From Tetradesmus obliquus (lineage: Eukaryota > Chlorophyta > Chlorophyceae > Sphaeropleales > Scenedesmaceae), in NCBI GenBank assembly GCA_030272155.1, contig CP126200.1:248001-312000 (forward strand): 64,000 nt of DNA, in the 5' to 3' direction. The notes under the pieces are model-generated. The model did not search any database. It saw only the letters and a list, made by a program, of their open reading frames with translations, and was not told the origin of the DNA. Position numbers and translations under genes: made by a program. Of the stretch, positions 1-64,000 are shown in pieces (the stretch's first letter is position 1; the number at the start of each line of letters is the position of its first letter).

Positions 1-458
1 GGCAGAAGCATTCTGCTCACAGGTATGCTGTGGCAGCAGCAGCAGAACCGCAGCAAGGCATCAGCTGCAGTTGCAGAATAGGCCAACTGGCAGTGTGTGC
101 CCCTTGCCTGTCTAGTACCCACTGTAGCCGCACTCCTATGCTGCACGTTACGCTGCCTGCTGCTCTCTGCATCACTGCTGGTGCATGCACAACGGTGGCT
201 TGCCCGGCAGCTGCAAGCTCAGCAGCTGCACATGCGGCTGCAGCCATGCTTTATAACACTATTCACTTGCAGATGCCCTGCTGGCGTACACGGGCACATT
301 GCCCGTAGAACCAGGCTGCCAAACCACACCGCGCAGCAGCGTTGCCATCGACATACCGCAACAAGACGACCCTGCACACAGGCTGTTCCACTTCCACAGA
401 TACCTCACTTACACTGCCGCTGCTGCTGCCGCCGCTGCTGCTGCTGCGTCTGCATCAG

Positions 459-2259
459 GTGCCGCTGGGCTACCACCTGCTGTCCTGCGCTGCCTTTGGC
501 ACCGCGTTTGCGCTGGACCTGCTGGCTGTGCTGTTCTACGCGCGCAGCAGCAGGCTGGAGCTGACGCTGCTGCCTGCCTGGATCAAGGGCCTGCCCTTCC
601 TGAGCAGCGTGCTCATGGCCAGCGGCAAGGCGGTGGTGGCACAGGCGGCAAACGGGCGGCTGTGAGTGCATGCGACTTGCATGACGCATAGCATATGACT
701 CATTTGTTATCAGGCAGTTTAGCAGCATGGCAGTGTGGCATATGTTGAGGTGCAGCTTGGCATGGGCAGTTGCAGCATCGAGCAGATGCCAGCGTGACCT
801 GCAGTAGCAGGTTGCAGAGGACGCAGTGCAGCACGGCAGCAGTGCGGCAGCTGCGGTGTAGCGGCTGTGTTCCAACTGGCATTCAAGGCTGGCTGGATGG
901 CTGGCTGGCAAGCGCTTTGCCGTCGTTACTGCTGCAGCTTGTGGTGCGGCAGGCGGCAAGATTGCACACACATGTGTTTCTGCTTTGTGCGTTGCTTCTG
1001 CCAGTGCTGCAGCTGCTGAGAAAGCCGCTGCCATGACCAAGCTTGACCCCCGCGGTTCAACTTCAATGTTAGTTCTAGATTCTTGTAACAAGGCTTGGCA
1101 TTCAGCATTGCTCAACACTGCTGCACTGCTGCTGCTGGCTGCTGCTGCCGGCTGCAGCGTGAACCTGCAGCGCTACGTGTGCTGGATGCACACCACCCCT
1201 GCAGTGATGTACCTGATCAAGAGCGTGTCCAACAGCATCACCACGCAGCAGGTGGGGGGCCAGGCACGCTGTACAACGCAGCACAGCAGCAGCAGCAGCA
1301 GTCTGTGGGTGTTTCACCTGCCCTGGCATTGTGAAGCTGTGACGGCATGATGCATTGTGCGCCATGCTGGTGATGCCTCTTTGCCGCATGCACGCCTCAC
1401 GCACTGCATGCCGCGCTGATGTCCTGCTGCCGACCGTGCAGATGTACAGCATCATCCTGCTGCATGAGGTGCAGCTGGGCCTGGGCGCAGTGGCCAAGCT
1501 GTCTGGCGGCGTCACGCAAGGTGGGCTTGGCGGGCTGTAAGGGCTATGGCGGCAGGCACAGCCCAGGCTGGCTGGCAGCCAGCTGGTGCGCAAGCAGGCA
1601 GCAGCAAGTGCAGCAGCAGCAGCAGCAGCAGTAGGTGCAGGGGGAGTCATGAGCTGCGGCGTGCAGTTGATATATTGCAGTGGCAAGCGCCTATAGCTGG
1701 CACAGCAACAGCCAGCATGTCGGTTGCAATTGGCTGAGCTGTCCCGGCATGTTCAAGCAAACTCCTGCAAGCATGCGCTGGCAGCTTTGAAGTGTGATCT
1801 GCTGCTCAGTGCTGCTGTGTTAACGCTGCTGCTGCTGCTGCTGCTGCTGCTGTTTCTGCTGCCTGTTGCTGCTGCTGCAGTGCTGCTGGGCGGGTGTGTG
1901 CACTGCGCGCTCATCCCCGTGCTGATGTTCCTGCACACGGGGTTGAAAGAGTGAGTGGCAGCACACAATGCAGCGCAGCTCGCCTGGCGCCACGTGACAG
2001 CCTGGCACAGTGCAGCGGATGTGTGGTTGCATGGGGACATAGCGTCTGCAGTCATGCACTATGCAGCTGACTCTGTTGCAGCTGGGTGGTAAGTGATTTG
2101 CTGCAGTTGTGAGGTGACAGCGTTGCGGCACACGTGCGCCTGCCTTCTGACCCACTGCAATCGCTGCTGCTGCTGCTGCTTGCTTGTGTCACTGCAGGCT
2201 GTCTGTGCAGTACAGCAAGAACATCGCTGCCTTCGTCTACCTGTCCACGCTGGTGAGGC

Positions 2260-2290
<31 letters not shown>

Positions 2291-5200
2291 CATGGCTGCA
2301 GCACATGGCTCACCCCTGGATAGTTCACAGCAGTACGTGCGCAGCGCTGGCGCGGCAGCTGCGCCTGACTTAGTGTGTGAGCCCCACCTCTGCAACACAC
2401 AACTGCTGTGTGTGCTGGCTGTTCTGATGGCTGGAGTGCTGATGCCGGTGTGACTGCTGTTGCATGCTGCTGCTGCTGCCGCCGCTGCCGCCGCTGCTGC
2501 TGCTGCTGCTGCTGCTGCTGCCGCGCCAGGTGACGTACGGGTCGTTTGGCGTGGTTTGGGACCTGGGCTCCTTTGGGCTGCTCAGCCCTGCACAGGAGGA
2601 GGCAGCATACCTGTGGGCGGAGCTGGCCTCCAAGGTGGGGTCATGCTTGTGACAATGCTGAAACTAGTCGTACCAGCACTAGTCGCCTCGATGCAGCGAG
2701 GGTTGTTTGTTATGACTGAACATGATTGTTTGGGGAGCTGGCCTGCAAGGTGAGCAGAGCTGCGCTGGCATGTGCAGATAGGATTGTAATAGATTGTTCG
2801 TGCCCAGGGAGCAGGGGAGCATGATGTGACTCGACATGTGCTGTGTGTCGTAGCAGCTGCGCTCGGCACAGGCTGTGGCAATTCTAAATCCGCCTGAGCT
2901 GGCTGCGGCTGCTGTTGTGGTGTGCGCACAGTTGGAGGGGCGGATGTCACCTGGTCAGAGGCATGGTGCTGCGCTGGTGCCCCTTGAGCGGCCAAACAGT
3001 GTCCAGCAACAGCTTGCTACTTGTTAACCTGCCAGTGACGCAGCCAGCTGACCTTACTGCTGTCTGCCGCCGCTGCTGCTGCCCCCGCTGCCGCGCCAGA
3101 TCCTCATCTCCACGGTGCTGCTCTTCTCCAACTTTGTCACGCGCGACATGCGCCGCCTGGCGCTCATGCGCAGCATCGAGGCGCAGTCGCGGCAGCAGCT
3201 CATCGCTGAGCTGCGGGCGCTGGTGGCGCAGAAGGATGCCTTCATGAGCAGCGTGAGCCATGAGCTGCGCACGCCTCTCAACGGCATCATAGGTGCGCGC
3301 AGTGTTTTAGGGGAGGTCAGGGATGCGGGGGGTCTTGCTTGTTTTTTTGCCCTCCTGCAGTCTAGACCTAGGCCATGCTGGCCATCAGCGCAGTGCACGT
3401 CACACAAAGCGCTGTTTCTGCGTTTGCGGCAGCACCTGTGCTTGTGCAGCTGCAGCTGCAGCATCAATAAAGCATGTTCCATGTGCTTTGCGGCCAGCTG
3501 TTCCCACACGCACAGAAAGCGGCGTCCAGTGCACGCCGTCATGTGCAGCCACATTCGAACATGCGGAGCCCGACCAGTCCTTACTGCTCGCCGCTGCCGT
3601 TGCCGCTGTGCATGTTGCTGCAGGCCTGTCTGAGGCGGCACTGCACAACAGCGACCTGGCGCAGCAGGCGGGGCCGGCGGCCGCGCCGAACGTGCTGCCG
3701 CCAGCCACGCGGCAGCAGCTGGCACTCATCCGCACCTCAGGTGGGGCTGGCACTCATCCGCACCTCAGGTGGGGCTGGCACTCATCCGCACCTCAGGTGG
3801 GGCTGGCACTCATCCGCACCTCAGGTGGGGCTGGCACTCATCCGCACCTCAGGTGGGGCTGGCACTCATCCGCACCTCAGGTGGGGCCGGCGCTGAGTTG
3901 CTGCCCACACACGCTGTCAATGCTGCTGCTTGAACACTGAGCTTGACACTGCACAAGCCAATGCAGGGCAGCTGCCAGATTCACGCAGTGCTCAAGGGCG
4001 CCGCCCTGCCACCTGCCCGGCGCTGCCTTGAGTGAGTGAGTGAGTGGCTATTCAGGCAGCTCTGCAGTTCCTGGGTAAGTTAAGGCTGGAGAAGGCGTGT
4101 GTGGCGAGGGGCGGCGCCTTGCTACTGCCTGGTTGCGCCACTTTGCGGCTGGCTGGTCATTGAACGGCTACACACTGGTCCGCCTGCTGCTGGCTCTGCT
4201 GCTGCTGCTCCTGCTGCTGCTGTGCCTGCTGCCTGCCCAGGGCTGCGCCTGCTGAGCCTGGCTGTGCCACTTTGCGTCTGGTTGTGCTGTGCACCTCACT
4301 GTTGCCTCTGCTGCTGCTGCTGCTGCTGCTGCAGGGCTGCATCTGCTGAGCCTGGTGAACGACATCCTGGACGCCGCCGCGCTCCAGCACAGCCGGCTGG
4401 TGCTGGCACGGGGCAGGGTGGTGCTGCGGCCCCTGGTGGAGGAGGTGGCGGACATATCCAGGCCGCTGGTAAGCAATTTCTGCAACTTTGGCAGCTACGT
4501 GGCAGCAAGCATGCCGTTGAATGTGCTGTGCATGCATCAGCAGGCCACTGGTGCGCAGTTTTGCAATTTTCGTAGCTGCATGGCCCCTGGTGGAGGAGGT
4601 GGCAGACATCAGCAGGCCGCTGGTGCGTGATGTGGCTTTTCCTTTTTCCTTTTTGGATGCCCGTTTTCCTGTTCCCCGTGCGGTCAGCAACGCGGCGGTA
4701 CCACTACGCAAGGGCAGTGCCAGGGGAGCAGAGCAAGGTGCGTGCAGCCTGTGCTGTTGCCTGGCCAACACTGCTGCACTGCTGCTGCCCCCTGCTGCTG
4801 CCCCCTGCCGCCCCTGCTGTGGCTCTATGCATGTGCAGCCACCGCTGCAGCTGCACGACCCGCAGAGTGCACAGGCTCATTCAACTGTAGTGGCTGCTGG
4901 CAGCGCTGTCCATATATAGTGTGCGCATGGCTTGCAGCGTGGCCTGAACTGAAGCTCTTCTGTGCTGTCTCTGTCCCTGCCTTGGTGTTGCTGCTGCAGC
5001 TTCGCGACCGTGCGCTGCGGCTGGTGACGCGTGTGCCGCACGACCTGGAGGTGCTGGGCGACGCCGACCGCATCGTGCAGGTGCGCTGCTATAATGCTCT
5101 CATCACAGCAGCAGCGAATTGCTCATCATTATGCAAACCCTAAACCCTTGGGCTTGGCATGCATGACCTGGAGGTGCTGGGCGATGCTGACAGGGTCGTG

Positions 5201-5631
5201 CAGGTAAGGATACTGGCAGTGAGCCGCAACATCGGCTTAATGTTTGAATATCATGCAGTGTGCCTAGCATTATGCAGCGACCTGGAGGTGCTGGGGGGTG
5301 CTGACAGGATCGTGCAGGTGCGCACTATGGGCTGCAGCAGCAGCAGTAGTATCATTGCGCATCATCATGGAGTGTGCTTGGCATGCGGGAGCTGGAGGTG
5401 CTGGGGGATGCTGACAGGGCCGTGCAGGTGCGCTGCTGCTCGCAGCAGCACGCAATACCGAGCGCTACACTGAATCCTTATTGCATAGTGTGTGTTGTGC
5501 GCCGCCTGCCGCTACCCAGCACTGCATCGCCAAGCGGTTTCAACTTCTGCATGCTGGACAATACGTGTAGGCTTGTTGGTGTCCTGCTGCCAAAGCTGAG
5601 TGCGCTTGCATGCGCCTGCGTCACGCGTGTC

Positions 5632-5663
<32 letters not shown>

Positions 5664-5844
5664 GCCAGGTGCTGAACAACCTGGTGAGCAACGCAGCCAA
5701 GTTCACCGAGGCAGGCACTATCACCATATCAGCACGGGTAGGGCGCCAGCCCCCACACAACAGCAGCAGCAGCCGCGCCAGCAGCAGGGCAGGCAGCAGG
5801 CCAGGCAGCAGCAGCGGCGCGCGCCTCAAGCCCAGCGGCAGCGG

Positions 5845-5878
<34 letters not shown>

Positions 5879-8400
5879 GGCCCGCAGGAGGTGGTGCTGG
5901 TGTCAGTGGAGGACACCGGGCTGGGCATTCCTGAGGAGAAGCTGCAGGCGGTGTTTGAGGCCTTCGAGCAGGTGTGGTTGCAGCAGCAACAGCAGCAGCA
6001 GGGCCATGGATGTCGCATGGTTTGGGCACCTTGCATATGGTCGGGCAGTATATGTGAATGAGGCCTTTGAGCAGGTGCGGCGGCTTGCACTGACACCATG
6101 ACCGGCAGCAGCAGCAGCAGCCCGGTTGGATGTTGCATGGTTCAGCACCTTGCGTGGGCTAGCTATATGTGTGTTTGAGGCCTTCAAGCAGGTGTTGGGG
6201 CTTGCATTAATGCCACGAATCACCTTCTGTGGAAGACGGCAGTAGCAGCAGAGCTGTTTCTGTTGCATGAACTTCAAACCGCACTGCTGCTGCTGCTGCT
6301 GCTGCTGCTGCAGGTGCACACTGACATCAGCCGCAGCCAGCGCGGGCTGGGCCTGGGGCTGAGCATTGTGCGGCAGCTTGTTGACGCCATGGGGGGCAGC
6401 ATCTCCGCCAGCAGCGTGGTGGGCAGCGGCACCACCTTCACCTTCTCACTGCCACTCTACACGCCAGAGGCAGCAGCAGCAGCAGCAGCAGCAGCAGGGG
6501 CAGCAGCGCAGGCATCAGCACAGGTGCCAGCGCCAGAGGAAGACACACTCGCTGCTGCTGCTGCTGCTGTTAGCGCCAAAGCTATGGGCAGCAGCAGCCC
6601 CAGCCCCAGCGCAGCAGCGTCGCGCAGCGCTGCGGGCGGCGGCGCGGGCCAGCGGCGGCTGCTGACTGACAGGCAGGCGGTGCTGGCCATGGGCAGCGCT
6701 GCTGTCGCCGCGAGCTACTCCGCTGCTGTTGCGACGGCTGGCGGCGGCAGGCGCGGTAGCGCGCCTGCTGTGGGCGGCACAGGGGCCATGGGGGCTATGG
6801 GGAGTCTGGCTGCTGAGCTGGCCGGGCTGGCGGCATCAGTAGGCTTTGGTGGCGGCGGCGGCGGCAGGATGCGCTCGGCTGGCGGCAGCTTGCGGGATGC
6901 TGCTGCTGGCGGCGGCAGCCCTGCTGCTGCTGCTGCTGCTGGGTGGGATAACATGCACGACGGCGGCGGCAACATTGGAGGCAATGATGGTGATAACGCG
7001 GATGGAGTGGATGATGGCAATGGCGGTGACGATGATGATAGTTGGGCGCTGCAGCAGCCGCTGGTGCCTAGCCCGCTGGCTGGCAGGCGGAGTGATGTTG
7101 CCGCAGTGCTGGCTGACGAGCAGGCAGCAGCAGCGCTGCCGCACATGCAGCGCTGGCCGCAGGGCGGCAGCCAGCAGCAGCAGCAGCAGCTGAGTCGTGA
7201 GCGCAGCAGCATTCCTGCGATGCAGTTCCACAGCCAGGTGAAGAGTGGGCGTGTGCAGCTGCTGGTGGTGGACGACGACCCGCTGAACCACCAGGTGGGG
7301 TGGGGTGGGTTGATTCAGGGTTTGTATTTGTCTTCAGACCTGCTCATGTATGCTGGCAAGTTTTGTTGAAGCTGCTGCTGGTGGTGGAGGACGACCCACT
7401 AAACCACCAGGTGGGGCGGGGCTTTGGTGTTTCAGGCAGGCGTTTCAGGCTTTGAGCCTCGAACATACTCATGTGTCTGAGGAGGAAACAGCACATGTAT
7501 GCCACAGGGATGTGTGCATAACTTTCGTGCTTGGGCACTGTAAGTACTTTTCACGCGCAGGTATGCTGATCAGTCCTGCGTAAGTCACGATTATAGGGAG
7601 TCCTGTTAGCAGTGTAGCAGTGCCGCCTATGCAGCACCTGGGCAGCAGCTGAGTTGCGAACTGCGCCTGCTGCTGCTGGTTGCTGCTGCTGCTGCTGTCA
7701 GGTGCTGTCGCTGCTGCTGGAGGCTGCTGGCTTCAGCCTGGTGCACGTGATGAGTGGCGCCGCCACGCTGGCCTTCCTGGCGGCCTGTGAGCTGCTGCCT
7801 GACCTGGTGCTGCTGGATGTGAGTGGGGTGTGAACAGTGGTGCATCCAGTCACTTTTGCCCACAGGTAGAGGGCGTGGAGCGCAGGGGCGCCGCGCCTGG
7901 CCACACACGCCTTCTCCAGCCTTGACTTACCCAGGAGCGAGAGCTGCCTGGGTAGTCACTCGCTCACCCACTCACTTTGGGTCACTCTTGCTTGGTTGCA
8001 CTATACTGTGCGTCTGTATGTGTAGTTGTGGGGCCACAAGTGTTCTGCGTGGCAGTACCGCCAGGCTTTTAGTTGCAGCTGCACAACAAGCAACATACAA
8101 TAGGGCATATCTCATTGCAGCTGCTCTAGCCGACGCTATCAGCTAGACTAATGGCCGCCGCCGCTGCTTCACTGCTGTTGCTGCTGCTGCTGCTTCCTAT
8201 GCAGGTGGCGATGCCAGGCATGGATGGTCGGGAGGTGAGGCGAGACTGGCAGCAGCAGCAGCAGCAGACCAACTGGGCAGCTGCTTCTGCTGTGCTGCTA
8301 TGGAGTTTGTAGCAAGGGGTGCAACTAGCATGGCTGTGCAGGTGGTACATGGCATGTGTCATTGTGCCGTGTGTCCCGGCTGGTGCTCCACGCTTTATTG

Positions 8401-8468
<68 letters not shown>

Positions 8469-8984
8469 AGACGTGCCGCCGCATCCGTGCCGCCATGGCA
8501 GGCAGTGGGCTGCACCTGCCCATCGTCATGCTCACAGCACAGGTGGGGGGTGGCCTTGTCGCTGCTGGGTTACAATGACGGCTGACAGCTTTGTGCTCGC
8601 CTCTATTTGGAGGCATGCATGCGCTGTTGGTGTTGGGACGGCTCGTGCTTGCATAAAGTTTATGCGGCTAACGCCGCTCAGCAGCAAGCTCTGGGTGCCA
8701 TCACAACATCACATGCAGCTGCTGCAGCTGCCAGTGCTGCGTTGTGGTGCTCTGCTTCCTCCCCTTTCTCCTGCTGCTGCCGATATTGCTGCTGATGTGT
8801 GGACTCCCTGCGCGGCTGTACGTGAACCACTCTGCTGCTGCTGCTGCTGCTGCTGCAGGTTGCGGCGCAGAGTGTGGAGGACAGCCTGTCAGCCGGCGCT
8901 GACGACCACCTCAGCAAGCCCTGCACGCGGCAGGAGCTGATGGCAGCCATTGCGCGCAACTGCAAGAAGCAGCAGCGGCTGTGA
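459..8984 (+). CDS. Hybrid sensor histidine kinase with C-terminal receiver domain (multi-exon, 5' partial)
   Basis: Membrane-associated two-component kinase read through about 16 GT-AG exons. Early exons (459-661, 1158-1251, 1442-1520, about 1880-1950, 2197-2251, 2530-2634) encode hydrophobic, probably membrane-spanning segments. Exon 3101-3291 carries the H box SHELRTPLNGIIG with the phospho-accepting His. Exon 5669-5970 has the N box (LNNLVSNAAKFTEAG) and the G1 box (VEDTGLGIPEEK). Exon 6314-7294 has the G2 box (GLGLGLSIVRQLVDAMGG), then a low-complexity linker and the receiver start LLVVDDDPLNHQ. The receiver continues at 7702-7818 (acceptor Asp in PDLVLLD), 8205-8234 (MPGMDGRE), 8471-8542 (IVMLTAQ) and 8859-8984 (Lys in LSKPC), ending at TGA 8982-8984. 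All catalytic boxes are present, so the product looks functional. The first exon and start codon are not identified. No ligand-binding sensor domain is recognised. Exon borders in the membrane part are approximate. Confidence 0.85.
3721..3888 (+). repeat. 28-bp tandem repeat of an exon end plus 5' splice site (6 copies)
   Basis: Six near-perfect 28-bp units start at 3721, 3749, 3777, 3805, 3833 and 3861. Each holds the last codons of the upstream kinase exon (LALIRTS) followed by the GTGGGG donor. The first copy is taken as the real junction, with exon end at 3740. Because 28 is not a multiple of three, use of a later donor would shift the reading frame unless a multiple of three units were included. 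Confidence 0.9.
5041..5427 (+). repeat. Four dispersed copies of a kinase exon end with its donor site
   Basis: The exon end encoding DLEVLGDADRIVQ, followed by GTGCGC, lies at 5041-5080. Diverged copies lie at about 5165-5203 (followed by GTAAGG), 5279-5317 (GTGCGC) and 5389-5427 (GTGCGC), spaced 110-124 bp apart. All three echoes keep a GT donor at the same place. They lie in the intron that precedes the N-box exon. Confidence 0.8.
8402..8470 (+). repeat. (CTG)n microsatellite ending at a splice acceptor
   Basis: About 22 uninterrupted CTG triplets run directly into the CTGCAG acceptor of the receiver exon that begins at 8471. It is the longest of several CTG tracts at intron 3' ends in this gene. 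Confidence 0.95.
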
Positions 8985-9087
8985 CGCGCGCAACTGCAAG
9001 CAGCAGCAGCAGCGGCTGTGACGCCACCCGGCACACCCGAACTGACAGGCCAGCTTCAGGTTATTGCTATGGCTTGATTGGTAGTCT

Positions 9088-9125
9088 GATGAAGATTATG
9101 ATGATGTAGTCTGATGATGATGATG

Positions 9126-9172
<47 letters not shown>

Positions 9173-9224
9173 TGATGATGATGATGATGATGATGATGAC
9201 GATGATGATGATGACGATGATGGC
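9088..9224. repeat. (GAT)n microsatellite
   Basis: A long, slightly interrupted GAT/ATG trinucleotide array lies about 100 bp after the kinase stop codon. It creates artificial poly-His and poly-Ile frames on the minus strand. Confidence 0.95.
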
Positions 9225-12056
9225 CTGACAGGCGCCTGCTGCCACCGCCTGCTTGCCTCAAGCACACAGCATTGCATGCCTGCCTGCCTGGCTGCAGCGT
9301 GATAAGGAAATTGGCCGAGCAGCGCTGTCAGGCAACGCATGATTGCTGGCTTGCAAGCAGCCACACAACATGTGGCAAGGCTGTGCCGGCTGTGGGTATG
9401 CTGAAGCTGTCACCTTGCCTTGCATTTGATCACACGTTGTTGCGGGATTGGCTTCGGGTGGTTTCAGGAATTTGTCTGCTGGCATAGGTGGCAGTACGCA
9501 CAGCAGCGTTGCAGCGCAACAGAACAGTAGGCGAATGCCGTCCTGCTGCAGGTTATGTCTGTATCGTTGACCTGGGTCAACCGTCCGGTGTGTGGTTTGC
9601 CAGCAGTACCAACAGCATTTGGGTTATACCTGGCTTATGCGTGCTGCGCAGTAGTCTCAGAAATGCAGCTGCGGAGATGTGGTCATGTTACGTCTGTATT
9701 GTTGACCTGGGTCAAACGTACGGGTTTCCTCGCAGCACGAACAGCTATGAGGTATACCTGGATTGTGTGTGCGTGCAGTCGTCTCAGGATTACAGCTGCG
9801 GAGACGCGGAGAATGGCGGCAGGGAATTGAGAGGCTGCTTTTGCATTCGGAACATCTGTGGCCGCTAGCTGCTGTTCTTCACTGGGCTTCTGGCTGTGAG
9901 CAGATTATTTGAGCAGAAGTCAAGCTTTGCTGCGCAGCAATGGAGTGGCCAAGCACTCTGCATGCCATTGCTGCCTGCCCGCGGCCTTTCTATGCCAGCG
10001 CGTCAGGTTGAAGATATCAGCTGCAATGGACACACACATTGATGAGAGTGCTCAGGACATCCAGAGGCTGGCTTGCTCTGTCATGAACTGCACAGCAAGC
10101 ATATATGCGCAGCATTGCAGCAGGCTGGCTCCGGCTCAAACTGCCGGCTGCTGGCCTCATACCATACGTGGTCACACAGCTGCTGCACACGCCTACACAT
10201 TTGTGTGTGCTGTATCTGCGCTGCGTGCTGTTCAGCTGCACCACAACTGCAGACAGCAGCACAGCATGCGAATTATAGTTGTCTTGGGCTGTCACTTTGT
10301 GTGTCACGTGCAGAGCATGGTCAAGTGTGTGTGTGTGTGTGGCTTGCTGCTGCTGTGGTCAGGTCATGCAGCAGCTCTGTGCATATGCTGCAGGCGGTGT
10401 GCATGGTGCCGTGCTGGTGTTTCAGCGGAGGGATTGCGCACTCGTGCATCTGCGTAGCGCCAGATGCCATGTAGTGCAGGCAGGTCGCGGCAAGCAGCAA
10501 GTTGCTGCGTCAGGTAATTGTTGCTTGGCTGTGCTGGCTGATTGGTTGGTGTTCTTGGTGGCGCTATCTGGCAGCTGGAAGCTCTCTCTGTGTGCGTGCA
10601 GCTGTCAGCCCTGGGCGCCGGTGTCGCACAAGGCCAGCTGTGCTGTGCTGTGCTGTGCTGTGATGTGATGTGATGTGATGTGATGTTCTGCTCTCGTCTC
10701 CCATGCTGTGTCTCTGCACGTGTCAGCCCTGGGCGCCTGCGCCGCCCAAGGCAGGCTATGCTGTGTTGCTGCCACAGCCTTCTGTGCGTGCAAGCGTGGC
10801 GCTGCTGCACCTTCCTGCAGCCGCGCCTCAACCGGCCGGCGGCCAGCTTGGTTGCACTTGAATGCATGCCGGACTCAACAACAATGCATCTTGAGGCTGC
10901 CAGGCCCCTGGTACTGCTGCTTGCCCAGGGCTGCTCCTCGCAGCGGCAGCAGCAGCAGCAGCAGGGTCCCTGCATGCTGCATTGTCCCTCCTAGCGCATT
11001 TCAGCACTGTTTAACTGTGTCCTTGCACTTGTGAAGTGCAGCAGTTGCGATGGTCACGGTGTGTGGCAGCATGGTGGTGTGCGCGGTGACCGCGCCTGTC
11101 GACAGCATGTCGGCGAGGCGGGTGTTGTAGCAGCGGCGGTGATGTGTGTATTGTAGCGAACTTGCTTACGGCTCAGGATTAAGCACACTAGTTTCAGGGA
11201 GGATGAGGCCCATGCATGCCCATATGGCTTGTGGGCTGTGCCGCCTCCCCCTGCATGCCGGGCTGAGTCCCTGCCTTCATGTCGGTGGATGCAGTGAGCT
11301 ATTGATGCGCAGAGCATCAATTCAGACGATGGTTCATCCAGATGATGTACGTGCATGCTGAGCGCAGTGTCACTGGGCCAGCTGCACACAGCGCAATGGT
11401 TGAAGTGCAAATTGACAACTTTTGAGTTCACAGCGTTGTGCTTGTCGAGCCTGTGCGCTGCTCTGGCTGTGGGCTAGCTGCCGGTCAAAACCAACGTCAA
11501 AGTGAGACAGTCTTAGCTGAGCTGGACTCGTCCATGTAACACGCATGTTGTGTCATGTGACAATATTACGATGCCCTAGACCGCAAAGATCCGAGGAAGA
11601 ATGCAAAGCCATGTACATGTACTTTGATCCTTGTGAAAGTCTACAGTGTTACCCACGACGAACTCAGCCCCTATCTAATGCTACGGCACAACAAGATGCT
11701 CACAACACCATTGGCGAGTGTCTGCAACACTATCGCGAACGCGCTGCTTGTGGTACATACACGCCTTGCTTGTGGCAGCTTGTGGCAGCTGTGCAGTGCT
11801 CAGGCTCTCCACCTCCCTTCATGCTGCACAGTGCTGGCGCCAGCTGCTGCCATCACTGCCTCTCAGTCAGTGCTGCCAACCTGGTCATGTGCCAGCACAC
11901 AGCACACAGCACACACAACTTCCACACAGCTTGTGCAGCATGCGCTGACTCATCGGATGCAGCGCCATCCACAACAGGCTCATGAGCCAGGAGCCCGGGG
12001 GACAAAGCCACATGCCACTACCTAGTTCTACAAGCACAACACAACGCTCACAACAC
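9225..12056. other. Gene-poor host stretch with tandem duplications
   Basis: No convincing gene is seen. A roughly 130-bp segment is duplicated in tandem (about 9548-9680 and 9681-9807; both halves share GTCTGTAT-GTTGACCTGGGTCAA). A second duplication pairs about 10595-10650 with 10713-10770 (shared core GTCAGCCCTGGGCGCC), separated by a pentanucleotide array (TGTGC, then TGTGA units) at about 10636-10686. Short open frames here have no recognisable domains or acceptor/donor context. Confidence 0.6.
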
Positions 12057-12542
12057 TCATGAGCCAGGGGACTGGCCAGCTGCTGCACTGCCCGCCTGCG
12101 GCACGGCGGCTGGGTGTGAGACTGGAAGCTGCACGGGAGGCAGCACACGCAGCTGCTGCACGGCAACACTGCCTGCTGCGCTGCGCCCATTGCTGCTGCT
12201 GCTGCTGATGCTGGTGGTGCTCCCGTGCTGCTGCTGCTGCTGCTGCACTCGTCGCTGCGCCTGCACATTCGCAAGCTGCTGCTGCTGCTGCTGCTGTTGT
12301 CGTGGCCTCGCCTGCTGGCCGCCACTGCGCCCCCCACCAGCAGGCTCCAGCGATGCTGCGCCCGCTGCTGCTGCTGCCGCCGCACTCAGCCCCGCCTGCC
12401 TTGCCCAGCTGCCCAGCTGTGCCTGGCCCAGCCGGTGCAGCTGCCCGTGGCGCTGCAGCAGTGCCAGCTGCTGTAGCGGCAGCCTCCATCCCAGCAGGCG
12501 CTGCCCCTCCAGCAGCAGCTCCCAGCTGCGCGGCGCAAAGCC

Positions 12543-12585
<43 letters not shown>

Positions 12586-13108
12586 AGGGCCTGAGCGAGT
12601 GCAGTGTGAGGGCCGGGGTGTGACGCAGGACCTGCAGCAGCAGCCCAGGCCTGAGGCGCCGATGCAGGCCAGCCCTGCTGCTGCTGCCACTGCTGCTGCT
12701 GCTGCCGCTGTCGCGCCTTGCCCTGCTGTTGCTGCTGCTGCTGCTGCTGCTGCGGCAGCTGCACCTGCGTGACCAGCGCCTCCCAGAAGGCCAGCTGCCA
12801 CTGCCGCCCCGGCTGCCATTTCAGCAGCCCCAGCGCCAGCAGCAGATTAGAAAGCCCTTGGCCGTCCAGCTGGCGCAGCCGCGGCAGCAGCGCAGCCAGC
12901 GCAGCAGCCTGCCAGGCAGCTGGAGGTGTGGCGTGCTGCAGTGCCAGCCCATACAGCAGTGTGACTAGGTCCCTGCCTGACATGCCTGCCAGCTTGGGCT
13001 TCAGGCCAGCCAGCAGCCGCCGCTGCTGCTTACCCAGGCCGCCGTGCCACTCCTGCCTGGCGCGCTGCTGCTGCCGCTCCCTGCTGCTGCCTGCAGCGGG
13101 TGACGGCT

Positions 13109-13151
<43 letters not shown>

Positions 13152-14992
13152 GCTGCCAAAGGTGTGGCCCAGCTTGCCCAGTGCCCACACTGCCAGGGAA
13201 GCTTCATGGCCGCTGCACTGCGGCAGCGTGGCGGTGAGGCGTACTAGCGCTGCTGACAGCAGGGGCGGAGGCACCGCGTGCCTGCAGCAGCGGAGAGCAG
13301 CGCAGCATGTGTCAGCACACAAAGCAGGCTCAGCAGCACAAAAGTCTGCACAAACGACAGCGTCATCAGCTCGGCAATCCAGGAAACGGCTGCATGTGCC
13401 GCATGACCTGACGCGCCTTGCCAGTGGCCTGCACCACATCCGCTCAAGCAACCAAACTCGAATGTAGGCCGCCGCTTCATCCCTACTACCTCATGCTGGT
13501 ACTGCGCATAGGCTGGCTGGTTGTTGCTGCCACCATGCTCTGCCACCCCGCAAAGCAGCCGCCTCACCTCAGCTGCACCAGCCCCCACAGCGTCATCGCC
13601 AGGTCACGCCCGCTGAACCACGGCAGCTGCTGCTGCACGCGCGCCAGGTACACCCCCACCCACAGCCCATCAGGCCGCGCGCCAGCACCCGCCAGGCCAT
13701 GCACCATCACGCCCAGCGCCCTGGGGTTCGCGGTGTGAAGTTTCGCCTTGAACTCCTGCAAGAGCTTCGCCTGGAAGTCCGGCCGGAACTTCACACCCAG
13801 TCTGGCGAGTGCCCAGGTGAGTGTGGCAATGCCGTGGGAGGTTGAGAGGTGCATGGTGTGGTGTGCGCGCGTCATGGCGGCCACGCACCATGGCTTGGAC
13901 ACGCGCGCCAGCGGCAGCCGCGCAGCAGCAGCCACGAGGGGCGGCAGGTCCCGGGGGCCCAGCTGCGGCATCAGCCGGCTCGCCATGCGCAGCTGTAGGT
14001 TGGGCACAAACAGAGACCGTTGCGGCAGAATACAGCTGGTTAGTTTGCAGCTGTTACACACAACAGCCTCTGCCACGTGTAGTCAAAAAATCAGCAATTT
14101 GCATGCTACACTTGCAGCTGCGTTACAAAGGGCAGCAAGCCTCCCCTGCTGAAACACAGCCTTACAACTCAAGCAGCACTGTGCAGCAATCAGCACTTTG
14201 CGACCTTCTCAAAAAAGATATTAAAAGATACTTTTGAACATTTTGACTGTGCACCTGCAGCAGCCAACCACACTCACCAGGCTCTGCTGTCAAAAAACAA
14301 GCACACAGCACCCAGCAGCACAGTAACAGCATCCACTGTGCGCCTGCAACGCCAGCCAGCCAGCACTCACCAGGCTCTGCACCACCCTGCTGTCACACCG
14401 CACGCACACAGCACACACAGCAGCTCTCAGCAGCACACTAACAACAACATCACTCAGCCAGCACTACCAGGCTCTGCACCAGCTCCACACTTCCACAAAG
14501 CACTCAGCAGCACTGCAAAAGCATCCACTTTGCAAGTGTGCATCCACAGCAGCCACCCAGCGCCACTCACCAGGCTCTGCACCAGCTCCACATACTCCGC
14601 CTGCTCATGCCGCGCTGCAGGCACAGCAGCACCGCCCAGCCCAGGCGCCAGCAGCAGCAGCTGGTCTAGCTGCACCAGCAGCAGCACGCCGTGCTGCGGC
14701 AGCCAGCCGGGCCCGCCCTCGTGCTCGTCACGCAGCAGCGCCACCTCGCGCCAGCTGGCAGCGGCAGCGATGCGGCCAGACAGCCACTGCGAGGCCTGCG
14801 CCTGCTGCAGCCGCGCCGCGTGCTGCCAGTGCAGCTGCTGCTGCTGCTGCTGCTGCTGCTGCACCTGCTGCTGCTGCTGCTGCTGCTGGGGCAGTTGCTG
14901 CTGGAGTTGTGGGTGCTGGAGCATGTGACGCTGCTGGTGCTGCTGCAAGCTGGCCATGCGGCTGTGCTGCAACCCCTGAACTTGCTGCAGCA

Positions 14993-15040
<48 letters not shown>

Positions 15041-15902
15041 GTTGATCCAGCCGTGGGCTGAGCTGCTGCTGCTCCACCACCTGCTGCTGCTGCAGCTCTG
15101 CATGCGCTTGCTGTGGCAGCCCCTGTCCCTCTGACGCTGCCAGCTCAGGCAGCTGCTGCTGCTGCTGCCAGGCCAAGTGCTCTGCTACATACTGCTCATG
15201 GTCTGCTGACACATCCACCAAGCTGTGCGGCTGCCACTGCTGCCGCTGCCAATGCTGCTGCTGTTGGTGCTGCTGGTGCTGCTGGTGCTGCGGCTCATGC
15301 GACGGCAGGCCTGCTGGCTGTACAACTTGCCAATGCTGCTGCTGCTGCTGCTGCTGCTCACTGCCAGCCACATGCCTATTCCTGTGCTTTGAGACCCTAC
15401 TGGTACCATTGCTCTTGCTACGCTCAGCAGCGGCTGCATCATCAGCCGCATCCACAGCTGCACTAACGTTGACCGCAAGGACGGGGCTGTCTGCTGCTGC
15501 ACTGTCACTGCTACTCAAAGCAGCATCCGGCAGAAGCAGCACCTCCGCCAAGCTATCTAGCCTGCTGCTGTGATGCTGCTGATGCTGGCACGACGCACCG
15601 TCGCTGCTGCTGCTGCTGGTAAGACTTTCTAGGTAGCTGCTGCTACTGGCGGCGTTGCTGGCACCGCGGCTGTGCCCGTTGCACAAGCAGTCCTGCAAAG
15701 GTCCGCTGCTGGCTGCAGTGCTGGCATGCCCTGGTGGCGCTGCTGCTGCGTGGCTGCTGTGCCGCTGCTGCTCTTCCAGCAGCTCTTGCACATCCAGCTG
15801 CAATCCTGGCTCCAGGATTGAAGCTGTGTGCTGCCATGCTGCTGCTGATGCTGCTGTGTTGCACCGTGTATGGCGTCGGCATGCCTGAGAACACAGAGAC
15901 AT
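12057..15902 (-). CDS. OPR/FASTK-like helical-repeat protein, probable organelle RNA-binding factor (3 exons)
   Basis: Three exons join in phase. The first, about 15902 to 14570, is mostly poly-Gln linker and ends VELVQSL before GTGAGT. The second, 13992-13568, ends in VQLR. The third runs from 13281 to the TGA at 12057-12059. Helical repeat units with the 'SNLLLALGLL / ALAVWALGKLG / IATLTWALARLG / LAMTLWGLVQL' pattern match octotricopeptide (OPR)/FAST-type repeats, which in green algae bind chloroplast or mitochondrial transcripts. The repeats are separated by long Gln/Ala/Ser tracts. The Met at 15902 is the first ATG in frame, but an acceptor-like TTCTCAG lies just inside, so an upstream exon is possible. 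No RAP domain was recognised at the C-terminus. The organelle role is inferred from the family. Confidence 0.65.
14270..14590 (-). repeat. Repeated exon-end/donor copies in the OPR-like gene intron
   Basis: On the minus strand the first exon ends ...GTGCAGAGCCTG followed by GTGAGT (donor near 14570). Related copies of this junction recur downstream in the intron at about 14455-14490, 14365-14395 and 14270-14285, each again around AGAGCCTGGTGAGT or a close variant. Spacing is about 90-115 bp. Confidence 0.75.
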
Positions 15903-17544
15903 GCGCCACAACCCACGCTGAGCACATGTTTGCTATCACATCGAGATAAGATGTGGCTGTTCAGCAAGCAAGGCCATTGGTAGACGTTTTGAAGCAAGCT
16001 GTCCTTGCCACACAGACAGCTGAAAACCTACCTGCAACACAGCTTGCTGCTGCTGCTGGGGACATGCCGACGGGTGCCTGGGGCGCAGCTGCTGGCCCCG
16101 ACACGAAGATCGTGTATTCACATCGCTCGATGCTGGGTTTCTGCTTGAAAACAGGCATGCATTGCCCGCTTGCATGCTATGCCTCTCTGCTACCCTTCAA
16201 GCAGACTCCTGGTGGCCTCAACGTCAGCAAAAGCGTTGCATGATGTAAATGAAGTTTATGTAAAACAGCCAATTGCAGAAAGAGTGTAGAGGGTTGGGCA
16301 AGGTCCGGCCAAGTCAAGCACAGCACCTCGCAAGAGCTTGAACTTAGCTTGCATAAGGGATTCCACTTATGATGCCAATGTCCGTACGCCGCGTAGACGC
16401 ACTTCGCGGACCAGATCTCTGCCAAATTGACATGTTATAAACTGGGCTCGTTGCCGTTTGAAGAGAGCATGACCGGCTGCGATGCCTTGCACATTGACAA
16501 CTCAACAAAATGACGTTTGGTTTTAGATGGAAGTGCTTGTCAGCTGTGCGCGTCATTACGGCTGTCAACCTGTTCTCGTCAGGCCTAGCCAGCCCAACAC
16601 TCCAGGAGCATTGCCTGCAGCTCCAGTGTGTGACCAACACGTAATCTATCTGACTGCTGTGTCATGAAGCACTTAAAAATGCTTATAGATGCAGTCAGCC
16701 GCAGCACCAGCAGCTTGCAAACAACCTATTGCCTCAGCTTGGATGTCAATGACCAGGCTCTCAAAGCTGTGAGAGGCTTGACCAATCAACGCAGCAGGGC
16801 AGAGACCAGTCATAGCTGGTGAATCTACACAGCACAATCATCAAGTTCAAGGCACGTGCAGGGCAGCACACTAACCGCAGCTGTATACGGCTGTGGGCAA
16901 CAAGGTGGCAGTCAGTTTCATGATCAGACCAGGGCTGCCACAGCCAGATGGCAGTGCACAATGTGCCAAGGCCGATGTGGCAGAGGATCAGATCATTGCC
17001 CACGTTGGTGCGTTGCTGGTGGTGGCTGATGTACGTTCAAGCAACAGGTTGTCCAGTGATTAGCAGCCTGGCTGCTTGTAATTTGCTCAGCACCAAGGCG
17101 ATGAGTGTTTCCTTTGTCTCTACCGCCCTGCATGATATAAGTCAGAGGCATGCAGACAGCATATCTTTCCTTGGTGCACGCTGCCTCCTGTTCACTCGAC
17201 GCCCAGGCCGGCTTACCAACACCTGCTGACCTCAGGCTGCACACAGCTGAGGCCACCAGTTCAAGCCAGACTCTGCTTGTTGCTTGCTGCAGCAGCAGCG
17301 GCGACAGCTGGCAGCTGCTGCTGCTGCTGCCAACCATGCATCTTCCAGCAAGATGCCGTTGGCTGCTGCAACCTGGAGCATGTGACTTATCACTGCATGC
17401 ACTGTTAGCCGGCAGGCTGTGCAAAACATTGTCTCAAACTGCCATGAATATTGTAGTACAATCATCAGGCTGGCCATAAAGGGGGGCAGCTTGATTTTCC
17501 AGCTCACAAGCTGCCGAATCCTCGCACAGCCCTCAACCCAGCCT
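15903..17544. other. Intergenic host stretch, no supported gene
   Basis: Short open frames lie on both strands. None has a recognisable domain, a CTG-rich exon pattern or a coherent splice framework. The first part may hold the promoter or 5' exon of the minus-strand OPR-like gene. Confidence 0.5.
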
Positions 17545-18676
17545 CTAGTCATAGGAGTTGAGCAGTACCGCCAGCGGCGACAGCAGCAGGCACAGCCAGC
17601 CCAAGCCCCATCTGCCGCCACGCTGCATAGACACTGAGTTGGATGCAGGCTGCATAGCCGGCGCTGCCTGCTCCACACACGGCCCGTTGTATGCCATGGC
17701 CGCCCGCCGCCTGCCGCATGCTGCTGTGCAGGCATTGGCGAATGTGACGCCGCCAACACACACAGGCTCATAGGCAGGCGGGCAGCCGCAGTCCCCTGCA
17801 GCAACAAGCACACACGGCGGTGCATGCAGCCACGCAGCGCCCAGGCTGGTCAGTGTGAGGAGCAGGCTGTTGCACGCAGTCTTGTTGTTGTAGACAATGT
17901 CTCCTGACCACAACACGGCAGCATGTTCAGGGCATGATGACGATGTGAATGTCAGCCAGCAGCTGCGGCGAGCTGTGGCAGGCACCCATGTAGCGACCAG
18001 CGGCCCAGGCATGACAAGCTGCGCACGCGTAGCTGCAGTGGCTGTGGTGCAGCTTGCTGCCACAATTCAAACCTAACCAATGAATGCGGTCAACAGTCGA
18101 CTGCTGAGTTGCATGGTACTAGTAGCTGCTGTTCTGTTTACGCACACTTCTCACCTCTGGGTGCTAGTGTCCAGGAGGGAGGCGGCCCAGCAGCAGCAGC
18201 AGCGGGCGCACCGGCAGCAGCAGCGCCAGCCCCTGGCCGGGCCTCCTCGTGAGGCTGCTGCTGCTGCTGCTTGCTTTGCTCCTGCTGCTTTTGCTGCTGC
18301 TGCTGCTGCTGCCCATGTATCGGCACTGCCTGCTGCTCACCAGCAGCAGCAGCACCAGCAGCGGCAGCGACATCGGCGGGTTGGTGTGCAACTAGCCGGT
18401 TGCGGCGCCAGCCAGGGCCCCATCTGCTGCTGCTGCTTGGCAAGAACACTGGGCTGCTGAACCAGCCACTGCCGCTGCTGCTGCTGCCTGGCCTGTGCCC
18501 CTGCTCCTGCTCCCACCAGCTGCCGCCACCGCCGCTGCCACCATTGCTGCCGCTGCGGCACTGGCCGTTGTATGCCACAGGCACACCGCGGCACCTTGCC
18601 GCGCATGGGTTGGAGTATGTTGAGCCGTTGGCGCCGCACACTGGCGAATACTGCATGGTGCACACGCAGCCCTGGC
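17545..18676 (-). CDS. Two-domain Kazal-type serine protease inhibitor-like protein (5' partial)
   Basis: Exon 18676-18155 encodes a Kazal domain (CTMQYSPVCGANGSTYSNPC...YNGQC) and a Gly/Ser/Gln/Ala-rich linker. The intron starts with GTGAGA at 18154. Exon 17795-17545 adds a second Kazal domain (CPPAYEPVCVGGVTFANAC...YNGPC) and a hydrophobic C-terminus (WLCLLLSPLAVLL), stopping at TAG 17545-17547. The phase fits: one base of the split codon is left at 18155 and two at 17795. Kazal domains block serine proteases by a reactive loop between the first cysteines; both here have the usual C...PVC..G.(T/V)(Y/F).N.C core. The hydrophobic tail suggests a membrane or GPI anchor. An acceptor precedes 18676, so the signal-peptide exon lies upstream and was not located. 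Confidence 0.75.
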
Positions 18677-20359
18677 CTGCATGGGGAGTGGCAGGTGCCA
18701 GGCAGGTCAGGCGCTGATGTGACTGGCCATCATGCAGAGACGAATCCACATGCTCAAAAACTCTGCCAACTCCTTGTTCACAGCATAGTGAAAGGTTTGG
18801 ACCTTTCACTATGCTATGACAGCTGCACAATTACTCTTGCTGACCAGTTAGCTTGGATGCTGCTTGGTGATGTGCTGTATATCAGCAAACAAATCCAGTA
18901 TGCTCATAGAGACACTGGGAGTGTGCTGCACAGTGTGCCGGGTGAAGAGAACGACGTCTTTTCAGTTAATTACACAATAGACTGCCTGACGCTGATACGT
19001 CTGGGGTGTGGCAGGCAGCAGTAAGTGCAGCTTCAGCAGGTCATGCTGGCACATGCCGAGTCACTGCGGTAGAGGGTGGCTCCCACGACCAGCACACTGG
19101 CTGTGCTGCTGTAGCTGCTGCAGCCTGCAGCAAAGCTGCAGCTGAGCTCCAGCAGCTGCTGCAGCTGATGATCAGCTGCACCATGCATGTACGGTGCAGG
19201 ATGCGCTGCAGGCATCAGCAGCACGCAAGATCACACACCTGCTGCCGTTTGTGCGAGGGCTAGCACCATGGTTGTCGCCACGGTAAGCTGCAGCCTCGGC
19301 ATCGCTGGAGAAGTGCAAAGTCAGCACAAGCACGGACGTCCCTCCTGTGCAACCAGCGCTGCTTGAACCTGGACGGCTTACTGTATGTAATTTAGTAGCA
19401 ACGTTTGCCGACAATGTCTATGATGTGTTCAGGGGCCGCAGGCGATGCTGTGAACGTTACCAACAGTGCAGGTGATTACTGATAGCGGAAGTCCGAGATA
19501 CTGGTGCTGCACCGTCGACATTTCCATAATACCATGTATTATCGACATATCTGCTTAAAGCTGCTTCATATACAACAAAGCAGCAGCTGCGGTACCAGTG
19601 TCACTTGTCAGGCTACAGCCCAGCTAGCCTGGTGACCTGCCAAGCTGGAATAACCACGTGACATGCTGGGCAGGCAAGGGTGCTGCAGTAATCCTGCCTC
19701 TTTGACCCTTGTACTGCTTGAAACTTCCTCAGCTGCACCGGTCAGGTGCCACCGTCATAGCCGAGGACACACGGCACCTTGAACACCATGAGCTGCCAGC
19801 TGTCAGTGACACGTGCCGGGCGGTTCTGGTGTCATCATGTACATCCGGCCATGGTAGCCGCCTGCTGTAGCAACTGCAGCAGTTCACCTAAATTCGCTCA
19901 GTAACTGGCAGCGCACACACCGCCTGGCATTCGCGGAAGGCAGCTGGTCCAGTGCTGCACACCCGGGAGCGGAAGGCAGCTGGCAGCTTGCTGTCAATCT
20001 GCAACATGGCTGACCTGGCATTTCTTGATTTTTTTTGGAGCACTGTCTGATGGGGTGCTGTTTTCAAAATGGCAGGCCACTACACCTGGCCCCAAAGATC
20101 TCTAGACACCCATCAAACGTGCAAGAGGCGCGGCGTGGCAGTTGTGACTGTGACAACAGTGACGTCAGTGGACTCTGGGCTTCCATCGACATGCCCAGGC
20201 TCTGCAAAGTGCGTACTTGCAGCGTGTGCGTATGCAGCAGTCGTGCAAGCTACAAACAGACAGCACTGTAGTTCTACAGTGTGTTGCTAGGGCTCTTGCA
20301 TTCTCAGCTGCTGCTTTCACACTTCATACCCCACAAGGCAGCTCCAGCGCCCCCGAACA
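18677..20359. other. Intergenic host stretch; contains a perfect hairpin
   Basis: No supported gene. The missing 5' exon of the Kazal gene and the promoter of the TGD2-like gene are expected here. The clearest structure is the inverted repeat at 18782-18815. Confidence 0.5.
18782..18815. repeat. Perfect 15-bp inverted repeat with 4-nt loop
   Basis: AGCATAGTGAAAGGT, loop TTGG, then its exact reverse complement. It could form a cruciform or an RNA hairpin. It lies about 100 bp upstream (minus sense) of the first recognised Kazal exon. Confidence 0.9.
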
Positions 20360-22076
20360 ATGCAGATAGCGCAAGGTAGATCATTTTCGGTGCAGCAACG
20401 CATACCTTCATGCGTGCACGGCGTTGCTGGCAGAACGTCGCTACGAACACTGCGTCAGCACAGTTTGCAAAGCAGACGCCTTCGCAGCAGCATCGCTCGG
20501 GGCAGCGATCCGGAGCATGAAGAGCAGCCAGTCGTGCCCCAACTGGCTGCGAGTGAGCAGCCACAGCAGGAGCAACAGCAGCAGCAAAGTAAACAGCAGC
20601 AGCAGCAGAAGCAGCAGCAGAAGCAGCTAGAACAACAGAAGGTGCCTGCTCAGCAAGGCCAGCAGCAACAACCGCAACAGCAACAGCCTTATGCGTCGCA
20701 GCAACAACCACAGCAATCCCTACCGCAGCAGCAGCAGCAGCAGCAGCAGCAGCGCACACAGCAAGCCCAGCAACCACCCCCACCCCCTTCACGGCAGCAG
20801 CGCCAGCCCGCCACCCCCACCCCACCGCCTCCCCGCCCGCGGCAGCCCCACTGGCTGCAGCAGCTGCTGTCAGGCCTGCAGCGCACGCCCGCCACACTCA
20901 TAGCCTTCATCCTGGGCGGCTGTGCTGTGCTGTCGCTGCTGTGGGGCTGGGCCAAGGGCAACCCGATGCGGCGCAGTTCTCCATATAGCTTTGCCATGAG
21001 CTTCAGGGAGGCCTCCAAGCTGGAGGCGGGCACGCCTGTGCGCATGAAAGGGGTGCAGATCGGCAGCGTGACGCGCGTGGTGCCCGGGATTGCGGCCATC
21101 ACAGGTGCGTGAACAGAGGGACTGCATACGGCATGTGTTGAGGCGAGTGGGGGGAGTGGGGCTGCACGGCATCGTCGCCATCACAGGTGGGGTGGGGTGG
21201 GTGGTGAGGGTGGGTGAGGGTGAGTACATGAAATGGGGTTGAACAGGCGTTGCAGGGCTGCTGCCGTGGTAGCACAGCTCATGGGTGTTTGTGGTAGGGG
21301 GGTGTGATGCCGGCATCGCCGCCATCACAGGTGGGGGTGGGGTGGGGGTGGACATGCGGGGTGGGATTGTCCAAACAGTGGGGTTGTGGAGGGTTGGGTT
21401 TAGTTGGCTGCTTATGTTGCAGCACACCTGCTGGGTGCTGGTGCTTGGGCAGGTGCTGCGTGCTGCACATGTGTCGGGAGTTCAGCAGCAGTGCGCGGCA
21501 CAATGCAGCTGCCGGACAGCGTGCAGTGGTGCTTGCTGACAGCACGCAGCACACACCGTGCTGGACCTGGCATGGCGGTTCTTGCAGCAGCGCATGCGTT
21601 ACGCACACTTTTGGGCACTTTTCACTGCCAGCAGGTGGCCAAGGCTGCTGCATGCAGTTGCTAGCCTGCAGCCTACACTCTGCACTGCGGCTGATGCCTT
21701 AGCACTGAACCTACTGCACCATTGTTCTCACTGCTGCTGCCAATGTTACGTATCTGCAGCATATGCAGAAGTCCCGGACAGCGGCAACATCATCCCTCGC
21801 GGCTCGCGCGTGGACATCAACCTGCTTGGGCTGGCCTCTGACCCCTGGATCGACATCACGCCCCCTGCCGGCTGCTTGGTGCGCAAAGAGCACGGCCCAC
21901 ACCACCCGGAGTGTCCCCGGGACGGCCTCATTGTGTGTGACGGGGGACACATCCAGGGCAGCCAAGGGGGAAGTACAGATTTCATGATGAAGTTCTTCCT
22001 GAGCCAGCATGACAGGACGCGGCTGAAGGTGGTGGAGGACTGGTATGCTGGCAGCAGCAGCAGCAGAGTAAGCTGA
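20360..22076 (+). CDS. TGD2: TGD2-like MCE/MlaD-domain protein of the chloroplast envelope (C-terminus apparently missing)
   Basis: Exon 20360-21104 starts MQIAQGRSFS and has an N-terminal region that could be a plastid transit peptide, a long poly-Gln/Pro spacer, a hydrophobic anchor (TLIAFILGGCAVLSLLWGW) and the start of the MCE domain (FREASKLEAGTPVRMKGVQIGSV). The intron (21105-21759) joins in phase to exon 21760, giving IIPRGSRVDINLLGL, IDITPPAG and HPECPRDGLIVCDGGHI. These match the known TGD2 pattern (PRNS..EVN..G, IDITP, GPLHP.C..EGLIVCD). In plants TGD2 is the lipid-binding subunit of the TGD1-2-3 ABC transporter that moves ER-derived lipid across the inner envelope. The frame ends at TGA 22074-22076; a GT donor at about 22039 is possible. 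The usual C-terminal helical region is not found before the provirus. Confidence 0.75.
21090..21345 (+). repeat. Echo copies of the TGD2-like exon 1 donor junction
   Basis: The exon end ...ATTGCGGCCATCACAG with its GTGCGT donor (21089-21110) is followed in the intron by CATCGTCGCCATCACAG-GTGGGG (about 21170-21195) and CATCGCCGCCATCACAG-GTGGGG (about 21313-21340). Each keeps the GT. Confidence 0.8.
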
Positions 22077-22211
22077 GCGTTCTGCAGGTCAGTGCTCAGC
22101 TCATATGTGCGGCAAAAAGCAGTAGGTGCGGAGGCAACAGGGGCCCTGCGCAGAGATCAGCTGCCACAGCAGCCGCAGCGATGCAGCAGCCCAAGCGATG
22201 CTGCAGCCCAG

Positions 22212-22247
<36 letters not shown>

Positions 22248-22687
22248 GCTGCAGCTGATTGTATCTCGATGTGGTGTATGGCGCGAGCTGGTGCATGCCC
22301 TGCTGGGTATGCATCGCCCGCATGTGTTCGAGTCGCCATGCCGTTTGCATGTTGCGACGTTGGCACCAATGCACACCAGTATGTTGGTATGCTGCAGCTG
22401 CGCACATGCACTGCATGGCATGTGCATGTGTGCTCTCAATGGAAATCAGGTCATCTGCAGGCATGCTTTGCACCTTGCATTCGTGTCTCGCACATTTGTG
22501 TGCACTAATAAGGCATGTGGTAACGGCCCAGCACAATGAGAGCATCCACAGCAACGTCCTAAGCCAGGAGTGCTCACATAGGTAATCGGGTGACACGTAG
22601 TGGGATGCACAGCATGCGGGGGTAGACACTGACTATGCTGGCCAAGGTTCAGGGTGCAACGCTTGTTATAACACCAGTCGCTCCCTG
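22077..22687. other. Host sequence left of the provirus, no supported gene
   Basis: It contains a (CTG)n tract at about 22211-22247 and short frames without domains. It is where the 3' exons of the TGD2-like gene would be expected, but none is recognised. Confidence 0.5.
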
Positions 22688-22693
22688 ATGCTC
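22688..22693. repeat. Left 6-bp target-site duplication (ATGCTC)
   Basis: ATGCTC immediately precedes the first base of the left TIR and recurs exactly after the right TIR at 49568-49573. A duplication of this length fits Polinton/Maverick-type rve integration. Confidence 0.9.
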
Positions 22694-23259
22694 GGATGGA
22701 TGGTGTGTGAAGTCACATTTTCTTTTCAAGTCGAATGAAAAAATGATCACGTTTACGGGCTAAAAATTCAAGAGACCAACTTTATTTTTGAATTCCCAGG
22801 CTAAGGGGTGGGCAGTCCTGGCGAAATTTTTTGAAAACGATGACGTCTAGGGCTAAAACTGCGTGAAAGTTCAACGGACCAACATGATTTTTGAATTTCC
22901 AGGCTAGCCGGAAGGCAGTTCTCGTGGACAGAATTTTGAATCATCACGTCTAGGGCTAAAACTGCGTGAAAGTTCAACGGACCAACGCGATTTCTGAAAT
23001 CCCAGGCTAAGGGGGGTCGGGAGCAACGTGATTTTTGAAGTTGCGATTACACACTTCACTCTCAACCTCCCCAGGGAGGCTGCAGCAGCACGTTCAACAT
23101 CCCTTGGGTTGATACGTATCAACCAGAACCCGATTGATACGTATCAACCAGAAACCAGTTGATACGTATCAATCAGAAACCCAGTACATACGCCGTATAT
23201 ACCAGCGAACTCCGCGTAGGTCTCCCGCGTGCTGCCCCCCGCGTATCTCATGCGTGACC
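22694..23259 (+). repeat. Left terminal inverted repeat of the provirus
   Basis: It matches 49004-49567 in reverse complement with only a few differences, for example CACATTTTC against CACATTTTA near the tip. The outer part consists of three degenerate ~90-bp direct repeats sharing 'GGGCTAAAA...TTCAA.(G/A)GACCAAC...CCAGGCTA'. The inner part holds three TTGATACGTATCAA palindromes. The matched region ends at GTGACC 23254-23259. Confidence 0.92.
23109..23172. promoter_or_regulatory. Three TTGATACGTATCAA palindromes in the left TIR
   Basis: Perfect 14-bp palindromes lie at 23109-23122, 23134-23147 and 23159-23172, with an exact 25-bp period joined by CCAGAA(C)CC-like spacers. The same palindrome occurs in the right TIR and in the central divergent promoter (34694-34733), and nowhere else noticed in the window. 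A viral transcription-factor operator is the natural reading; a replication or terminal-protein site is the alternative. Confidence 0.7.
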
Positions 23260-23287
23260 GAAACGCGTGGCTAGCGAGCGCAGATGA

Positions 23288-23295
23288 TATATATA
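23288..23295 (+). promoter_or_regulatory. TATA box of the first viral gene
   Basis: TATATATA lies 107 bp upstream of the ATG at 23403, between the palindrome array and the gene. Confidence 0.6.
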
Positions 23296-23402
23296 GCAGC
23301 TTCACGCATCTGCAGAAATCAGACCACTGCAGAACTCAGACCTGTTCCTGCAATCGCTGACATTGGAATCCGCAGGCTACCTGTTTCACTACTGCTGCTG
23401 CG

Positions 23403-24740
23403 ATGTCTGACCACTCTGCAATGAATAACGAATACCTCCAAAAGCTAGCTGAGCTTACTGCGACAGGATACAAGACGCTTGTGGAGAACAGCGTGATTGA
23501 TCACCCAATGTATGACTCATACGAGTACTTCAACGAGAACACCACGCAGGAGATGCTAGACAAGTTCGGCACAACATCATGGATTGATTCCATCAGGAAG
23601 CACCCGATAGTTAAGAGGCGTTGTCTGGGGCAGGTCGCTGGGGACGAAGACGAGGAGGGCGATGCAGGCGACAGCTGGCTTACACGCCACTTGCCCTGCG
23701 ACCAGAAGGAGCAGCACAATCTCTACATAACATTCGAAGCTGTGAAGGTGCTGCGCATCATCAGGCGAAGCGATGAGAGCAAGTGCCCGGAGGAGCAGCT
23801 GCTCAAGTTCATGACCAAGTCCGCGGCCCGCATCTGTCACGTGCTGATCAACGACCGCACCCCACATGGCGACCGCAAGCGCGTGCAGCCCCTCATGACC
23901 AACGACGAGTTTGCAGTATGGTGGGAGGACCGTGTGAAGGAGGCCGGGAGCAAGGCGCCCACAGCCAAGGTGATCTTGGCCATGAAGAACCTCGCGAAGG
24001 AGCGCATCGAGAAGGGCAGGGCCACACAGCAGGCAGCAGCAGAGAAGGCAGCAGCAGAGCAGGAAGGATCAGACCAAGCAGCAGCTGCAGCAGCAGAGAG
24101 CGAGGTCATGGCACCGCAGGTCGACTTCCCGCTGGACGAAAGGCCCATCAGGGACATCACGCCAGAGCAGCTCGGCAAGGTGACAACGATTGAGACCCCT
24201 GAGGAAGCAGAAGGCCTGCTGCGCGCCACACTGCAGCTGCTGAAGGACAAAGGCATGCTCGTGCCGCGTGTCAACTGGAGTGTGCCGCCCATCTCCGACA
24301 CACCTGCTGGGAAAATGCAGATGAGTGGCATTTGCCAGCAGGTGCAGCTGGAGTGCGCTGCAAAGCTGGAAGAGTACGGATGCGATCCATTCGCCCTGTA
24401 CGAGCTCCCCATCTCCAAGAAGATCAGGATCACAGATGGCTACGAGACGTTCAGGGACCGCGAGCGCAGCTTCTTCTACGCACCGACTGAAGACGCCAAG
24501 AGCCGCATGCTGCTGCACTACGCCATCGACCTGAACGATCACTTCAAGTTGGTTTCGAAGGTCGATGGCGTGGGGCGCAAGCGTGTGCGCCTCGTGATTG
24601 AGGAGGAGGTGAACGGAGCCTGGACGCCGGCTGTCGAGCACACAGAGCGCATGTCCAACACTTACAAGGAGATGCAGAAGGAGTTTAGGTTTGACAGTGG
24701 AGACACAGACTCAGAAGACTCTGATGGAGACATGCCTTGA
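23403..24740 (+). CDS. Uncharacterised viral protein, 445 aa
   Basis: First gene inside the left TIR, alone on the plus strand, starting at ATG 23403 downstream of a TATA box and the palindrome array. The protein is hydrophilic and acidic at its end (SGDTDSEDSDGDMP), with an Ala/Glu/Gln-rich, probably coiled-coil stretch around residues 205-235 that separates two globular-looking halves. I recognise no domain. Position next to a TIR-borne promoter suggests an early or regulatory function, but that is inference. It converges with the penton-like gene, whose stop lies 60 bp away. Confidence 0.8.
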   Translation: MSDHSAMNNEYLQKLAELTATGYKTLVENSVIDHPMYDSYEYFNENTTQEMLDKFGTTSWIDSIRKHPIVKRRCLGQVAGDEDEEGDAGDSWLTRHLPCDQKEQHNLYITFEAVKVLRIIRRSDESKCPEEQLLKFMTKSAARICHVLINDRTPHGDRKRVQPLMTNDEFAVWWEDRVKEAGSKAPTAKVILAMKNLAKERIEKGRATQQAAAEKAAAEQEGSDQAAAAAAESEVMAPQVDFPLDERPIRDITPEQLGKVTTIETPEEAEGLLRATLQLLKDKGMLVPRVNWSVPPISDTPAGKMQMSGICQQVQLECAAKLEEYGCDPFALYELPISKKIRITDGYETFRDRERSFFYAPTEDAKSRMLLHYAIDLNDHFKLVSKVDGVGRKRVRLVIEEEVNGAWTPAVEHTERMSNTYKEMQKEFRFDSGDTDSEDSDGDMP

Positions 24741-24800
24741 TCGACGAGGAGAAGGCCCTATGATGACGATAGCGCTTGTGCCCTTTGTGTAACGAATCTA

Positions 24801-25677
24801 TTATCTCAAATGTTTTGAAACAAACTTGTATCGATTCAGGTCCACGAGCCGGTTCACAGCAGCGAGTGTCTTTTCAGCGAGTGTCAGTTTGGGGTCCTCC
24901 AGTGTGACTGTGTCAACACGCAATGCTATCGTCCAGTCAGGCATATCAGTGACTTCTTCACCATTTGCATGAGTTACACGGAAGCACAATTCATTCAGCT
25001 CGCGCTCAGCTATGAACAGTTGAAACTGGCGGTCAGTGGTGGGCATGTATGTACATACACATGTGTAAAAGTTGTTACACATGTGTAAAAGTCATACGGG
25101 GTCTGCTGAATTGGTACGTTGGCCAGCACGCGCGTCTGTCTCACAACACCTTGGTGATTGGTCAAATTGAATGAGTCCAGTGGGCTCATGCCATCTACTG
25201 CGATACTGAGTGTGTTCACGGGGCTCAAGTCCACAATTGCTGTGCTCCCAAAGTGTTCTCCCTCCATCATGTCTGCAGCTGCAAACCCCAGAATATCGAA
25301 GGAGTCGTTGTGGCAAACCAGCTTGTGACTCTTTTGAAACTCAAAGGAAAAGCCGTCTTTGTAGCCCTCATAGTTCATTCTGACCCCTGGGTACTGCTGT
25401 TGCACTGCACGGCACAGCGCACGGTACGTGTAGTTGCCTGCAGGTCAACCAAGTGTGCTGCACCACTGTCACTTTCCACAAAGGAGAACATGCCATTACC
25501 AACATGCACCTTTTGAAAAGAATAGTAGACACTAAATTGCAGCAGCTGAACCCGAAGACGCTCAGATGGGCGGCACCTCACCATGTTTTGTGGAATGATC
25601 ACACTCCAGCGGTTGGGACTGCCTTGCAACCGCTGCCTGCTGTCAAGAAACAAGGTCTGGGTTTTTATGACCTCCAT
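24801..25677 (-). pseudogene. Penton/minor-capsid-like protein gene with two frame breaks
   Basis: From ATG 25677 the frame encodes an N-terminus with LFLDSRQRLQGSPNRWSVII, resembling the 'nS.dR..G....f.v.l' start of Polinton/PLV penton (minor capsid) proteins that fill the vertices of the icosahedral shell. At about 25440 coding moves to a second frame, used down to about 25090. There a 20-bp tandem duplication (25056-25075 repeated at 25076-25095) forces a third frame down to the stop at 24801. Together the three pieces span about 290 codons, a normal size. Alternatives are sequencing errors or, for the first break, frameshifting; the 20-bp duplication is clearly mutational. The family call is from pattern, not alignment. 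Confidence 0.6.
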
Positions 25678-25838
25678 GCTTGATTAATTGAGAGGTTTTT
25701 TGCCAGCCATGGTGACAACACTTGCTACCGCCTGAGCTTAGCCAGCACAATGCTTGGGGTCCTTTGAGTCACTCTACGCAGCTGGCCAAACACAACACTG
25801 CGCTTGCGGGATATCGGGTCAGGCATTTGACTGTCCTA
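25678..25838. other. Short intergenic gap in the virion module
   Basis: 161 bp between the penton-like gene and the next minus-strand gene. It may hold the promoter of the penton-like gene. Confidence 0.5.
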
Positions 25839-26375
25839 TTAAGACTTGCCATAAAAAAGTGGCTGAGTGCTAGGGAAAATCTCCAGCACAAGCACCCAAC
25901 CACATGTTGGCTGATCAAGGGCAGTGGCCAAGTTCCCATCAAGGGCGGTGCTGATGGTCACGGTGATTTGCCCATTGCTCCATGCAGGAACATTGAGCAC
26001 TGCACCCGTGTCAATTGCAGGCGCGGTGTAGCTGTAGCCGGGGCTGAACAACAGAGTGCCACACGGTCTTGAACCATGTTGGCTATCGTACACGTTGTTG
26101 AAGTACTGATCAATTGCAACACCAAGCACAGCTCCTTGCATGCCAATGTTGGCTGCATCGTGAATTGCAAACTGCACAGCTCTCAGCATGTAGGAGGTGT
26201 CTTTGTCAAGCGAGAAGGGCGCAGCCATGTTGAAAGTAGCTGCACTGGCTGTACCGGAAACACGGTTGCTGCTGCGCAGAGTGACTAGGTAAGATTGGGG
26301 GCGTTCCTTGGTGCGTGATTTGGAAACAAAACTGACTGGATGATCAGCTTGCTGGCGTGTCGACACCGTATTCAT
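25839..26375 (-). CDS. Candidate virion structural protein, 178 aa
   Basis: Starts at ATG 26375 and overlaps the 3' end of the upstream gene by 32 bp. Contains SYLVTLRSSNRVSG followed by alternating hydrophobic stretches (YMLRAVQFAIHD, GQITVTISTALDG, WVLVLEIFPS) that suggest beta strands, so a single jelly-roll or decoration protein is plausible. It sits between the packaging ATPase and the penton-like gene, among capsid genes. No family is recognised with certainty. Confidence 0.65.
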   Translation of the reverse strand: MNTVSTRQQADHPVSFVSKSRTKERPQSYLVTLRSSNRVSGTASAATFNMAAPFSLDKDTSYMLRAVQFAIHDAANIGMQGAVLGVAIDQYFNNVYDSQHGSRPCGTLLFSPGYSYTAPAIDTGAVLNVPAWSNGQITVTISTALDGNLATALDQPTCGWVLVLEIFPSTQPLFYGKS

Positions 26376-26622
26376 CCTGAGTCTTGAAGTTAGCTGAGAT
26401 AATCTTTTCGTACTCGGGTGTGCCTTGCTTAATCAAAGTCAAAGTTGTGCTGATGACTTCGCCATCCGTAGGGGTGTGCGGGTCTCCTTTGAACCCCTTG
26501 AACACTGCCGGATCATGGCAGTACAAGCGCAGCACGCTTTCAAGCACGTGCATGGGGATGTCAGGGAACTCGCTGACCATTGATTGCAGGTACCTTGCTT
26601 TTTTGGCGTCTGACAGCGTCAT
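26344..26622 (-). CDS. Small uncharacterised viral protein, 92 aa
   Basis: From ATG 26622 (MTLSDAKKARYLQSM). It overlaps the end of the packaging ATPase by 62 bp and the start of the next gene by 32 bp, implying a tightly packed transcript. Mostly helical and charged; ends DEYGVDTPAS. No domain is recognised. Confidence 0.6.
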   Translation of the reverse strand: MTLSDAKKARYLQSMVSEFPDIPMHVLESVLRLYCHDPAVFKGFKGDPHTPTDGEVISTTLTLIKQGTPEYEKIISANFKTQDEYGVDTPAS

Positions 26623-27544
26623 TTTCTGTAACAAGAGATTTTTTTGGCAGCAGGTACGTGTTCCATCCGGCACGGTAGCGTTTCGTGGGGTCGGTGGTGG
26701 TCATGTCAACAAAGAGGAAACCGTGATCGCGCTCGGTGGCGGTGTTGTACGCCTCAAGGAAGGTTTCAGGAGGTTCTCTGCCGCTTGCAAGCTCGTCTGC
26801 CATTTGCTGAATCATCTTTTCTTGAGGGCAACGCCACAGCAAGGCACCTGTGCAGTTCTCACGGATTGCCCTGGGGACCGACCCTGATGCCCGCCAGCTC
26901 TGAACGCAGATCCACAGCGTGAGTCCGAAGCCATCTCCAATGTGTCTGTGTCGGATGGCGGTGTTGGTGAGCAGGGATTTGCTTCCAGCTGAGCTGAGCA
27001 GCTTGGTGCCCTGTGCGTCGTCAATGACCACGTGGCACACCGCCTGTGTCTCTTTCCCGTACTTGTACTTTGGCTCTTCATCTGTATCAAGCAACCCAAG
27101 CCGGCTGGCTCGCATGAGCAGGCCATTGTCTAAGTCATGGACGTCTTTGCCGCGCTGCAATTGCGCATGCAGCCTATGGTAGACTTCCTTGGCCTCCCTG
27201 TACTGCCGAAATTCAGCAGCCATAGAAGTGACCTCACTGATTACAGCCTGCAGCGCGTCGTTGTCGGGGTGTTCGTACTGGTCTTCTGGTTTTACACCGA
27301 GCTCATCCAGATAGCACTTGTTGCTAGCGCAAGTAGAGCTGAGCCAGAAAATCCGATCTGCGCAGCCGGCGCGCTTCATTTGACGGAGCATTGAAGTCAG
27401 GGCAACCCCCTTGCCTGCGCCGCGGTGTCCTGCGAGAATGAACAGGCCATGCAGCTTGGGCATATCAGGCGGGGTGGGAATTGAGAATGCGGATTTGCCC
27501 TTGGGCAACCATGTGGGGAACTTGCCGATTGTCTGTGACTCCAT
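26561..27544 (-). CDS. Genome-packaging ATPase (FtsK/HerA superfamily, A32-like), 327 aa
   Basis: P-loop AGHRGAGKG at residues 38-46, followed by a hydrophobic strand and helix (VALTSMLRQMKRAG). The Walker B strand CHVVIDDAQG is at about 170-179. A downstream Gln lies in WICVQSW, like the sensor region of A32 ATPases. It would drive DNA into preformed capsids at one vertex. Start chosen at MESQTIG (27544); an in-frame extension upstream uses a non-ATG codon. It is one of the core Polinton/PLV morphogenesis genes and lies in the same minus-strand block as the capsid genes. Confidence 0.85.
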   Translation of the reverse strand: MESQTIGKFPTWLPKGKSAFSIPTPPDMPKLHGLFILAGHRGAGKGVALTSMLRQMKRAGCADRIFWLSSTCASNKCYLDELGVKPEDQYEHPDNDALQAVISEVTSMAAEFRQYREAKEVYHRLHAQLQRGKDVHDLDNGLLMRASRLGLLDTDEEPKYKYGKETQAVCHVVIDDAQGTKLLSSAGSKSLLTNTAIRHRHIGDGFGLTLWICVQSWRASGSVPRAIRENCTGALLWRCPQEKMIQQMADELASGREPPETFLEAYNTATERDHGFLFVDMTTTDPTKRYRAGWNTYLLPKKSLVTENDAVRRQKSKVPAINGQRVP

Positions 27545-27571
27545 ACTTCCTACAGAAAGGCACACAGAATT

Positions 27572-28162
27572 TCAAGGCCCGCGCAGTTGCTGCATCACCA
27601 TACTTAGTATTTCATCATTAACTTTCTGAGCTACGCGTCCTTTGCAGAGATTGATGTAGTCGTCGGCTGCTGGCGCTTGCTGCACAGGCGTAGGCACAGG
27701 AAAGGCAGTGAGTGCGGAGTTGACGTACTTCTGCAGCTTGGATTTGATCCAAAGCTTGCTTTCCGGGTCAAGACGCATCTTTGCTGCATTTGTCGCCTCC
27801 ACTTTTGGTGCCTCAGGAATTTCTGAGACACGGACAGCAACCGGCCCGGGGGCTTCCACCGCTACCCCGAGCGTGTCGAGGGCATTTCGTGCCTTGCGTT
27901 CTTTGCAGAGTTTTGAGCGTGTTTCGCGAGCTTTGGCCAGCGTGGCTAGCTTCTTTTCGCGCAGAGTTGCTGCCTTCATTCTCGCCTCAGTCAAATTCAC
28001 AGGAGACTCTGTGGAAGTTTCATTTGCGTCACTTGTGAAAGTCACTGATGCATCACTGGCGTCTGTTGCACCACTGGACTCGTCCCCGGTGCATGCGTGA
28101 GCGGCCAGTTCCTTCTTGTTGCGAGCTATGTAGCCGCAGTTGCTGCAGATCTGAAGAGTCAT
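27572..28162 (-). CDS. Zinc-finger viral protein, 196 aa
   Basis: The N-terminus has a C2HC-type finger: C6 and C9 (ICSNCG), then H22 and C24 (AAHAC). A Ser/Thr/Asp-rich linker follows, then a basic, probably coiled-coil segment (AATLREKKLATLAKARETRSKLCKERKARN) and a C-terminal helical part. Probably nucleic-acid binding. It lies 27 bp from the packaging ATPase start. A role in packaging or late regulation is inference. Confidence 0.7.
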   Translation of the reverse strand: MTLQICSNCGYIARNKKELAAHACTGDESSGATDASDASVTFTSDANETSTESPVNLTEARMKAATLREKKLATLAKARETRSKLCKERKARNALDTLGVAVEAPGPVAVRVSEIPEAPKVEATNAAKMRLDPESKLWIKSKLQKYVNSALTAFPVPTPVQQAPAADDYINLCKGRVAQKVNDEILSMVMQQLRGP

Positions 28163-28189
28163 TGTTTACAGTACTGACACATAATATTT

Positions 28190-28510
28190 TCACTGAATCA
28201 AAAAAGGAACTGGTTCATGACGCAGAACAGCAGCCTGCGGTATTTTTAGGGAGCCGTCATTTTTCCACAGTAAACTGCTTGGATTGTGCTCTTTGCCCGC
28301 TGGGTACTGCAGGCGATTGTGCGTGACGCCAAAATAATTGGCAGGTTGGCTGAAGATGGGGTTCATGTACAGTGAACAGAACTGTGCCCTGTCCTGTGTG
28401 ACTGTGAGGTCTGTTTGGTAAGCCTTTTTTGTCAAAGTACTTGTCATTGCTTTGTCATTGCGCGGTGCAGCAGGGTCCTGCATGAATCGCCTCCATCCGG
28501 TTGTATTCAT
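28190..28510 (-). CDS. Small uncharacterised viral protein, 106 aa
   Basis: From ATG 28510 (MNTTGWRRFMQDP), 13 bp after the stop of the preceding minus-strand gene. Contains LYMNPIFSQPANYFGVTHNRLQYPAG. No domain is recognised. Location suggests a minor virion or assembly protein. Confidence 0.6.
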   Translation of the reverse strand: MNTTGWRRFMQDPAAPRNDKAMTSTLTKKAYQTDLTVTQDRAQFCSLYMNPIFSQPANYFGVTHNRLQYPAGKEHNPSSLLWKNDGSLKIPQAAVLRHEPVPFLIQ

Positions 28511-28523
28511 TCTCTGCTCAGTC

Positions 28524-28904
28524 CTATGACAATGCAACAAAAAATCTGCCCGAATGAATCCTAACACCCGGAGCTACACCATGCTGCTGCAATGTAAACG
28601 CCATACTCCTTGTGTCGCGTTTGTATACGCCACGAACTGCGTAGCCGTACGTTTTGACAATTTGGCGCAAGACAGTCAGCGCGCGCCTGTGTGTGTGCAT
28701 CTCACTGACGTAAACTGACTTGCAAGGAGCATACAAGCCTACCAGAGCATCCCGTATTTCTGCAAGTTTCTGCAAGGTGTCAAGGCGGTGCATATCATTG
28801 TAACCAAATGAGTGGTAGTCTCGGAGTGATGTCAATCCGAAACACGCCAGCACTTGGTGCAAAACACGTGAGGAGGGCTTTTCCAAAAATAGCTGGTTAA
28901 TCAT
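28524..28904 (-). CDS. Small uncharacterised viral protein, 126 aa
   Basis: From ATG 28904 (MINQLFLEKPSSRVLHQVL). Lies 21 bp after the capsid gene stop in the same direction, so probably co-transcribed with it. Predicted mostly alpha-helical and basic (HTHRRALTVLRQIVKTYGYAVRGVYKRD). No family is recognised. Confidence 0.6.
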   Translation of the reverse strand: MINQLFLEKPSSRVLHQVLACFGLTSLRDYHSFGYNDMHRLDTLQKLAEIRDALVGLYAPCKSVYVSEMHTHRRALTVLRQIVKTYGYAVRGVYKRDTRSMAFTLQQHGVAPGVRIHSGRFFVALS

Positions 28905-28925
28905 TTACTTTACCGCATGTTTTGT

Positions 28926-29243
28926 CTACGCTATCACCTCGCATTGCTTGTAGGGCGCGATCCTGAGCACGCTCGTGCACTTGACCAGTAGGACCTTCTG
29001 ATAGCCCGTCGTCCCTGTGATATCCGTTTTCCAAGTAATTCCGGCCGAGTTGCCAAGGGTGTTGATCCCTGACTTCAAGCGAAGCTCAGGCTCGGCATTC
29101 GGGAACTGCAGCGGAATCACGTGGATGAACCCCTCGGCTTGATAATTGTCCAGCGAATTGATCCACTTCTCGCACTGGTCGTCTCCGCGCAGCACGCCGA
29201 AGGCATCCGCAGTCTGCACCATTGCCTCAGTAGCTGTTGCCCG
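28926..29243 (-). pseudogene. Major capsid protein, C-terminal fragment (cut by transposon)
   Basis: Coding from the insertion point to the stop at 28926, about 105 codons including QTADAFGVLRGDDQCEKWIN and VLLVKCTSVLRIAP. It is in phase with the N-terminal fragment (32408-33334) if the CACTA element and one CCG duplication are ignored, giving a gene of about 413 codons. On its own the fragment has no start and would not be made. Confidence 0.8.
29241..29243. repeat. 3-bp target duplication (CCG) of CACTA copy 1
   Basis: CCG at 29241-29243 precedes CACTA and recurs at 32408-32410 after the right end. Three bases is the usual duplication for CACTA (En/Spm) elements. Confidence 0.85.
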
Positions 29244-32200
29244 CACTATGGTCACCAGCAAGTCCAGTTGCAGGTCAAGGCACGTCCAGTTGCACACTAT
29301 GCAACTGGACGTCACATGTGGCACGTCAAGTTGGGACTGGACGTGGGCGACGTCCAGTTGACAACTGGACGTCGAGAAAGCAAACTGGACGTGCAAGTGG
29401 ACTCTGTTACAGTGCGCGAAACTGCAATAAAGGGTATCAAATAATGAATATATGATGCAAGAAACGAGTTTTGAAGCCAGCACGACGACTCCGAAAACTC
29501 AAGTTGGCGCTGTCGACCTCCTGGTGACTTGTCACTGCAGCTGCAACTGCTAAGGTGGTTGAATGCAACCAAGCAGCCAGCTGCTGCAATACAACACAAA
29601 CAAAATGCAGGACAAACAACACGACCAGTAGAGCAGCAGTGCGCTGACCGCATTGCCCTCCCCATCATGTCTCTGGCAGTGACATGCGCTGATGTGCCAA
29701 CCACCTGTGCAGACATAAACTGCTACAACGCTGTGAGCTGAGGTGCTCTTGACCACCATGAAGATCCGCCCTGCATTTGCGAATGCAACGCTGGTGCCTG
29801 TACCCTGTTTCTGCCAAGGCTGCAGCATCTGTTCCATGGATGGCTGGACCGTGGCATCAGTTGCCAAGTTGCGCCCCTGCGGTGGCGCGCAGAGACACAG
29901 CAACATTCTTTGTGACTCGCTGGCAGCAGAGTGTGGCATTTGTTAACAGCGACAGTGTTTGACAGGACAGTTTTTGAAATGCATGCGTGCAATGCCCATC
30001 ACCTGCAGCTGCTAATCAAGAAACACTGAACACTGCCTCAGTGCAATTCCGAATCTGGTGTGGCGACCACGCAGCTGACACAACCCGGCTACCGGCGCAG
30101 CTGCGCAGCTTGTAAACAATCCTGTGTTCAATGGAAGGCGCTGCTAGCAGCGCTACAGCAGCGCTGCTGTACAAAGATCCTGGTGCAGCACGGCCTCATG
30201 ATTGCGGGCTACTCCTACAGCGCCAAGACCAGCATCTGGTGCATCCCACATTGTTAGCATAAGTTGCTTGAGCCTTTCGCCTAGGGTGCTCACCAGAAGT
30301 GCGCCAGCCGCATCATGCTGCCATTCTAGTGACGCTGCATGTGTGCCCTGCCAGCAGGGCACCGTGCCCTCTGGTGGCACCAGAGAGAAACCTCGTGCCG
30401 AGAGGTCAGCCCAATGCGGCACTGCCTGCTGCTGCACTTGATCAGGCAGTGCAATGCACCCTGCAATCACGTACCGAACCATGCAGGTGGTTTCTGCTGG
30501 ATGACTTGTGTGAACAAGTGCAGCACTGCGGTGACTGCATGCATGCCAGCAGGTGAGGTGTGTTTGCAGCGCTCTGCAGGCAGTGTTGTACACTTTGGCA
30601 AAGCACTCTGCAAAAAGCAAATCACGGCTCTCTTTCCGTACTTGAAGAAGATGCAACAAGGAAGATCAACGCCCGGTGTTGTTGAGCACAGCAGTGTACA
30701 GCAGCACCTGGCATGCATGGCACCCGAGTGGTGTTCAGAATCCAATGTCCATGCGTCTGCCTCGCCGTACTACTTACTGCTGGTTGTTGTAGTGGAGGAT
30801 GACCCTTACTGTATGCCTGCCAACCATGGCGCGTCCCAGGCGTGGCGTGGCAATTCCTCTGCATTGCACACCACAGCAAAGCAAACTGTCAGCAGTTGTA
30901 GCAGCTGTGTGGGGGAGGAACATGACTGCAACAGCGCCAAAGCAATTTTGCTGGATGTCCTGCAGGTTGATGAACATAAGTCTAGAGGTTGCGCTGTGTG
31001 GCCCAAAAGGTGCAGTGGGTGCTGCATTTGACTACGATCCTTTCCCAGGGAGTCCTCCTGACATACCTTAGACACAAGTCTGATATTCAGGTGATTTGTT
31101 GGAGCCTGCGTGCAGCGACAGCAGCGCTGGTGACCACATATGTGGTGGCGATGCATAGCTGGACCTGGTGAAGACCGATGGGCATCCAGCACTCTGACGA
31201 CAAGGCTGACACTGCTGTCACTGCGAACAGTAGTTCACTCACGGTGTCCGTGCCGCAGCCGTTTTAAACGGCTGCATTGCTGCGGCTGTTGGCAACAGCT
31301 TCACATGTAGCAGCAGCTGCTGCCTGCAAACTGCTCTGTTCCTTCTGCAGCTGGTCCGCCTGTTGCCCATCGTGCCATGAAGGGTTGGCACGTAGTTGCA
31401 AGAGAACCAAGAGCAGCTTCTCACGCATAAGCCTGCGTTCAGCAACCTGCAGGATCCATCATACAGCTGGCTACTGCTGCACATACTTCTGCTGCTCGAT
31501 CGGCCAGCACCCGCATGAATCTGGAGCACGTAGATAACTGGATGGTGTTTTGTCTAATGACCGTGTTGATGATAAAGAACTGCTCGCGGACGCTTGCGCG
31601 AGCTTGCAGTATGTTGCAGCAGCATCAAAGCTACAGAGTGCATCACGTCTCAGGAAAATACCCCTAATATGCATCAAAGTGGCTGTCATAGCTCAGTTGA
31701 ATTGCGTGCTTGCCCTCAGACCATTATTTACCTCGCCACCTGTCTTCGTGTTTGTACTGTAACATATGTAGCTGTTGCTGTTAGCAAACCCCAAAAAGCA
31801 CAAGCTAACCAGCAGAAATGATGCAAACGAAATGAAAACGTTTGATCAGACACAGATGCGCGCTCGCACGTCTATCTCTGTGACATGGGCTCAGCGTAGG
31901 GGCCGTGGCTGTGGACACGATGCTTTGTTCGCGCGCAAAATCCCTGAGTCGCCTTTTTAGGCAACTTAATATACCTGAAATGTGGCAGCGGGCGTGTCAG
32001 CGACCGCCGTGATGGTAACTTGATGCGGTGACAAACCTGCCTGCACGTTGAAGCACGTTCTAGCCCATTGTACTAAACGCTTTTGCAGTTAGGCATCTTT
32101 TTTGAGTTGTGTTGAAGGAGACGACGCTGCTTCGGTCCTGACAAACCCTACGGCATTTCAAGCAGGAACAGGCAGCCTAATCAGCGAAATACATGTTCTT

Positions 32201-32407
32201 GACGCTTGTTTCATCTGTGTGTGTTGTCTACTGCGGCAATCGGGCCTTCAGTGAACATTTGCCCTCCCAGCAGCAGCTCAAATCCAGTTGCATGACGACT
32301 GGATGTGCATCTGGACGCGCATACCCGCCAACTTGACGCGGTTTGTGGCAACTTGACGTGCCTTGACGTGCCTTGACGTGCAACTTGACAGCCTGGTGAC
32401 CATAGTG
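29244..32407 (+). mobile_element. CACTA (En/Spm)-type DNA transposon, copy 1, inserted in the capsid gene
   Basis: 3164 bp with 15-bp terminal inverted repeats CACTATGGTCACCAG / CTGGTGACCATAGTG, beginning with the diagnostic CACTA, and a 3-bp duplication CCG. Subterminal zones carry many CGTCCAGTTG and CGTCAAGTTG motifs in both directions, including hairpins such as GACGTCCAGTTG-ACAACTGGACGTC near 29350. Such motif-rich ends are typical transposase-binding zones of CACTA elements. Coding capacity is unclear: the element is short for an autonomous one, and no TNP2 transposase domain is recognised. A perfect palindrome (GCAGCCGTTT-T-AAACGGCTGC) lies at about 31255-31275. Confidence 0.88.
30153..30659 (-). 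other. Open exon-like frame inside CACTA copy 1
   Basis: About 165 codons are open without an ATG at the start, preceded by an acceptor-like TTCTTCAAG. Reads RDLLFAECFAKVYNTACRAL... to VARNHEAVLHQDLCTAALL. The same frame in copy 2 (from 47574) is shifted near 47937 by one extra C. This suggests a coding exon of a transposon protein, broken in copy 2. No domain is recognised. Confidence 0.35.
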
Positions 32408-33334
32408 CCGGTACGTGGGGTAGCACACGTTGTTGATGGTCATCTGGCTGCCGCTGAGCTTGCCACCCCCGAATCCACGCGACAAGTAGTTGGAGCGCTT
32501 TGTTGTGGCGTTCTCCGCCGTGCTGGTCGCCGAGTTCACTCCCGCAGGACACACGGCAAATCCAGCGATGTAGTCAACTGAGTTTGCAGCCACCTGCATG
32601 CTCAGCACATCGTGGGACCCCCCGACTGGACCGCCCATGGTCAGGACATAGCGGTCAAAAGGCAGCTCCAGAGGCTCCTTCGTCATCATCTTGGCTGTTG
32701 CCTCGTACAGCAATCCGCCGTCCTGAACATCGATTGCGTCGACGTAGCAGGTGATGTCCTGAAACTGAATGTTGCACATTGCTGGTGTACCTCCCTCGGC
32801 CACAAACGCCTTGTTTGCTGCTGCGAGCTTCACGTAGACCCGAAGGGGGAGATTAGTTGCGTCAAAGCACCGGGGCTGGACGCTGCCGAGGAACCCCAGC
32901 CAATTGTTGAAGACCAGTTCGTCCTTGTTGTGGAATTTGCCAGTTGCTGCAGCCTCCCTCCTGCCGTTAAGTGCAAGTCGGATGCCAGAGGCGTGATCAC
33001 CGGCGGACCAGTCTAGCATCACGTTGGCGACATGGTTCGTCAGGGCACAGCCGCTGTCAATTGCGTACCCGTTGCTTTCGACAGAAATTGATTCTATCGC
33101 CGACTCCACGTTTGAAGACAGCACGCATGCCGTGGCTGGTGACGAGCCCTTGTCGGTACTCAGCTTGAAGTGCAGCGCCAGGCTATCAAGATTCACGTGA
33201 CTGTTGGGGAGGTCGAAACAGATCACATCGCCACACTGAGCAGTGGACTGGCCCACTGGGCGAATCTTGAACCGGTTGCGCGACAGACTCAGCGTGCTCA
33301 GATAGTACTTCAGGCTGCGAGGCAGAGCAGACAT
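32408..33334 (-). pseudogene. Major capsid protein, N-terminal part (double jelly-roll type), cut by transposon
   Basis: From ATG 33334 (MSALPRSLKYYLSTLSLSRN). Recognised by the PLV capsid pattern: an N-terminal basic segment, then 'F.IRP.G....GDVI.FDLP...VNLDSLALHFKL', 'SNVESAIESISVESNGYAIDSGC..TNHV..ML' and an RR about 30 residues on. PLV and Polinton capsids of this type form double jelly-roll trimers that tile the icosahedral shell. Coding runs to TYR at 32408, where the CACTA element begins. Read-through into the transposon would add a short foreign tail before a stop. About 310 codons are here and about 104 lie beyond the insertion. Confidence 0.8.
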
Positions 33335-33396
33335 CTTCAACAGTACGTGTGCTACTACTGCACAACAAAAAAAATCCAGTCAGCGATTGTAATAAT

Positions 33397-34638
33397 TCAT
33401 GGTGCGGGAGCTCCATTTGGCAGCACCACGTTCCCATTTGTGATCCGTTGTGCCACGTCTGCCGCCCGCTCCTGGCCGGTCTGCACGCGGTGCTCAAATT
33501 CACCTGCGTCTGCTAGCTCACGAGAGACATGGTCGTGTGTGCGCAATCCGTGTGCTGCTAGGTCTGCATGTTCTGCAGCGGCCTGCAGTTCTGCTGCTTG
33601 GCGAGGGTTGATGCGCACGTCCCACCTCCTCCTTGCACGGTCCGCGTCTTGCCTAAGACGCTGCAGCGGTCGGTCTTCAATGTCATCGATACCATGTCGT
33701 TTTTGCAGCACTGGCCCAACCAAGGGACCCGCAAGCGGCATCCTCTCAGCAGCTCCCTCAATTGCAAGACGTGGTGCGAGCTGCCGGGGAATCGGACGGG
33801 GACCATGCTGACCTCGCAAACCTTGCGGCAGTAGCTGTTGATGTCTCGCCATCGCTCGCTGCAGCTGCTGACCGTATGGTAGTGCGGCTCCAACTACAAA
33901 GTTAGGCTGATTTTGCGCGGGTGCCTGCTGAACAGGCTCAGCATGCATTTCTTCGACGACAGGTCCGCCCTCAATTCCCTGTGCCGCGCGCCTAGCTACA
34001 AGTCGCCGCCTTGCAACCTCACCAGCATTGAACACAAAGGGCCCTGCTTCAAGAGGGGGGTCAGCTATGTTGAAAGGAGCGCGGGGGAAAACTGCTTCAA
34101 TTGGGGGGTCGACCAGCGGCTCCTGCCGTATCGCGCCGTTCTCCCCGTGCGGTCTCTGCCATGGGTTGCCCTGGCCTGAGTACTTGGCAAATGCGGGTGC
34201 GTTGCCTGCGCCTGCATATCTAGCGCTCATAGGCCTCGCTGGCTCATGGTCCATGGGGGCGCGGGGTTCAGGCTTCGGCTCGCGCTTCACACGTAGCCGT
34301 GGTAGTGGGGGAACCACCGGGGGCGCCGCAGTGGCTCCTGTCTTCAAGTGCTCAGTTGTTGATGTTTCCTTGTGAGAGGTCAACGGAGGTGGCCTGTTGA
34401 AGTAAGCACCACTCGGCTGCGGCAAGTTGGGCATGGGCATCATTGACACAATGTTAGGACCCCCGTGTGCCGCAACAATAGCTGCCTGACCCCTGTTGCC
34501 TGTTGGCCCTAAACTTATGGTGGTGCGCTGTGCAACGGCAGTAGCTAGTGAACCCTTTCCCTTGCTTGAAGCCTTAGCCACGGTGCTCCCCTTCTTGCTC
34601 ACTTTCTTCTTTTGTTGCTTCTTCTTGCCCTCTGCCAT
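33397..34638 (-). CDS. Basic, proline-rich, mostly disordered viral protein, 413 aa (core-protein candidate)
   Basis: Starts at ATG 34638 with a lysine-rich head (MAEGKKKQQKKKVSKKG), followed by long Pro/Ala/Arg-rich sequence with little predicted fold. The C-terminal third is helical and Arg-rich (RPLQRLRQDADRARRRWDVRINPRQ). Composition resembles DNA-condensing core proteins of adenovirus-like viruses, but there is no recognised homology. It is the first minus-strand gene of the central divergent promoter and lies 62 bp upstream of the capsid gene. Confidence 0.65.
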   Translation of the reverse strand: MAEGKKKQQKKKVSKKGSTVAKASSKGKGSLATAVAQRTTISLGPTGNRGQAAIVAAHGGPNIVSMMPMPNLPQPSGAYFNRPPPLTSHKETSTTEHLKTGATAAPPVVPPLPRLRVKREPKPEPRAPMDHEPARPMSARYAGAGNAPAFAKYSGQGNPWQRPHGENGAIRQEPLVDPPIEAVFPRAPFNIADPPLEAGPFVFNAGEVARRRLVARRAAQGIEGGPVVEEMHAEPVQQAPAQNQPNFVVGAALPYGQQLQRAMARHQQLLPQGLRGQHGPRPIPRQLAPRLAIEGAAERMPLAGPLVGPVLQKRHGIDDIEDRPLQRLRQDADRARRRWDVRINPRQAAELQAAAEHADLAAHGLRTHDHVSRELADAGEFEHRVQTGQERAADVAQRITNGNVVLPNGAPAP

Positions 34639-34832
34639 GGTGGTTCTACATGTAGCACACAGAAAAGTAGGGCCCGCGTTGATACGGTACCCATTGATAC
34701 GTATCAACCAAGACCCCCCTTGATACGTATCAACCAAGAACCTCGCACTGTACCAAGAACCCCGTACTCAACTGAAATCCGGTACATACCCGAGGGGCTC
34801 CCCACTTTTCCTGTTCACTCAGTAGAGACACC
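34639..34832. promoter_or_regulatory. Central divergent promoter with TTGATACGTATCAA palindromes
   Basis: The 194 bp between the oppositely transcribed core-like and fibre genes hold perfect palindromes at 34694-34707 and 34720-34733. A degenerate copy starts near 34679. Spacing is about 25 bp, as in the TIRs. A GTACATAC element at about 34783 also resembles the TIR sequence following its palindromes. Confidence 0.65.
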
Positions 34833-37800
34833 ATGCAGTACAACGGCCCGGGCAGTGACTGGTGGAATCGCGATGCGTATCTGGATGACATCGAAGCGCT
34901 CAGCAACGCCCTCGCCCCTCCGGCACACTTTGCGAGCAATGTATCGGTTCAAGCGCTGGACGTGGCGACTGGCACCAGCAACTTCGTGTACAGCCGATGT
35001 AATTTCAGCGTGTCCAACCTGCAGGCGGCAGACGCCGTGCGCGCTCAGACCATAGACGTTGGTACAAGCCTGACGTGGGGCGGGCACTCCATCAGCGAGC
35101 AGTGCCCGATGGACCCAAGCGACTGGGACGATCTCCTGCCTTTCAGAGCTGACATGCAAGGCATGATAGACGTGAGTTGGCTGAAAAAACCATTAAGCGC
35201 AAAGGATGTGCTCGCAGATCTATGGGGCCTCGCAGAGCAAGGTATCGACTTGGCTGAGCTTGGCTACGATCTCTGGAACATCTTCAAAAAGGACCAGCCG
35301 TGGCCTGAAGCGATGCTCCAAGCGCTGCAGCGCGTGATGGATCAAGTGCAAGAAGGCGGCAGCAACGCGGGCGTGACGCTCAAGTGGGACCGGGTGAAAT
35401 CGCGCCCTGTGGCGAGCGGGATCAACCTGTCGGGCAATCGGGCATTCGTGGGGTTTAATGATGACCTCTTGACGAGCGCTTCGTGCAAGCTGCAGGTGCT
35501 GCCCGCGAATCGTTGGACCTACGATGCACAAGGCACATTGAGCCTCAAGCAAGTCCCGGGCAGTGCACCCGCGACGCTCATCGACTTTGGCTCCCGTGAT
35601 GCTTGGTTCAACACCGTGAATGCTGAGGCCCTGCGGCTCGGCAGCAACTGCACCATTCTGTCCGGAAACCCCGGCTTTCAACTGCACAATTGGGTCTTCT
35701 CTTGCAACGCGCTGATGACTGCGAGCTTCAATGAGGACACGCGCATCACCTTCAACAGCAACAGCTCCGTGACAATCTCGCCAAATCTCACAGTGGACAG
35801 CAACATCTCCGCGGGAGCCAAAGTCATCTCCCCTGCATTTGCCAGCCCCAGCAACGGCAGCCTCGCCTACAATGACCTCAGCGCCGCGCTCACCTACAAT
35901 TCAAGCAACTTCAATTCCAGCCGACTCGAGATGTTCGATGACGCTCTCGAATTCAGCACGCAAAACATCGGGCAGCCTGCAGTTCAACTTCAAATGTCCG
36001 TGGATTCAAACGGCAGCCTCTACACTCGCTCCAACCTCACCATGCCAGGCACCGCAACCATTCGCGCCACGCGGACAGCCACGCTCGACGCGCCCTACGC
36101 GGAGGGGCTCCTACGCGTGACGCCCGACAGCCTGCGCTTCGCCACGAGCTGCAACGAGCAACTTGGTGTGACCAATGAGCAGCTTTGGATGTCCATGAAC
36201 TCCAACGGGCTGTTTTTGCTCAAGAACTGTGCAGTCTTCGGCCGGAGCGAGGACATCGTGTACAATGACCCCGTGAACCCGCTCCTCACATTGACGCGCT
36301 CAGCCTTCCCTCGATTGTCAGCCACGGTGTCGGGGGGCTTCCGCTTTGGAGAGGGCATCTCCAACTCAAGCGGACAAAACCAGCCACATGACTACGCATC
36401 CATCTCGCGCCAAGGGGTGTGGTCCACGCTCGACACAACTTCCGGCATGCTCGTGGCGCACACAAACAGCAACGGTTGCCTCGTCAAAGGCAGCACGACC
36501 ATTGACCAACTGGGAAACATCAATGTGCAAAACAGATCAGTCATCACATCAGATGGAAGCATCGTGAGACGCGTGAATCCGGACGTATCGACAGGCTTCA
36601 AGGTGTCGCCAACTGGTTACCTTACGGTTGGATCAACAACCATTTCGGTTGATGGTGTGCTGGTGACCGCTTGCAACCTAAGTGCTCCAACTGTCACAGA
36701 GGGAGGAGTGTTGCTTCAACAGAAGTATTCCTTGAGCAACACCACCTGGTCGGCAGTGAACGCGGCACAAAGCACAGCGACATTCGCAAGCAATGCCGTG
36801 GTGTTGTGCAGCAACATGTGCACTGCGTTCAGCAACTACATCAGCCCAAGTGCAGTCAATGGTTCGAACTCAGCTACAGCGCTCAGCAACACGTTGAGCA
36901 ACTACACTCCTCTGAGCACGTACAATGGGCTCAGCAACCTCGTCGTGCCGCGCACAGTTTGGACGAGCAATGCCATGGCTAGCCTCGCCAGCACGACCTC
37001 AGTGGCAACTCTGAGCAACAGCGTGTTCCCCGTGGCTTCTGCCGGCAGCAACACAAGTGTGTGGTGCTCCAACGCCTTGCCTGCGCTAGCCACTGTGTCA
37101 AATATAAGTCTCCTTAGCAACGCCGCGTTCAGCAACATCGCGGCAGTGAACACCTGTGCACTGTGGTCGTCCAATCAAATCCCAGTCGTCAAGACATGGG
37201 CGACGCAATCCTTCAAGCCTTCGAATGCGCAAGTCTACTGGGCTGACGTGCAGGGGAAGCCAGCGTTCAACACGAACAATGACGGCAGCTTTGTATCTTT
37301 GGCTCTGAGTGGCGCGGCTCTCGCTACGAGCATTGGAGCTGCAGCCATGACCGTAGGCGGTCAGAACATCATGCAGTACGGAGCCGACGGCATGCAGCTC
37401 ATCAGCAATCTTGCAAAGAACGTTGCGGCCGACTTGGTGAACGGCGTCTTCAAGGGATTCACCCGGCTAGTTGACGCCGACGGGACTACTTTGATGGAGT
37501 TCACACGAAATGCGCAAAATCAGCCCCTGCTGAACACAAGCGCTATTCGCAGCGACCGTCTGCAGATCGGTAACGCCAGCGTCCATATTGACGGGGCATC
37601 GAATGCGCTGGCCATTTCGGCTCCCACGTCTGGTACCAGCAACTTCTTCATGGGACTCGCAGGTGGGTGGTGCCTGTCAAATTTTGCTATTGGCAAAAGC
37701 AACCCGAGTTATCCACTTGATGTCGCCGGCATTGCCTGCGCTACGACTTTGTACCAAGGTGGAATCCCGCTGAGCAACGTATATGCACCGCTTGCAGCGA

Positions 37801-39323
37801 ACGCCACTGCTGTTGCTGCGAGCAACCAGGCATTCTCGAACAGCGTGAAACTCGTCGCGACGAGTAACGTAGCTTACGCGGACAACTTGAAGCTCGTGAG
37901 CACGAGTAACACTTCATTTGCAGGCCTTGCTACAGCCATTGCAGCCAGCAACTCTGCGGCTTCAGCAAATGTTATAGCCGTGTCAGCCAGCAATACGGGG
38001 TTTTGGGGAAGCAACAACCAGCGATGGCTCGCCAGCAGCGCTGCTTTGACCTCTCTAAGCAATTATGTCTGCCCTATTGCTAATCAAGGCGGATCCAACC
38101 CGAGCTATTGGACGAAGCAATGGGACATGCTAACCTCCACGTTTCAAAACTACTCGCCATGCAACATCCTGGTCGGGAACCTCACGAGGGCTGTCAAGGC
38201 GGTTCACGTGTACGGCAACGGCGAACAGAGCATGCGCTTTGACGTTCAAGGAAGCGTTGCTCAACAGCTGGACGTCGGCAGCACCGGAGCTGCAGGTGTG
38301 GAGCGCACTCACTTCATCAAAGGCATGGGCACCTACCCTCTTGTGTTTGGCGCGGGGGGCGGTGTAGAGCGGATGCGCCTAACAAATACCGGAAACCTAG
38401 GGATAGGCACCAGCAACCCCGCGTTTGCAATCGACTGCCCGAACACCGCGCGCATCGGTAGCATGCTCATTGGTGATCAAGGGTGGGGTGGAGGCGAGTG
38501 GTACGGCATTTCTCATGCCTCTTGCGCAGGGCAGAACTCGTACGCGCTCCTACAGCGCTCAGACGGGTATGCTGTGATAAACAGCAGCAATTACCTGGAC
38601 CTCAACGTGAACAACACTCCCTGTGTCAATATCACGCCAACCCAAGTATGTGCTCTCAACAAGGACCTGATCGTGAACAACCGCGGCACCGAATGGATAC
38701 TAGCACCTGGGCTGAACCAGAATACTCCTGACCAGACAGTGTGTCAATACGACGTCAACCAACTGAGCGCCGCGAGCTCAACGTGGCACTTCTTCTGGGA
38801 CTCGATGTCAGTAGCCGGGTCGTTTGCAGCGAGCACCAAGCACTTCTGCATACCTCATCCGCTCCAACCGAAAGACACATGCCTTGTGCACGCGTGTGTG
38901 GAATCTCCCCGCCATGAGCTGTTGTACAGCGGCACGGCGCGCCTGGTCAATGGCAGAGCGGAGGTCGCCATCGACTCGGAGTCGTGTCCTGACTCAAAGA
39001 TGAGAAAAGGGACGTTTGCTGCGCTGACGGAGGACGCACGCGTGCTGCTGCAGAACAACGAAGGCTTCACGCGCGTCAAGGGGAGGGTGGCGGATGGGGT
39101 GCTGACGATAGTAGCTGAATCCCAAACGTGCACCGACTACATCGATTGGGTTGTGATCGCAGTCAGACGGGCGTCCACACTCGATGACGGGCCTGTCATT
39201 AAGAATGGTAGGCTCAAAACGGAAGTGCCCCGAGGTGACGTGCTGCTTGAAGAGTCAGAGCGGCCGTCGCGAAAGCGGGGGAAGGACCAACAACCTGGCG
39301 GACCGCCGGGCAATGGGAAGTAA
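34833..39323 (+). CDS. Large fibre-like / host-attachment protein, 1496 aa
   Basis: Starts MQYNGPGSDWWNRDAYLDD. The body is dominated by short beta-prone repeats rich in Ser-Asn ('LSN', 'ASN', 'SSN'; about residues 610-820 and 980-1080). Two segments match the 'GIGTSNPxYPLDVxG' repeat common in viral and phage fibres: AIGKSNPSYPLDVAG (about 952) and LGIGTSNPAFAIDC (about 1188). The C-terminal 170 residues contain FCIPHPLQPKDTCLVHACVESPRHELLYSGTARL, a module that follows such fibre repeats in other viral proteins. The tail is charged (RKRGKDQQPGG). It is likely a trimeric surface fibre. The frame is intact over 4.5 kb, unlike several neighbours. Confidence 0.7.
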   Translation: MQYNGPGSDWWNRDAYLDDIEALSNALAPPAHFASNVSVQALDVATGTSNFVYSRCNFSVSNLQAADAVRAQTIDVGTSLTWGGHSISEQCPMDPSDWDDLLPFRADMQGMIDVSWLKKPLSAKDVLADLWGLAEQGIDLAELGYDLWNIFKKDQPWPEAMLQALQRVMDQVQEGGSNAGVTLKWDRVKSRPVASGINLSGNRAFVGFNDDLLTSASCKLQVLPANRWTYDAQGTLSLKQVPGSAPATLIDFGSRDAWFNTVNAEALRLGSNCTILSGNPGFQLHNWVFSCNALMTASFNEDTRITFNSNSSVTISPNLTVDSNISAGAKVISPAFASPSNGSLAYNDLSAALTYNSSNFNSSRLEMFDDALEFSTQNIGQPAVQLQMSVDSNGSLYTRSNLTMPGTATIRATRTATLDAPYAEGLLRVTPDSLRFATSCNEQLGVTNEQLWMSMNSNGLFLLKNCAVFGRSEDIVYNDPVNPLLTLTRSAFPRLSATVSGGFRFGEGISNSSGQNQPHDYASISRQGVWSTLDTTSGMLVAHTNSNGCLVKGSTTIDQLGNINVQNRSVITSDGSIVRRVNPDVSTGFKVSPTGYLTVGSTTISVDGVLVTACNLSAPTVTEGGVLLQQKYSLSNTTWSAVNAAQSTATFASNAVVLCSNMCTAFSNYISPSAVNGSNSATALSNTLSNYTPLSTYNGLSNLVVPRTVWTSNAMASLASTTSVATLSNSVFPVASAGSNTSVWCSNALPALATVSNISLLSNAAFSNIAAVNTCALWSSNQIPVVKTWATQSFKPSNAQVYWADVQGKPAFNTNNDGSFVSLALSGAALATSIGAAAMTVGGQNIMQYGADGMQLISNLAKNVAADLVNGVFKGFTRLVDADGTTLMEFTRNAQNQPLLNTSAIRSDRLQIGNASVHIDGASNALAISAPTSGTSNFFMGLAGGWCLSNFAIGKSNPSYPLDVAGIACATTLYQGGIPLSNVYAPLAANATAVAASNQAFSNSVKLVATSNVAYADNLKLVSTSNTSFAGLATAIAASNSAASANVIAVSASNTGFWGSNNQRWLASSAALTSLSNYVCPIANQGGSNPSYWTKQWDMLTSTFQNYSPCNILVGNLTRAVKAVHVYGNGEQSMRFDVQGSVAQQLDVGSTGAAGVERTHFIKGMGTYPLVFGAGGGVERMRLTNTGNLGIGTSNPAFAIDCPNTARIGSMLIGDQGWGGGEWYGISHASCAGQNSYALLQRSDGYAVINSSNYLDLNVNNTPCVNITPTQVCALNKDLIVNNRGTEWILAPGLNQNTPDQTVCQYDVNQLSAASSTWHFFWDSMSVAGSFAASTKHFCIPHPLQPKDTCLVHACVESPRHELLYSGTARLVNGRAEVAIDSESCPDSKMRKGTFAALTEDARVLLQNNEGFTRVKGRVADGVLTIVAESQTCTDYIDWVVIAVRRASTLDDGPVIKNGRLKTEVPRGDVLLEESERPSRKRGKDQQPGGPPGNGK

Positions 39324-39386
39324 AGTAACTTCGCGCGTGCAGGAGCTTTGTATTTTCTTCACTGATACAAGTAGAAGGACAAGGAG

Positions 39387-39611
39387 ATGCCAACAGAAGA
39401 AACAGGACATATGGACAAGTATGCTGCACGCCGCGCGAGATTCCAGTTAATGTACCATGATGAAAATTCCGGATTTCGGCAGCAGGAGCGCGCACGCTTC
39501 CAAAGATGGTACACCGCGCATAAGATGGAGCTCAATGCGCAGCGCCGGGAGCGCAGACGCTGTCAGCGTGACCGTCAGCGGGAAGCACCTGGCACCGGTG
39601 AAGCACTCTAA
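39387..39611 (+). CDS. Small basic viral protein, 74 aa
   Basis: From ATG 39387 (MPTEETGHMDKYAARRARF); an internal Met at 39411 is an alternative start. Highly Arg/Gln-rich, amphipathic helix-like (RRERRRCQRDRQRE), probably nucleic-acid binding. Its last seven residues, PGTGEAL, are encoded by a 51-bp direct repeat also used by the next gene. Confidence 0.5.
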   Translation: MPTEETGHMDKYAARRARFQLMYHDENSGFRQQERARFQRWYTAHKMELNAQRRERRRCQRDRQREAPGTGEAL

Positions 39612-39636
39612 GGGGGAAGAGCGTTTAACCATTCAG
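39586..39636 (+). repeat. 51-bp direct repeat, copy 1 (partner 40127-40177)
   Basis: From CACCTGGCACCGGTGAAGCA to AACCATTCAG, with one mismatch to 40127-40177. Each copy covers the final codons and stop of one gene and the leader of the next. Confidence 0.9.
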
Positions 39637-39651
39637 CCTACTGTGAACATC

Positions 39652-40152
39652 ATGCGCGGAGTCCATTATTTGATCGCATTCTACAGCAAGGTCATCCGTG
39701 ACGCCTGGACCCGGGGTCGCTTCCGGGGCTTTGAAGCGGAGATGTCAAAATTGATATATTGGCGTGCTGCACTCAACGCTTTGGAGTTTCCATCGTCACA
39801 AGTGCTGTGTAGCGCTCACCGTACCTTTTTTATCCCTTTGTGCTTGGTTGCTGTACCACAATCCTTTTCAGATGGACAACAAGTGAACGTTTTGAAAGTT
39901 GATGCATTCTTGAAGACGGTTGAGGGAATCGAGCCCCCCGGCAGCAGAACAAATGCAACTTGGGCTTTCCACAACTTCCACTATCAGGATTTAGATGAAG
40001 CACTTGAGAAGTGGCTGGGTGAGAGCAGCTCATTGCTATATATCCCGCCAACATCGACGGGCAAGCGCGCCAGAATCGGTATGTACCATCAGCAGATTGT
40101 GCAGAATCTAAGAGCCGACATCGAGCCACCTGGCACCGGTGAAGCACTCTAA
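39652..40152 (+). CDS. Uncharacterised viral protein, 166 aa
   Basis: From ATG 39652 (MRGVHYLIAFYSKVIRDAW). The frame is open upstream, but this ATG lies just after the repeated leader, as in the following gene, and avoids overlap. Contains FYSKVIRDAWTRGRFRGFE and a C-terminal half with ATWAFHNFHYQDLDEALEKWLG. Ends in PGTGEAL like the preceding protein. No domain is recognised. Confidence 0.6.
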   Translation: MRGVHYLIAFYSKVIRDAWTRGRFRGFEAEMSKLIYWRAALNALEFPSSQVLCSAHRTFFIPLCLVAVPQSFSDGQQVNVLKVDAFLKTVEGIEPPGSRTNATWAFHNFHYQDLDEALEKWLGESSSLLYIPPTSTGKRARIGMYHQQIVQNLRADIEPPGTGEAL

Positions 40153-40177
40153 GGGAGAAGAGCGTTTAACCATTCAG
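40127..40177 (+). repeat. 51-bp direct repeat, copy 2 (partner 39586-39636)
   Basis: Differs from copy 1 by one base (GGGAGAAG against GGGGGAAG). It encodes the shared tail and the 28-bp leader before the next ATG at 40205. Confidence 0.9.
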
Positions 40178-40204
40178 AGAAAATCTCAGCGTACAGTATA
40201 CAAC

Positions 40205-41416
40205 ATGGCGCCCAACGACAATCTACTCGCAAGCGTCAGCAAGGCCATCCGGGAGAACATCAGCAAGTTGCCAAAGGGAAGATATAACAAGTTCGTGCGG
40301 TCTGTCATGGCTGCACTTGAGAAGGTCGCAGGCAAGAGCGTGTCCGCCAAGAAATCCAAGAGAGCAGCCACTAGATTTATTGTCAGGTCAGTGGGTGCCA
40401 AGTTCCTGGGCAGCATCATTTTCGCGGCCATGGTGACGGACACGGAACACGGACGCACCCCCAAGGTGCAGACGAATGAAAAGACCTACCTGATTGACTG
40501 GCCCGGGAGCAACGAGTTCCCAACTCAGGAAGAACTGGACGACGCGGTCAAGCGCTTCATAGACAACCTGTTGATGAACAGCAACATCCTCGATGCAAAA
40601 GAGATCACGTCCCGCCGTGAGGTGAACATCCATGAGCGGCGCGCAACGAGTGGTTCCATCAAGCGCGCTGCACGGGACTTCCAAGCCATCCCCATCAGCG
40701 GCATGTCAGAGTATCCAGACAGCGGTAAGGGCAAGTGCGTGGTTGACGCCCTGGTGTTCTGGTACGGCGAGGCTTCAGGCCTGAAGAGGATGATGTCATG
40801 CGATATGTATGTTGTTGCAGCGCTGCTGGGCTACTTCGACGCTGGACGCGCTAACATCTCCTTCGCAGACATGGATGCCGTAGTGTCAATGTTCAGCAAG
40901 GAGATTGCTGAGGCGCTGCAGCGAGGATTCACGGTGAAAGACATCATGGCGTTTGCAGAGGCCGCTGGGATCCATGCGGTCGCTCTCAACGAAGATACCC
41001 AGATACTCACGCAGCATTCGCCAGAGAGGTCTCATAGGCTTCACCCATTCGTCTTCCATATCAGGAACAACCACATCTATCCTAACTTCAACCCGGAAGT
41101 GTACAACTCAGTCACCCGTCGTGGAGCCAGCCTCGTCAACAGAATCAAGACGGCCGCACGCGTCTACAGCAACCGCCGCTGCAAAGCAGCGCAAAACGGT
41201 AAACGTCATCCCAGTGGAGGACAGGTCCATGACAAGTGCAGACGTGTGGACCTTCATTTTCAACAAGGCCGAGAAGCGCGGATGTCTGCCGGAGATCACC
41301 CTGAGCCCCGATGGCGCGCCTGCAGTCGCGCGGTTCTACACGGACGACACGAGGACCAAGGTGGACGACTACATGTTCAACCAGGACTACAGGGTTGTGC
41401 AGCTGATTGCATCTAG
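40205..41416 (+). CDS. Cys/His protease-like viral protein preceding the polymerase-helicase (frame broken near 41195)
   Basis: From ATG 40205 (MAPNDNLLASVSKAIREN). A basic N-terminal region is followed by a domain with GKGKCVVDALVFWYG (Cys178) and FHIRNNHIYPN (His290). Such a Cys...His layout is compatible with an OTU- or papain-like fold placed before viral polymerases, but the fold is not proven. Coding quality drops at about 41180-41205, where the next frame (+1) takes over with KTVNVIPVEDRSMTSADVW. The last ~70 codons before 41416 are an out-of-frame reading of the downstream gene. The ancestral gene was probably fused to it; a programmed +1 shift is the alternative. Confidence 0.55.
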   Translation: MAPNDNLLASVSKAIRENISKLPKGRYNKFVRSVMAALEKVAGKSVSAKKSKRAATRFIVRSVGAKFLGSIIFAAMVTDTEHGRTPKVQTNEKTYLIDWPGSNEFPTQEELDDAVKRFIDNLLMNSNILDAKEITSRREVNIHERRATSGSIKRAARDFQAIPISGMSEYPDSGKGKCVVDALVFWYGEASGLKRMMSCDMYVVAALLGYFDAGRANISFADMDAVVSMFSKEIAEALQRGFTVKDIMAFAEAAGIHAVALNEDTQILTQHSPERSHRLHPFVFHIRNNHIYPNFNPEVYNSVTRRGASLVNRIKTAARVYSNRRCKAAQNGKRHPSGGQVHDKCRRVDLHFQQGREARMSAGDHPEPRWRACSRAVLHGRHEDQGGRLHVQPGLQGCAADCI

Positions 41417-44219
41417 GCTCGGCATCGAGGAGGAGGTGCGGTCCATCTTCGGCATTCAGTTCCATCTCTCCAAGAAGTTCCTGAAGCTGCCGGTGTCCCG
41501 GCCCAACCCTGCCCTCAACAAATGGTTCACGCAGCACAACTCACGACACGACGTGCATGTGGGCATGCTGGAGGGCTGGCCTTCGAATGACGCGAGGCGC
41601 ATGGACTTTGCGAAGGGCATCGCGGCATGCTATGACATGAAGAGGGCTCAACCCTTCGTCATGCACGAGCCAACGTCAGCCTGGATGTGCTTTCAGCATA
41701 ATGACACTCCGATGCCATACGACGGCACCCCAGTCGACGAGCTGAAGAATGGCTTGTACCTCACCGAGACGGAGGACCGCACGATTGTGACGGGCAACGG
41801 CATCTACGATCGTGAGCGGTTGCAGTACGCACAGCAACAAGAGATCAAGTTCGAGATCAAGGCAATGGCCATCCCTTCCTCATCGGCACCAAAGGACGCT
41901 TTCCATGACTACCAACACGCTGTGATTGCAGCCTGCTACACCGGCAACCTTCCCGACGGCATCACCCCGCAAGCCATGCAAGCGGTCATGAAGAAGCTTC
42001 TTGTCATGCCCATCGGGAACCTGGGCAGGGTGGACGAGAAGAAGTTCACAAAGATACACATCAGCGAAAACAGGAGCGATGCATGGGACTACATCAATGA
42101 AGCCATCGCGTCAGGCTCGTACGACCGCCCCAAGTACTCCGAGTTGAACCACAAGGGCCGCACGTTCTACGTGTATGGCATGATAGAGGTGCAGGAGCTT
42201 GCAGAGCACAACGCTGCCATGTACTTGCAGATCCTCAACCAGGCGGCTCTCGCCACCCACAAGGCCTATGAGGGCATCGGTGGCGTCCTGAAAGGCGTCA
42301 AGGTGGACTCCTTCATCGTCAGGAACCCCGTAAACAGGCCAAGCGCAGATCTGAACGAGCAGGCGGACCTGATCGATGTCAGCAGGGTGCAAGATGTCTC
42401 CAACGACCCTTCTGTGAACACACACGTCAGAGAAGAGCTGCGGCATTGGGGCAAGGTCAAGACAGAGGCGGTGCCCTTCAACGCGGGGGACTTCCATGAC
42501 TGTGCCTTGGACACGGACTTTGAGTACCTGCCGACACAATGGGTGGACCACCTTGACATCTTCGACAGCTCGGATGCAGCTGAGCAGATCCTGAAGCTGG
42601 ACAACCCCAGGGCGCTGATCATTGGCCCCGCTGGCTTCGGCAAGACATACGTGGCGAAGATGATCTGCGAGCACTACTCCGGGCCACAGTATCCCGGCGG
42701 GCCCATCATGCTCGCGCCAACACACGCAGCGTCCAACAATCTGGAGGGCGTCACCATCCACCGGTTCGTGGGCGCCAACATCTACACGCAGACCATCGGC
42801 CGCAGGAACCTCACCAAGTATCTGCGGCAGGCGAGCGCACTCATCGTGGACGAGATCACTATGTGCGGCGAGTATCTGTGGTTCTGCCTAAGTCTCATCA
42901 ACCAGATCCGCCCGGACATGCCGGTGTACCTCTTTGGAGGCCCCGGTCAGCTGAGTCCCGTCGAGAGCACCAAGCACGCCGGATATGACTACATGGAGCA
43001 CCCTACGCTGAAGGCGCTCGCCGGCAACAACAGGATCACGCTGACCGTCAACCACCGCACGAATGACCCGCGGCTGCAGGACCTCAACGCGCGCTTGCTG
43101 GACAAGCAGTCCCCCGTCAGCCCGGCTGCTGCAATGGTCAAGAGTCTGCCGACACACGACGCAGCGGAGGACGTGCAGATGCACATCGCCATGACCAATG
43201 CCATGGTCTTTCACATCAACGACACGTGCATGCAGAAGTACAAGCCAGCAAGCGCAGTTGAGGTGCCCGCTGACTGTGAGGACAGCCGCACACAGAAAGT
43301 ATGGTTGTATGTTGGTATGCCTGTGTACAGCTGCGTCACGCTGAACAAGAAGGGAGGCAAGGAGAATGCCGCACACCTGAAGACGCTGACGGTGATTCAG
43401 CAGCTGCGCGCAAAGGTGGAGATTCAGAACAACGAGTTCCATGTCATCACACGCGTGGACGTCGGAAAAGGCACGTTCAGCACACAGAGCAAGCGCACAG
43501 ACTTGGAGAAGACGTGGCAAATCACCGACTTCCACAAGTACTTCAGGCCAGCGTACTGCTTCACCGTGCACAAGGTGCAGGGACTGACGCTCACCATGAA
43601 TTTCGTAATATGGGAGGCACAGCACATGACTCGGGAGCATGCGTACACTGCGGTTTCGCGCGCTCGGACAATCGACCAGATCTCGCTGGGTGAGACGCCC
43701 GTGGACTTCTTCACAGCTGCGTATGAGCATGTGAAGAAGAACCTGCAGGCCATGATCAACCACTACCGCGCGGGAGACATCGCAGCCAGTTGGGAGCCAT
43801 GCGACTGGACTGTGGGACTTCTGTACGAGAAGCTGGTGCGCACTCAAGGGGAGATCTGCCCACACTGTGGAGAGCAGATGAAGATGCGCAACTTCTTCAA
43901 GTCAGGCGGCACCCCGGACCCCCTGATGGTCACCCTGGACCGCATCGATAACACGACCGGCCACACAATGGTCAACACGTTCGGCGCGCATCTGAAGTGC
44001 AACATCTCACGCAATGGGAACCAAGACAAGCACCTCCAGGCTGAGAACCCCGACAAGGAAGCCTTCCTCGTCATGTATCCTGGACAAGCTCAGGAGGTCG
44101 ACTGCAGCGCGCAGCCAGCACCAGACGTGGCAGATGGGGATTGGGCTGAGGCAGAAGAAGAGTCAGGGGCGCCAGATAATAATACAAGCACACTGCAAGA
44201 CGCGCTGCCGTTCATGTGA
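41229..44219 (+). CDS. Polymerase-like domain fused to SF1 helicase and C-terminal HNH domain, 996 aa
   Basis: Counted from ATG 41229; the frame is open upstream to 40953 and may continue the preceding gene. Residues about 120-365 follow the order of a family-B palm: RRMDFAKGIAACYD (Asp126, motif A-like), KNGLYLTETED, MKKLLVMPIGNLGR, then ILNQAALATHKAYEGIGG and VKVDSF (Asp360, motif C-like). The helicase follows: Walker A GPAGFGKT (466-473), DEITM (541-545), GGPGQLSPV, VNHRTNDP, TVHKVQGLTL and EHAYTAVSRART, as in Pif1/RecD-type SF1 helicases. The C-terminus (about 875-928) has CPHCG, LDRIDNTTGH and HLKCNISRN, an HNH-like zinc module. It is the replication protein of the provirus. The helicase is certain; the polymerase reading is inference. 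Confidence 0.8.
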   Translation: MTSADVWTFIFNKAEKRGCLPEITLSPDGAPAVARFYTDDTRTKVDDYMFNQDYRVVQLIASRLGIEEEVRSIFGIQFHLSKKFLKLPVSRPNPALNKWFTQHNSRHDVHVGMLEGWPSNDARRMDFAKGIAACYDMKRAQPFVMHEPTSAWMCFQHNDTPMPYDGTPVDELKNGLYLTETEDRTIVTGNGIYDRERLQYAQQQEIKFEIKAMAIPSSSAPKDAFHDYQHAVIAACYTGNLPDGITPQAMQAVMKKLLVMPIGNLGRVDEKKFTKIHISENRSDAWDYINEAIASGSYDRPKYSELNHKGRTFYVYGMIEVQELAEHNAAMYLQILNQAALATHKAYEGIGGVLKGVKVDSFIVRNPVNRPSADLNEQADLIDVSRVQDVSNDPSVNTHVREELRHWGKVKTEAVPFNAGDFHDCALDTDFEYLPTQWVDHLDIFDSSDAAEQILKLDNPRALIIGPAGFGKTYVAKMICEHYSGPQYPGGPIMLAPTHAASNNLEGVTIHRFVGANIYTQTIGRRNLTKYLRQASALIVDEITMCGEYLWFCLSLINQIRPDMPVYLFGGPGQLSPVESTKHAGYDYMEHPTLKALAGNNRITLTVNHRTNDPRLQDLNARLLDKQSPVSPAAAMVKSLPTHDAAEDVQMHIAMTNAMVFHINDTCMQKYKPASAVEVPADCEDSRTQKVWLYVGMPVYSCVTLNKKGGKENAAHLKTLTVIQQLRAKVEIQNNEFHVITRVDVGKGTFSTQSKRTDLEKTWQITDFHKYFRPAYCFTVHKVQGLTLTMNFVIWEAQHMTREHAYTAVSRARTIDQISLGETPVDFFTAAYEHVKKNLQAMINHYRAGDIAASWEPCDWTVGLLYEKLVRTQGEICPHCGEQMKMRNFFKSGGTPDPLMVTLDRIDNTTGHTMVNTFGAHLKCNISRNGNQDKHLQAENPDKEAFLVMYPGQAQEVDCSAQPAPDVADGDWAEAEEESGAPDNNTSTLQDALPFM

Positions 44220-44220
44220 G

Positions 44221-45666
44221 ATGGATTTTCAAGAGAAGCTGGCAAACATGATGAAGGAGAACCCCGGCTTGGAGCTGCTCAGCAAGGGCAAGTTGCTGCA
44301 ACACGTGAGGTCACAAGGCCTCAAAGTGACGAAAAAGGCATCTGATGCCGCATTTGAAGAGAGTGGCAATGTTGTGCACGAGCTCTACAATCAATCGACC
44401 AAGAAATTTGGGTTTGGTCGCCTTGTAGCACCTCCATACAGCTTCATGATTGATACGATCAGGATGGACCGCTTCAAAAGGCAAAACAACGAAAAGACAA
44501 GGTTCTTGTTGTTGGTTGAAATTTGCTCCAGAAAAGCTTTTGCGTACGTGCTGCCCAGTGAAAATGTTGGAGACGTCATTGTTGCCTACAAAAAGTTTCT
44601 TCAAGAGGCAGGCCATCAGGTCACCTTTCTGAAGGGGGACGATTTCTTCAGCGCCAAACAGTTCAGACAGTTCAACGAACAAAAAAACATACAAGTGTAC
44701 ACAGTCGTCAGCAAGGACGAACACGTCACGACCGGAAACCCGCTAGGCATCCTCGACCGCTGTGTTCGGACTTTGCGCGGCATGTTTGAAAAGCGGATAC
44801 ATCTGAAGGATGATGCCAGGTGGACCCAGTGGCTACACGAGGTGATCTCGCAGTACAATGACACGCCTCACACGAAGCTCCGCGGTGCAACCCCTGCCGA
44901 AGTATATGGCGACATTGGCGCGATGACCAAGGTCTGGGAAGAGGACGTTGCGTACAACAAGACTCTAAACCAGCAGATAGGTCACCTGTTCAAGCCTGAT
45001 CAATACGTACGTCTCAAGCTTGCAAAGGGAGTTTTTGAAAAGGGGGCGACTCAAACGTGGTCCAGTGAAATCTACCAGGTCGTCACTGTAAAGGGGTCGC
45101 GCGTACAGCTCAAAACATACCCCGCAGGTGACTTGGTGGCTCGTGAAGCCAAACTGAATGAACTGCTTCGAGTGAGCAAGCCTCGCACTACCGCGCAGCC
45201 CGCTGCCATCACAAAGGCCAACACGCAATCCCGCCAGGACAGACGCATGCGCAAAGAGGGCCTGCCAGAGCCACCGGTGGAGAAAGAGCGAGCAATCGTG
45301 GCCAAACACATCGTGGACATGCTGAAAGTGGGTCAACTGGCGGTGCTGGATGTCGAAGGAATTGATGACGGCAATGTTCTGACCTTCACAAAAGATGGCA
45401 AAACAGGCTACGTGTATGCTGGCATCGTAACTCAAGTCAACAGTAAGAGACTGTACATGCAGTTGTTCGAGAGGGCGACAGCCAGCAGCAGCGACCTCGC
45501 ACAGAAAAAGCTGAAGCTGAGCGAAACTCGATACGCCATCGACAACATGTCCAACGCAGACGCGCTGCTGTACGCGGGGGATCCCCCTCGCATCCGTTCT
45601 GGTCAGACGACATCTCTGCCAGCAGCCGTGGTGAAGCACGTGCAAGAAGAGTACGTTTTCTCTTGA
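44221..45666 (+). CDS. rve-family integrase of the provirus, 481 aa
   Basis: ATG 44221 follows the helicase stop by one base. The rve core has SFMIDTIRMDRF (Asp78) and TFLKGDDFFSAKQF (Asp140/141). A third position in GNPLGILDRCVRTLRG holds Asp179 where most integrases have Glu (VERFNRTLK-like). A 'YNDTPHTKLRGATPAEVYGD' segment follows, as in retroviral and Polinton integrases, then an SH3-like domain (YVRLKLAKGVFEKGATQTWSSEIYQVV). The extra ~150-residue C-terminal extension is of unknown fold. It cuts and joins the TIR ends and would produce the 6-bp duplication seen. Position beside the right TIR is typical. Confidence 0.85.
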   Translation: MDFQEKLANMMKENPGLELLSKGKLLQHVRSQGLKVTKKASDAAFEESGNVVHELYNQSTKKFGFGRLVAPPYSFMIDTIRMDRFKRQNNEKTRFLLLVEICSRKAFAYVLPSENVGDVIVAYKKFLQEAGHQVTFLKGDDFFSAKQFRQFNEQKNIQVYTVVSKDEHVTTGNPLGILDRCVRTLRGMFEKRIHLKDDARWTQWLHEVISQYNDTPHTKLRGATPAEVYGDIGAMTKVWEEDVAYNKTLNQQIGHLFKPDQYVRLKLAKGVFEKGATQTWSSEIYQVVTVKGSRVQLKTYPAGDLVAREAKLNELLRVSKPRTTAQPAAITKANTQSRQDRRMRKEGLPEPPVEKERAIVAKHIVDMLKVGQLAVLDVEGIDDGNVLTFTKDGKTGYVYAGIVTQVNSKRLYMQLFERATASSSDLAQKKLKLSETRYAIDNMSNADALLYAGDPPRIRSGQTTSLPAAVVKHVQEEYVFS

Positions 45667-45701
45667 TTCCAGTACAGCGAAGATACGCGCGTTTCGGTCA
45701 C

Positions 45702-45826
45702 AGGTCAGACGTCTCAAAAAACAACAACTTTTGGTACATATACCACAAATCGTCCATAAGTGGCACTTGTAGCTCAGTCGGTAGAGCGCCCGGTATACAG
45801 CCGGGAGGTTGCGGGTGTGAGAGGTC
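45702..45826 (+). other. tRNA-like insert between integrase and right TIR
   Basis: A ~120-bp piece contains a tRNA 5' half: GGCACTT-GT-AGCTCAGTCGGTAGAGC, then a perfect 5-bp anticodon stem CCCGG/CCGGG around TATACAG (formal anticodon TAC, but A rather than U at position 33), then AGGTTGCGGG. The T arm is not completed. GGTCAC flanks the insert at 45696-45701 and again across 45823-45826 plus 49007-49008 once CACTA copy 2 is ignored. Both sides also match the left TIR and its continuation (GTGACCGAAACGCG), so the piece was probably inserted into a longer TIR. It is a tRNA-derived insert or decayed tRNA, not a working gene. Confidence 0.45.
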
Positions 45827-48800
45827 CACTATGGTCACCAGGCTGTCAAGTTGCACGTCAAGGCACGTCAAGGCACGTCAAGTTGCCACAAACCGCGTCA
45901 AGTTGGCGGGTATGCGTGTCCAGATGCACATCCAGTCGTCATGCAACTGGATTTGAGCTGCTGCTGGGAGGGCAAATGTTCACTGAAGGCCCGATTGCCG
46001 CAGTAGACAACACACACAGATGAAACAAAAGTCAAGAACATGTATTTCGCTGGTTAGGCTGCCTGTTCCTGCTTGAAATGCCGTAGGGTTTGTCAGGACC
46101 GAAGCAGCGTCGTCCTCTAACACAACTCAAAAAAGATGCCTAACTGCAAAAGCGTTTAGGACAATGGGCTAGAACGTGCTTCAACGTGCAGGCAGGCTTG
46201 TCACCGCATCAAGGTACCATCACGGGCGGTCGCTGACACGCCCGCTGCCACAGTTCAGGTATAATAAGTTGCCTAAAAAGGCGACTCAGGGATTTTGTGC
46301 GCGAACAAAGCATCGTGTCCACAGCCACGGCCCCTACGCTGAGCCCATGTCACAGAGATAGACGTGCGAGCGCGCATCTGTGTCTGATCAAACGTTTTCA
46401 TTTCGTTTGCATCATTTCTGCTGGTTAGCTTGTGCTTTTTGGGGTTTGCTAACAGCAACAGCTACATATGTTACAGTACAAACACGAAGACAGGTGGCGA
46501 GGTAAATAATGGTCTGAGGGCAAGCACGCAATTCAACTGAGCTATGACAGCCACTTTGATGCATATTAGGGGTATTTTCCTGAGACGTGATGCACTCTGT
46601 AGCTTTGATGCTGCTGCAACATACTGCAAGCTCGCGCAAGCGTCCGCGAGCAGTTCTTTATCATCAACACGGTCATTAGACAAAACACCATCCAGTTATC
46701 TACGTGCTCCAGATTCATGCGGGTGCTGGCCGATCGAGCAGCAGAAGTATGTGCAGCAGTAGCCAGCTGTATGATGGATCCTGCAGGTTGCTGAACGCAG
46801 GCTTATGCGTGAGAAGCTGCTCTTGGTTCTCTTGCAACTACGTGCCAACCCTTCATGGCACGATGGGCAACAGGCGGACCAGCTGCAGAAGGAACAGAGC
46901 AGTTTGCAGGCAGCAGCTGCTGCTACATGTGAAGCTGTTGCCAACAGCCGCAGCAATGCAGCCGTTTAAAACGGCTGCGGCACGGACACCGTGAGTGAAC
47001 TACTGTTCGCAGTGACAGCAGTGTCAGCCTTGTCGTCAGAGTGCTGGATGCCCATCGGTCCTCACCAGGTCCAGCTATGCATCGCCACTACATATGTGGT
47101 CACCAGCGCTGCTGTCGCTGCACGCAGGCTCCAACAAACCACCTGAATATCAGACTTGTGTCTAAGGTATGTCAGGAGGACTCCCTGGGAAAGGATCGTA
47201 GTCAGATGCAGCACCCACTGCACCTTTTGGGCCACACATCGCAACCTCTAGAATTATGTTCATCAACCTGCAGGACATCCAGCAAAATTGCTTTGGCGCT
47301 GTTGCAGTCATGTTCCTCCCCCACACAGCTGCTACAACTGCTGCCAGTTTGCTTTGCTGTGGTGTGCAATGCAGAGGAATTGCCACGCCACGCCTGGGAC
47401 GCGCCATGGTTGGCAGGCATACAGTAAGGGTCATCCTCCACTACAACAACCAGCAGTAAGTAGTACGGCGAGGCAGACGCATGGACATTGGATTCTGAAC
47501 ACCACTCGGGTGCCATGCATGCCAGGTGCTGCTGTACACTGCTGTGCTCAACAACACCGGGCGTTGATCTTCCTTGTTGCATCTTCTTCAAGTACGGAAA
47601 GAGAGCCGTGATTTGCTTTTTGCAGAGTGCTTTGCCAAAGTGTACAACACTGCCTGCAGAGCGCTGCAAACACACCTCACCTGCTGGCATGCATGCAGTC
47701 ACCGCAGTGCTGCACTTGTTCACACAAGTCATCCAGCAGAAACCACCTGCATGGTTCGGTACGTGATTGCAGGGTGCGTTGCACTGCCTGATCAAGTGCA
47801 GCAGCAGGCAGTGCCGCATTGGGCTGACCTCTCGGCACGAGGTTTCTCTCTGGTGCCACCAGAGGGCACGGTGCCCTGCTGGCAGGGCACACATGCAGCG
47901 TCACTAGAATGGCAGCATGATGCGGCTGGCGCACTTCCTGGTGAGCACCCTAGGCGAAAGGCTCAAGCAACTTATGCTAACAATGTGGGATGCACCAGAT
48001 GCTGGTCTTGGCGCTGTAGGAGTAGCCCGCAATCATGAGGCCGTGCTGCACCAGGATCTTTGTACAGCAGCGCTGCTGTAGCGCTGCTAGCAGCGCCTTC
48101 TCATTGAACACAGGATTGTTTACAAGCTGCGCAGCTGCGCCGGTAGCCGGGTTGTGTCAGCTGCGTGGTCGCCACACCAGATTCGGAATTGCACTGAGGC
48201 AGTGTTCAGTGTTTCTTGATTAGCAGCTGCAGGTGATGGGCATTGCACGCATGCATTTCAAAAACTGTCCTGTCAAACACTGTCGCTGTCAACAAATGCC
48301 ACACTCTGCTGCCAGCGAGTCACAAAGAATGTTGCTGTGTCTCTGCGCGCCACCGCAGGGGCGCAACTTGGCAACTGATGCCACGGTCCAGCCATCCATG
48401 GAACAAATGCTGCAGCCTTGGCAGAAACAGGGTACAGGCACCAGCGCTGCATTCGCAAATGCAGGGCGGATCTTCATGGTGGTCAAGAGCACCTCAGCTC
48501 ACAGAGTTGTAGCAGTTTATGTCTGCACAGGTGGTTGGCACATCAGCGCATGTCACTGCCAGAGACATGATGGGGAGGGCAATGCGGTCAGCGCACTGCT
48601 GCTCTACTGGTCGTGTTGTTTGTCCTGCACTGTTTGCACTGTTTGTTTGTGTTGTATTGCAGCAGCTGGCTGCTTGGTTGCATTCAACCACCTTAGCAGT
48701 TGCAGCTGCAGTGACAAGTCACCAGGAGGTCGACAGCGCCAACTCGAGTTCTCGGAGTCGTCGTGCTGGCTTCAAATACTCGTTTCTTGCATCATATATT

Positions 48801-49003
48801 CATTATTTGATACCCTTTATTGCAGTTTCGCGCACTGTAACAGAGTCCAGTTGCACGTCCAGTTTGCTTTCTCGACGTCCAGTTGTCAACTGGACGTCGC
48901 CCACGTCCAGTCCCAACTTGACGTGCCACATGTGACGTCCAGTTGCATGGTGTGCAACTGGACGTGCCTTGACCTGCAACTGGACTTGCTGGTGACCATA
49001 GTG
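45827..49003 (-). mobile_element. CACTA-type transposon, copy 2 (inverted relative to copy 1)
   Basis: 3177 bp, nearly identical to the reverse complement of 29244-32407, with the same 15-bp ends and a different 3-bp duplication, GTC (45824-45826 and 49004-49006). It was therefore an independent insertion. Small differences include one extra C near 47937, which breaks the exon-like frame, and a length change near 48640. It separates the integrase from its TIR by more than 3 kb. Confidence 0.88.
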
Positions 49004-49567
49004 GTCACGCATGAGATACGCGGGGGGCAGCACGCGGGAGACCTACGCGGAGTTCGCTGGTATATACGGCGTATGTACTGCGTTTCTGATTGATACGTAT
49101 CAACTGGTTTCTGGTTGATACGTATCAATCGGGTTCTGGTTGATACGTATCAACCCAAGGGATGTTGAACGTGCTGCTGCAGCCTCCCTGGGGAGGTTGA
49201 GAGTGAAGTGTGTAATCGCAACTTCAAAAATCACGTTGCTCCCGACCCCCCTTAGCCTGGGATTTCAGAAATCGCGTTGGTCCGTTGAACTTTCACGCAG
49301 TTTTAGCCCTAGACGTGATGATTCAAAATTCTGTCCACGAGAACTGCCTTCCGGCTAGCCTGGAAATTCAAAAATCATGTTGGTCCGTTGAACTTTCACG
49401 CAGTTTTAGCCCTAGACGTGATCGTTTTCAAAAAAATTCGCAGGACTGCCCACCCCTTAGCCTGGGAATTCAAAAATTAAGTTGGTCTCTTGAATTTTTA
49501 GCCCGTAAACGTGATCATTTTTTCATTCGACTTGAAAATAAAATGTGACTTCACACACCATCCATCC
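49004..49567 (-). repeat. Right terminal inverted repeat of the provirus
   Basis: Reverse complement of 22694-23259, beginning right after CACTA copy 2 and ending CCATCCATCC. The palindromes at 49090-49103, 49115-49128 and 49140-49153 mirror those on the left with the same 25-bp period. Confidence 0.92.
49090..49153. promoter_or_regulatory. Three TTGATACGTATCAA palindromes in the right TIR
   Basis: Mirror image of the left array, oriented inward. No gene starts immediately inside, because the integrase reads toward this end and CACTA copy 2 intervenes. Confidence 0.65.
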
Positions 49568-49573
49568 ATGCTC
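49568..49573. repeat. Right 6-bp target-site duplication (ATGCTC)
   Basis: Exact match of 22688-22693. Host DNA resumes here. Confidence 0.9.
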
Positions 49574-50007
49574 GTGTCACGTGATGATCACCAGTCATGC
49601 CGTTGGTTGACTGCTGGTTGCGATCATGTTGTACACAGGCTGCGTAGCCTGAAGCTGCACACGGCACAGCGTGTGTTGCCATGCTGAGCAAAGCTGCGTT
49701 TAGCAAGATACTAAACACGGCTGCAATCATGAGCAGTTTTACGGGCACACAAGGCAAAAGGATCTTCAACCGCAGGTCCACCACGTGGTCACCACCTTGA
49801 CCTCGTGAGGTCAACGGAACACACCGGCTGGTTGACTTCCCCATATCTTCCGTTGCTGCTCTTGCTTGCGTCATCACAGCAGTTCTTTGCTTTCAGAACA
49901 TACCTCTAAAAGTATTTATAGCTGTGTAGTAAGATCCGCAGTGACTGTGTGGAGAACATTGAAACGTCGGAAGTGCTTCCCAAACGTATCGACGTGCGTA
50001 CAGCAGG
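49574..50007. other. Upstream region of the first MYND gene
   Basis: Related to about 53530-53919 upstream of the second paralog: shared GGTTGACTG.TGGTTGC, GAAGCTGCACA.GGCACAGCGTG and the leader before the ATG. The duplication that made the paralogs therefore included the promoter. The provirus landed 434 bp before the start codon. Confidence 0.6.
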
Positions 50008-53000
50008 ATGCTTGCCTCCAGCGATGCGGATGTGAAAAGGCTGCTTCAAGCCATGAAATGCTGTGAAATTGGCTCCATTGACAGCATGTCCAGGCGTAAG
50101 CTGCTGAACAAAGCTTTCAGCAAAGTGCAGCAGGGTCTCAATCACGCCACTGCTGCTGACCATATGGTCAACCCCATCGCTCTGCCTGAGCTGCCGAACA
50201 ATACACAGCAGCTGTTGAGCCACTGGAAGACGGAGGAGGTGTTTTCGGCCAAGGTGTGGGCAAGCAGCACACAGCAGCAGCATGCACATGCATGAGCAGA
50301 AGCGTGCACGTGAGCAGCAGCGTGCACATGAACAGCATCAGCTCCAGGCTCGACCACTGCGATTTGGTTGCCATTGCGGCATCAACACTTCCTGAGCTTT
50401 ATCCCCAAACTGGGTTGCAGGATTGTCTTCTGCTCAACTCTGAAGCAACGTGCCAGGACACAGAGCCTGAGATGTACAAGAATGCTTGGTTTGTGACAAG
50501 GCGGACACTGCAGGCATGGGTGAGCGCTGCTGCTGCCTTCTGCAACCTGGTCAGCTGCTGCACAGCTTCACAAGGCCGCTGAAAACATGCTGTGCCCTGC
50601 TGGTGAAAGTTTGCTCCGGCCCGCCAGCTTTCTGCCCTACACATGAGCAGTTCCCTGGCGACTTTCTGCTTTGAATGGCAGGTGCTGGAGGGTGGGCCAG
50701 CATGCACGCCGCTGCTGCTCAAGGCGCCTGGCGGCATGGGCTGCAAGCTGAGCGTGCTGCGGGTGCGCGACGTGGCCGGTGGCAAGGCCAGCCTGATGGA
50801 GCTGCGGTCAGACTTCTTCCTGGGGGTGTGGCGCCAGAGGTGAGCTGATGCAGCGGCAATAGCTTGCAGCAGACAGCATGCAGTTGAAGATAGCCACTGG
50901 CAGTACTTTTGCTGCAGCCGCGCCGCTGAGTAGCAGCCACTGCGCCAGACAACGCTTGTCAGCAAGAGCGCCTGAGCAGGTGTGTACAGCGGGCAGGCGT
51001 GTGTAACTGGCACGTGCAGCGTCTTGCAGCAGCCAAGAAGCTGTGCGCAGACCACTGGTGACGGTTGAACAAGCTGCAACTAACGAGAGGGAGTCACAGC
51101 CTCTAGGGAAGCGGCTTGTTGCTGCTGTCACTTACTGTCATACGCATGCTGTGTGGTCTGCCGCGTGCAGGGCTTCTCAGCTTCAGCGGCACAGCCCACT
51201 GAGCCTGATGCGCTGCGCCTGCTGAGCGCACTGCTGGCAGCAAACAGAGGTGAGGGTGACAGTGCGCACTGTCGCACGCACCACAGCCAACTGCAGCTGT
51301 TGCAACCTGTGACCCTGCTTTCTTTGCTGTGGTGGGCGAATGAGTTTCCTGACTCTGCTGAACGTGCACACAAACCTGCGCCTGGCATGTGCCGCATGTG
51401 CGCCTCAAAATGCACAGTCCAGCCATGTGGCAGCCACTGGCCACAGACCTGGCAGGTCTGCCACGGCAGTGCAGGCAATCCACCATGCTGCACATGCCGG
51501 TGACGCACAATTCCCACCGCACCTGCCGCCCACGCTGCCGCCACGCACACGTGCATGCAGAGCTGCTGCCGCCAGCCTACGTATCAGCGCAGGAGGGCTC
51601 CTGGCGTGGCAGCCACTCCCGGGTCAGCTTCCTGCTGCCGCTGCGGCCGCTGCCTGCAGACGTGAAGCTGCACACACTGTGCAAGGTGCGTGGGTGGGTC
51701 CGCCTGCTGCTGCTACTGCTGCTGCTGCTGCTGCTGCTAAAGCTGCCAACTGGCTTTATGCGTGTGTGCCTCTTTGCTGGTTTCTTTTTCCAGGCCCCTG
51801 ATGCCTGGCCTGACAGCTGCTGCTAGCTAGAAAAACCTACCTAGTACTTGAACCCAGACGAGTCAGCAGCATGCTGACAGTGTCAGACGCACGCTGCTGC
51901 CGCCGTGCAGGTGTGCAGCAAGGAGCGCGCCAGCAAATGCACAGCCTGCGGCCAGGCTGCGTACTGCAGCAAGGACTGCCAGAGGCAGGTGCGGCGTGCC
52001 AGGGCTGCGGTGCAGCCTGCACTGCACTGTGTCATGCCGCCAGCTTGTAGGAAGTGGCGTTGCACATTGCAGCTGTCTAATGCCTGCTCTGCTGGGTGCA
52101 GTGCTGCCAGCATTGCACGCCACGCTACATCTATCGTATGTGCGCCAGACTGCTGCTTCGTGCTGCTGATGGCCATGCCATGCAGGCAAGCAATGATTTG
52201 CCAAGTGCCACGGCCCTGCCGGTTTAATCAATGCTGCTGCCCTGCTGCCTGCCCTGTGTGTTCCCACCAGGACTGGCCCAGCCACAAGGCGCTGTGCAAG
52301 CAGCTGCGGCAGCAGCGCCAGCGGCAGCAGCAGGAGGCAGCAGCAGACGAGGCAACAGACAAGGGAGTGGGCTCCAGCCCACACATCGTGGTTGACCTCA
52401 CAACCGTCAACACCAATCTTGCCGCAATCACTCAGGCTCTTGCAGGACACCTGTCCATCACGCGCGCCAACCAGGCAGCACAGGGCAAGAGCGCTTTATG
52501 CAAGCCCCACCCGCAGCAGCGCTTTGTGGTGAAGCTGGCAGGATACACGCAGCAGCAGCCAGGGGTGAGTGTGGCTTTGCAAGACAAGCCAACTTGTGTG
52601 AGGTTGTTTAATGCATTTCGTGCTGGCAGGGGCTGTCGATTGCAGGCTCAGTGACAATGAGGGTCAGCAGATACTATTAGTAAAGCCGGCCAGGCAGCTG
52701 GAGGCCAGCGCCTGTAAGTAATCACAGCAGCAGCGCATGTGGGGGGTTTGACATGCCTGTGCTTATGCTGCGGCTGCGGCGTGTGTCTTTCACCACTTCA
52801 AAGCTGCTAGGTACAGCTGCATTCATGTTGTGCAAGCTTGCCATGCATGCTCTTTGTGCCTAACATGAGGATGTGTAGTTTTTTGTATTATACAGGACTT
52901 CCCACTCGTTTGCCATCGCCTGCCTGTTACACAGAGTATCATGCTCAACCTGAAAGACGAGAAGCCGACCATTGAGGTGCAGCTGCTGTCAGAAAAGCAG

Positions 53001-53231
53001 CGCCCCGGCGTGTGCGAGGACCTGCTGCAGCTGCTGCAGCAGCGTGGCAACCCGGCACCACAGTACTTCGCTGCTGCTGCGTCTATCGCACATTATGGCC
53101 CCCGCCAGCAGCTGTACGCCTGGGCTGTGCTGGAGGCGCCTGACCGGCTGTGCATAATCACTGACGAGCTGCCCAGCCAGCAGCAGAGCTGGGCTATTGA
53201 CACACTGCTGCAGAGGGGCCTGCAGCGGTAG
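50008..53231 (+). CDS. MYND-type zinc finger protein (8 exons)
   Basis: Exons, by acceptor/donor and match to the paralog at 53920: 50008-50253 (MLASSDADVKRLLQAM), 50421-50519, 50682 to about 50838, about 51171-51246, about 51562-51685 (YVSAQEGSWRGSHSRVSFLLPLRPL), about 51910-51987, about 52270-52563 and about 52937-53231. The MYND finger is split over two exons: CSKERASKCTACGQAAYCSKDCQRQ, then DWPSHKALC. MYND fingers bind proline-rich peptides; the long flanking domains are not recognised. At about 50823 a run of five Gs, against six in the paralog, shifts the exon end, so either GTGTGG is used as donor here or the exon is frameshifted. Confidence 0.7.
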
Positions 53232-53919
53232 CAGCAGCCTGCTGTTGCCGGGCTACTGGCGTCGCTGTGACAGCACCGTGCTGAGCCAGGAGTGCCCTCA
53301 TGGTAGCCAGGATGACAAGTGACGCCGTGGTATTGAAAGCAGTGTGCATTGTGCTGTGCATCAACCATGCACAAAGTCACTTTGTGACGTCACTGGCCCC
53401 CTTCCACGCTAGAGTGGCCAAACTTTGGCCCTTTGAAAGGGGTTTCAGGTCATTATCAACATATCATGTCGGCCAAGTTCGGCGCAACCTGCACCGACGG
53501 CGGGTGTGCAGCGTGGAACGAGCCCTGCGTCCCTCATGTCACCCGGTACCGAGTCACCGGTGACCACCGGCCATGATCGTCGGTTGACTGCCGGTTGCCA
53601 TGTGGCTAGAAGCTGCACATGGCACAGCGTGCCCTTCTTGCCCGGCAATCTTGTTGATCAGACCTGGTCTCAAGACAAGCCGAACATCGGCTGGCACCTG
53701 GAGCAACTCTGCCGGCAGACACGGTGATTCTCCAACCGCCATCAAATCGCACCGGCTGCTTGACTTCCGCATATCTTACCGTGCTGGTTGTGGTTGTGCC
53801 ATCAAAGCAGCTTCATATTTCAAATCAAACATCAAACAACGGTCATTACGGCAGTAAGGCGTGCAGTGACTGTGCAGAGAGTCTGAAACGTCGGAGCCGA
53901 AACTCCAACGAATAGCAGG

Positions 53920-54203
53920 ATGCTTGCCATTAGCGACACAGATGTGCAAAGGCTGCTTCAAGCCATGAAACGTGCCGAACAGGACGTCACAGACGGCCTC
54001 GCCAGGCGCAAGCTGCTGAACAAAGCTTTCGGCAAAGTGCAGCAGGGTCTCAAGCACGCCACTGCTGCTGACGGTTTGGTCAACCCCAGCGCATTGCCGG
54101 AGCTGCCGAACAACACACAGCAGCTGTTGAGCAACTGGGAGACGGAGGAGGTGTTTTCGGCGAAGGTAAGGGCCAGCAGGACAACAGCAGCAGCATGGAC
54201 CTG

Positions 54204-54267
<64 letters not shown>

Positions 54268-57156
54268 CCAACACTCCACCACCAGCGAATCAACTGCGAC
54301 GCTTGGCATCGCCATCTTCTGTGTTGACCGCTGATGCTGGCTTGCAGGATTGCTTCCTCGTCAATTCTGAAGAAGATGAAGAGGCCCGCAACGCAGACCC
54401 TGAGCCGTACAAGAACGCTTGGTTTGTGGCAAGGCGGACGCTGCAGGCTTGGGTGAGTGCTGCTGCTGCCCCTGCTGCTGTGGCTGCCTTAGAACTAGGT
54501 CAGCTGTTGCTTCGAGTTGTACGGCCGTTGCAGCAACCGCTGTGACTACGGGTCAGCCATCTTGTCGGCTAAGCAACTGCCCACCGCGGTGGACACCGGC
54601 CCGAGTGACACGAACACTTCTGCCGCTGGCAAGCAGGTGCTGGAGGGTGGGCCAGCAGGCTCGCCGCTGCTGCTCAAGGCGCCTGGCGGCATGGGCTGCA
54701 AGCTGAGCGTGCTGCGCGTGCGTGATGTGGCTGGCGGCAAGGCCAGCCTGATGGAGCTGCGCGCTGACTTCTTCCTGGGGGGTGTGGCACCAGAGGTGGG
54801 CTGATGCAGCAGCAGAGCAGCAGCAGCAGCAGCAACAGATGGGGGCGAAAGCGGGGTGGTGCAGGCATCTGGCCGGCTGCGCCTCGCAGATGCCACTGCC
54901 ACCAGGCCTGGCGCCAGCTGCCAGCAGCAGCGTCTGAGCGGGTGTGCGTTGAGCTGGGCATGTAGCTGCCTGCGCTGCTCAGGCTACTTGTTGATGGATC
55001 AGTGCTGTGGTAGCGCCTACGCCTGCAGCCGAAAGTTCAAGGGTCACACCTCCAGAGCTGCAAGCTGTCAAGACGTTGATGCTGCCATATCAACGCTGCT
55101 AACAGGGAGTCCGCATTTGGCAGATGTACGCGTTCGACCAAATGCTGTGTGGCCTGCCTGCCGCAGGGCTTCTCAGCCGCTGCCGCGCAGCCCACTGAGC
55201 CTGATGCGCTGCGCCTGCTGAGCGCCCTGCTGGCAGCCAACAGAGGTGAGCGCGGTGGTGGTGACTGAGCAGTATGCGTCGCATACTGGAGGGCACCTGC
55301 TCTGCCCTGCTGTAGTGACCTTCGCGCTCACCGCATGCCTGTCGTAGCCAAATGAAGCTCTCAAGATTTGCCTGCGCACTGCATTAAGCACCGGCCGCTG
55401 TCATCTGTTGCACACTGGCAGCTGTGCAAGCAACTCTCGCATGCGGTGGATGCCGGCACCACTCACTGCACATGCCGCCCCCGGTGCCGCCATGCGCACA
55501 TGCATGCACTGCTCTGAAAGAGCTGCTGCCGGGCGACTACGTGTCAGCGCAGGAGGGCTCCTGGCGTGGCAGCGAGTCCCGGGCCAGCTTCCTGCTGCCG
55601 CTGCGGCCGCTGCCTGCTGACGTGAAGCTGCACACACTGTGCAAGGTGCGTGGCTGCATCGCCTGCTGCTGCTGGTCCTTTAGTGTTGCTGGTGCTGCCT
55701 GCTGCTGCTACTGCTGCCGCTGTCTGTGCTAGAGCTTGTACAACCTGGCAATTGGCGTCAGCCACGTGTGCTCTCCTGGTTGTTGTATCCAGCCCTGGTT
55801 CCTGGTGCGGCAAGCCCTGGCAGCTGCTGCTTGGTCAGGCGAAGTCACACAAGTCAGCATGCTAACAGTGCCAGGTGCGCTGCTGCTGCCGCGCAGGTGT
55901 GCAGCAAGGAGCGCACCAACAAGTGCGCCGGCTGCGGCCAGGCTGCGTACTGCAGCAAGGAGTGCCAGACGCAGGTGCGGCATACCCCACAGCAGCAGTT
56001 GGACAGGCTGCACTGCGTGACGCTGCCAGCTGTTGAGCAGTGATGTTGTACAGCGCTGCTGCGTGCTGGCTCCTTTTCTGCTGGGGCGCAATGCTGCAGC
56101 ATTGCACAGCACGCCGCTGCTGAATGACACCACAGAGTCTGAGTATATACTCATATGCATATATGCTGCTGTGGGCGCTGATGTCAACAACAAGAAGCAC
56201 GCCCTCTGCAGGCGCTGACAGGTTCTGCTTCTCACTGCTGCTTGCGCAAATGCTGCTGCCCTGCTGCCTGTCCTGTGCACCCCAAACAGGACTGGCCCAG
56301 CCACAAGGCGCTGTGCAAGCAGCTGCGGCAGCAGTACCAGCAGCAGCAGCAGGAGGCAGCAGCAGCAGACGCAGACGCTGACAGAGGCGTAGCCCCCACA
56401 TCGTGGCTGACCTGACAGCAGTTAACACCAACATGGCAGCGCTGTTTCAGTGCCTGTCGGGCGCCATGTCTATCACCCGCGCCAACCAGAACCAAGGCAA
56501 GGGCGCGCTGCGCAAGCCCCACCCGCAGCAGCGCTTCGTGGTGCAGCTGGCAGGCTTCACGCAGCAGGAGCCAGGGGTGAGTGCGGTTGTGTTGTGCTGC
56601 CAGATGCGTCCTGCTGATGTCATTGCCGTTGCGTGCTGCGTGCACCGGCGTGTGTTATCTTTGAAGTGTGGGTCGTCAGCAGGCAACTGTGATGACGCCT
56701 TGATGAAGCGCGGCGGTTGACAGTGCGGTTGCTTACCTGGAGGCCTTGCCATGTTGACAGAGGGGGATTGTGTTTGGATGCATGCAAGCCTCGTCACGAT
56801 CTGCTGATGATGTGCCTTGCCACGTGCCTTGCAAACTGTCGTTTTTCCCACACTGCCAATGCTGCTCGAACCTCACATGCATTCGCCTTGCTACACCACC
56901 GCCTGCCATGCACTGCAGATGATCATGCTCAACCTGCGGGATGAAAAGCCCACCTTCGACGTGCAGCTCATGTCAAACATGCAGCGCCCGAGTGTGTGCC
57001 AGGACCTGCTGCAGCGCAGCACGTGACAGTGGTGCTGGCAGGGGCCCCCGCCACCAGCTGTGTGCCTGGGCTGTGCTGGAGGCTGCTGACCGGCTGTGCA
57101 TCATCACCGACCAGCTGCCCAGCCAGCAGCAGAGCTGGGGCAGGCGTGACCTGTGA
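53920..57156 (+). pseudogene. Second MYND-finger paralog, degenerating
   Basis: Same exon order as its neighbour: 53920-54165, 54348 to about 54450, about 54637-54795, about 55168-55245, about 55521-55645, about 55897-55974 (CSKERTNKCAGCGQAAYCSKECQTQ), then DWPSHKALC from about 56290. Two lesions are seen. Near 56390 the frame shifts (GGCGTAGCCCCCACATCGTGG), reaching TGA at about 56416 before the conserved ADLTAVNTN block. In the last exon (about 56925-57025) a deletion removes the QQRGNPAPQYF region and a TGA follows QRS. If the shifts are real, the MYND finger could still be made but not the C-terminal half. Sequencing error could explain one lesion, less easily both. Confidence 0.65.
54209..54266 (+). 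repeat. (CAG)n microsatellite in an intron of the second MYND gene
   Basis: About 19 CAG triplets after the exon 1 donor. The first paralog has a related but much shorter CAG-rich stretch there. Confidence 0.9.
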
Positions 57157-59180
57157 TGCGGCGCTGCGCTGGGGCCTGCTGCCGCCGCTGCTGCTGCTGC
57201 TGCTGCTGCTGCTGCCTGCCTGCTGGCAGTGCATCCGCAGCAGCCTGCTGGCGATGCGGCAGCGCCAGGCTGCTGCCAATGCAGCCCGACGATGCTGAGT
57301 GTTGCGCGGCTGAGGTGTGCACTGGCATCAGGGCTTGGCACGGTCATTGCAAGAAGATGTGGCAGCGCTGTTGGCGCCATCGATGAGTGGCGTAGAGACT
57401 TCATGCGTGTCCAGTGTACCACAGTATATGGCTCAGCACTAGCATTCTCGCATGCACAGCCGTGTGTTGACAGGGCACTCTCCTCACGGGCCGTGCATGG
57501 TGTAGACAGTGAGGTTACAGTTTGGTGTGTGTCCAGGGCACTCTCCTTGCGAGCCGACCGTGCATGGCGCACATAGCAAGGTTTTGACAGAAGTCACAGT
57601 TTGGTGAGTCCAGGGCTTAAAGCGGCAGCCGCAGTGCTGCCTCAGCGAGTTCGCCATCAGCAGTGCCGCCTAGCGCTGGCGGCTCAAACAGGCCCAGGAT
57701 GGCTGCAGCCAACATTACAGCATCAATGTTGGTGTCACACAAAGTTGAGAAGCAGTTCTCTACTGTTCTGCATGGCATCACTGGCTGTCAACATACAAGG
57801 TTGCTTCGAGATGTACGGGCCTGCCACCTTCATTGCATGAGGGTTCTACACTGTGCGCCTTGTGAACATGTGGCCGCATAAGCTGTCCTACTTCCAGAGC
57901 AGCGGGGCTGATGTCGTCAGCTACAGCTTTTTTGGTCAATTGGTGAATGCGTGGCAGTTGCAAGTAAGGACTGGCAAGCATGCCTAGGGAAATCACCCAT
58001 CATGACCATCTTTGGTGTCGGCTTGGCTCAGTTCAGTTGTGTGTACCGGCAGCATTATGCAGAAGGACACTGGTAGGAGGTGTGAAGGCGGATGGGGTAT
58101 CCTCATCGTCACACATACCCCCTCCCTTAACTTACGCAGGTGGCGAGCAAGTTTGAACACACCACGCGTAGCTCGTTCATTCATTCAGAAGGACACGTTT
58201 TGCGTCTTCATGAATGCAGGGAGCACGTGTTCTACACGCGGCCAATGCACAACTACGCACCTGTACTTAGTGAGCAATCCTGGACCAGAAGACCCTTTCC
58301 CAAGTCTCCTGGTGCGTCAAGTGGCCTGCTGCAGGCACAGCAGTCTGGTAGCACAGCATCAAGCAGCAGACATACCTGTAGCGCAAACAACCAATGCGTG
58401 CTGATGACAGCCATGAGGCCTACCTACTGGTCAGCCAGCACGACCACTGCGCAGTGGTCCATTCCAAACAGAGTCCTGCAGTGCTGTGCTACTGCCAGAG
58501 CACTTCACTTTTGTTCACAATCAGCTCAGAGCGCTCTCAGCCAGCTGGCAGCGACGCATAGCTGCCGCATTCATTTCTGGCTACTTGAAGGGAAGCAAGC
58601 AGCCACAGCCGCATCACTGTGATGCACTGGCAGCGTCCCAAAACCTGGCTATGGCCACAGCTCAGCTGCAGCAGGCCGCCTGTGAGTAGTCGTCAGTGCA
58701 ATGCAGTTTAGCTCTACAATGCAAAGGCCCCTAGGGCCGTCTGCACTATTCAGATTGCCTGGATAGCTACAACTTGTGATGATCCTTGGTTCTTTGGCAT
58801 CAAGGAGCCGCATAGAGTCGTCCTTTCACAATTCTCTCTTATGTGAGAGCAGTCTCCAGAGCAGACACGGATGCAGGCAGAATTCAAGCATTACTTGCAA
58901 CTTGAGCAGCCACCCGGCATGCATGTAGGGGCACGATATTTCATCGTAAAGTTGTGCCACAACACGTTGGCACACGCTTCAGCATACTGTAACAACAGCC
59001 AAATACACTTGCAATTGCTGCTTGGCTGCATCGACGCTCCCCGAACTGCTCAGCTGTGCAAGCACTGCTGCACATAACACTGTTGAACTTGCTGCCACTT
59101 CACTGTTCATCCTCCAGAATGGCCTACACAACCCGAATGCTCTGTCAATGTGAATTTGTGTCCCCGCAAGCACACACCGT
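57157..59180. other. Gene-poor host stretch
   Basis: Contains a CTG tract at about 57184-57215 and a partial repeat of CACTCTCCT(C/T)(A/G)CG(G/A)GCCG...GTGCATGG at about 57475-57500 and 57538-57566. Open frames at about 58140-58622 and 58871-59077 have no recognisable domain or splice context. Confidence 0.5.
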
Positions 59181-59189
59181 GTTCCCGCA

Positions 59190-59450
59190 TGCTCACACAC
59201 ACCCACGTCCTGCAAGTCCTCGCAAGCAAACAACACGTCCCCGCATGCTCACACACACCCACGTCCTGCAAGTCCTCACAAGCAAACCACATGTCTCCGC
59301 ATGCTCACACAAACCCACGTCCTGCAAGTCCTCGCAAGCAAACAACATGTCTCCGCATGCTCACACACACCCACGTCCTGCAAGTCCTCACAAGCAAACA
59401 ACACGTCTCACACCCACGTCCTGCAAGTCCCCGCATGCTCAAACCCACGT
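59190..59450. repeat. Minisatellite, ~60-bp units
   Basis: About four to five units built from 'CACCCACGTCCTGCAAGTCCTC(G/A)CAAGCAAAC.ACATGTCTCCGCATGCTCACACA', degrading to shorter units at 59405-59450. There are no unique spacers, so it is not a CRISPR array. Confidence 0.85.
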
Positions 59451-59730
59451 TCCCGCAAGTCTCCGCAGGCATCAGTGGTAACATTCAAGCAGGGAACTGC
59501 TGCCATCACACACCCAGGGTTCACGGCACAGCAGTGCTGCAGTGACGCAAACATCTCGGTGTCACACCAAAACACACTACATGCAGCAGTTGCTTCAAGA
59601 ATGTGACACCAACCAATGAAGACCTGCTTCACACCTTCTGCATGTAGCCTTTCACTGGCAGCACACAATTGATTCACACCGGGTTGCACGCTGGGCACAC
59701 GCCCTCTGTTGCCCTGGTGGCTCACAGTCC

Positions 59731-62495
59731 CTACACTGCTGCCTGGCAAGGCTGCCCAGGCCTGCAATCTGGGCAGATGGGGCAGCTGCACGTTGGAGGG
59801 CAGAAGCATGGGCAGCTGCATGCCTTGTCCCAGCGGCCTCGCTGCCCAGAGCGCTGCCCACAGTCAAAGCACCAGTGCTCGTGGCAGCCCGGGCAGCCAC
59901 CTCTAGGCTTGATGTGATGGCAACCATGGCCCTTGTAGTGCACTGTCATGATGCCGCACCAGGGGCAGGGCTTGTACCCCAGTGCACTAAAAGCTGCTGC
60001 ATTCTGCTCCTCGTCCTGCTGCTGCCTGCGCTGCTGTGCCAGCCTGCACTGGTTCTGGTACCTCTCCACCTCCCTGGCTGTCAGGGGCTGCCTGTCACCA
60101 AGGCTATCTGCTGAAGCATGCCCAGCAGCCAGCTGCTCCACATCTGTCAGGCGGCCGATGCAGCCGTACTGTCCCATGCAGTGGATAGGGAACCTCTCAG
60201 GTGCTGCCTCCTCCAGCTGGTCACACACACGCCGCACGGCACACTGCCCGCACACTTTATGGACACAGCCGTCAAAGCGCACTGTAAACGTGGATGCCTG
60301 CAAACAGGAACGCAGTGCATGCAGTGAAAGCTGCACCTTACTGGCGCGTTGCAGTCCTGGACATGGCCATGAACATATTCAGCTGCAAGAATCGAGTGGT
60401 GCGTGGTCGCGTGGTTGCCACCGCTCAGCGGCTGTGACAGCAGCAGAAGGGCATAAGCTGCGCCCTACTCGAATGCAAAGCACAAACTTTGCACTGGACA
60501 AGGGCAAGACAGAGCTGCTACAACAATCACCACACCACCATGTCCACCACCATGGTGGCCGTGGCAGCACTGTCAGCCTGTCTCACCTCGGTGCAGACTG
60601 GGCAAGCAAATGGAGGCGGAGCTGTTGGTGCGGCTGGCGGTGCTGGTGCCCTGCTTGCAGTGGATGCTTGCGCTGGCGAAGTTGCTGCTGATGCTGATGT
60701 TGAGTGTGTGGGTGCCACTGAGGTTGCTGGTGTGGGGGCCAGGTTGCACGATGGACACTCGCCGTAGCCGTCACAGGCCACACAGGGCTGCCCAGGCCTG
60801 TAGTCTGGGCAGATGGGGCAGCTGCACGTAGGAGTGCAGAAGACTGGGCAGTTGCATGGCTTGACCCAGCGGCCTTGCGCCCTAGAGCGCTGATTGCAGT
60901 TGAAGCACCAATGCTGGTGGCAGCCCCGGCAGCCACGGCCAGACGCGATGTCGTGGCTACCATGGCCCTTGTAGTTGACTGTGAAGGTGCCGCACCAGGG
61001 GCAGGGCTTGAACCCCATTGCACTGCAAGCTGCTGCATACTGCCCCTCGTCCTGCTGCGGCCTGGGGACCAGAGGTGTCTGCCGTGGGCTTGCAATTGAC
61101 ATGGATGCCATACGCTCCGCATACAGTGAAGCGTCGCCCACTGCCAGTTCATAAGGTCCAGGCCCAAGCGCTGGGAGGCCCACGTGCGGGCCTTGCACAG
61201 CAGGGCCAATCGGTGTGATGTTGGGATACCTGGTGCTCAGCAGGCTGCTGGTGCTGGTGCTGCTGCTGCTCATGTTCCTGCTCACTGGTGCTGTTGGTGC
61301 TGTGGCCTCCTCAGATGCTGCTGCTGCTGCTGCTGCTGTTCCAGCTGCGGCAAGTGATGCAGCTGCACCATGGCACCGTCGCCCTACATGCGCCTGCCCA
61401 CACAGCTTGCACATCATGCCGCAGCAGTAGGGGCAGCGCATGTGTGTGCCGCTGTCACCAGGCTGCTGCTGAACCTCCTCTGCTGGCAGCAGGCACAGCT
61501 GGCGGCAGCCAGGATGGGGGCAGGTGATGACAGCACCTCCAGCAGTGGCCAGCAGGCCTGCTTGGATGCAAAGGCGGTCGTAGTGCTGCACTTCTGCGGC
61601 TGTGAGGGGTGTCGTGCAATGCAGGGCTTCTGATGCCACGTGTTCCACAGTGAGCTTGTCCACTGCAGCAATCAGCCCTGCATGCAGGCGTACATCAGGG
61701 ACGTTTGAGCGTACGAGTTACAGCTGGCACCATCGTGGGGTGTAAAAGGGGGCCTTGTGACACCACACAGGCACCGACCAGCTAGGCTATCTATAGCACA
61801 GGAACAGCCGCCAGCTTACAAAGAAGAATCACTCTGCAACAGTAACACAGGAGGTGACGATGCACATACAACTGAATGGTGCACAAGACAGCGCCACCGA
61901 TGATGGCCCATGCCTTCACTCTGCAGAGCTCCATGATCCCACTCAGGTGAGAGGGCCCCTCTCTGTACGGTATACTTGTGTTCTACTGTACGGTACAGTA
62001 GAACACAAGACACATTCGTACGGGCAAATCTCTATCAATCCCTGTCATTTCTCTCAATGTGTACTCAGGGGCACACGCCTTGGCTTGTGAACTGTGGCCA
62101 ACGTTACGAAGACGCTACAGGTCGGAAAGTTTCTCACCATGGCAGGTTGCTCCCAGCTGTGCCAGGCAGGGGCAGGGAAAGGTTGCCTGACACTGGGGCC
62201 CACCCGCAGCAGCTGCCTCCATGCTGCTGCGCACGGTAAGGATGGTGCACTCAGCGCACGCTGCATGCTTGCAGGGATGCGCACGATGCCAGAACACCAC
62301 TTCATCACTGGGTGTAGCACAAACAGGGCAGGCAGCTGGAAGGGCAGGCTCAGCCGTCACACGCCTACAGGCATGCTCCTCAGTAAATGGTTTGCTGCAC
62401 CGGCTGCAGTACGTGCCTGCGCAGAACGAGCAGCAGACAATGCCCCGTCTGGCCTCATAGAACACCTCTGTGGACCGGCATGCTGGACATCTGAC
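59731..62495 (-). CDS. RBR-type E3 ubiquitin ligase-like protein with a duplicated module (5' partial)
   Basis: Three exons join in phase. 62495-62138: RING1-like CPVCATPSDEVVFW..HPCKHAACAEC. 61662-60587: an IBR-like Cys cluster (CPHPGCRQLC, then CPYCCGMMCKLCGQAHVGRRC), a linker, then RING2-like KPCPWCGTFTVNYKGHGSHDI..GCRGCHQHWCFNC and CPICPDYRPGQPC, ending in a new CPVCTE. 60297-59731: this completes a second RING1 (FDGCVHKVCGQCAVRRVC...C.GQYGC), followed by a second RING2-like KPCPWCGIMTVHYKGHGCHHI..GCPGCHEHWCFDC, stopping at TAG 59731-59733. RBR ligases pass ubiquitin through a RING2 Cys; the GC.GCH.HWCF context supports this. The second module lacks an obvious IBR. Exon 62495 follows an acceptor, so 5' exons are missing from this model. 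Confidence 0.7.
61975..62009. repeat. 35-bp near-perfect palindrome in an RBR intron
   Basis: CTTGTGTTCTACTGTAC, one G, then the exact reverse complement. It lies in the intron between the first two recognised exons and could form a 17-bp hairpin. Confidence 0.9.
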
Positions 62496-63110
62496 CTGCA
62501 AAAGTGACTTAGATTGTTAGGAAAATGTACAGTCTGTTCTATAGTGTGGAGTGCGTAGCGTGGCTGTTACGCACCATGGTGTTGTCCATGGTGGAGTGGT
62601 GTTGACAAAGCAGAGGGAGCCCCCCTGCATGGATTCGGTTTGTTGAATGAAGCGTTAGCTAAAAAAGCAACTTTATAGCAGCACTTTACTATAGTCTAGT
62701 GTCTTGTCCGCGGGACGTATGAATTGCTCACTGAGACTCCGAGTGGCAGTTGTTGACTAACATGTGTTAGCAGTCAAACGCCAAGGCCAACAGCGGCAGC
62801 CGACGCCAGCCCAAACGCAGTGGCTGTTCAGCGTAGTTCAGCTAATGGCGAAGGTTTGATTGTTGAACATTGGGATGTTACTCTGAGACTGCCGACTCAA
62901 CTCCCATCACCTACGCTACAGCGTAGCTACAGCCACGTAGCCTGAGTTCACCTCGAAAGGCAGGGGCTAGCACGCAAAGACGGGTTGCGACAACAGAAGC
63001 TTACCAATTCTTCTAGTCTCGCGCTCTCTTGGCGGGCAATCATCGTTGAGCAAAGTGCTGTGAACAGACAGCTGGACAGCAGACGTGCCCATTGCACATG
63101 CAGCGTGGAC
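62496..63110. other. Intergenic or 5' region between divergent genes
   Basis: No supported gene. It should contain the missing 5' exon(s) of the RBR gene (minus) and the promoter of the sushi-like gene (plus). Confidence 0.5.
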
Positions 63111-63903
63111 ATGAACGTCAGGGCCAAGTTCTCTCTAGCTGTGGCCAATTCAATTTTAAGTGTGGTGTGTGCCCTGTCTGTGACAGCGCACAGCACCAAA
63201 GAACCAGTCAGACTGCAAGGCAGCAACACAACAGCAGGAGCGGCCCTGCGCAGGGAAAGCAGCGGAAGTGCTACTGCCATTGCTGGCAACACTAGCTTCA
63301 GCAACGCAGCTGGTGAGAGCTACACACGCTTATATCACGTAGCAGTAATATTGACTGAATCTGTTGGCCTGTGAGAGCCACTGCCATGTGTAGGCTGCTT
63401 GCAACTGGGGCATTTTGCAGGGGTGGCGCACCAAAGATGTGACCTGCAGCTGGCGATCATGCCACCATTAGGCAGCAACCACTGCATGCTTGCAACATGC
63501 CCTTGAAGCTTGTGTTGTTTTGCACGTGCTGGGTCCCACTGCACTTTGCGCACTCACTGGTGACAGAGTGTGCATAACAGTGCAGTAGCCACGACAGAAC
63601 TGCAGTGCTACAACCCCCTTGATGTACCGGCAATACCTGCTGCTGTTGTTACGCAGGTACGACTCACCGCTTGGCAACTCGGGGCTACCCCTATCCTGAC
63701 TGCCAGCAAGCACCACAGGATGCACTATCAAATGGTTACTGGCCAGCCTCCTGCAAGGGCGCTTACACGGGCGATACCTGCTATGGCAGCTGCTACCCGG
63801 GCTATTCTGGCAATCCTACTGCTACATGCTATTACTATGGGTGGATATATTACGATGCAGGACCCGGACGCGAGTGCATCTCAAACGCTAGAGACACATG
63901 TAG
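63111..63903 (+). CDS. Secreted Cys-rich protein with a sushi/CCP-like domain (3' partial)
   Basis: Exon 63111-63312 begins MNVRAKFSLAVANSILSVVCALSVTA, a good signal peptide, followed by a Ser/Thr/Ala-rich spacer. The donor is GTGAGA at 63313. The acceptor ACGCAG leads to exon 63657-63903, in phase across a split Gly codon. It encodes YPYPDCQQAP, NGYWPASCKGAYTGDTC, YPGYSGNPTATCYYYGW and GPGREC, the C..P.NG.W...C.G...G..C...C..GY.GN.TATC pattern of sushi/CCP-like repeats. A GTGTAA donor ends the exon and the gene runs toward or past the window edge. Probably a cell-wall or surface protein. The second exon has no start codon of its own, so it is easily missed in ORF scans. Confidence 0.65.
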
Positions 63904-64000
63904 GTGTAAGTGGACTTCTGCCAGGACTGCTTGCGTGGTTGCCACCAGCAAATGCTGGTGGTTCAGGTTCTTTTCTGTTGGCCATGCTAGCATCACCAGG
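63904..64000 (+). other. Intron or following sequence of the sushi-like gene
   Basis: No exon is recognised before the window edge. Confidence 0.4.

Follow-up and report, generated by a model that had tools for sequence, protein, structure and literature searches.

Chromosome C10 of the green alga Tetradesmus obliquus carries an integrated Polinton-like virus (PLV) that is now a decayed provirus, interrupted by CACTA transposons and broken in its penton-like and polymerase frames. The inserted element spans positions 22694–49567 (26.9 kb) of the window, that is, the whole 64,000-nucleotide stretch analyzed (contig CP126200.1, positions 248,001 to 312,000). Two CACTA copies make up 6.3 kb of non-viral sequence, and their subtraction leaves an element of approximately 20.5 kb. 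Very probably, a PLV of this size integrated in C10, used Tlr1-like replication and FtsK/HerA packaging, decayed through CACTA insertion and frame breaks, and belongs to a lineage that swaps modules. An earlier note on this DNA had proposed that a Polinton-like virus is integrated in this algal genome; this identification is upheld by the terminal inverted repeats (TIRs), the target-site duplication (TSD), the ATPase fold, homologues labelled as capsid and FtsK proteins, and Tlr1-like helicase motifs.

Ends and target site of the element

The left TIR (22694–23259, + strand, 566 bp) contains 103-bp tandem repeats, and the right TIR (49003–49567, − strand, 565 bp as aligned) shares its first base with a transposon end. 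Aligned to each other, they match at 560 positions, with 5 mismatches and a single gap event. A 6-bp TSD, ATGCTC, was read on both sides of the element, at 22688–22693 and 49568–49573, the host flanks being CTGATGCTC directly before it and ATGCTCGTG directly after it. The exact ends claimed in the earlier note, with TIRs of about 565 bp and this duplication, were thereby verified. Given the observed 6-bp duplication, a putative rve-type integrase would have inserted linear, TIR-ended viral DNA with a 6-bp stagger.

A tRNA-like insert assigned to the right TIR (45702–45822, + strand) is flanked by GGTCAC, and its sole match in a genome search was itself. The Rfam tRNA match within it (45763–45819) scored 28.7 bits, below the cut-off of 29, and no tRNA gene was detected in the window by ARAGORN or by Rfam at the gathering score.

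Capsid-side genes

The product of 26561–27544 (− strand, 327 aa) is a predicted FtsK/HerA-type genome-packaging ATPase, based on homologues, one of them labelled FtsK of 'Monoraphidium MELD virus', and on a structure model. The model (pLDDT 82.7) matched FtsK and STIV/STIV2 B204 in Foldseek and VIA-align, so the relationship to packaging ATPases anticipated in the earlier note was found at the level of structure; a PDB sequence search with the ATPase profile returned chance matches only. In the free virus, this ATPase would package the DNA.

For the major capsid gene, the N-terminal part (32408–33334, − strand, 309 aa) was assigned through homologues, one of which is labelled capsid protein, and through its profile, which matched a second PLV capsid candidate. 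Searched against Pfam and against PDB sequences, it gave chance matches only, and PHROGs and Pfam together offered little for the capsid, the ATPase and the small open reading frames (ORFs). The product of 28926–29222 (− strand) is 58% identical to residues 318–415 of the capsid homologue P0016 and is assigned to the C-terminal part, severed by a CACTA insertion and contiguous in a sister element on chromosome C1. Read by homology, the two stretches are a single predicted major capsid gene cut in two by CACTA copy 1. The gene list of the earlier note is broadly right, but its 'capsid' at 32408–33334 represents only the N-terminal part, the rest lying at 28926–29222.

A putative penton-like (minor capsid) gene at 24801–25677 (− strand) is distributed over three overlapping ORFs (25375–25677, 25010–25378 and 24801–25082), and the candidate had no meaningful Pfam match. 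The idea that C10 and C1 have these frame breaks in common was abandoned: one break occurs in C10 alone, and at the second position the two copies have different sequences. Several small ORFs on the − strand have close C1 counterparts: 25839–26375 (178 aa; 92% identical), 26344–26622 (92 aa; 88%), 28190–28510 (106 aa; 98%) and 28524–28904 (126 aa; 91%). The 196-aa product of 27572–28162 (− strand) displays, on reading, an N-terminal Cys/His pattern, and the 413-aa, proline-rich product of 33397–34638 (− strand), with its basic N terminus, may be a core or minor virion protein. The 445-aa ORF at 23403–24740 (+ strand) matched only itself in the host genome and had no match in the C1 stretches examined.

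Fibre, replication and integration genes

The repetitive, 1496-aa product of 34833–39323 (+ strand) reads as a candidate fibre-like protein, and the viral capsid would combine the major and minor capsid proteins with this long fibre. It is followed by a 231-aa ORF (39457–40152, + strand), whose residues 1–79 match C1 at 66%.

The polymerase-helicase region (40205–44219, + strand) is broken in frame between the ORFs 40205–41416 and 40974–44219. Its domain order is vOTU (Cys, His), protein-primed PolB palm, superfamily-1 (SF1) helicase and HNH; the helicase was assigned by Pfam, PHROGs and PDB sequence, and the vOTU, palm and HNH domains by motif and alignment only. Judged from these motifs, the replication protein resembles the Tlr1-like helicases, and the free virus would copy its DNA by such a polymerase-helicase. 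A search with the polymerase, of limited sensitivity, returned four proteins, three from T. obliquus and one unnamed.

A 550-aa ORF at 44014–45666 (+ strand) encodes a putative rve-type integrase, as suggested by alignment and by a weak match to the rve profile of Pfam (18.1 bits, where the cut-off is 32.6; E 0.0033). The aligned conserved residues are D, D and D, with D replacing E at the usual third catalytic place. The PDB sequence search yielded two T-cell receptor chains only, both chance matches. A stop in the C1 integrase region was considered as damage and rejected, as it lies upstream of the point where a 515-aa open ORF starts. No protease was matched by Pfam among 18 ORF products, a search that a divergent protease could escape.

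Relatives within the genome and mosaic evolution

Nine PLV loci were recognized in the T. obliquus genome. Family A comprises the C10 element, the sister on C1 and a remnant on C12, and family B comprises six loci. The C1 element is bounded by a different 6-bp duplication, CACGCT, read in its flanks, and no 6-bp TSD was found for the C12 remnant.

The C10 and C1 elements share the same gene order, and most of their capsid-side proteins are 91–98% identical, features that would also be expected if the two were host-side duplicates of one insertion that differ by decay. The different target duplications (ATGCTC vs CACGCT) speak against such an origin, as does the uneven divergence: dS is 0.08–0.24 in six capsid-side stretches, whereas it reaches 0.37–0.63 in five replication and fibre stretches, whose proteins are 65–86% identical. 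Moreover, dN/dS is 0.08–0.45 in 10 of the 11 stretches, which decay alone would not give, and we regard host-side duplication as very unlikely. For the capsid and ATPase, dN/dS is 0.08–0.09, implying that both genes were used. On these divergence values, the pair is best described as an apparent mosaic, mostly under purifying selection, from a lineage in which the replication/fibre module would be exchanged relative to a capsid module that is more conserved.

CACTA transposons within the provirus

The two transposons are of the CACTA (EnSpm) type. Copy 1 (29244–32407, + strand, 3164 bp) lies inside the capsid gene with a 3-bp TSD, CCG, and copy 2 (45827–49003, − strand, 3177 bp) borders the right TIR on its inner side, with the TSD GTC. 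They are inverted relative to each other and differ by 28 mismatches in 3162 aligned bases, with 7 gap events. The earlier note missed this second inverted pair, which is a host transposon; the element is not a single intact unit, as it contains both transposon copies and a number of interrupted reading frames. After integration, the capsid gene would have been hit by one host CACTA element and the right TIR by a second.

Both arms of the pair lie within the element, are inverted and include one that abuts a TIR, an arrangement that could also be read as a viral inner repeat or isomerisation module. That reading has next to no probability in our assessment. The termini are of the form CACTA...TAGTG with a short TIR (CACTATGGTCACCAG / CTGGTGACCATAGTG), and the subterminal repeats tested (8–9-base words) all fall within the terminal 250 bp. 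Seven further near-full copies occur outside the virus, on C2, C9 (two), C10, C11, C13 and C14, six of which have equal 3-bp TSDs, the remaining one having no score. In addition, the 3.2-kb unit is absent from the C1 sister, which is continuous at that place, and copy 1 splits the capsid gene. Altogether, 10 insertions were examined at both ends, with C14:3367655 left unscored owing to its altered ends, and the 3-bp TSD is equal at all nine scored insertions.

No transposase domain was matched in the five ORF products overlapping the two CACTA copies, and a genome search with PF02992 (TNP2-type transposase) gave no match, its controls being silent as well. A 9-kb element related to these copies exists and contains ORFs.

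An element related to these transposons also sits in the C12 remnant. Under uniform insertion, finding 2 of the 9 near-full copies within a single provirus of 20.5 kb has p ~1.4e-6, or 9e-5 for any part of the PLV sequence, estimated at 165 kb in total, both figures having been computed after the pattern was seen. A broader scenario, which we offer as a conjecture and consider unlikely, is that the alga keeps a pool of endogenous PLVs whose conserved capsid module has been joined time and again to different, exchangeable replication-integration modules by recombination, and that host CACTA elements strike this pool far more often than expected from its share of the genome, forming a main route of provirus inactivation.

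Classification and nearest known systems

The C10 element adds an unexceptional new member to an established group of viruses, the PLVs. By protein similarity, its nearest named relative appears to be Monoraphidium MELD virus, whose ATPase is 65% identical to that of C10. The M. neglectum capsid homologue MNEG_5273, which may be the capsid gene of the 2015 M. neglectum PLV, is 45% identical to the C10 capsid. Monoraphidium and Tetradesmus belong to the same algal order.

PLV genomes range from 18 to 28 kb and have long TIRs, according to the founding PLV paper (Yutin et al. 2015, PMC4642659), and the C10 element fits this range with 565-bp TIRs, 20.5 kb and an FtsK/HerA-type packaging ATPase. 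The same paper describes an integrated PLV of Monoraphidium neglectum with an RVE integrase, the only one among its PLVs, and places the polymerase of this virus in Polinton group 2 (PMC4642659). The C10 element has a putative RVE integrase as well; in contrast, its polymerase forms a fusion with an SF1 helicase, and the CACTA insertions are the C10 copy's own. With this integrated PLV already described (PMC4642659) and the nearest named ATPase from the same genus, the suggestion of a possible undescribed lineage made in the earlier note was not sustained.

According to Krupovic et al. (2024, PMC11071308), Tlr1-like helicases occur in Tetrahymena Tlr1 and in other PLVs and transpovirons. Compared by described domains and motifs, the C10 element resembles these systems in its putative RVE integrase and in a vOTU-palm-SF1 helicase that ends in an HNH or GIY-YIG domain. 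The C10 element differs in its green algal host, its HNH end, and a capsid and ATPase nearest to Monoraphidium.

In the strict sense, Polintons (Mavericks) are characterised by a full protein-primed PolB with exonuclease, a retroviral-type integrase, an Ulp1-type maturation protease and a 6-bp TSD. The putative rve-type integrase and the 6-bp TSDs present on both C10 and C1, together with three related loci in the genome, would also suit a true Polinton, a self-synthesising transposon rather than a PLV-kind virus. We disfavour this classification as highly unlikely: the replication protein reads as a Tlr1-like palm-helicase fusion, the 18 ORF products lack a Pfam protease match, the capsid and ATPase are conserved, and the closest relative with a name is a MELD virus. 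Polintons and PLVs are themselves described as blurring into each other (PMC7805220).

Nested transposons have been described in related viruses, namely retrotransposons in cryptophyte PLVs, Ngaro in Cafeteria virophages and Copia in a Guillardia PLV (PMC12220804). These cases likewise involve host mobile elements in endogenous small DNA viruses, sometimes within a coding gene; the C10 element differs in carrying a CACTA DNA transposon, present twice in a single provirus, and the C12 remnant contains an element related to it. A single keyword search of open-licence literature gave no account of a CACTA DNA transposon in a PLV, and searches of the same literature gave none of a PLV in Tetradesmus or of a MELD virus in Monoraphidium; for Scenedesmus and Polinton-like viruses, a pond metagenome was found. 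Scans of IMG/VR, in which ATPase and capsid served as queries singly and as alignments, had limited sensitivity and returned no relative.

Implications

Public gene models list the PLV genes as host genes, and the finding therefore corrects this annotation. T. obliquus, an alga grown for biomass, joins the known PLV hosts. Retrotransposons in PLVs were already known. The C10/C1 pair provides a within-genome example of module exchange between PLVs, and the C10 element preserves a clear record of the gene swapping and death of such viruses.

Element boundaries and insertion site

The assembly containing the window comprises 104.66 Mb in 17 contigs (here C1, C2 and so on, with L handles for stretches fetched from them), and the window lies at C10:248001-312000. 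The integrated Polinton-like virus (PLV) with exact ends that the earlier note placed at 22694..49567 is real: TIRs of 566 and 565 bp, mismatched at 5/565 aligned bases, bound the element, and ATGCTC lies on either side. By reading, a host MlaD gene (ORF 20360-21112; Pfam E 4.9e-8) ends ~0.6 kb to its left. The host is the green alga Tetradesmus obliquus: a database protein of this species, OEZ86_005103, is 100% identical to the window polymerase with 99% query coverage, and a second, OEZ86_011694, appears to come from C1.

Within the TIRs (22763-22968 and 49253-49422) lie diverged tandem repeats whose period is 103 bp. The right TIR also contains a 121-bp tRNA-like insert (45702-45822) without a normal T arm, flanked on reading by the 6-bp repeat GGTCAC; a genome search gave no second match to the insert. 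Past the adjoining transposon copy and this insert, ~14 bases were read as matching the left TIR, indicating a slightly longer original TIR.

Nested CACTA transposons and damage to viral genes

The inverted pair inside the element, 29244-32407 (copy 1) and 45827-49003 (copy 2), which the earlier note does not mention, differs at 28 of 3162 aligned bases and represents a CACTA transposon. The genome has nine near-full copies of it, these two included, at 98-100% identity across six contigs (C2, C9, C10, C11, C13 and C14). Of ten insertions examined at both ends, one of them a related element in a C12 remnant, nine had recognisable ends, each with equal 3-bp flanks (in the window, CCG and GTC); C14:3367655, whose ends are altered, was left unscored. 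Subterminal repeats are concentrated at the transposon ends. The window transposon is probably non-autonomous, because five scanned ORF products (129-285 aa) overlapping the two copies gave no transposase match; a genome search with PF02992 yielded no assignable partner transposase, and its controls were equally silent. Two of the nine copies lie in one provirus (~1.4e-6 under uniform insertion, tested post hoc), a clustering that local hopping or relaxed selection may explain.

Copy 1 interrupts the major capsid gene. The capsid call of the earlier note at 32408-33334 was incomplete: this stretch is the N part alone, and the C part lies at 28926-29222, with 58% identity to residues 318-415 of the capsid homologue P0016. 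In alignment, C1 is continuous across the copy 1 site (window 29243|32409 versus L010 8655|8656), and the capsid reads unbroken in P0018 (OEZ85_000042), a predicted protein of another strain; an uninterrupted form thus exists elsewhere. Copy 2 adjoins the right TIR. The penton-like gene (24801-25677) is spread over three ORFs and the polymerase-helicase gene (40205-44219) over two. The C1 element carries its own damage, namely frame breaks in the capsid C part and the penton-like gene and a stop in the counterpart of 39457-40152. Overall, the window holds a degraded representative of an already known type of virus.

Public gene models list PLV genes as host genes (database proteins P0015, P0018 and P0021); the P0018 model fuses the 33397-34638 protein with the capsid, and that of P0021 omits the vOTU His region.

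PLV families in the T. obliquus genome

A search of the host genome for other copies, as the earlier note had advised, recovered related loci, at least nine in two families, a lower bound given that only the best candidates were scored. Family A comprises the window element, a sister element at C1:6644696-6664336 flanked by a CACGCT duplication, and a rearranged 5.7-kb remnant at C12:818027-823702 (L012) with no flanking duplication at its ends. The remnant's integrase is split by a different, ~2.7-kb CACTA-type element (TSD AAG).

Family B is represented at C14:2638269-2659954 (L023-L025), C15:1144336-1171506 (L016-L019), C4 (L013-L015), C5 (L020-L022) and C13, and by a partial element at C10:168-178 kb. 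The C4, C5, C14 and C15 elements measure ~21-22 kb with TIRs of 174-215 bp. Three of four elements examined have 5-bp duplications (GAAAG, ACATA and GATGA), and none was found for the fourth, in C5. Capsid matches are stop-free at three of five capsid loci (C14, C15 and C4) and contain stops in C5 and C13; in C4, C14 and C15 the ATPase match is stop-free as well. The C15 element sits in one unit of a ~2.9-kb tandem repeat, the adjacent unit standing in for an empty site. A 221-aa protein of the C14 element (L025:899-1564, minus strand) matches glycosyl hydrolase family 134 (E 1.2e-6; 29.5 bits, cut-off 27), and could be a mannanase acting on the cell wall during viral entry or release.

All four aligned sequences of the rve-type integrase (window 44014-45666, L009, L021 and L023), which span both families, carry D rather than E as the third catalytic residue. 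In family B, a 954-aa protein (L023:5094-7958) has the integrase at its N-terminal end, followed by a long C-terminal extension.

Mosaic evolution and selection

Protein comparison of the C10 and C1 elements gave mostly 91-98% identity on the capsid side, with 87-96% for a 92-aa ORF and the penton pieces and 67% for a 21-residue capsid C part piece beside the C1 frame break, versus 65-85% for the polymerase, integrase, fibre and 39457-40152 products. Substitution analysis covered 11 gene stretches: six on the capsid side (91-98% identity, dS 0.08-0.24) and five others (66-86%, dS 0.37-0.63). Given this contrast, both elements look like recombinants. Family B shows the same mosaic pattern: its C4 and C10 loci have in common a 4.9-kb polymerase-integrase segment (98.7% identity) that is 63-74% identical to that of C14, while on the capsid side C4 matches C14 at 92-99%.

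Between the window element and C1, dN/dS was lowest in the ATPase (0.08) and the capsid N part (0.09), followed by the integrase and fibre N part (0.16 each) and 28190-28510 (0.22). Two polymerase stretches gave 0.30 and 0.42, the stretches 28524-28904, 25839-26375 and 33397-34638 fell within 0.35-0.45, and the N part of 39457-40152 was highest at 0.70. These values indicate that purifying selection acted on most genes after divergence, as replicating viruses would show.

Relation to described elements

In PMC4642659, an integrated PLV of Monoraphidium neglectum is the sole PLV with an RVE integrase and carries a pDNAP of Polinton group 2. Retrotransposons nested in PLVs are reported in PMC12220804, with Ngaro and Copia cases cited; the word CACTA is absent from its main text. 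Tlr1-type fusions are discussed in PMC12721341. New here are the insertion of two CACTA copies, the census of two PLV families in T. obliquus and the mosaic.
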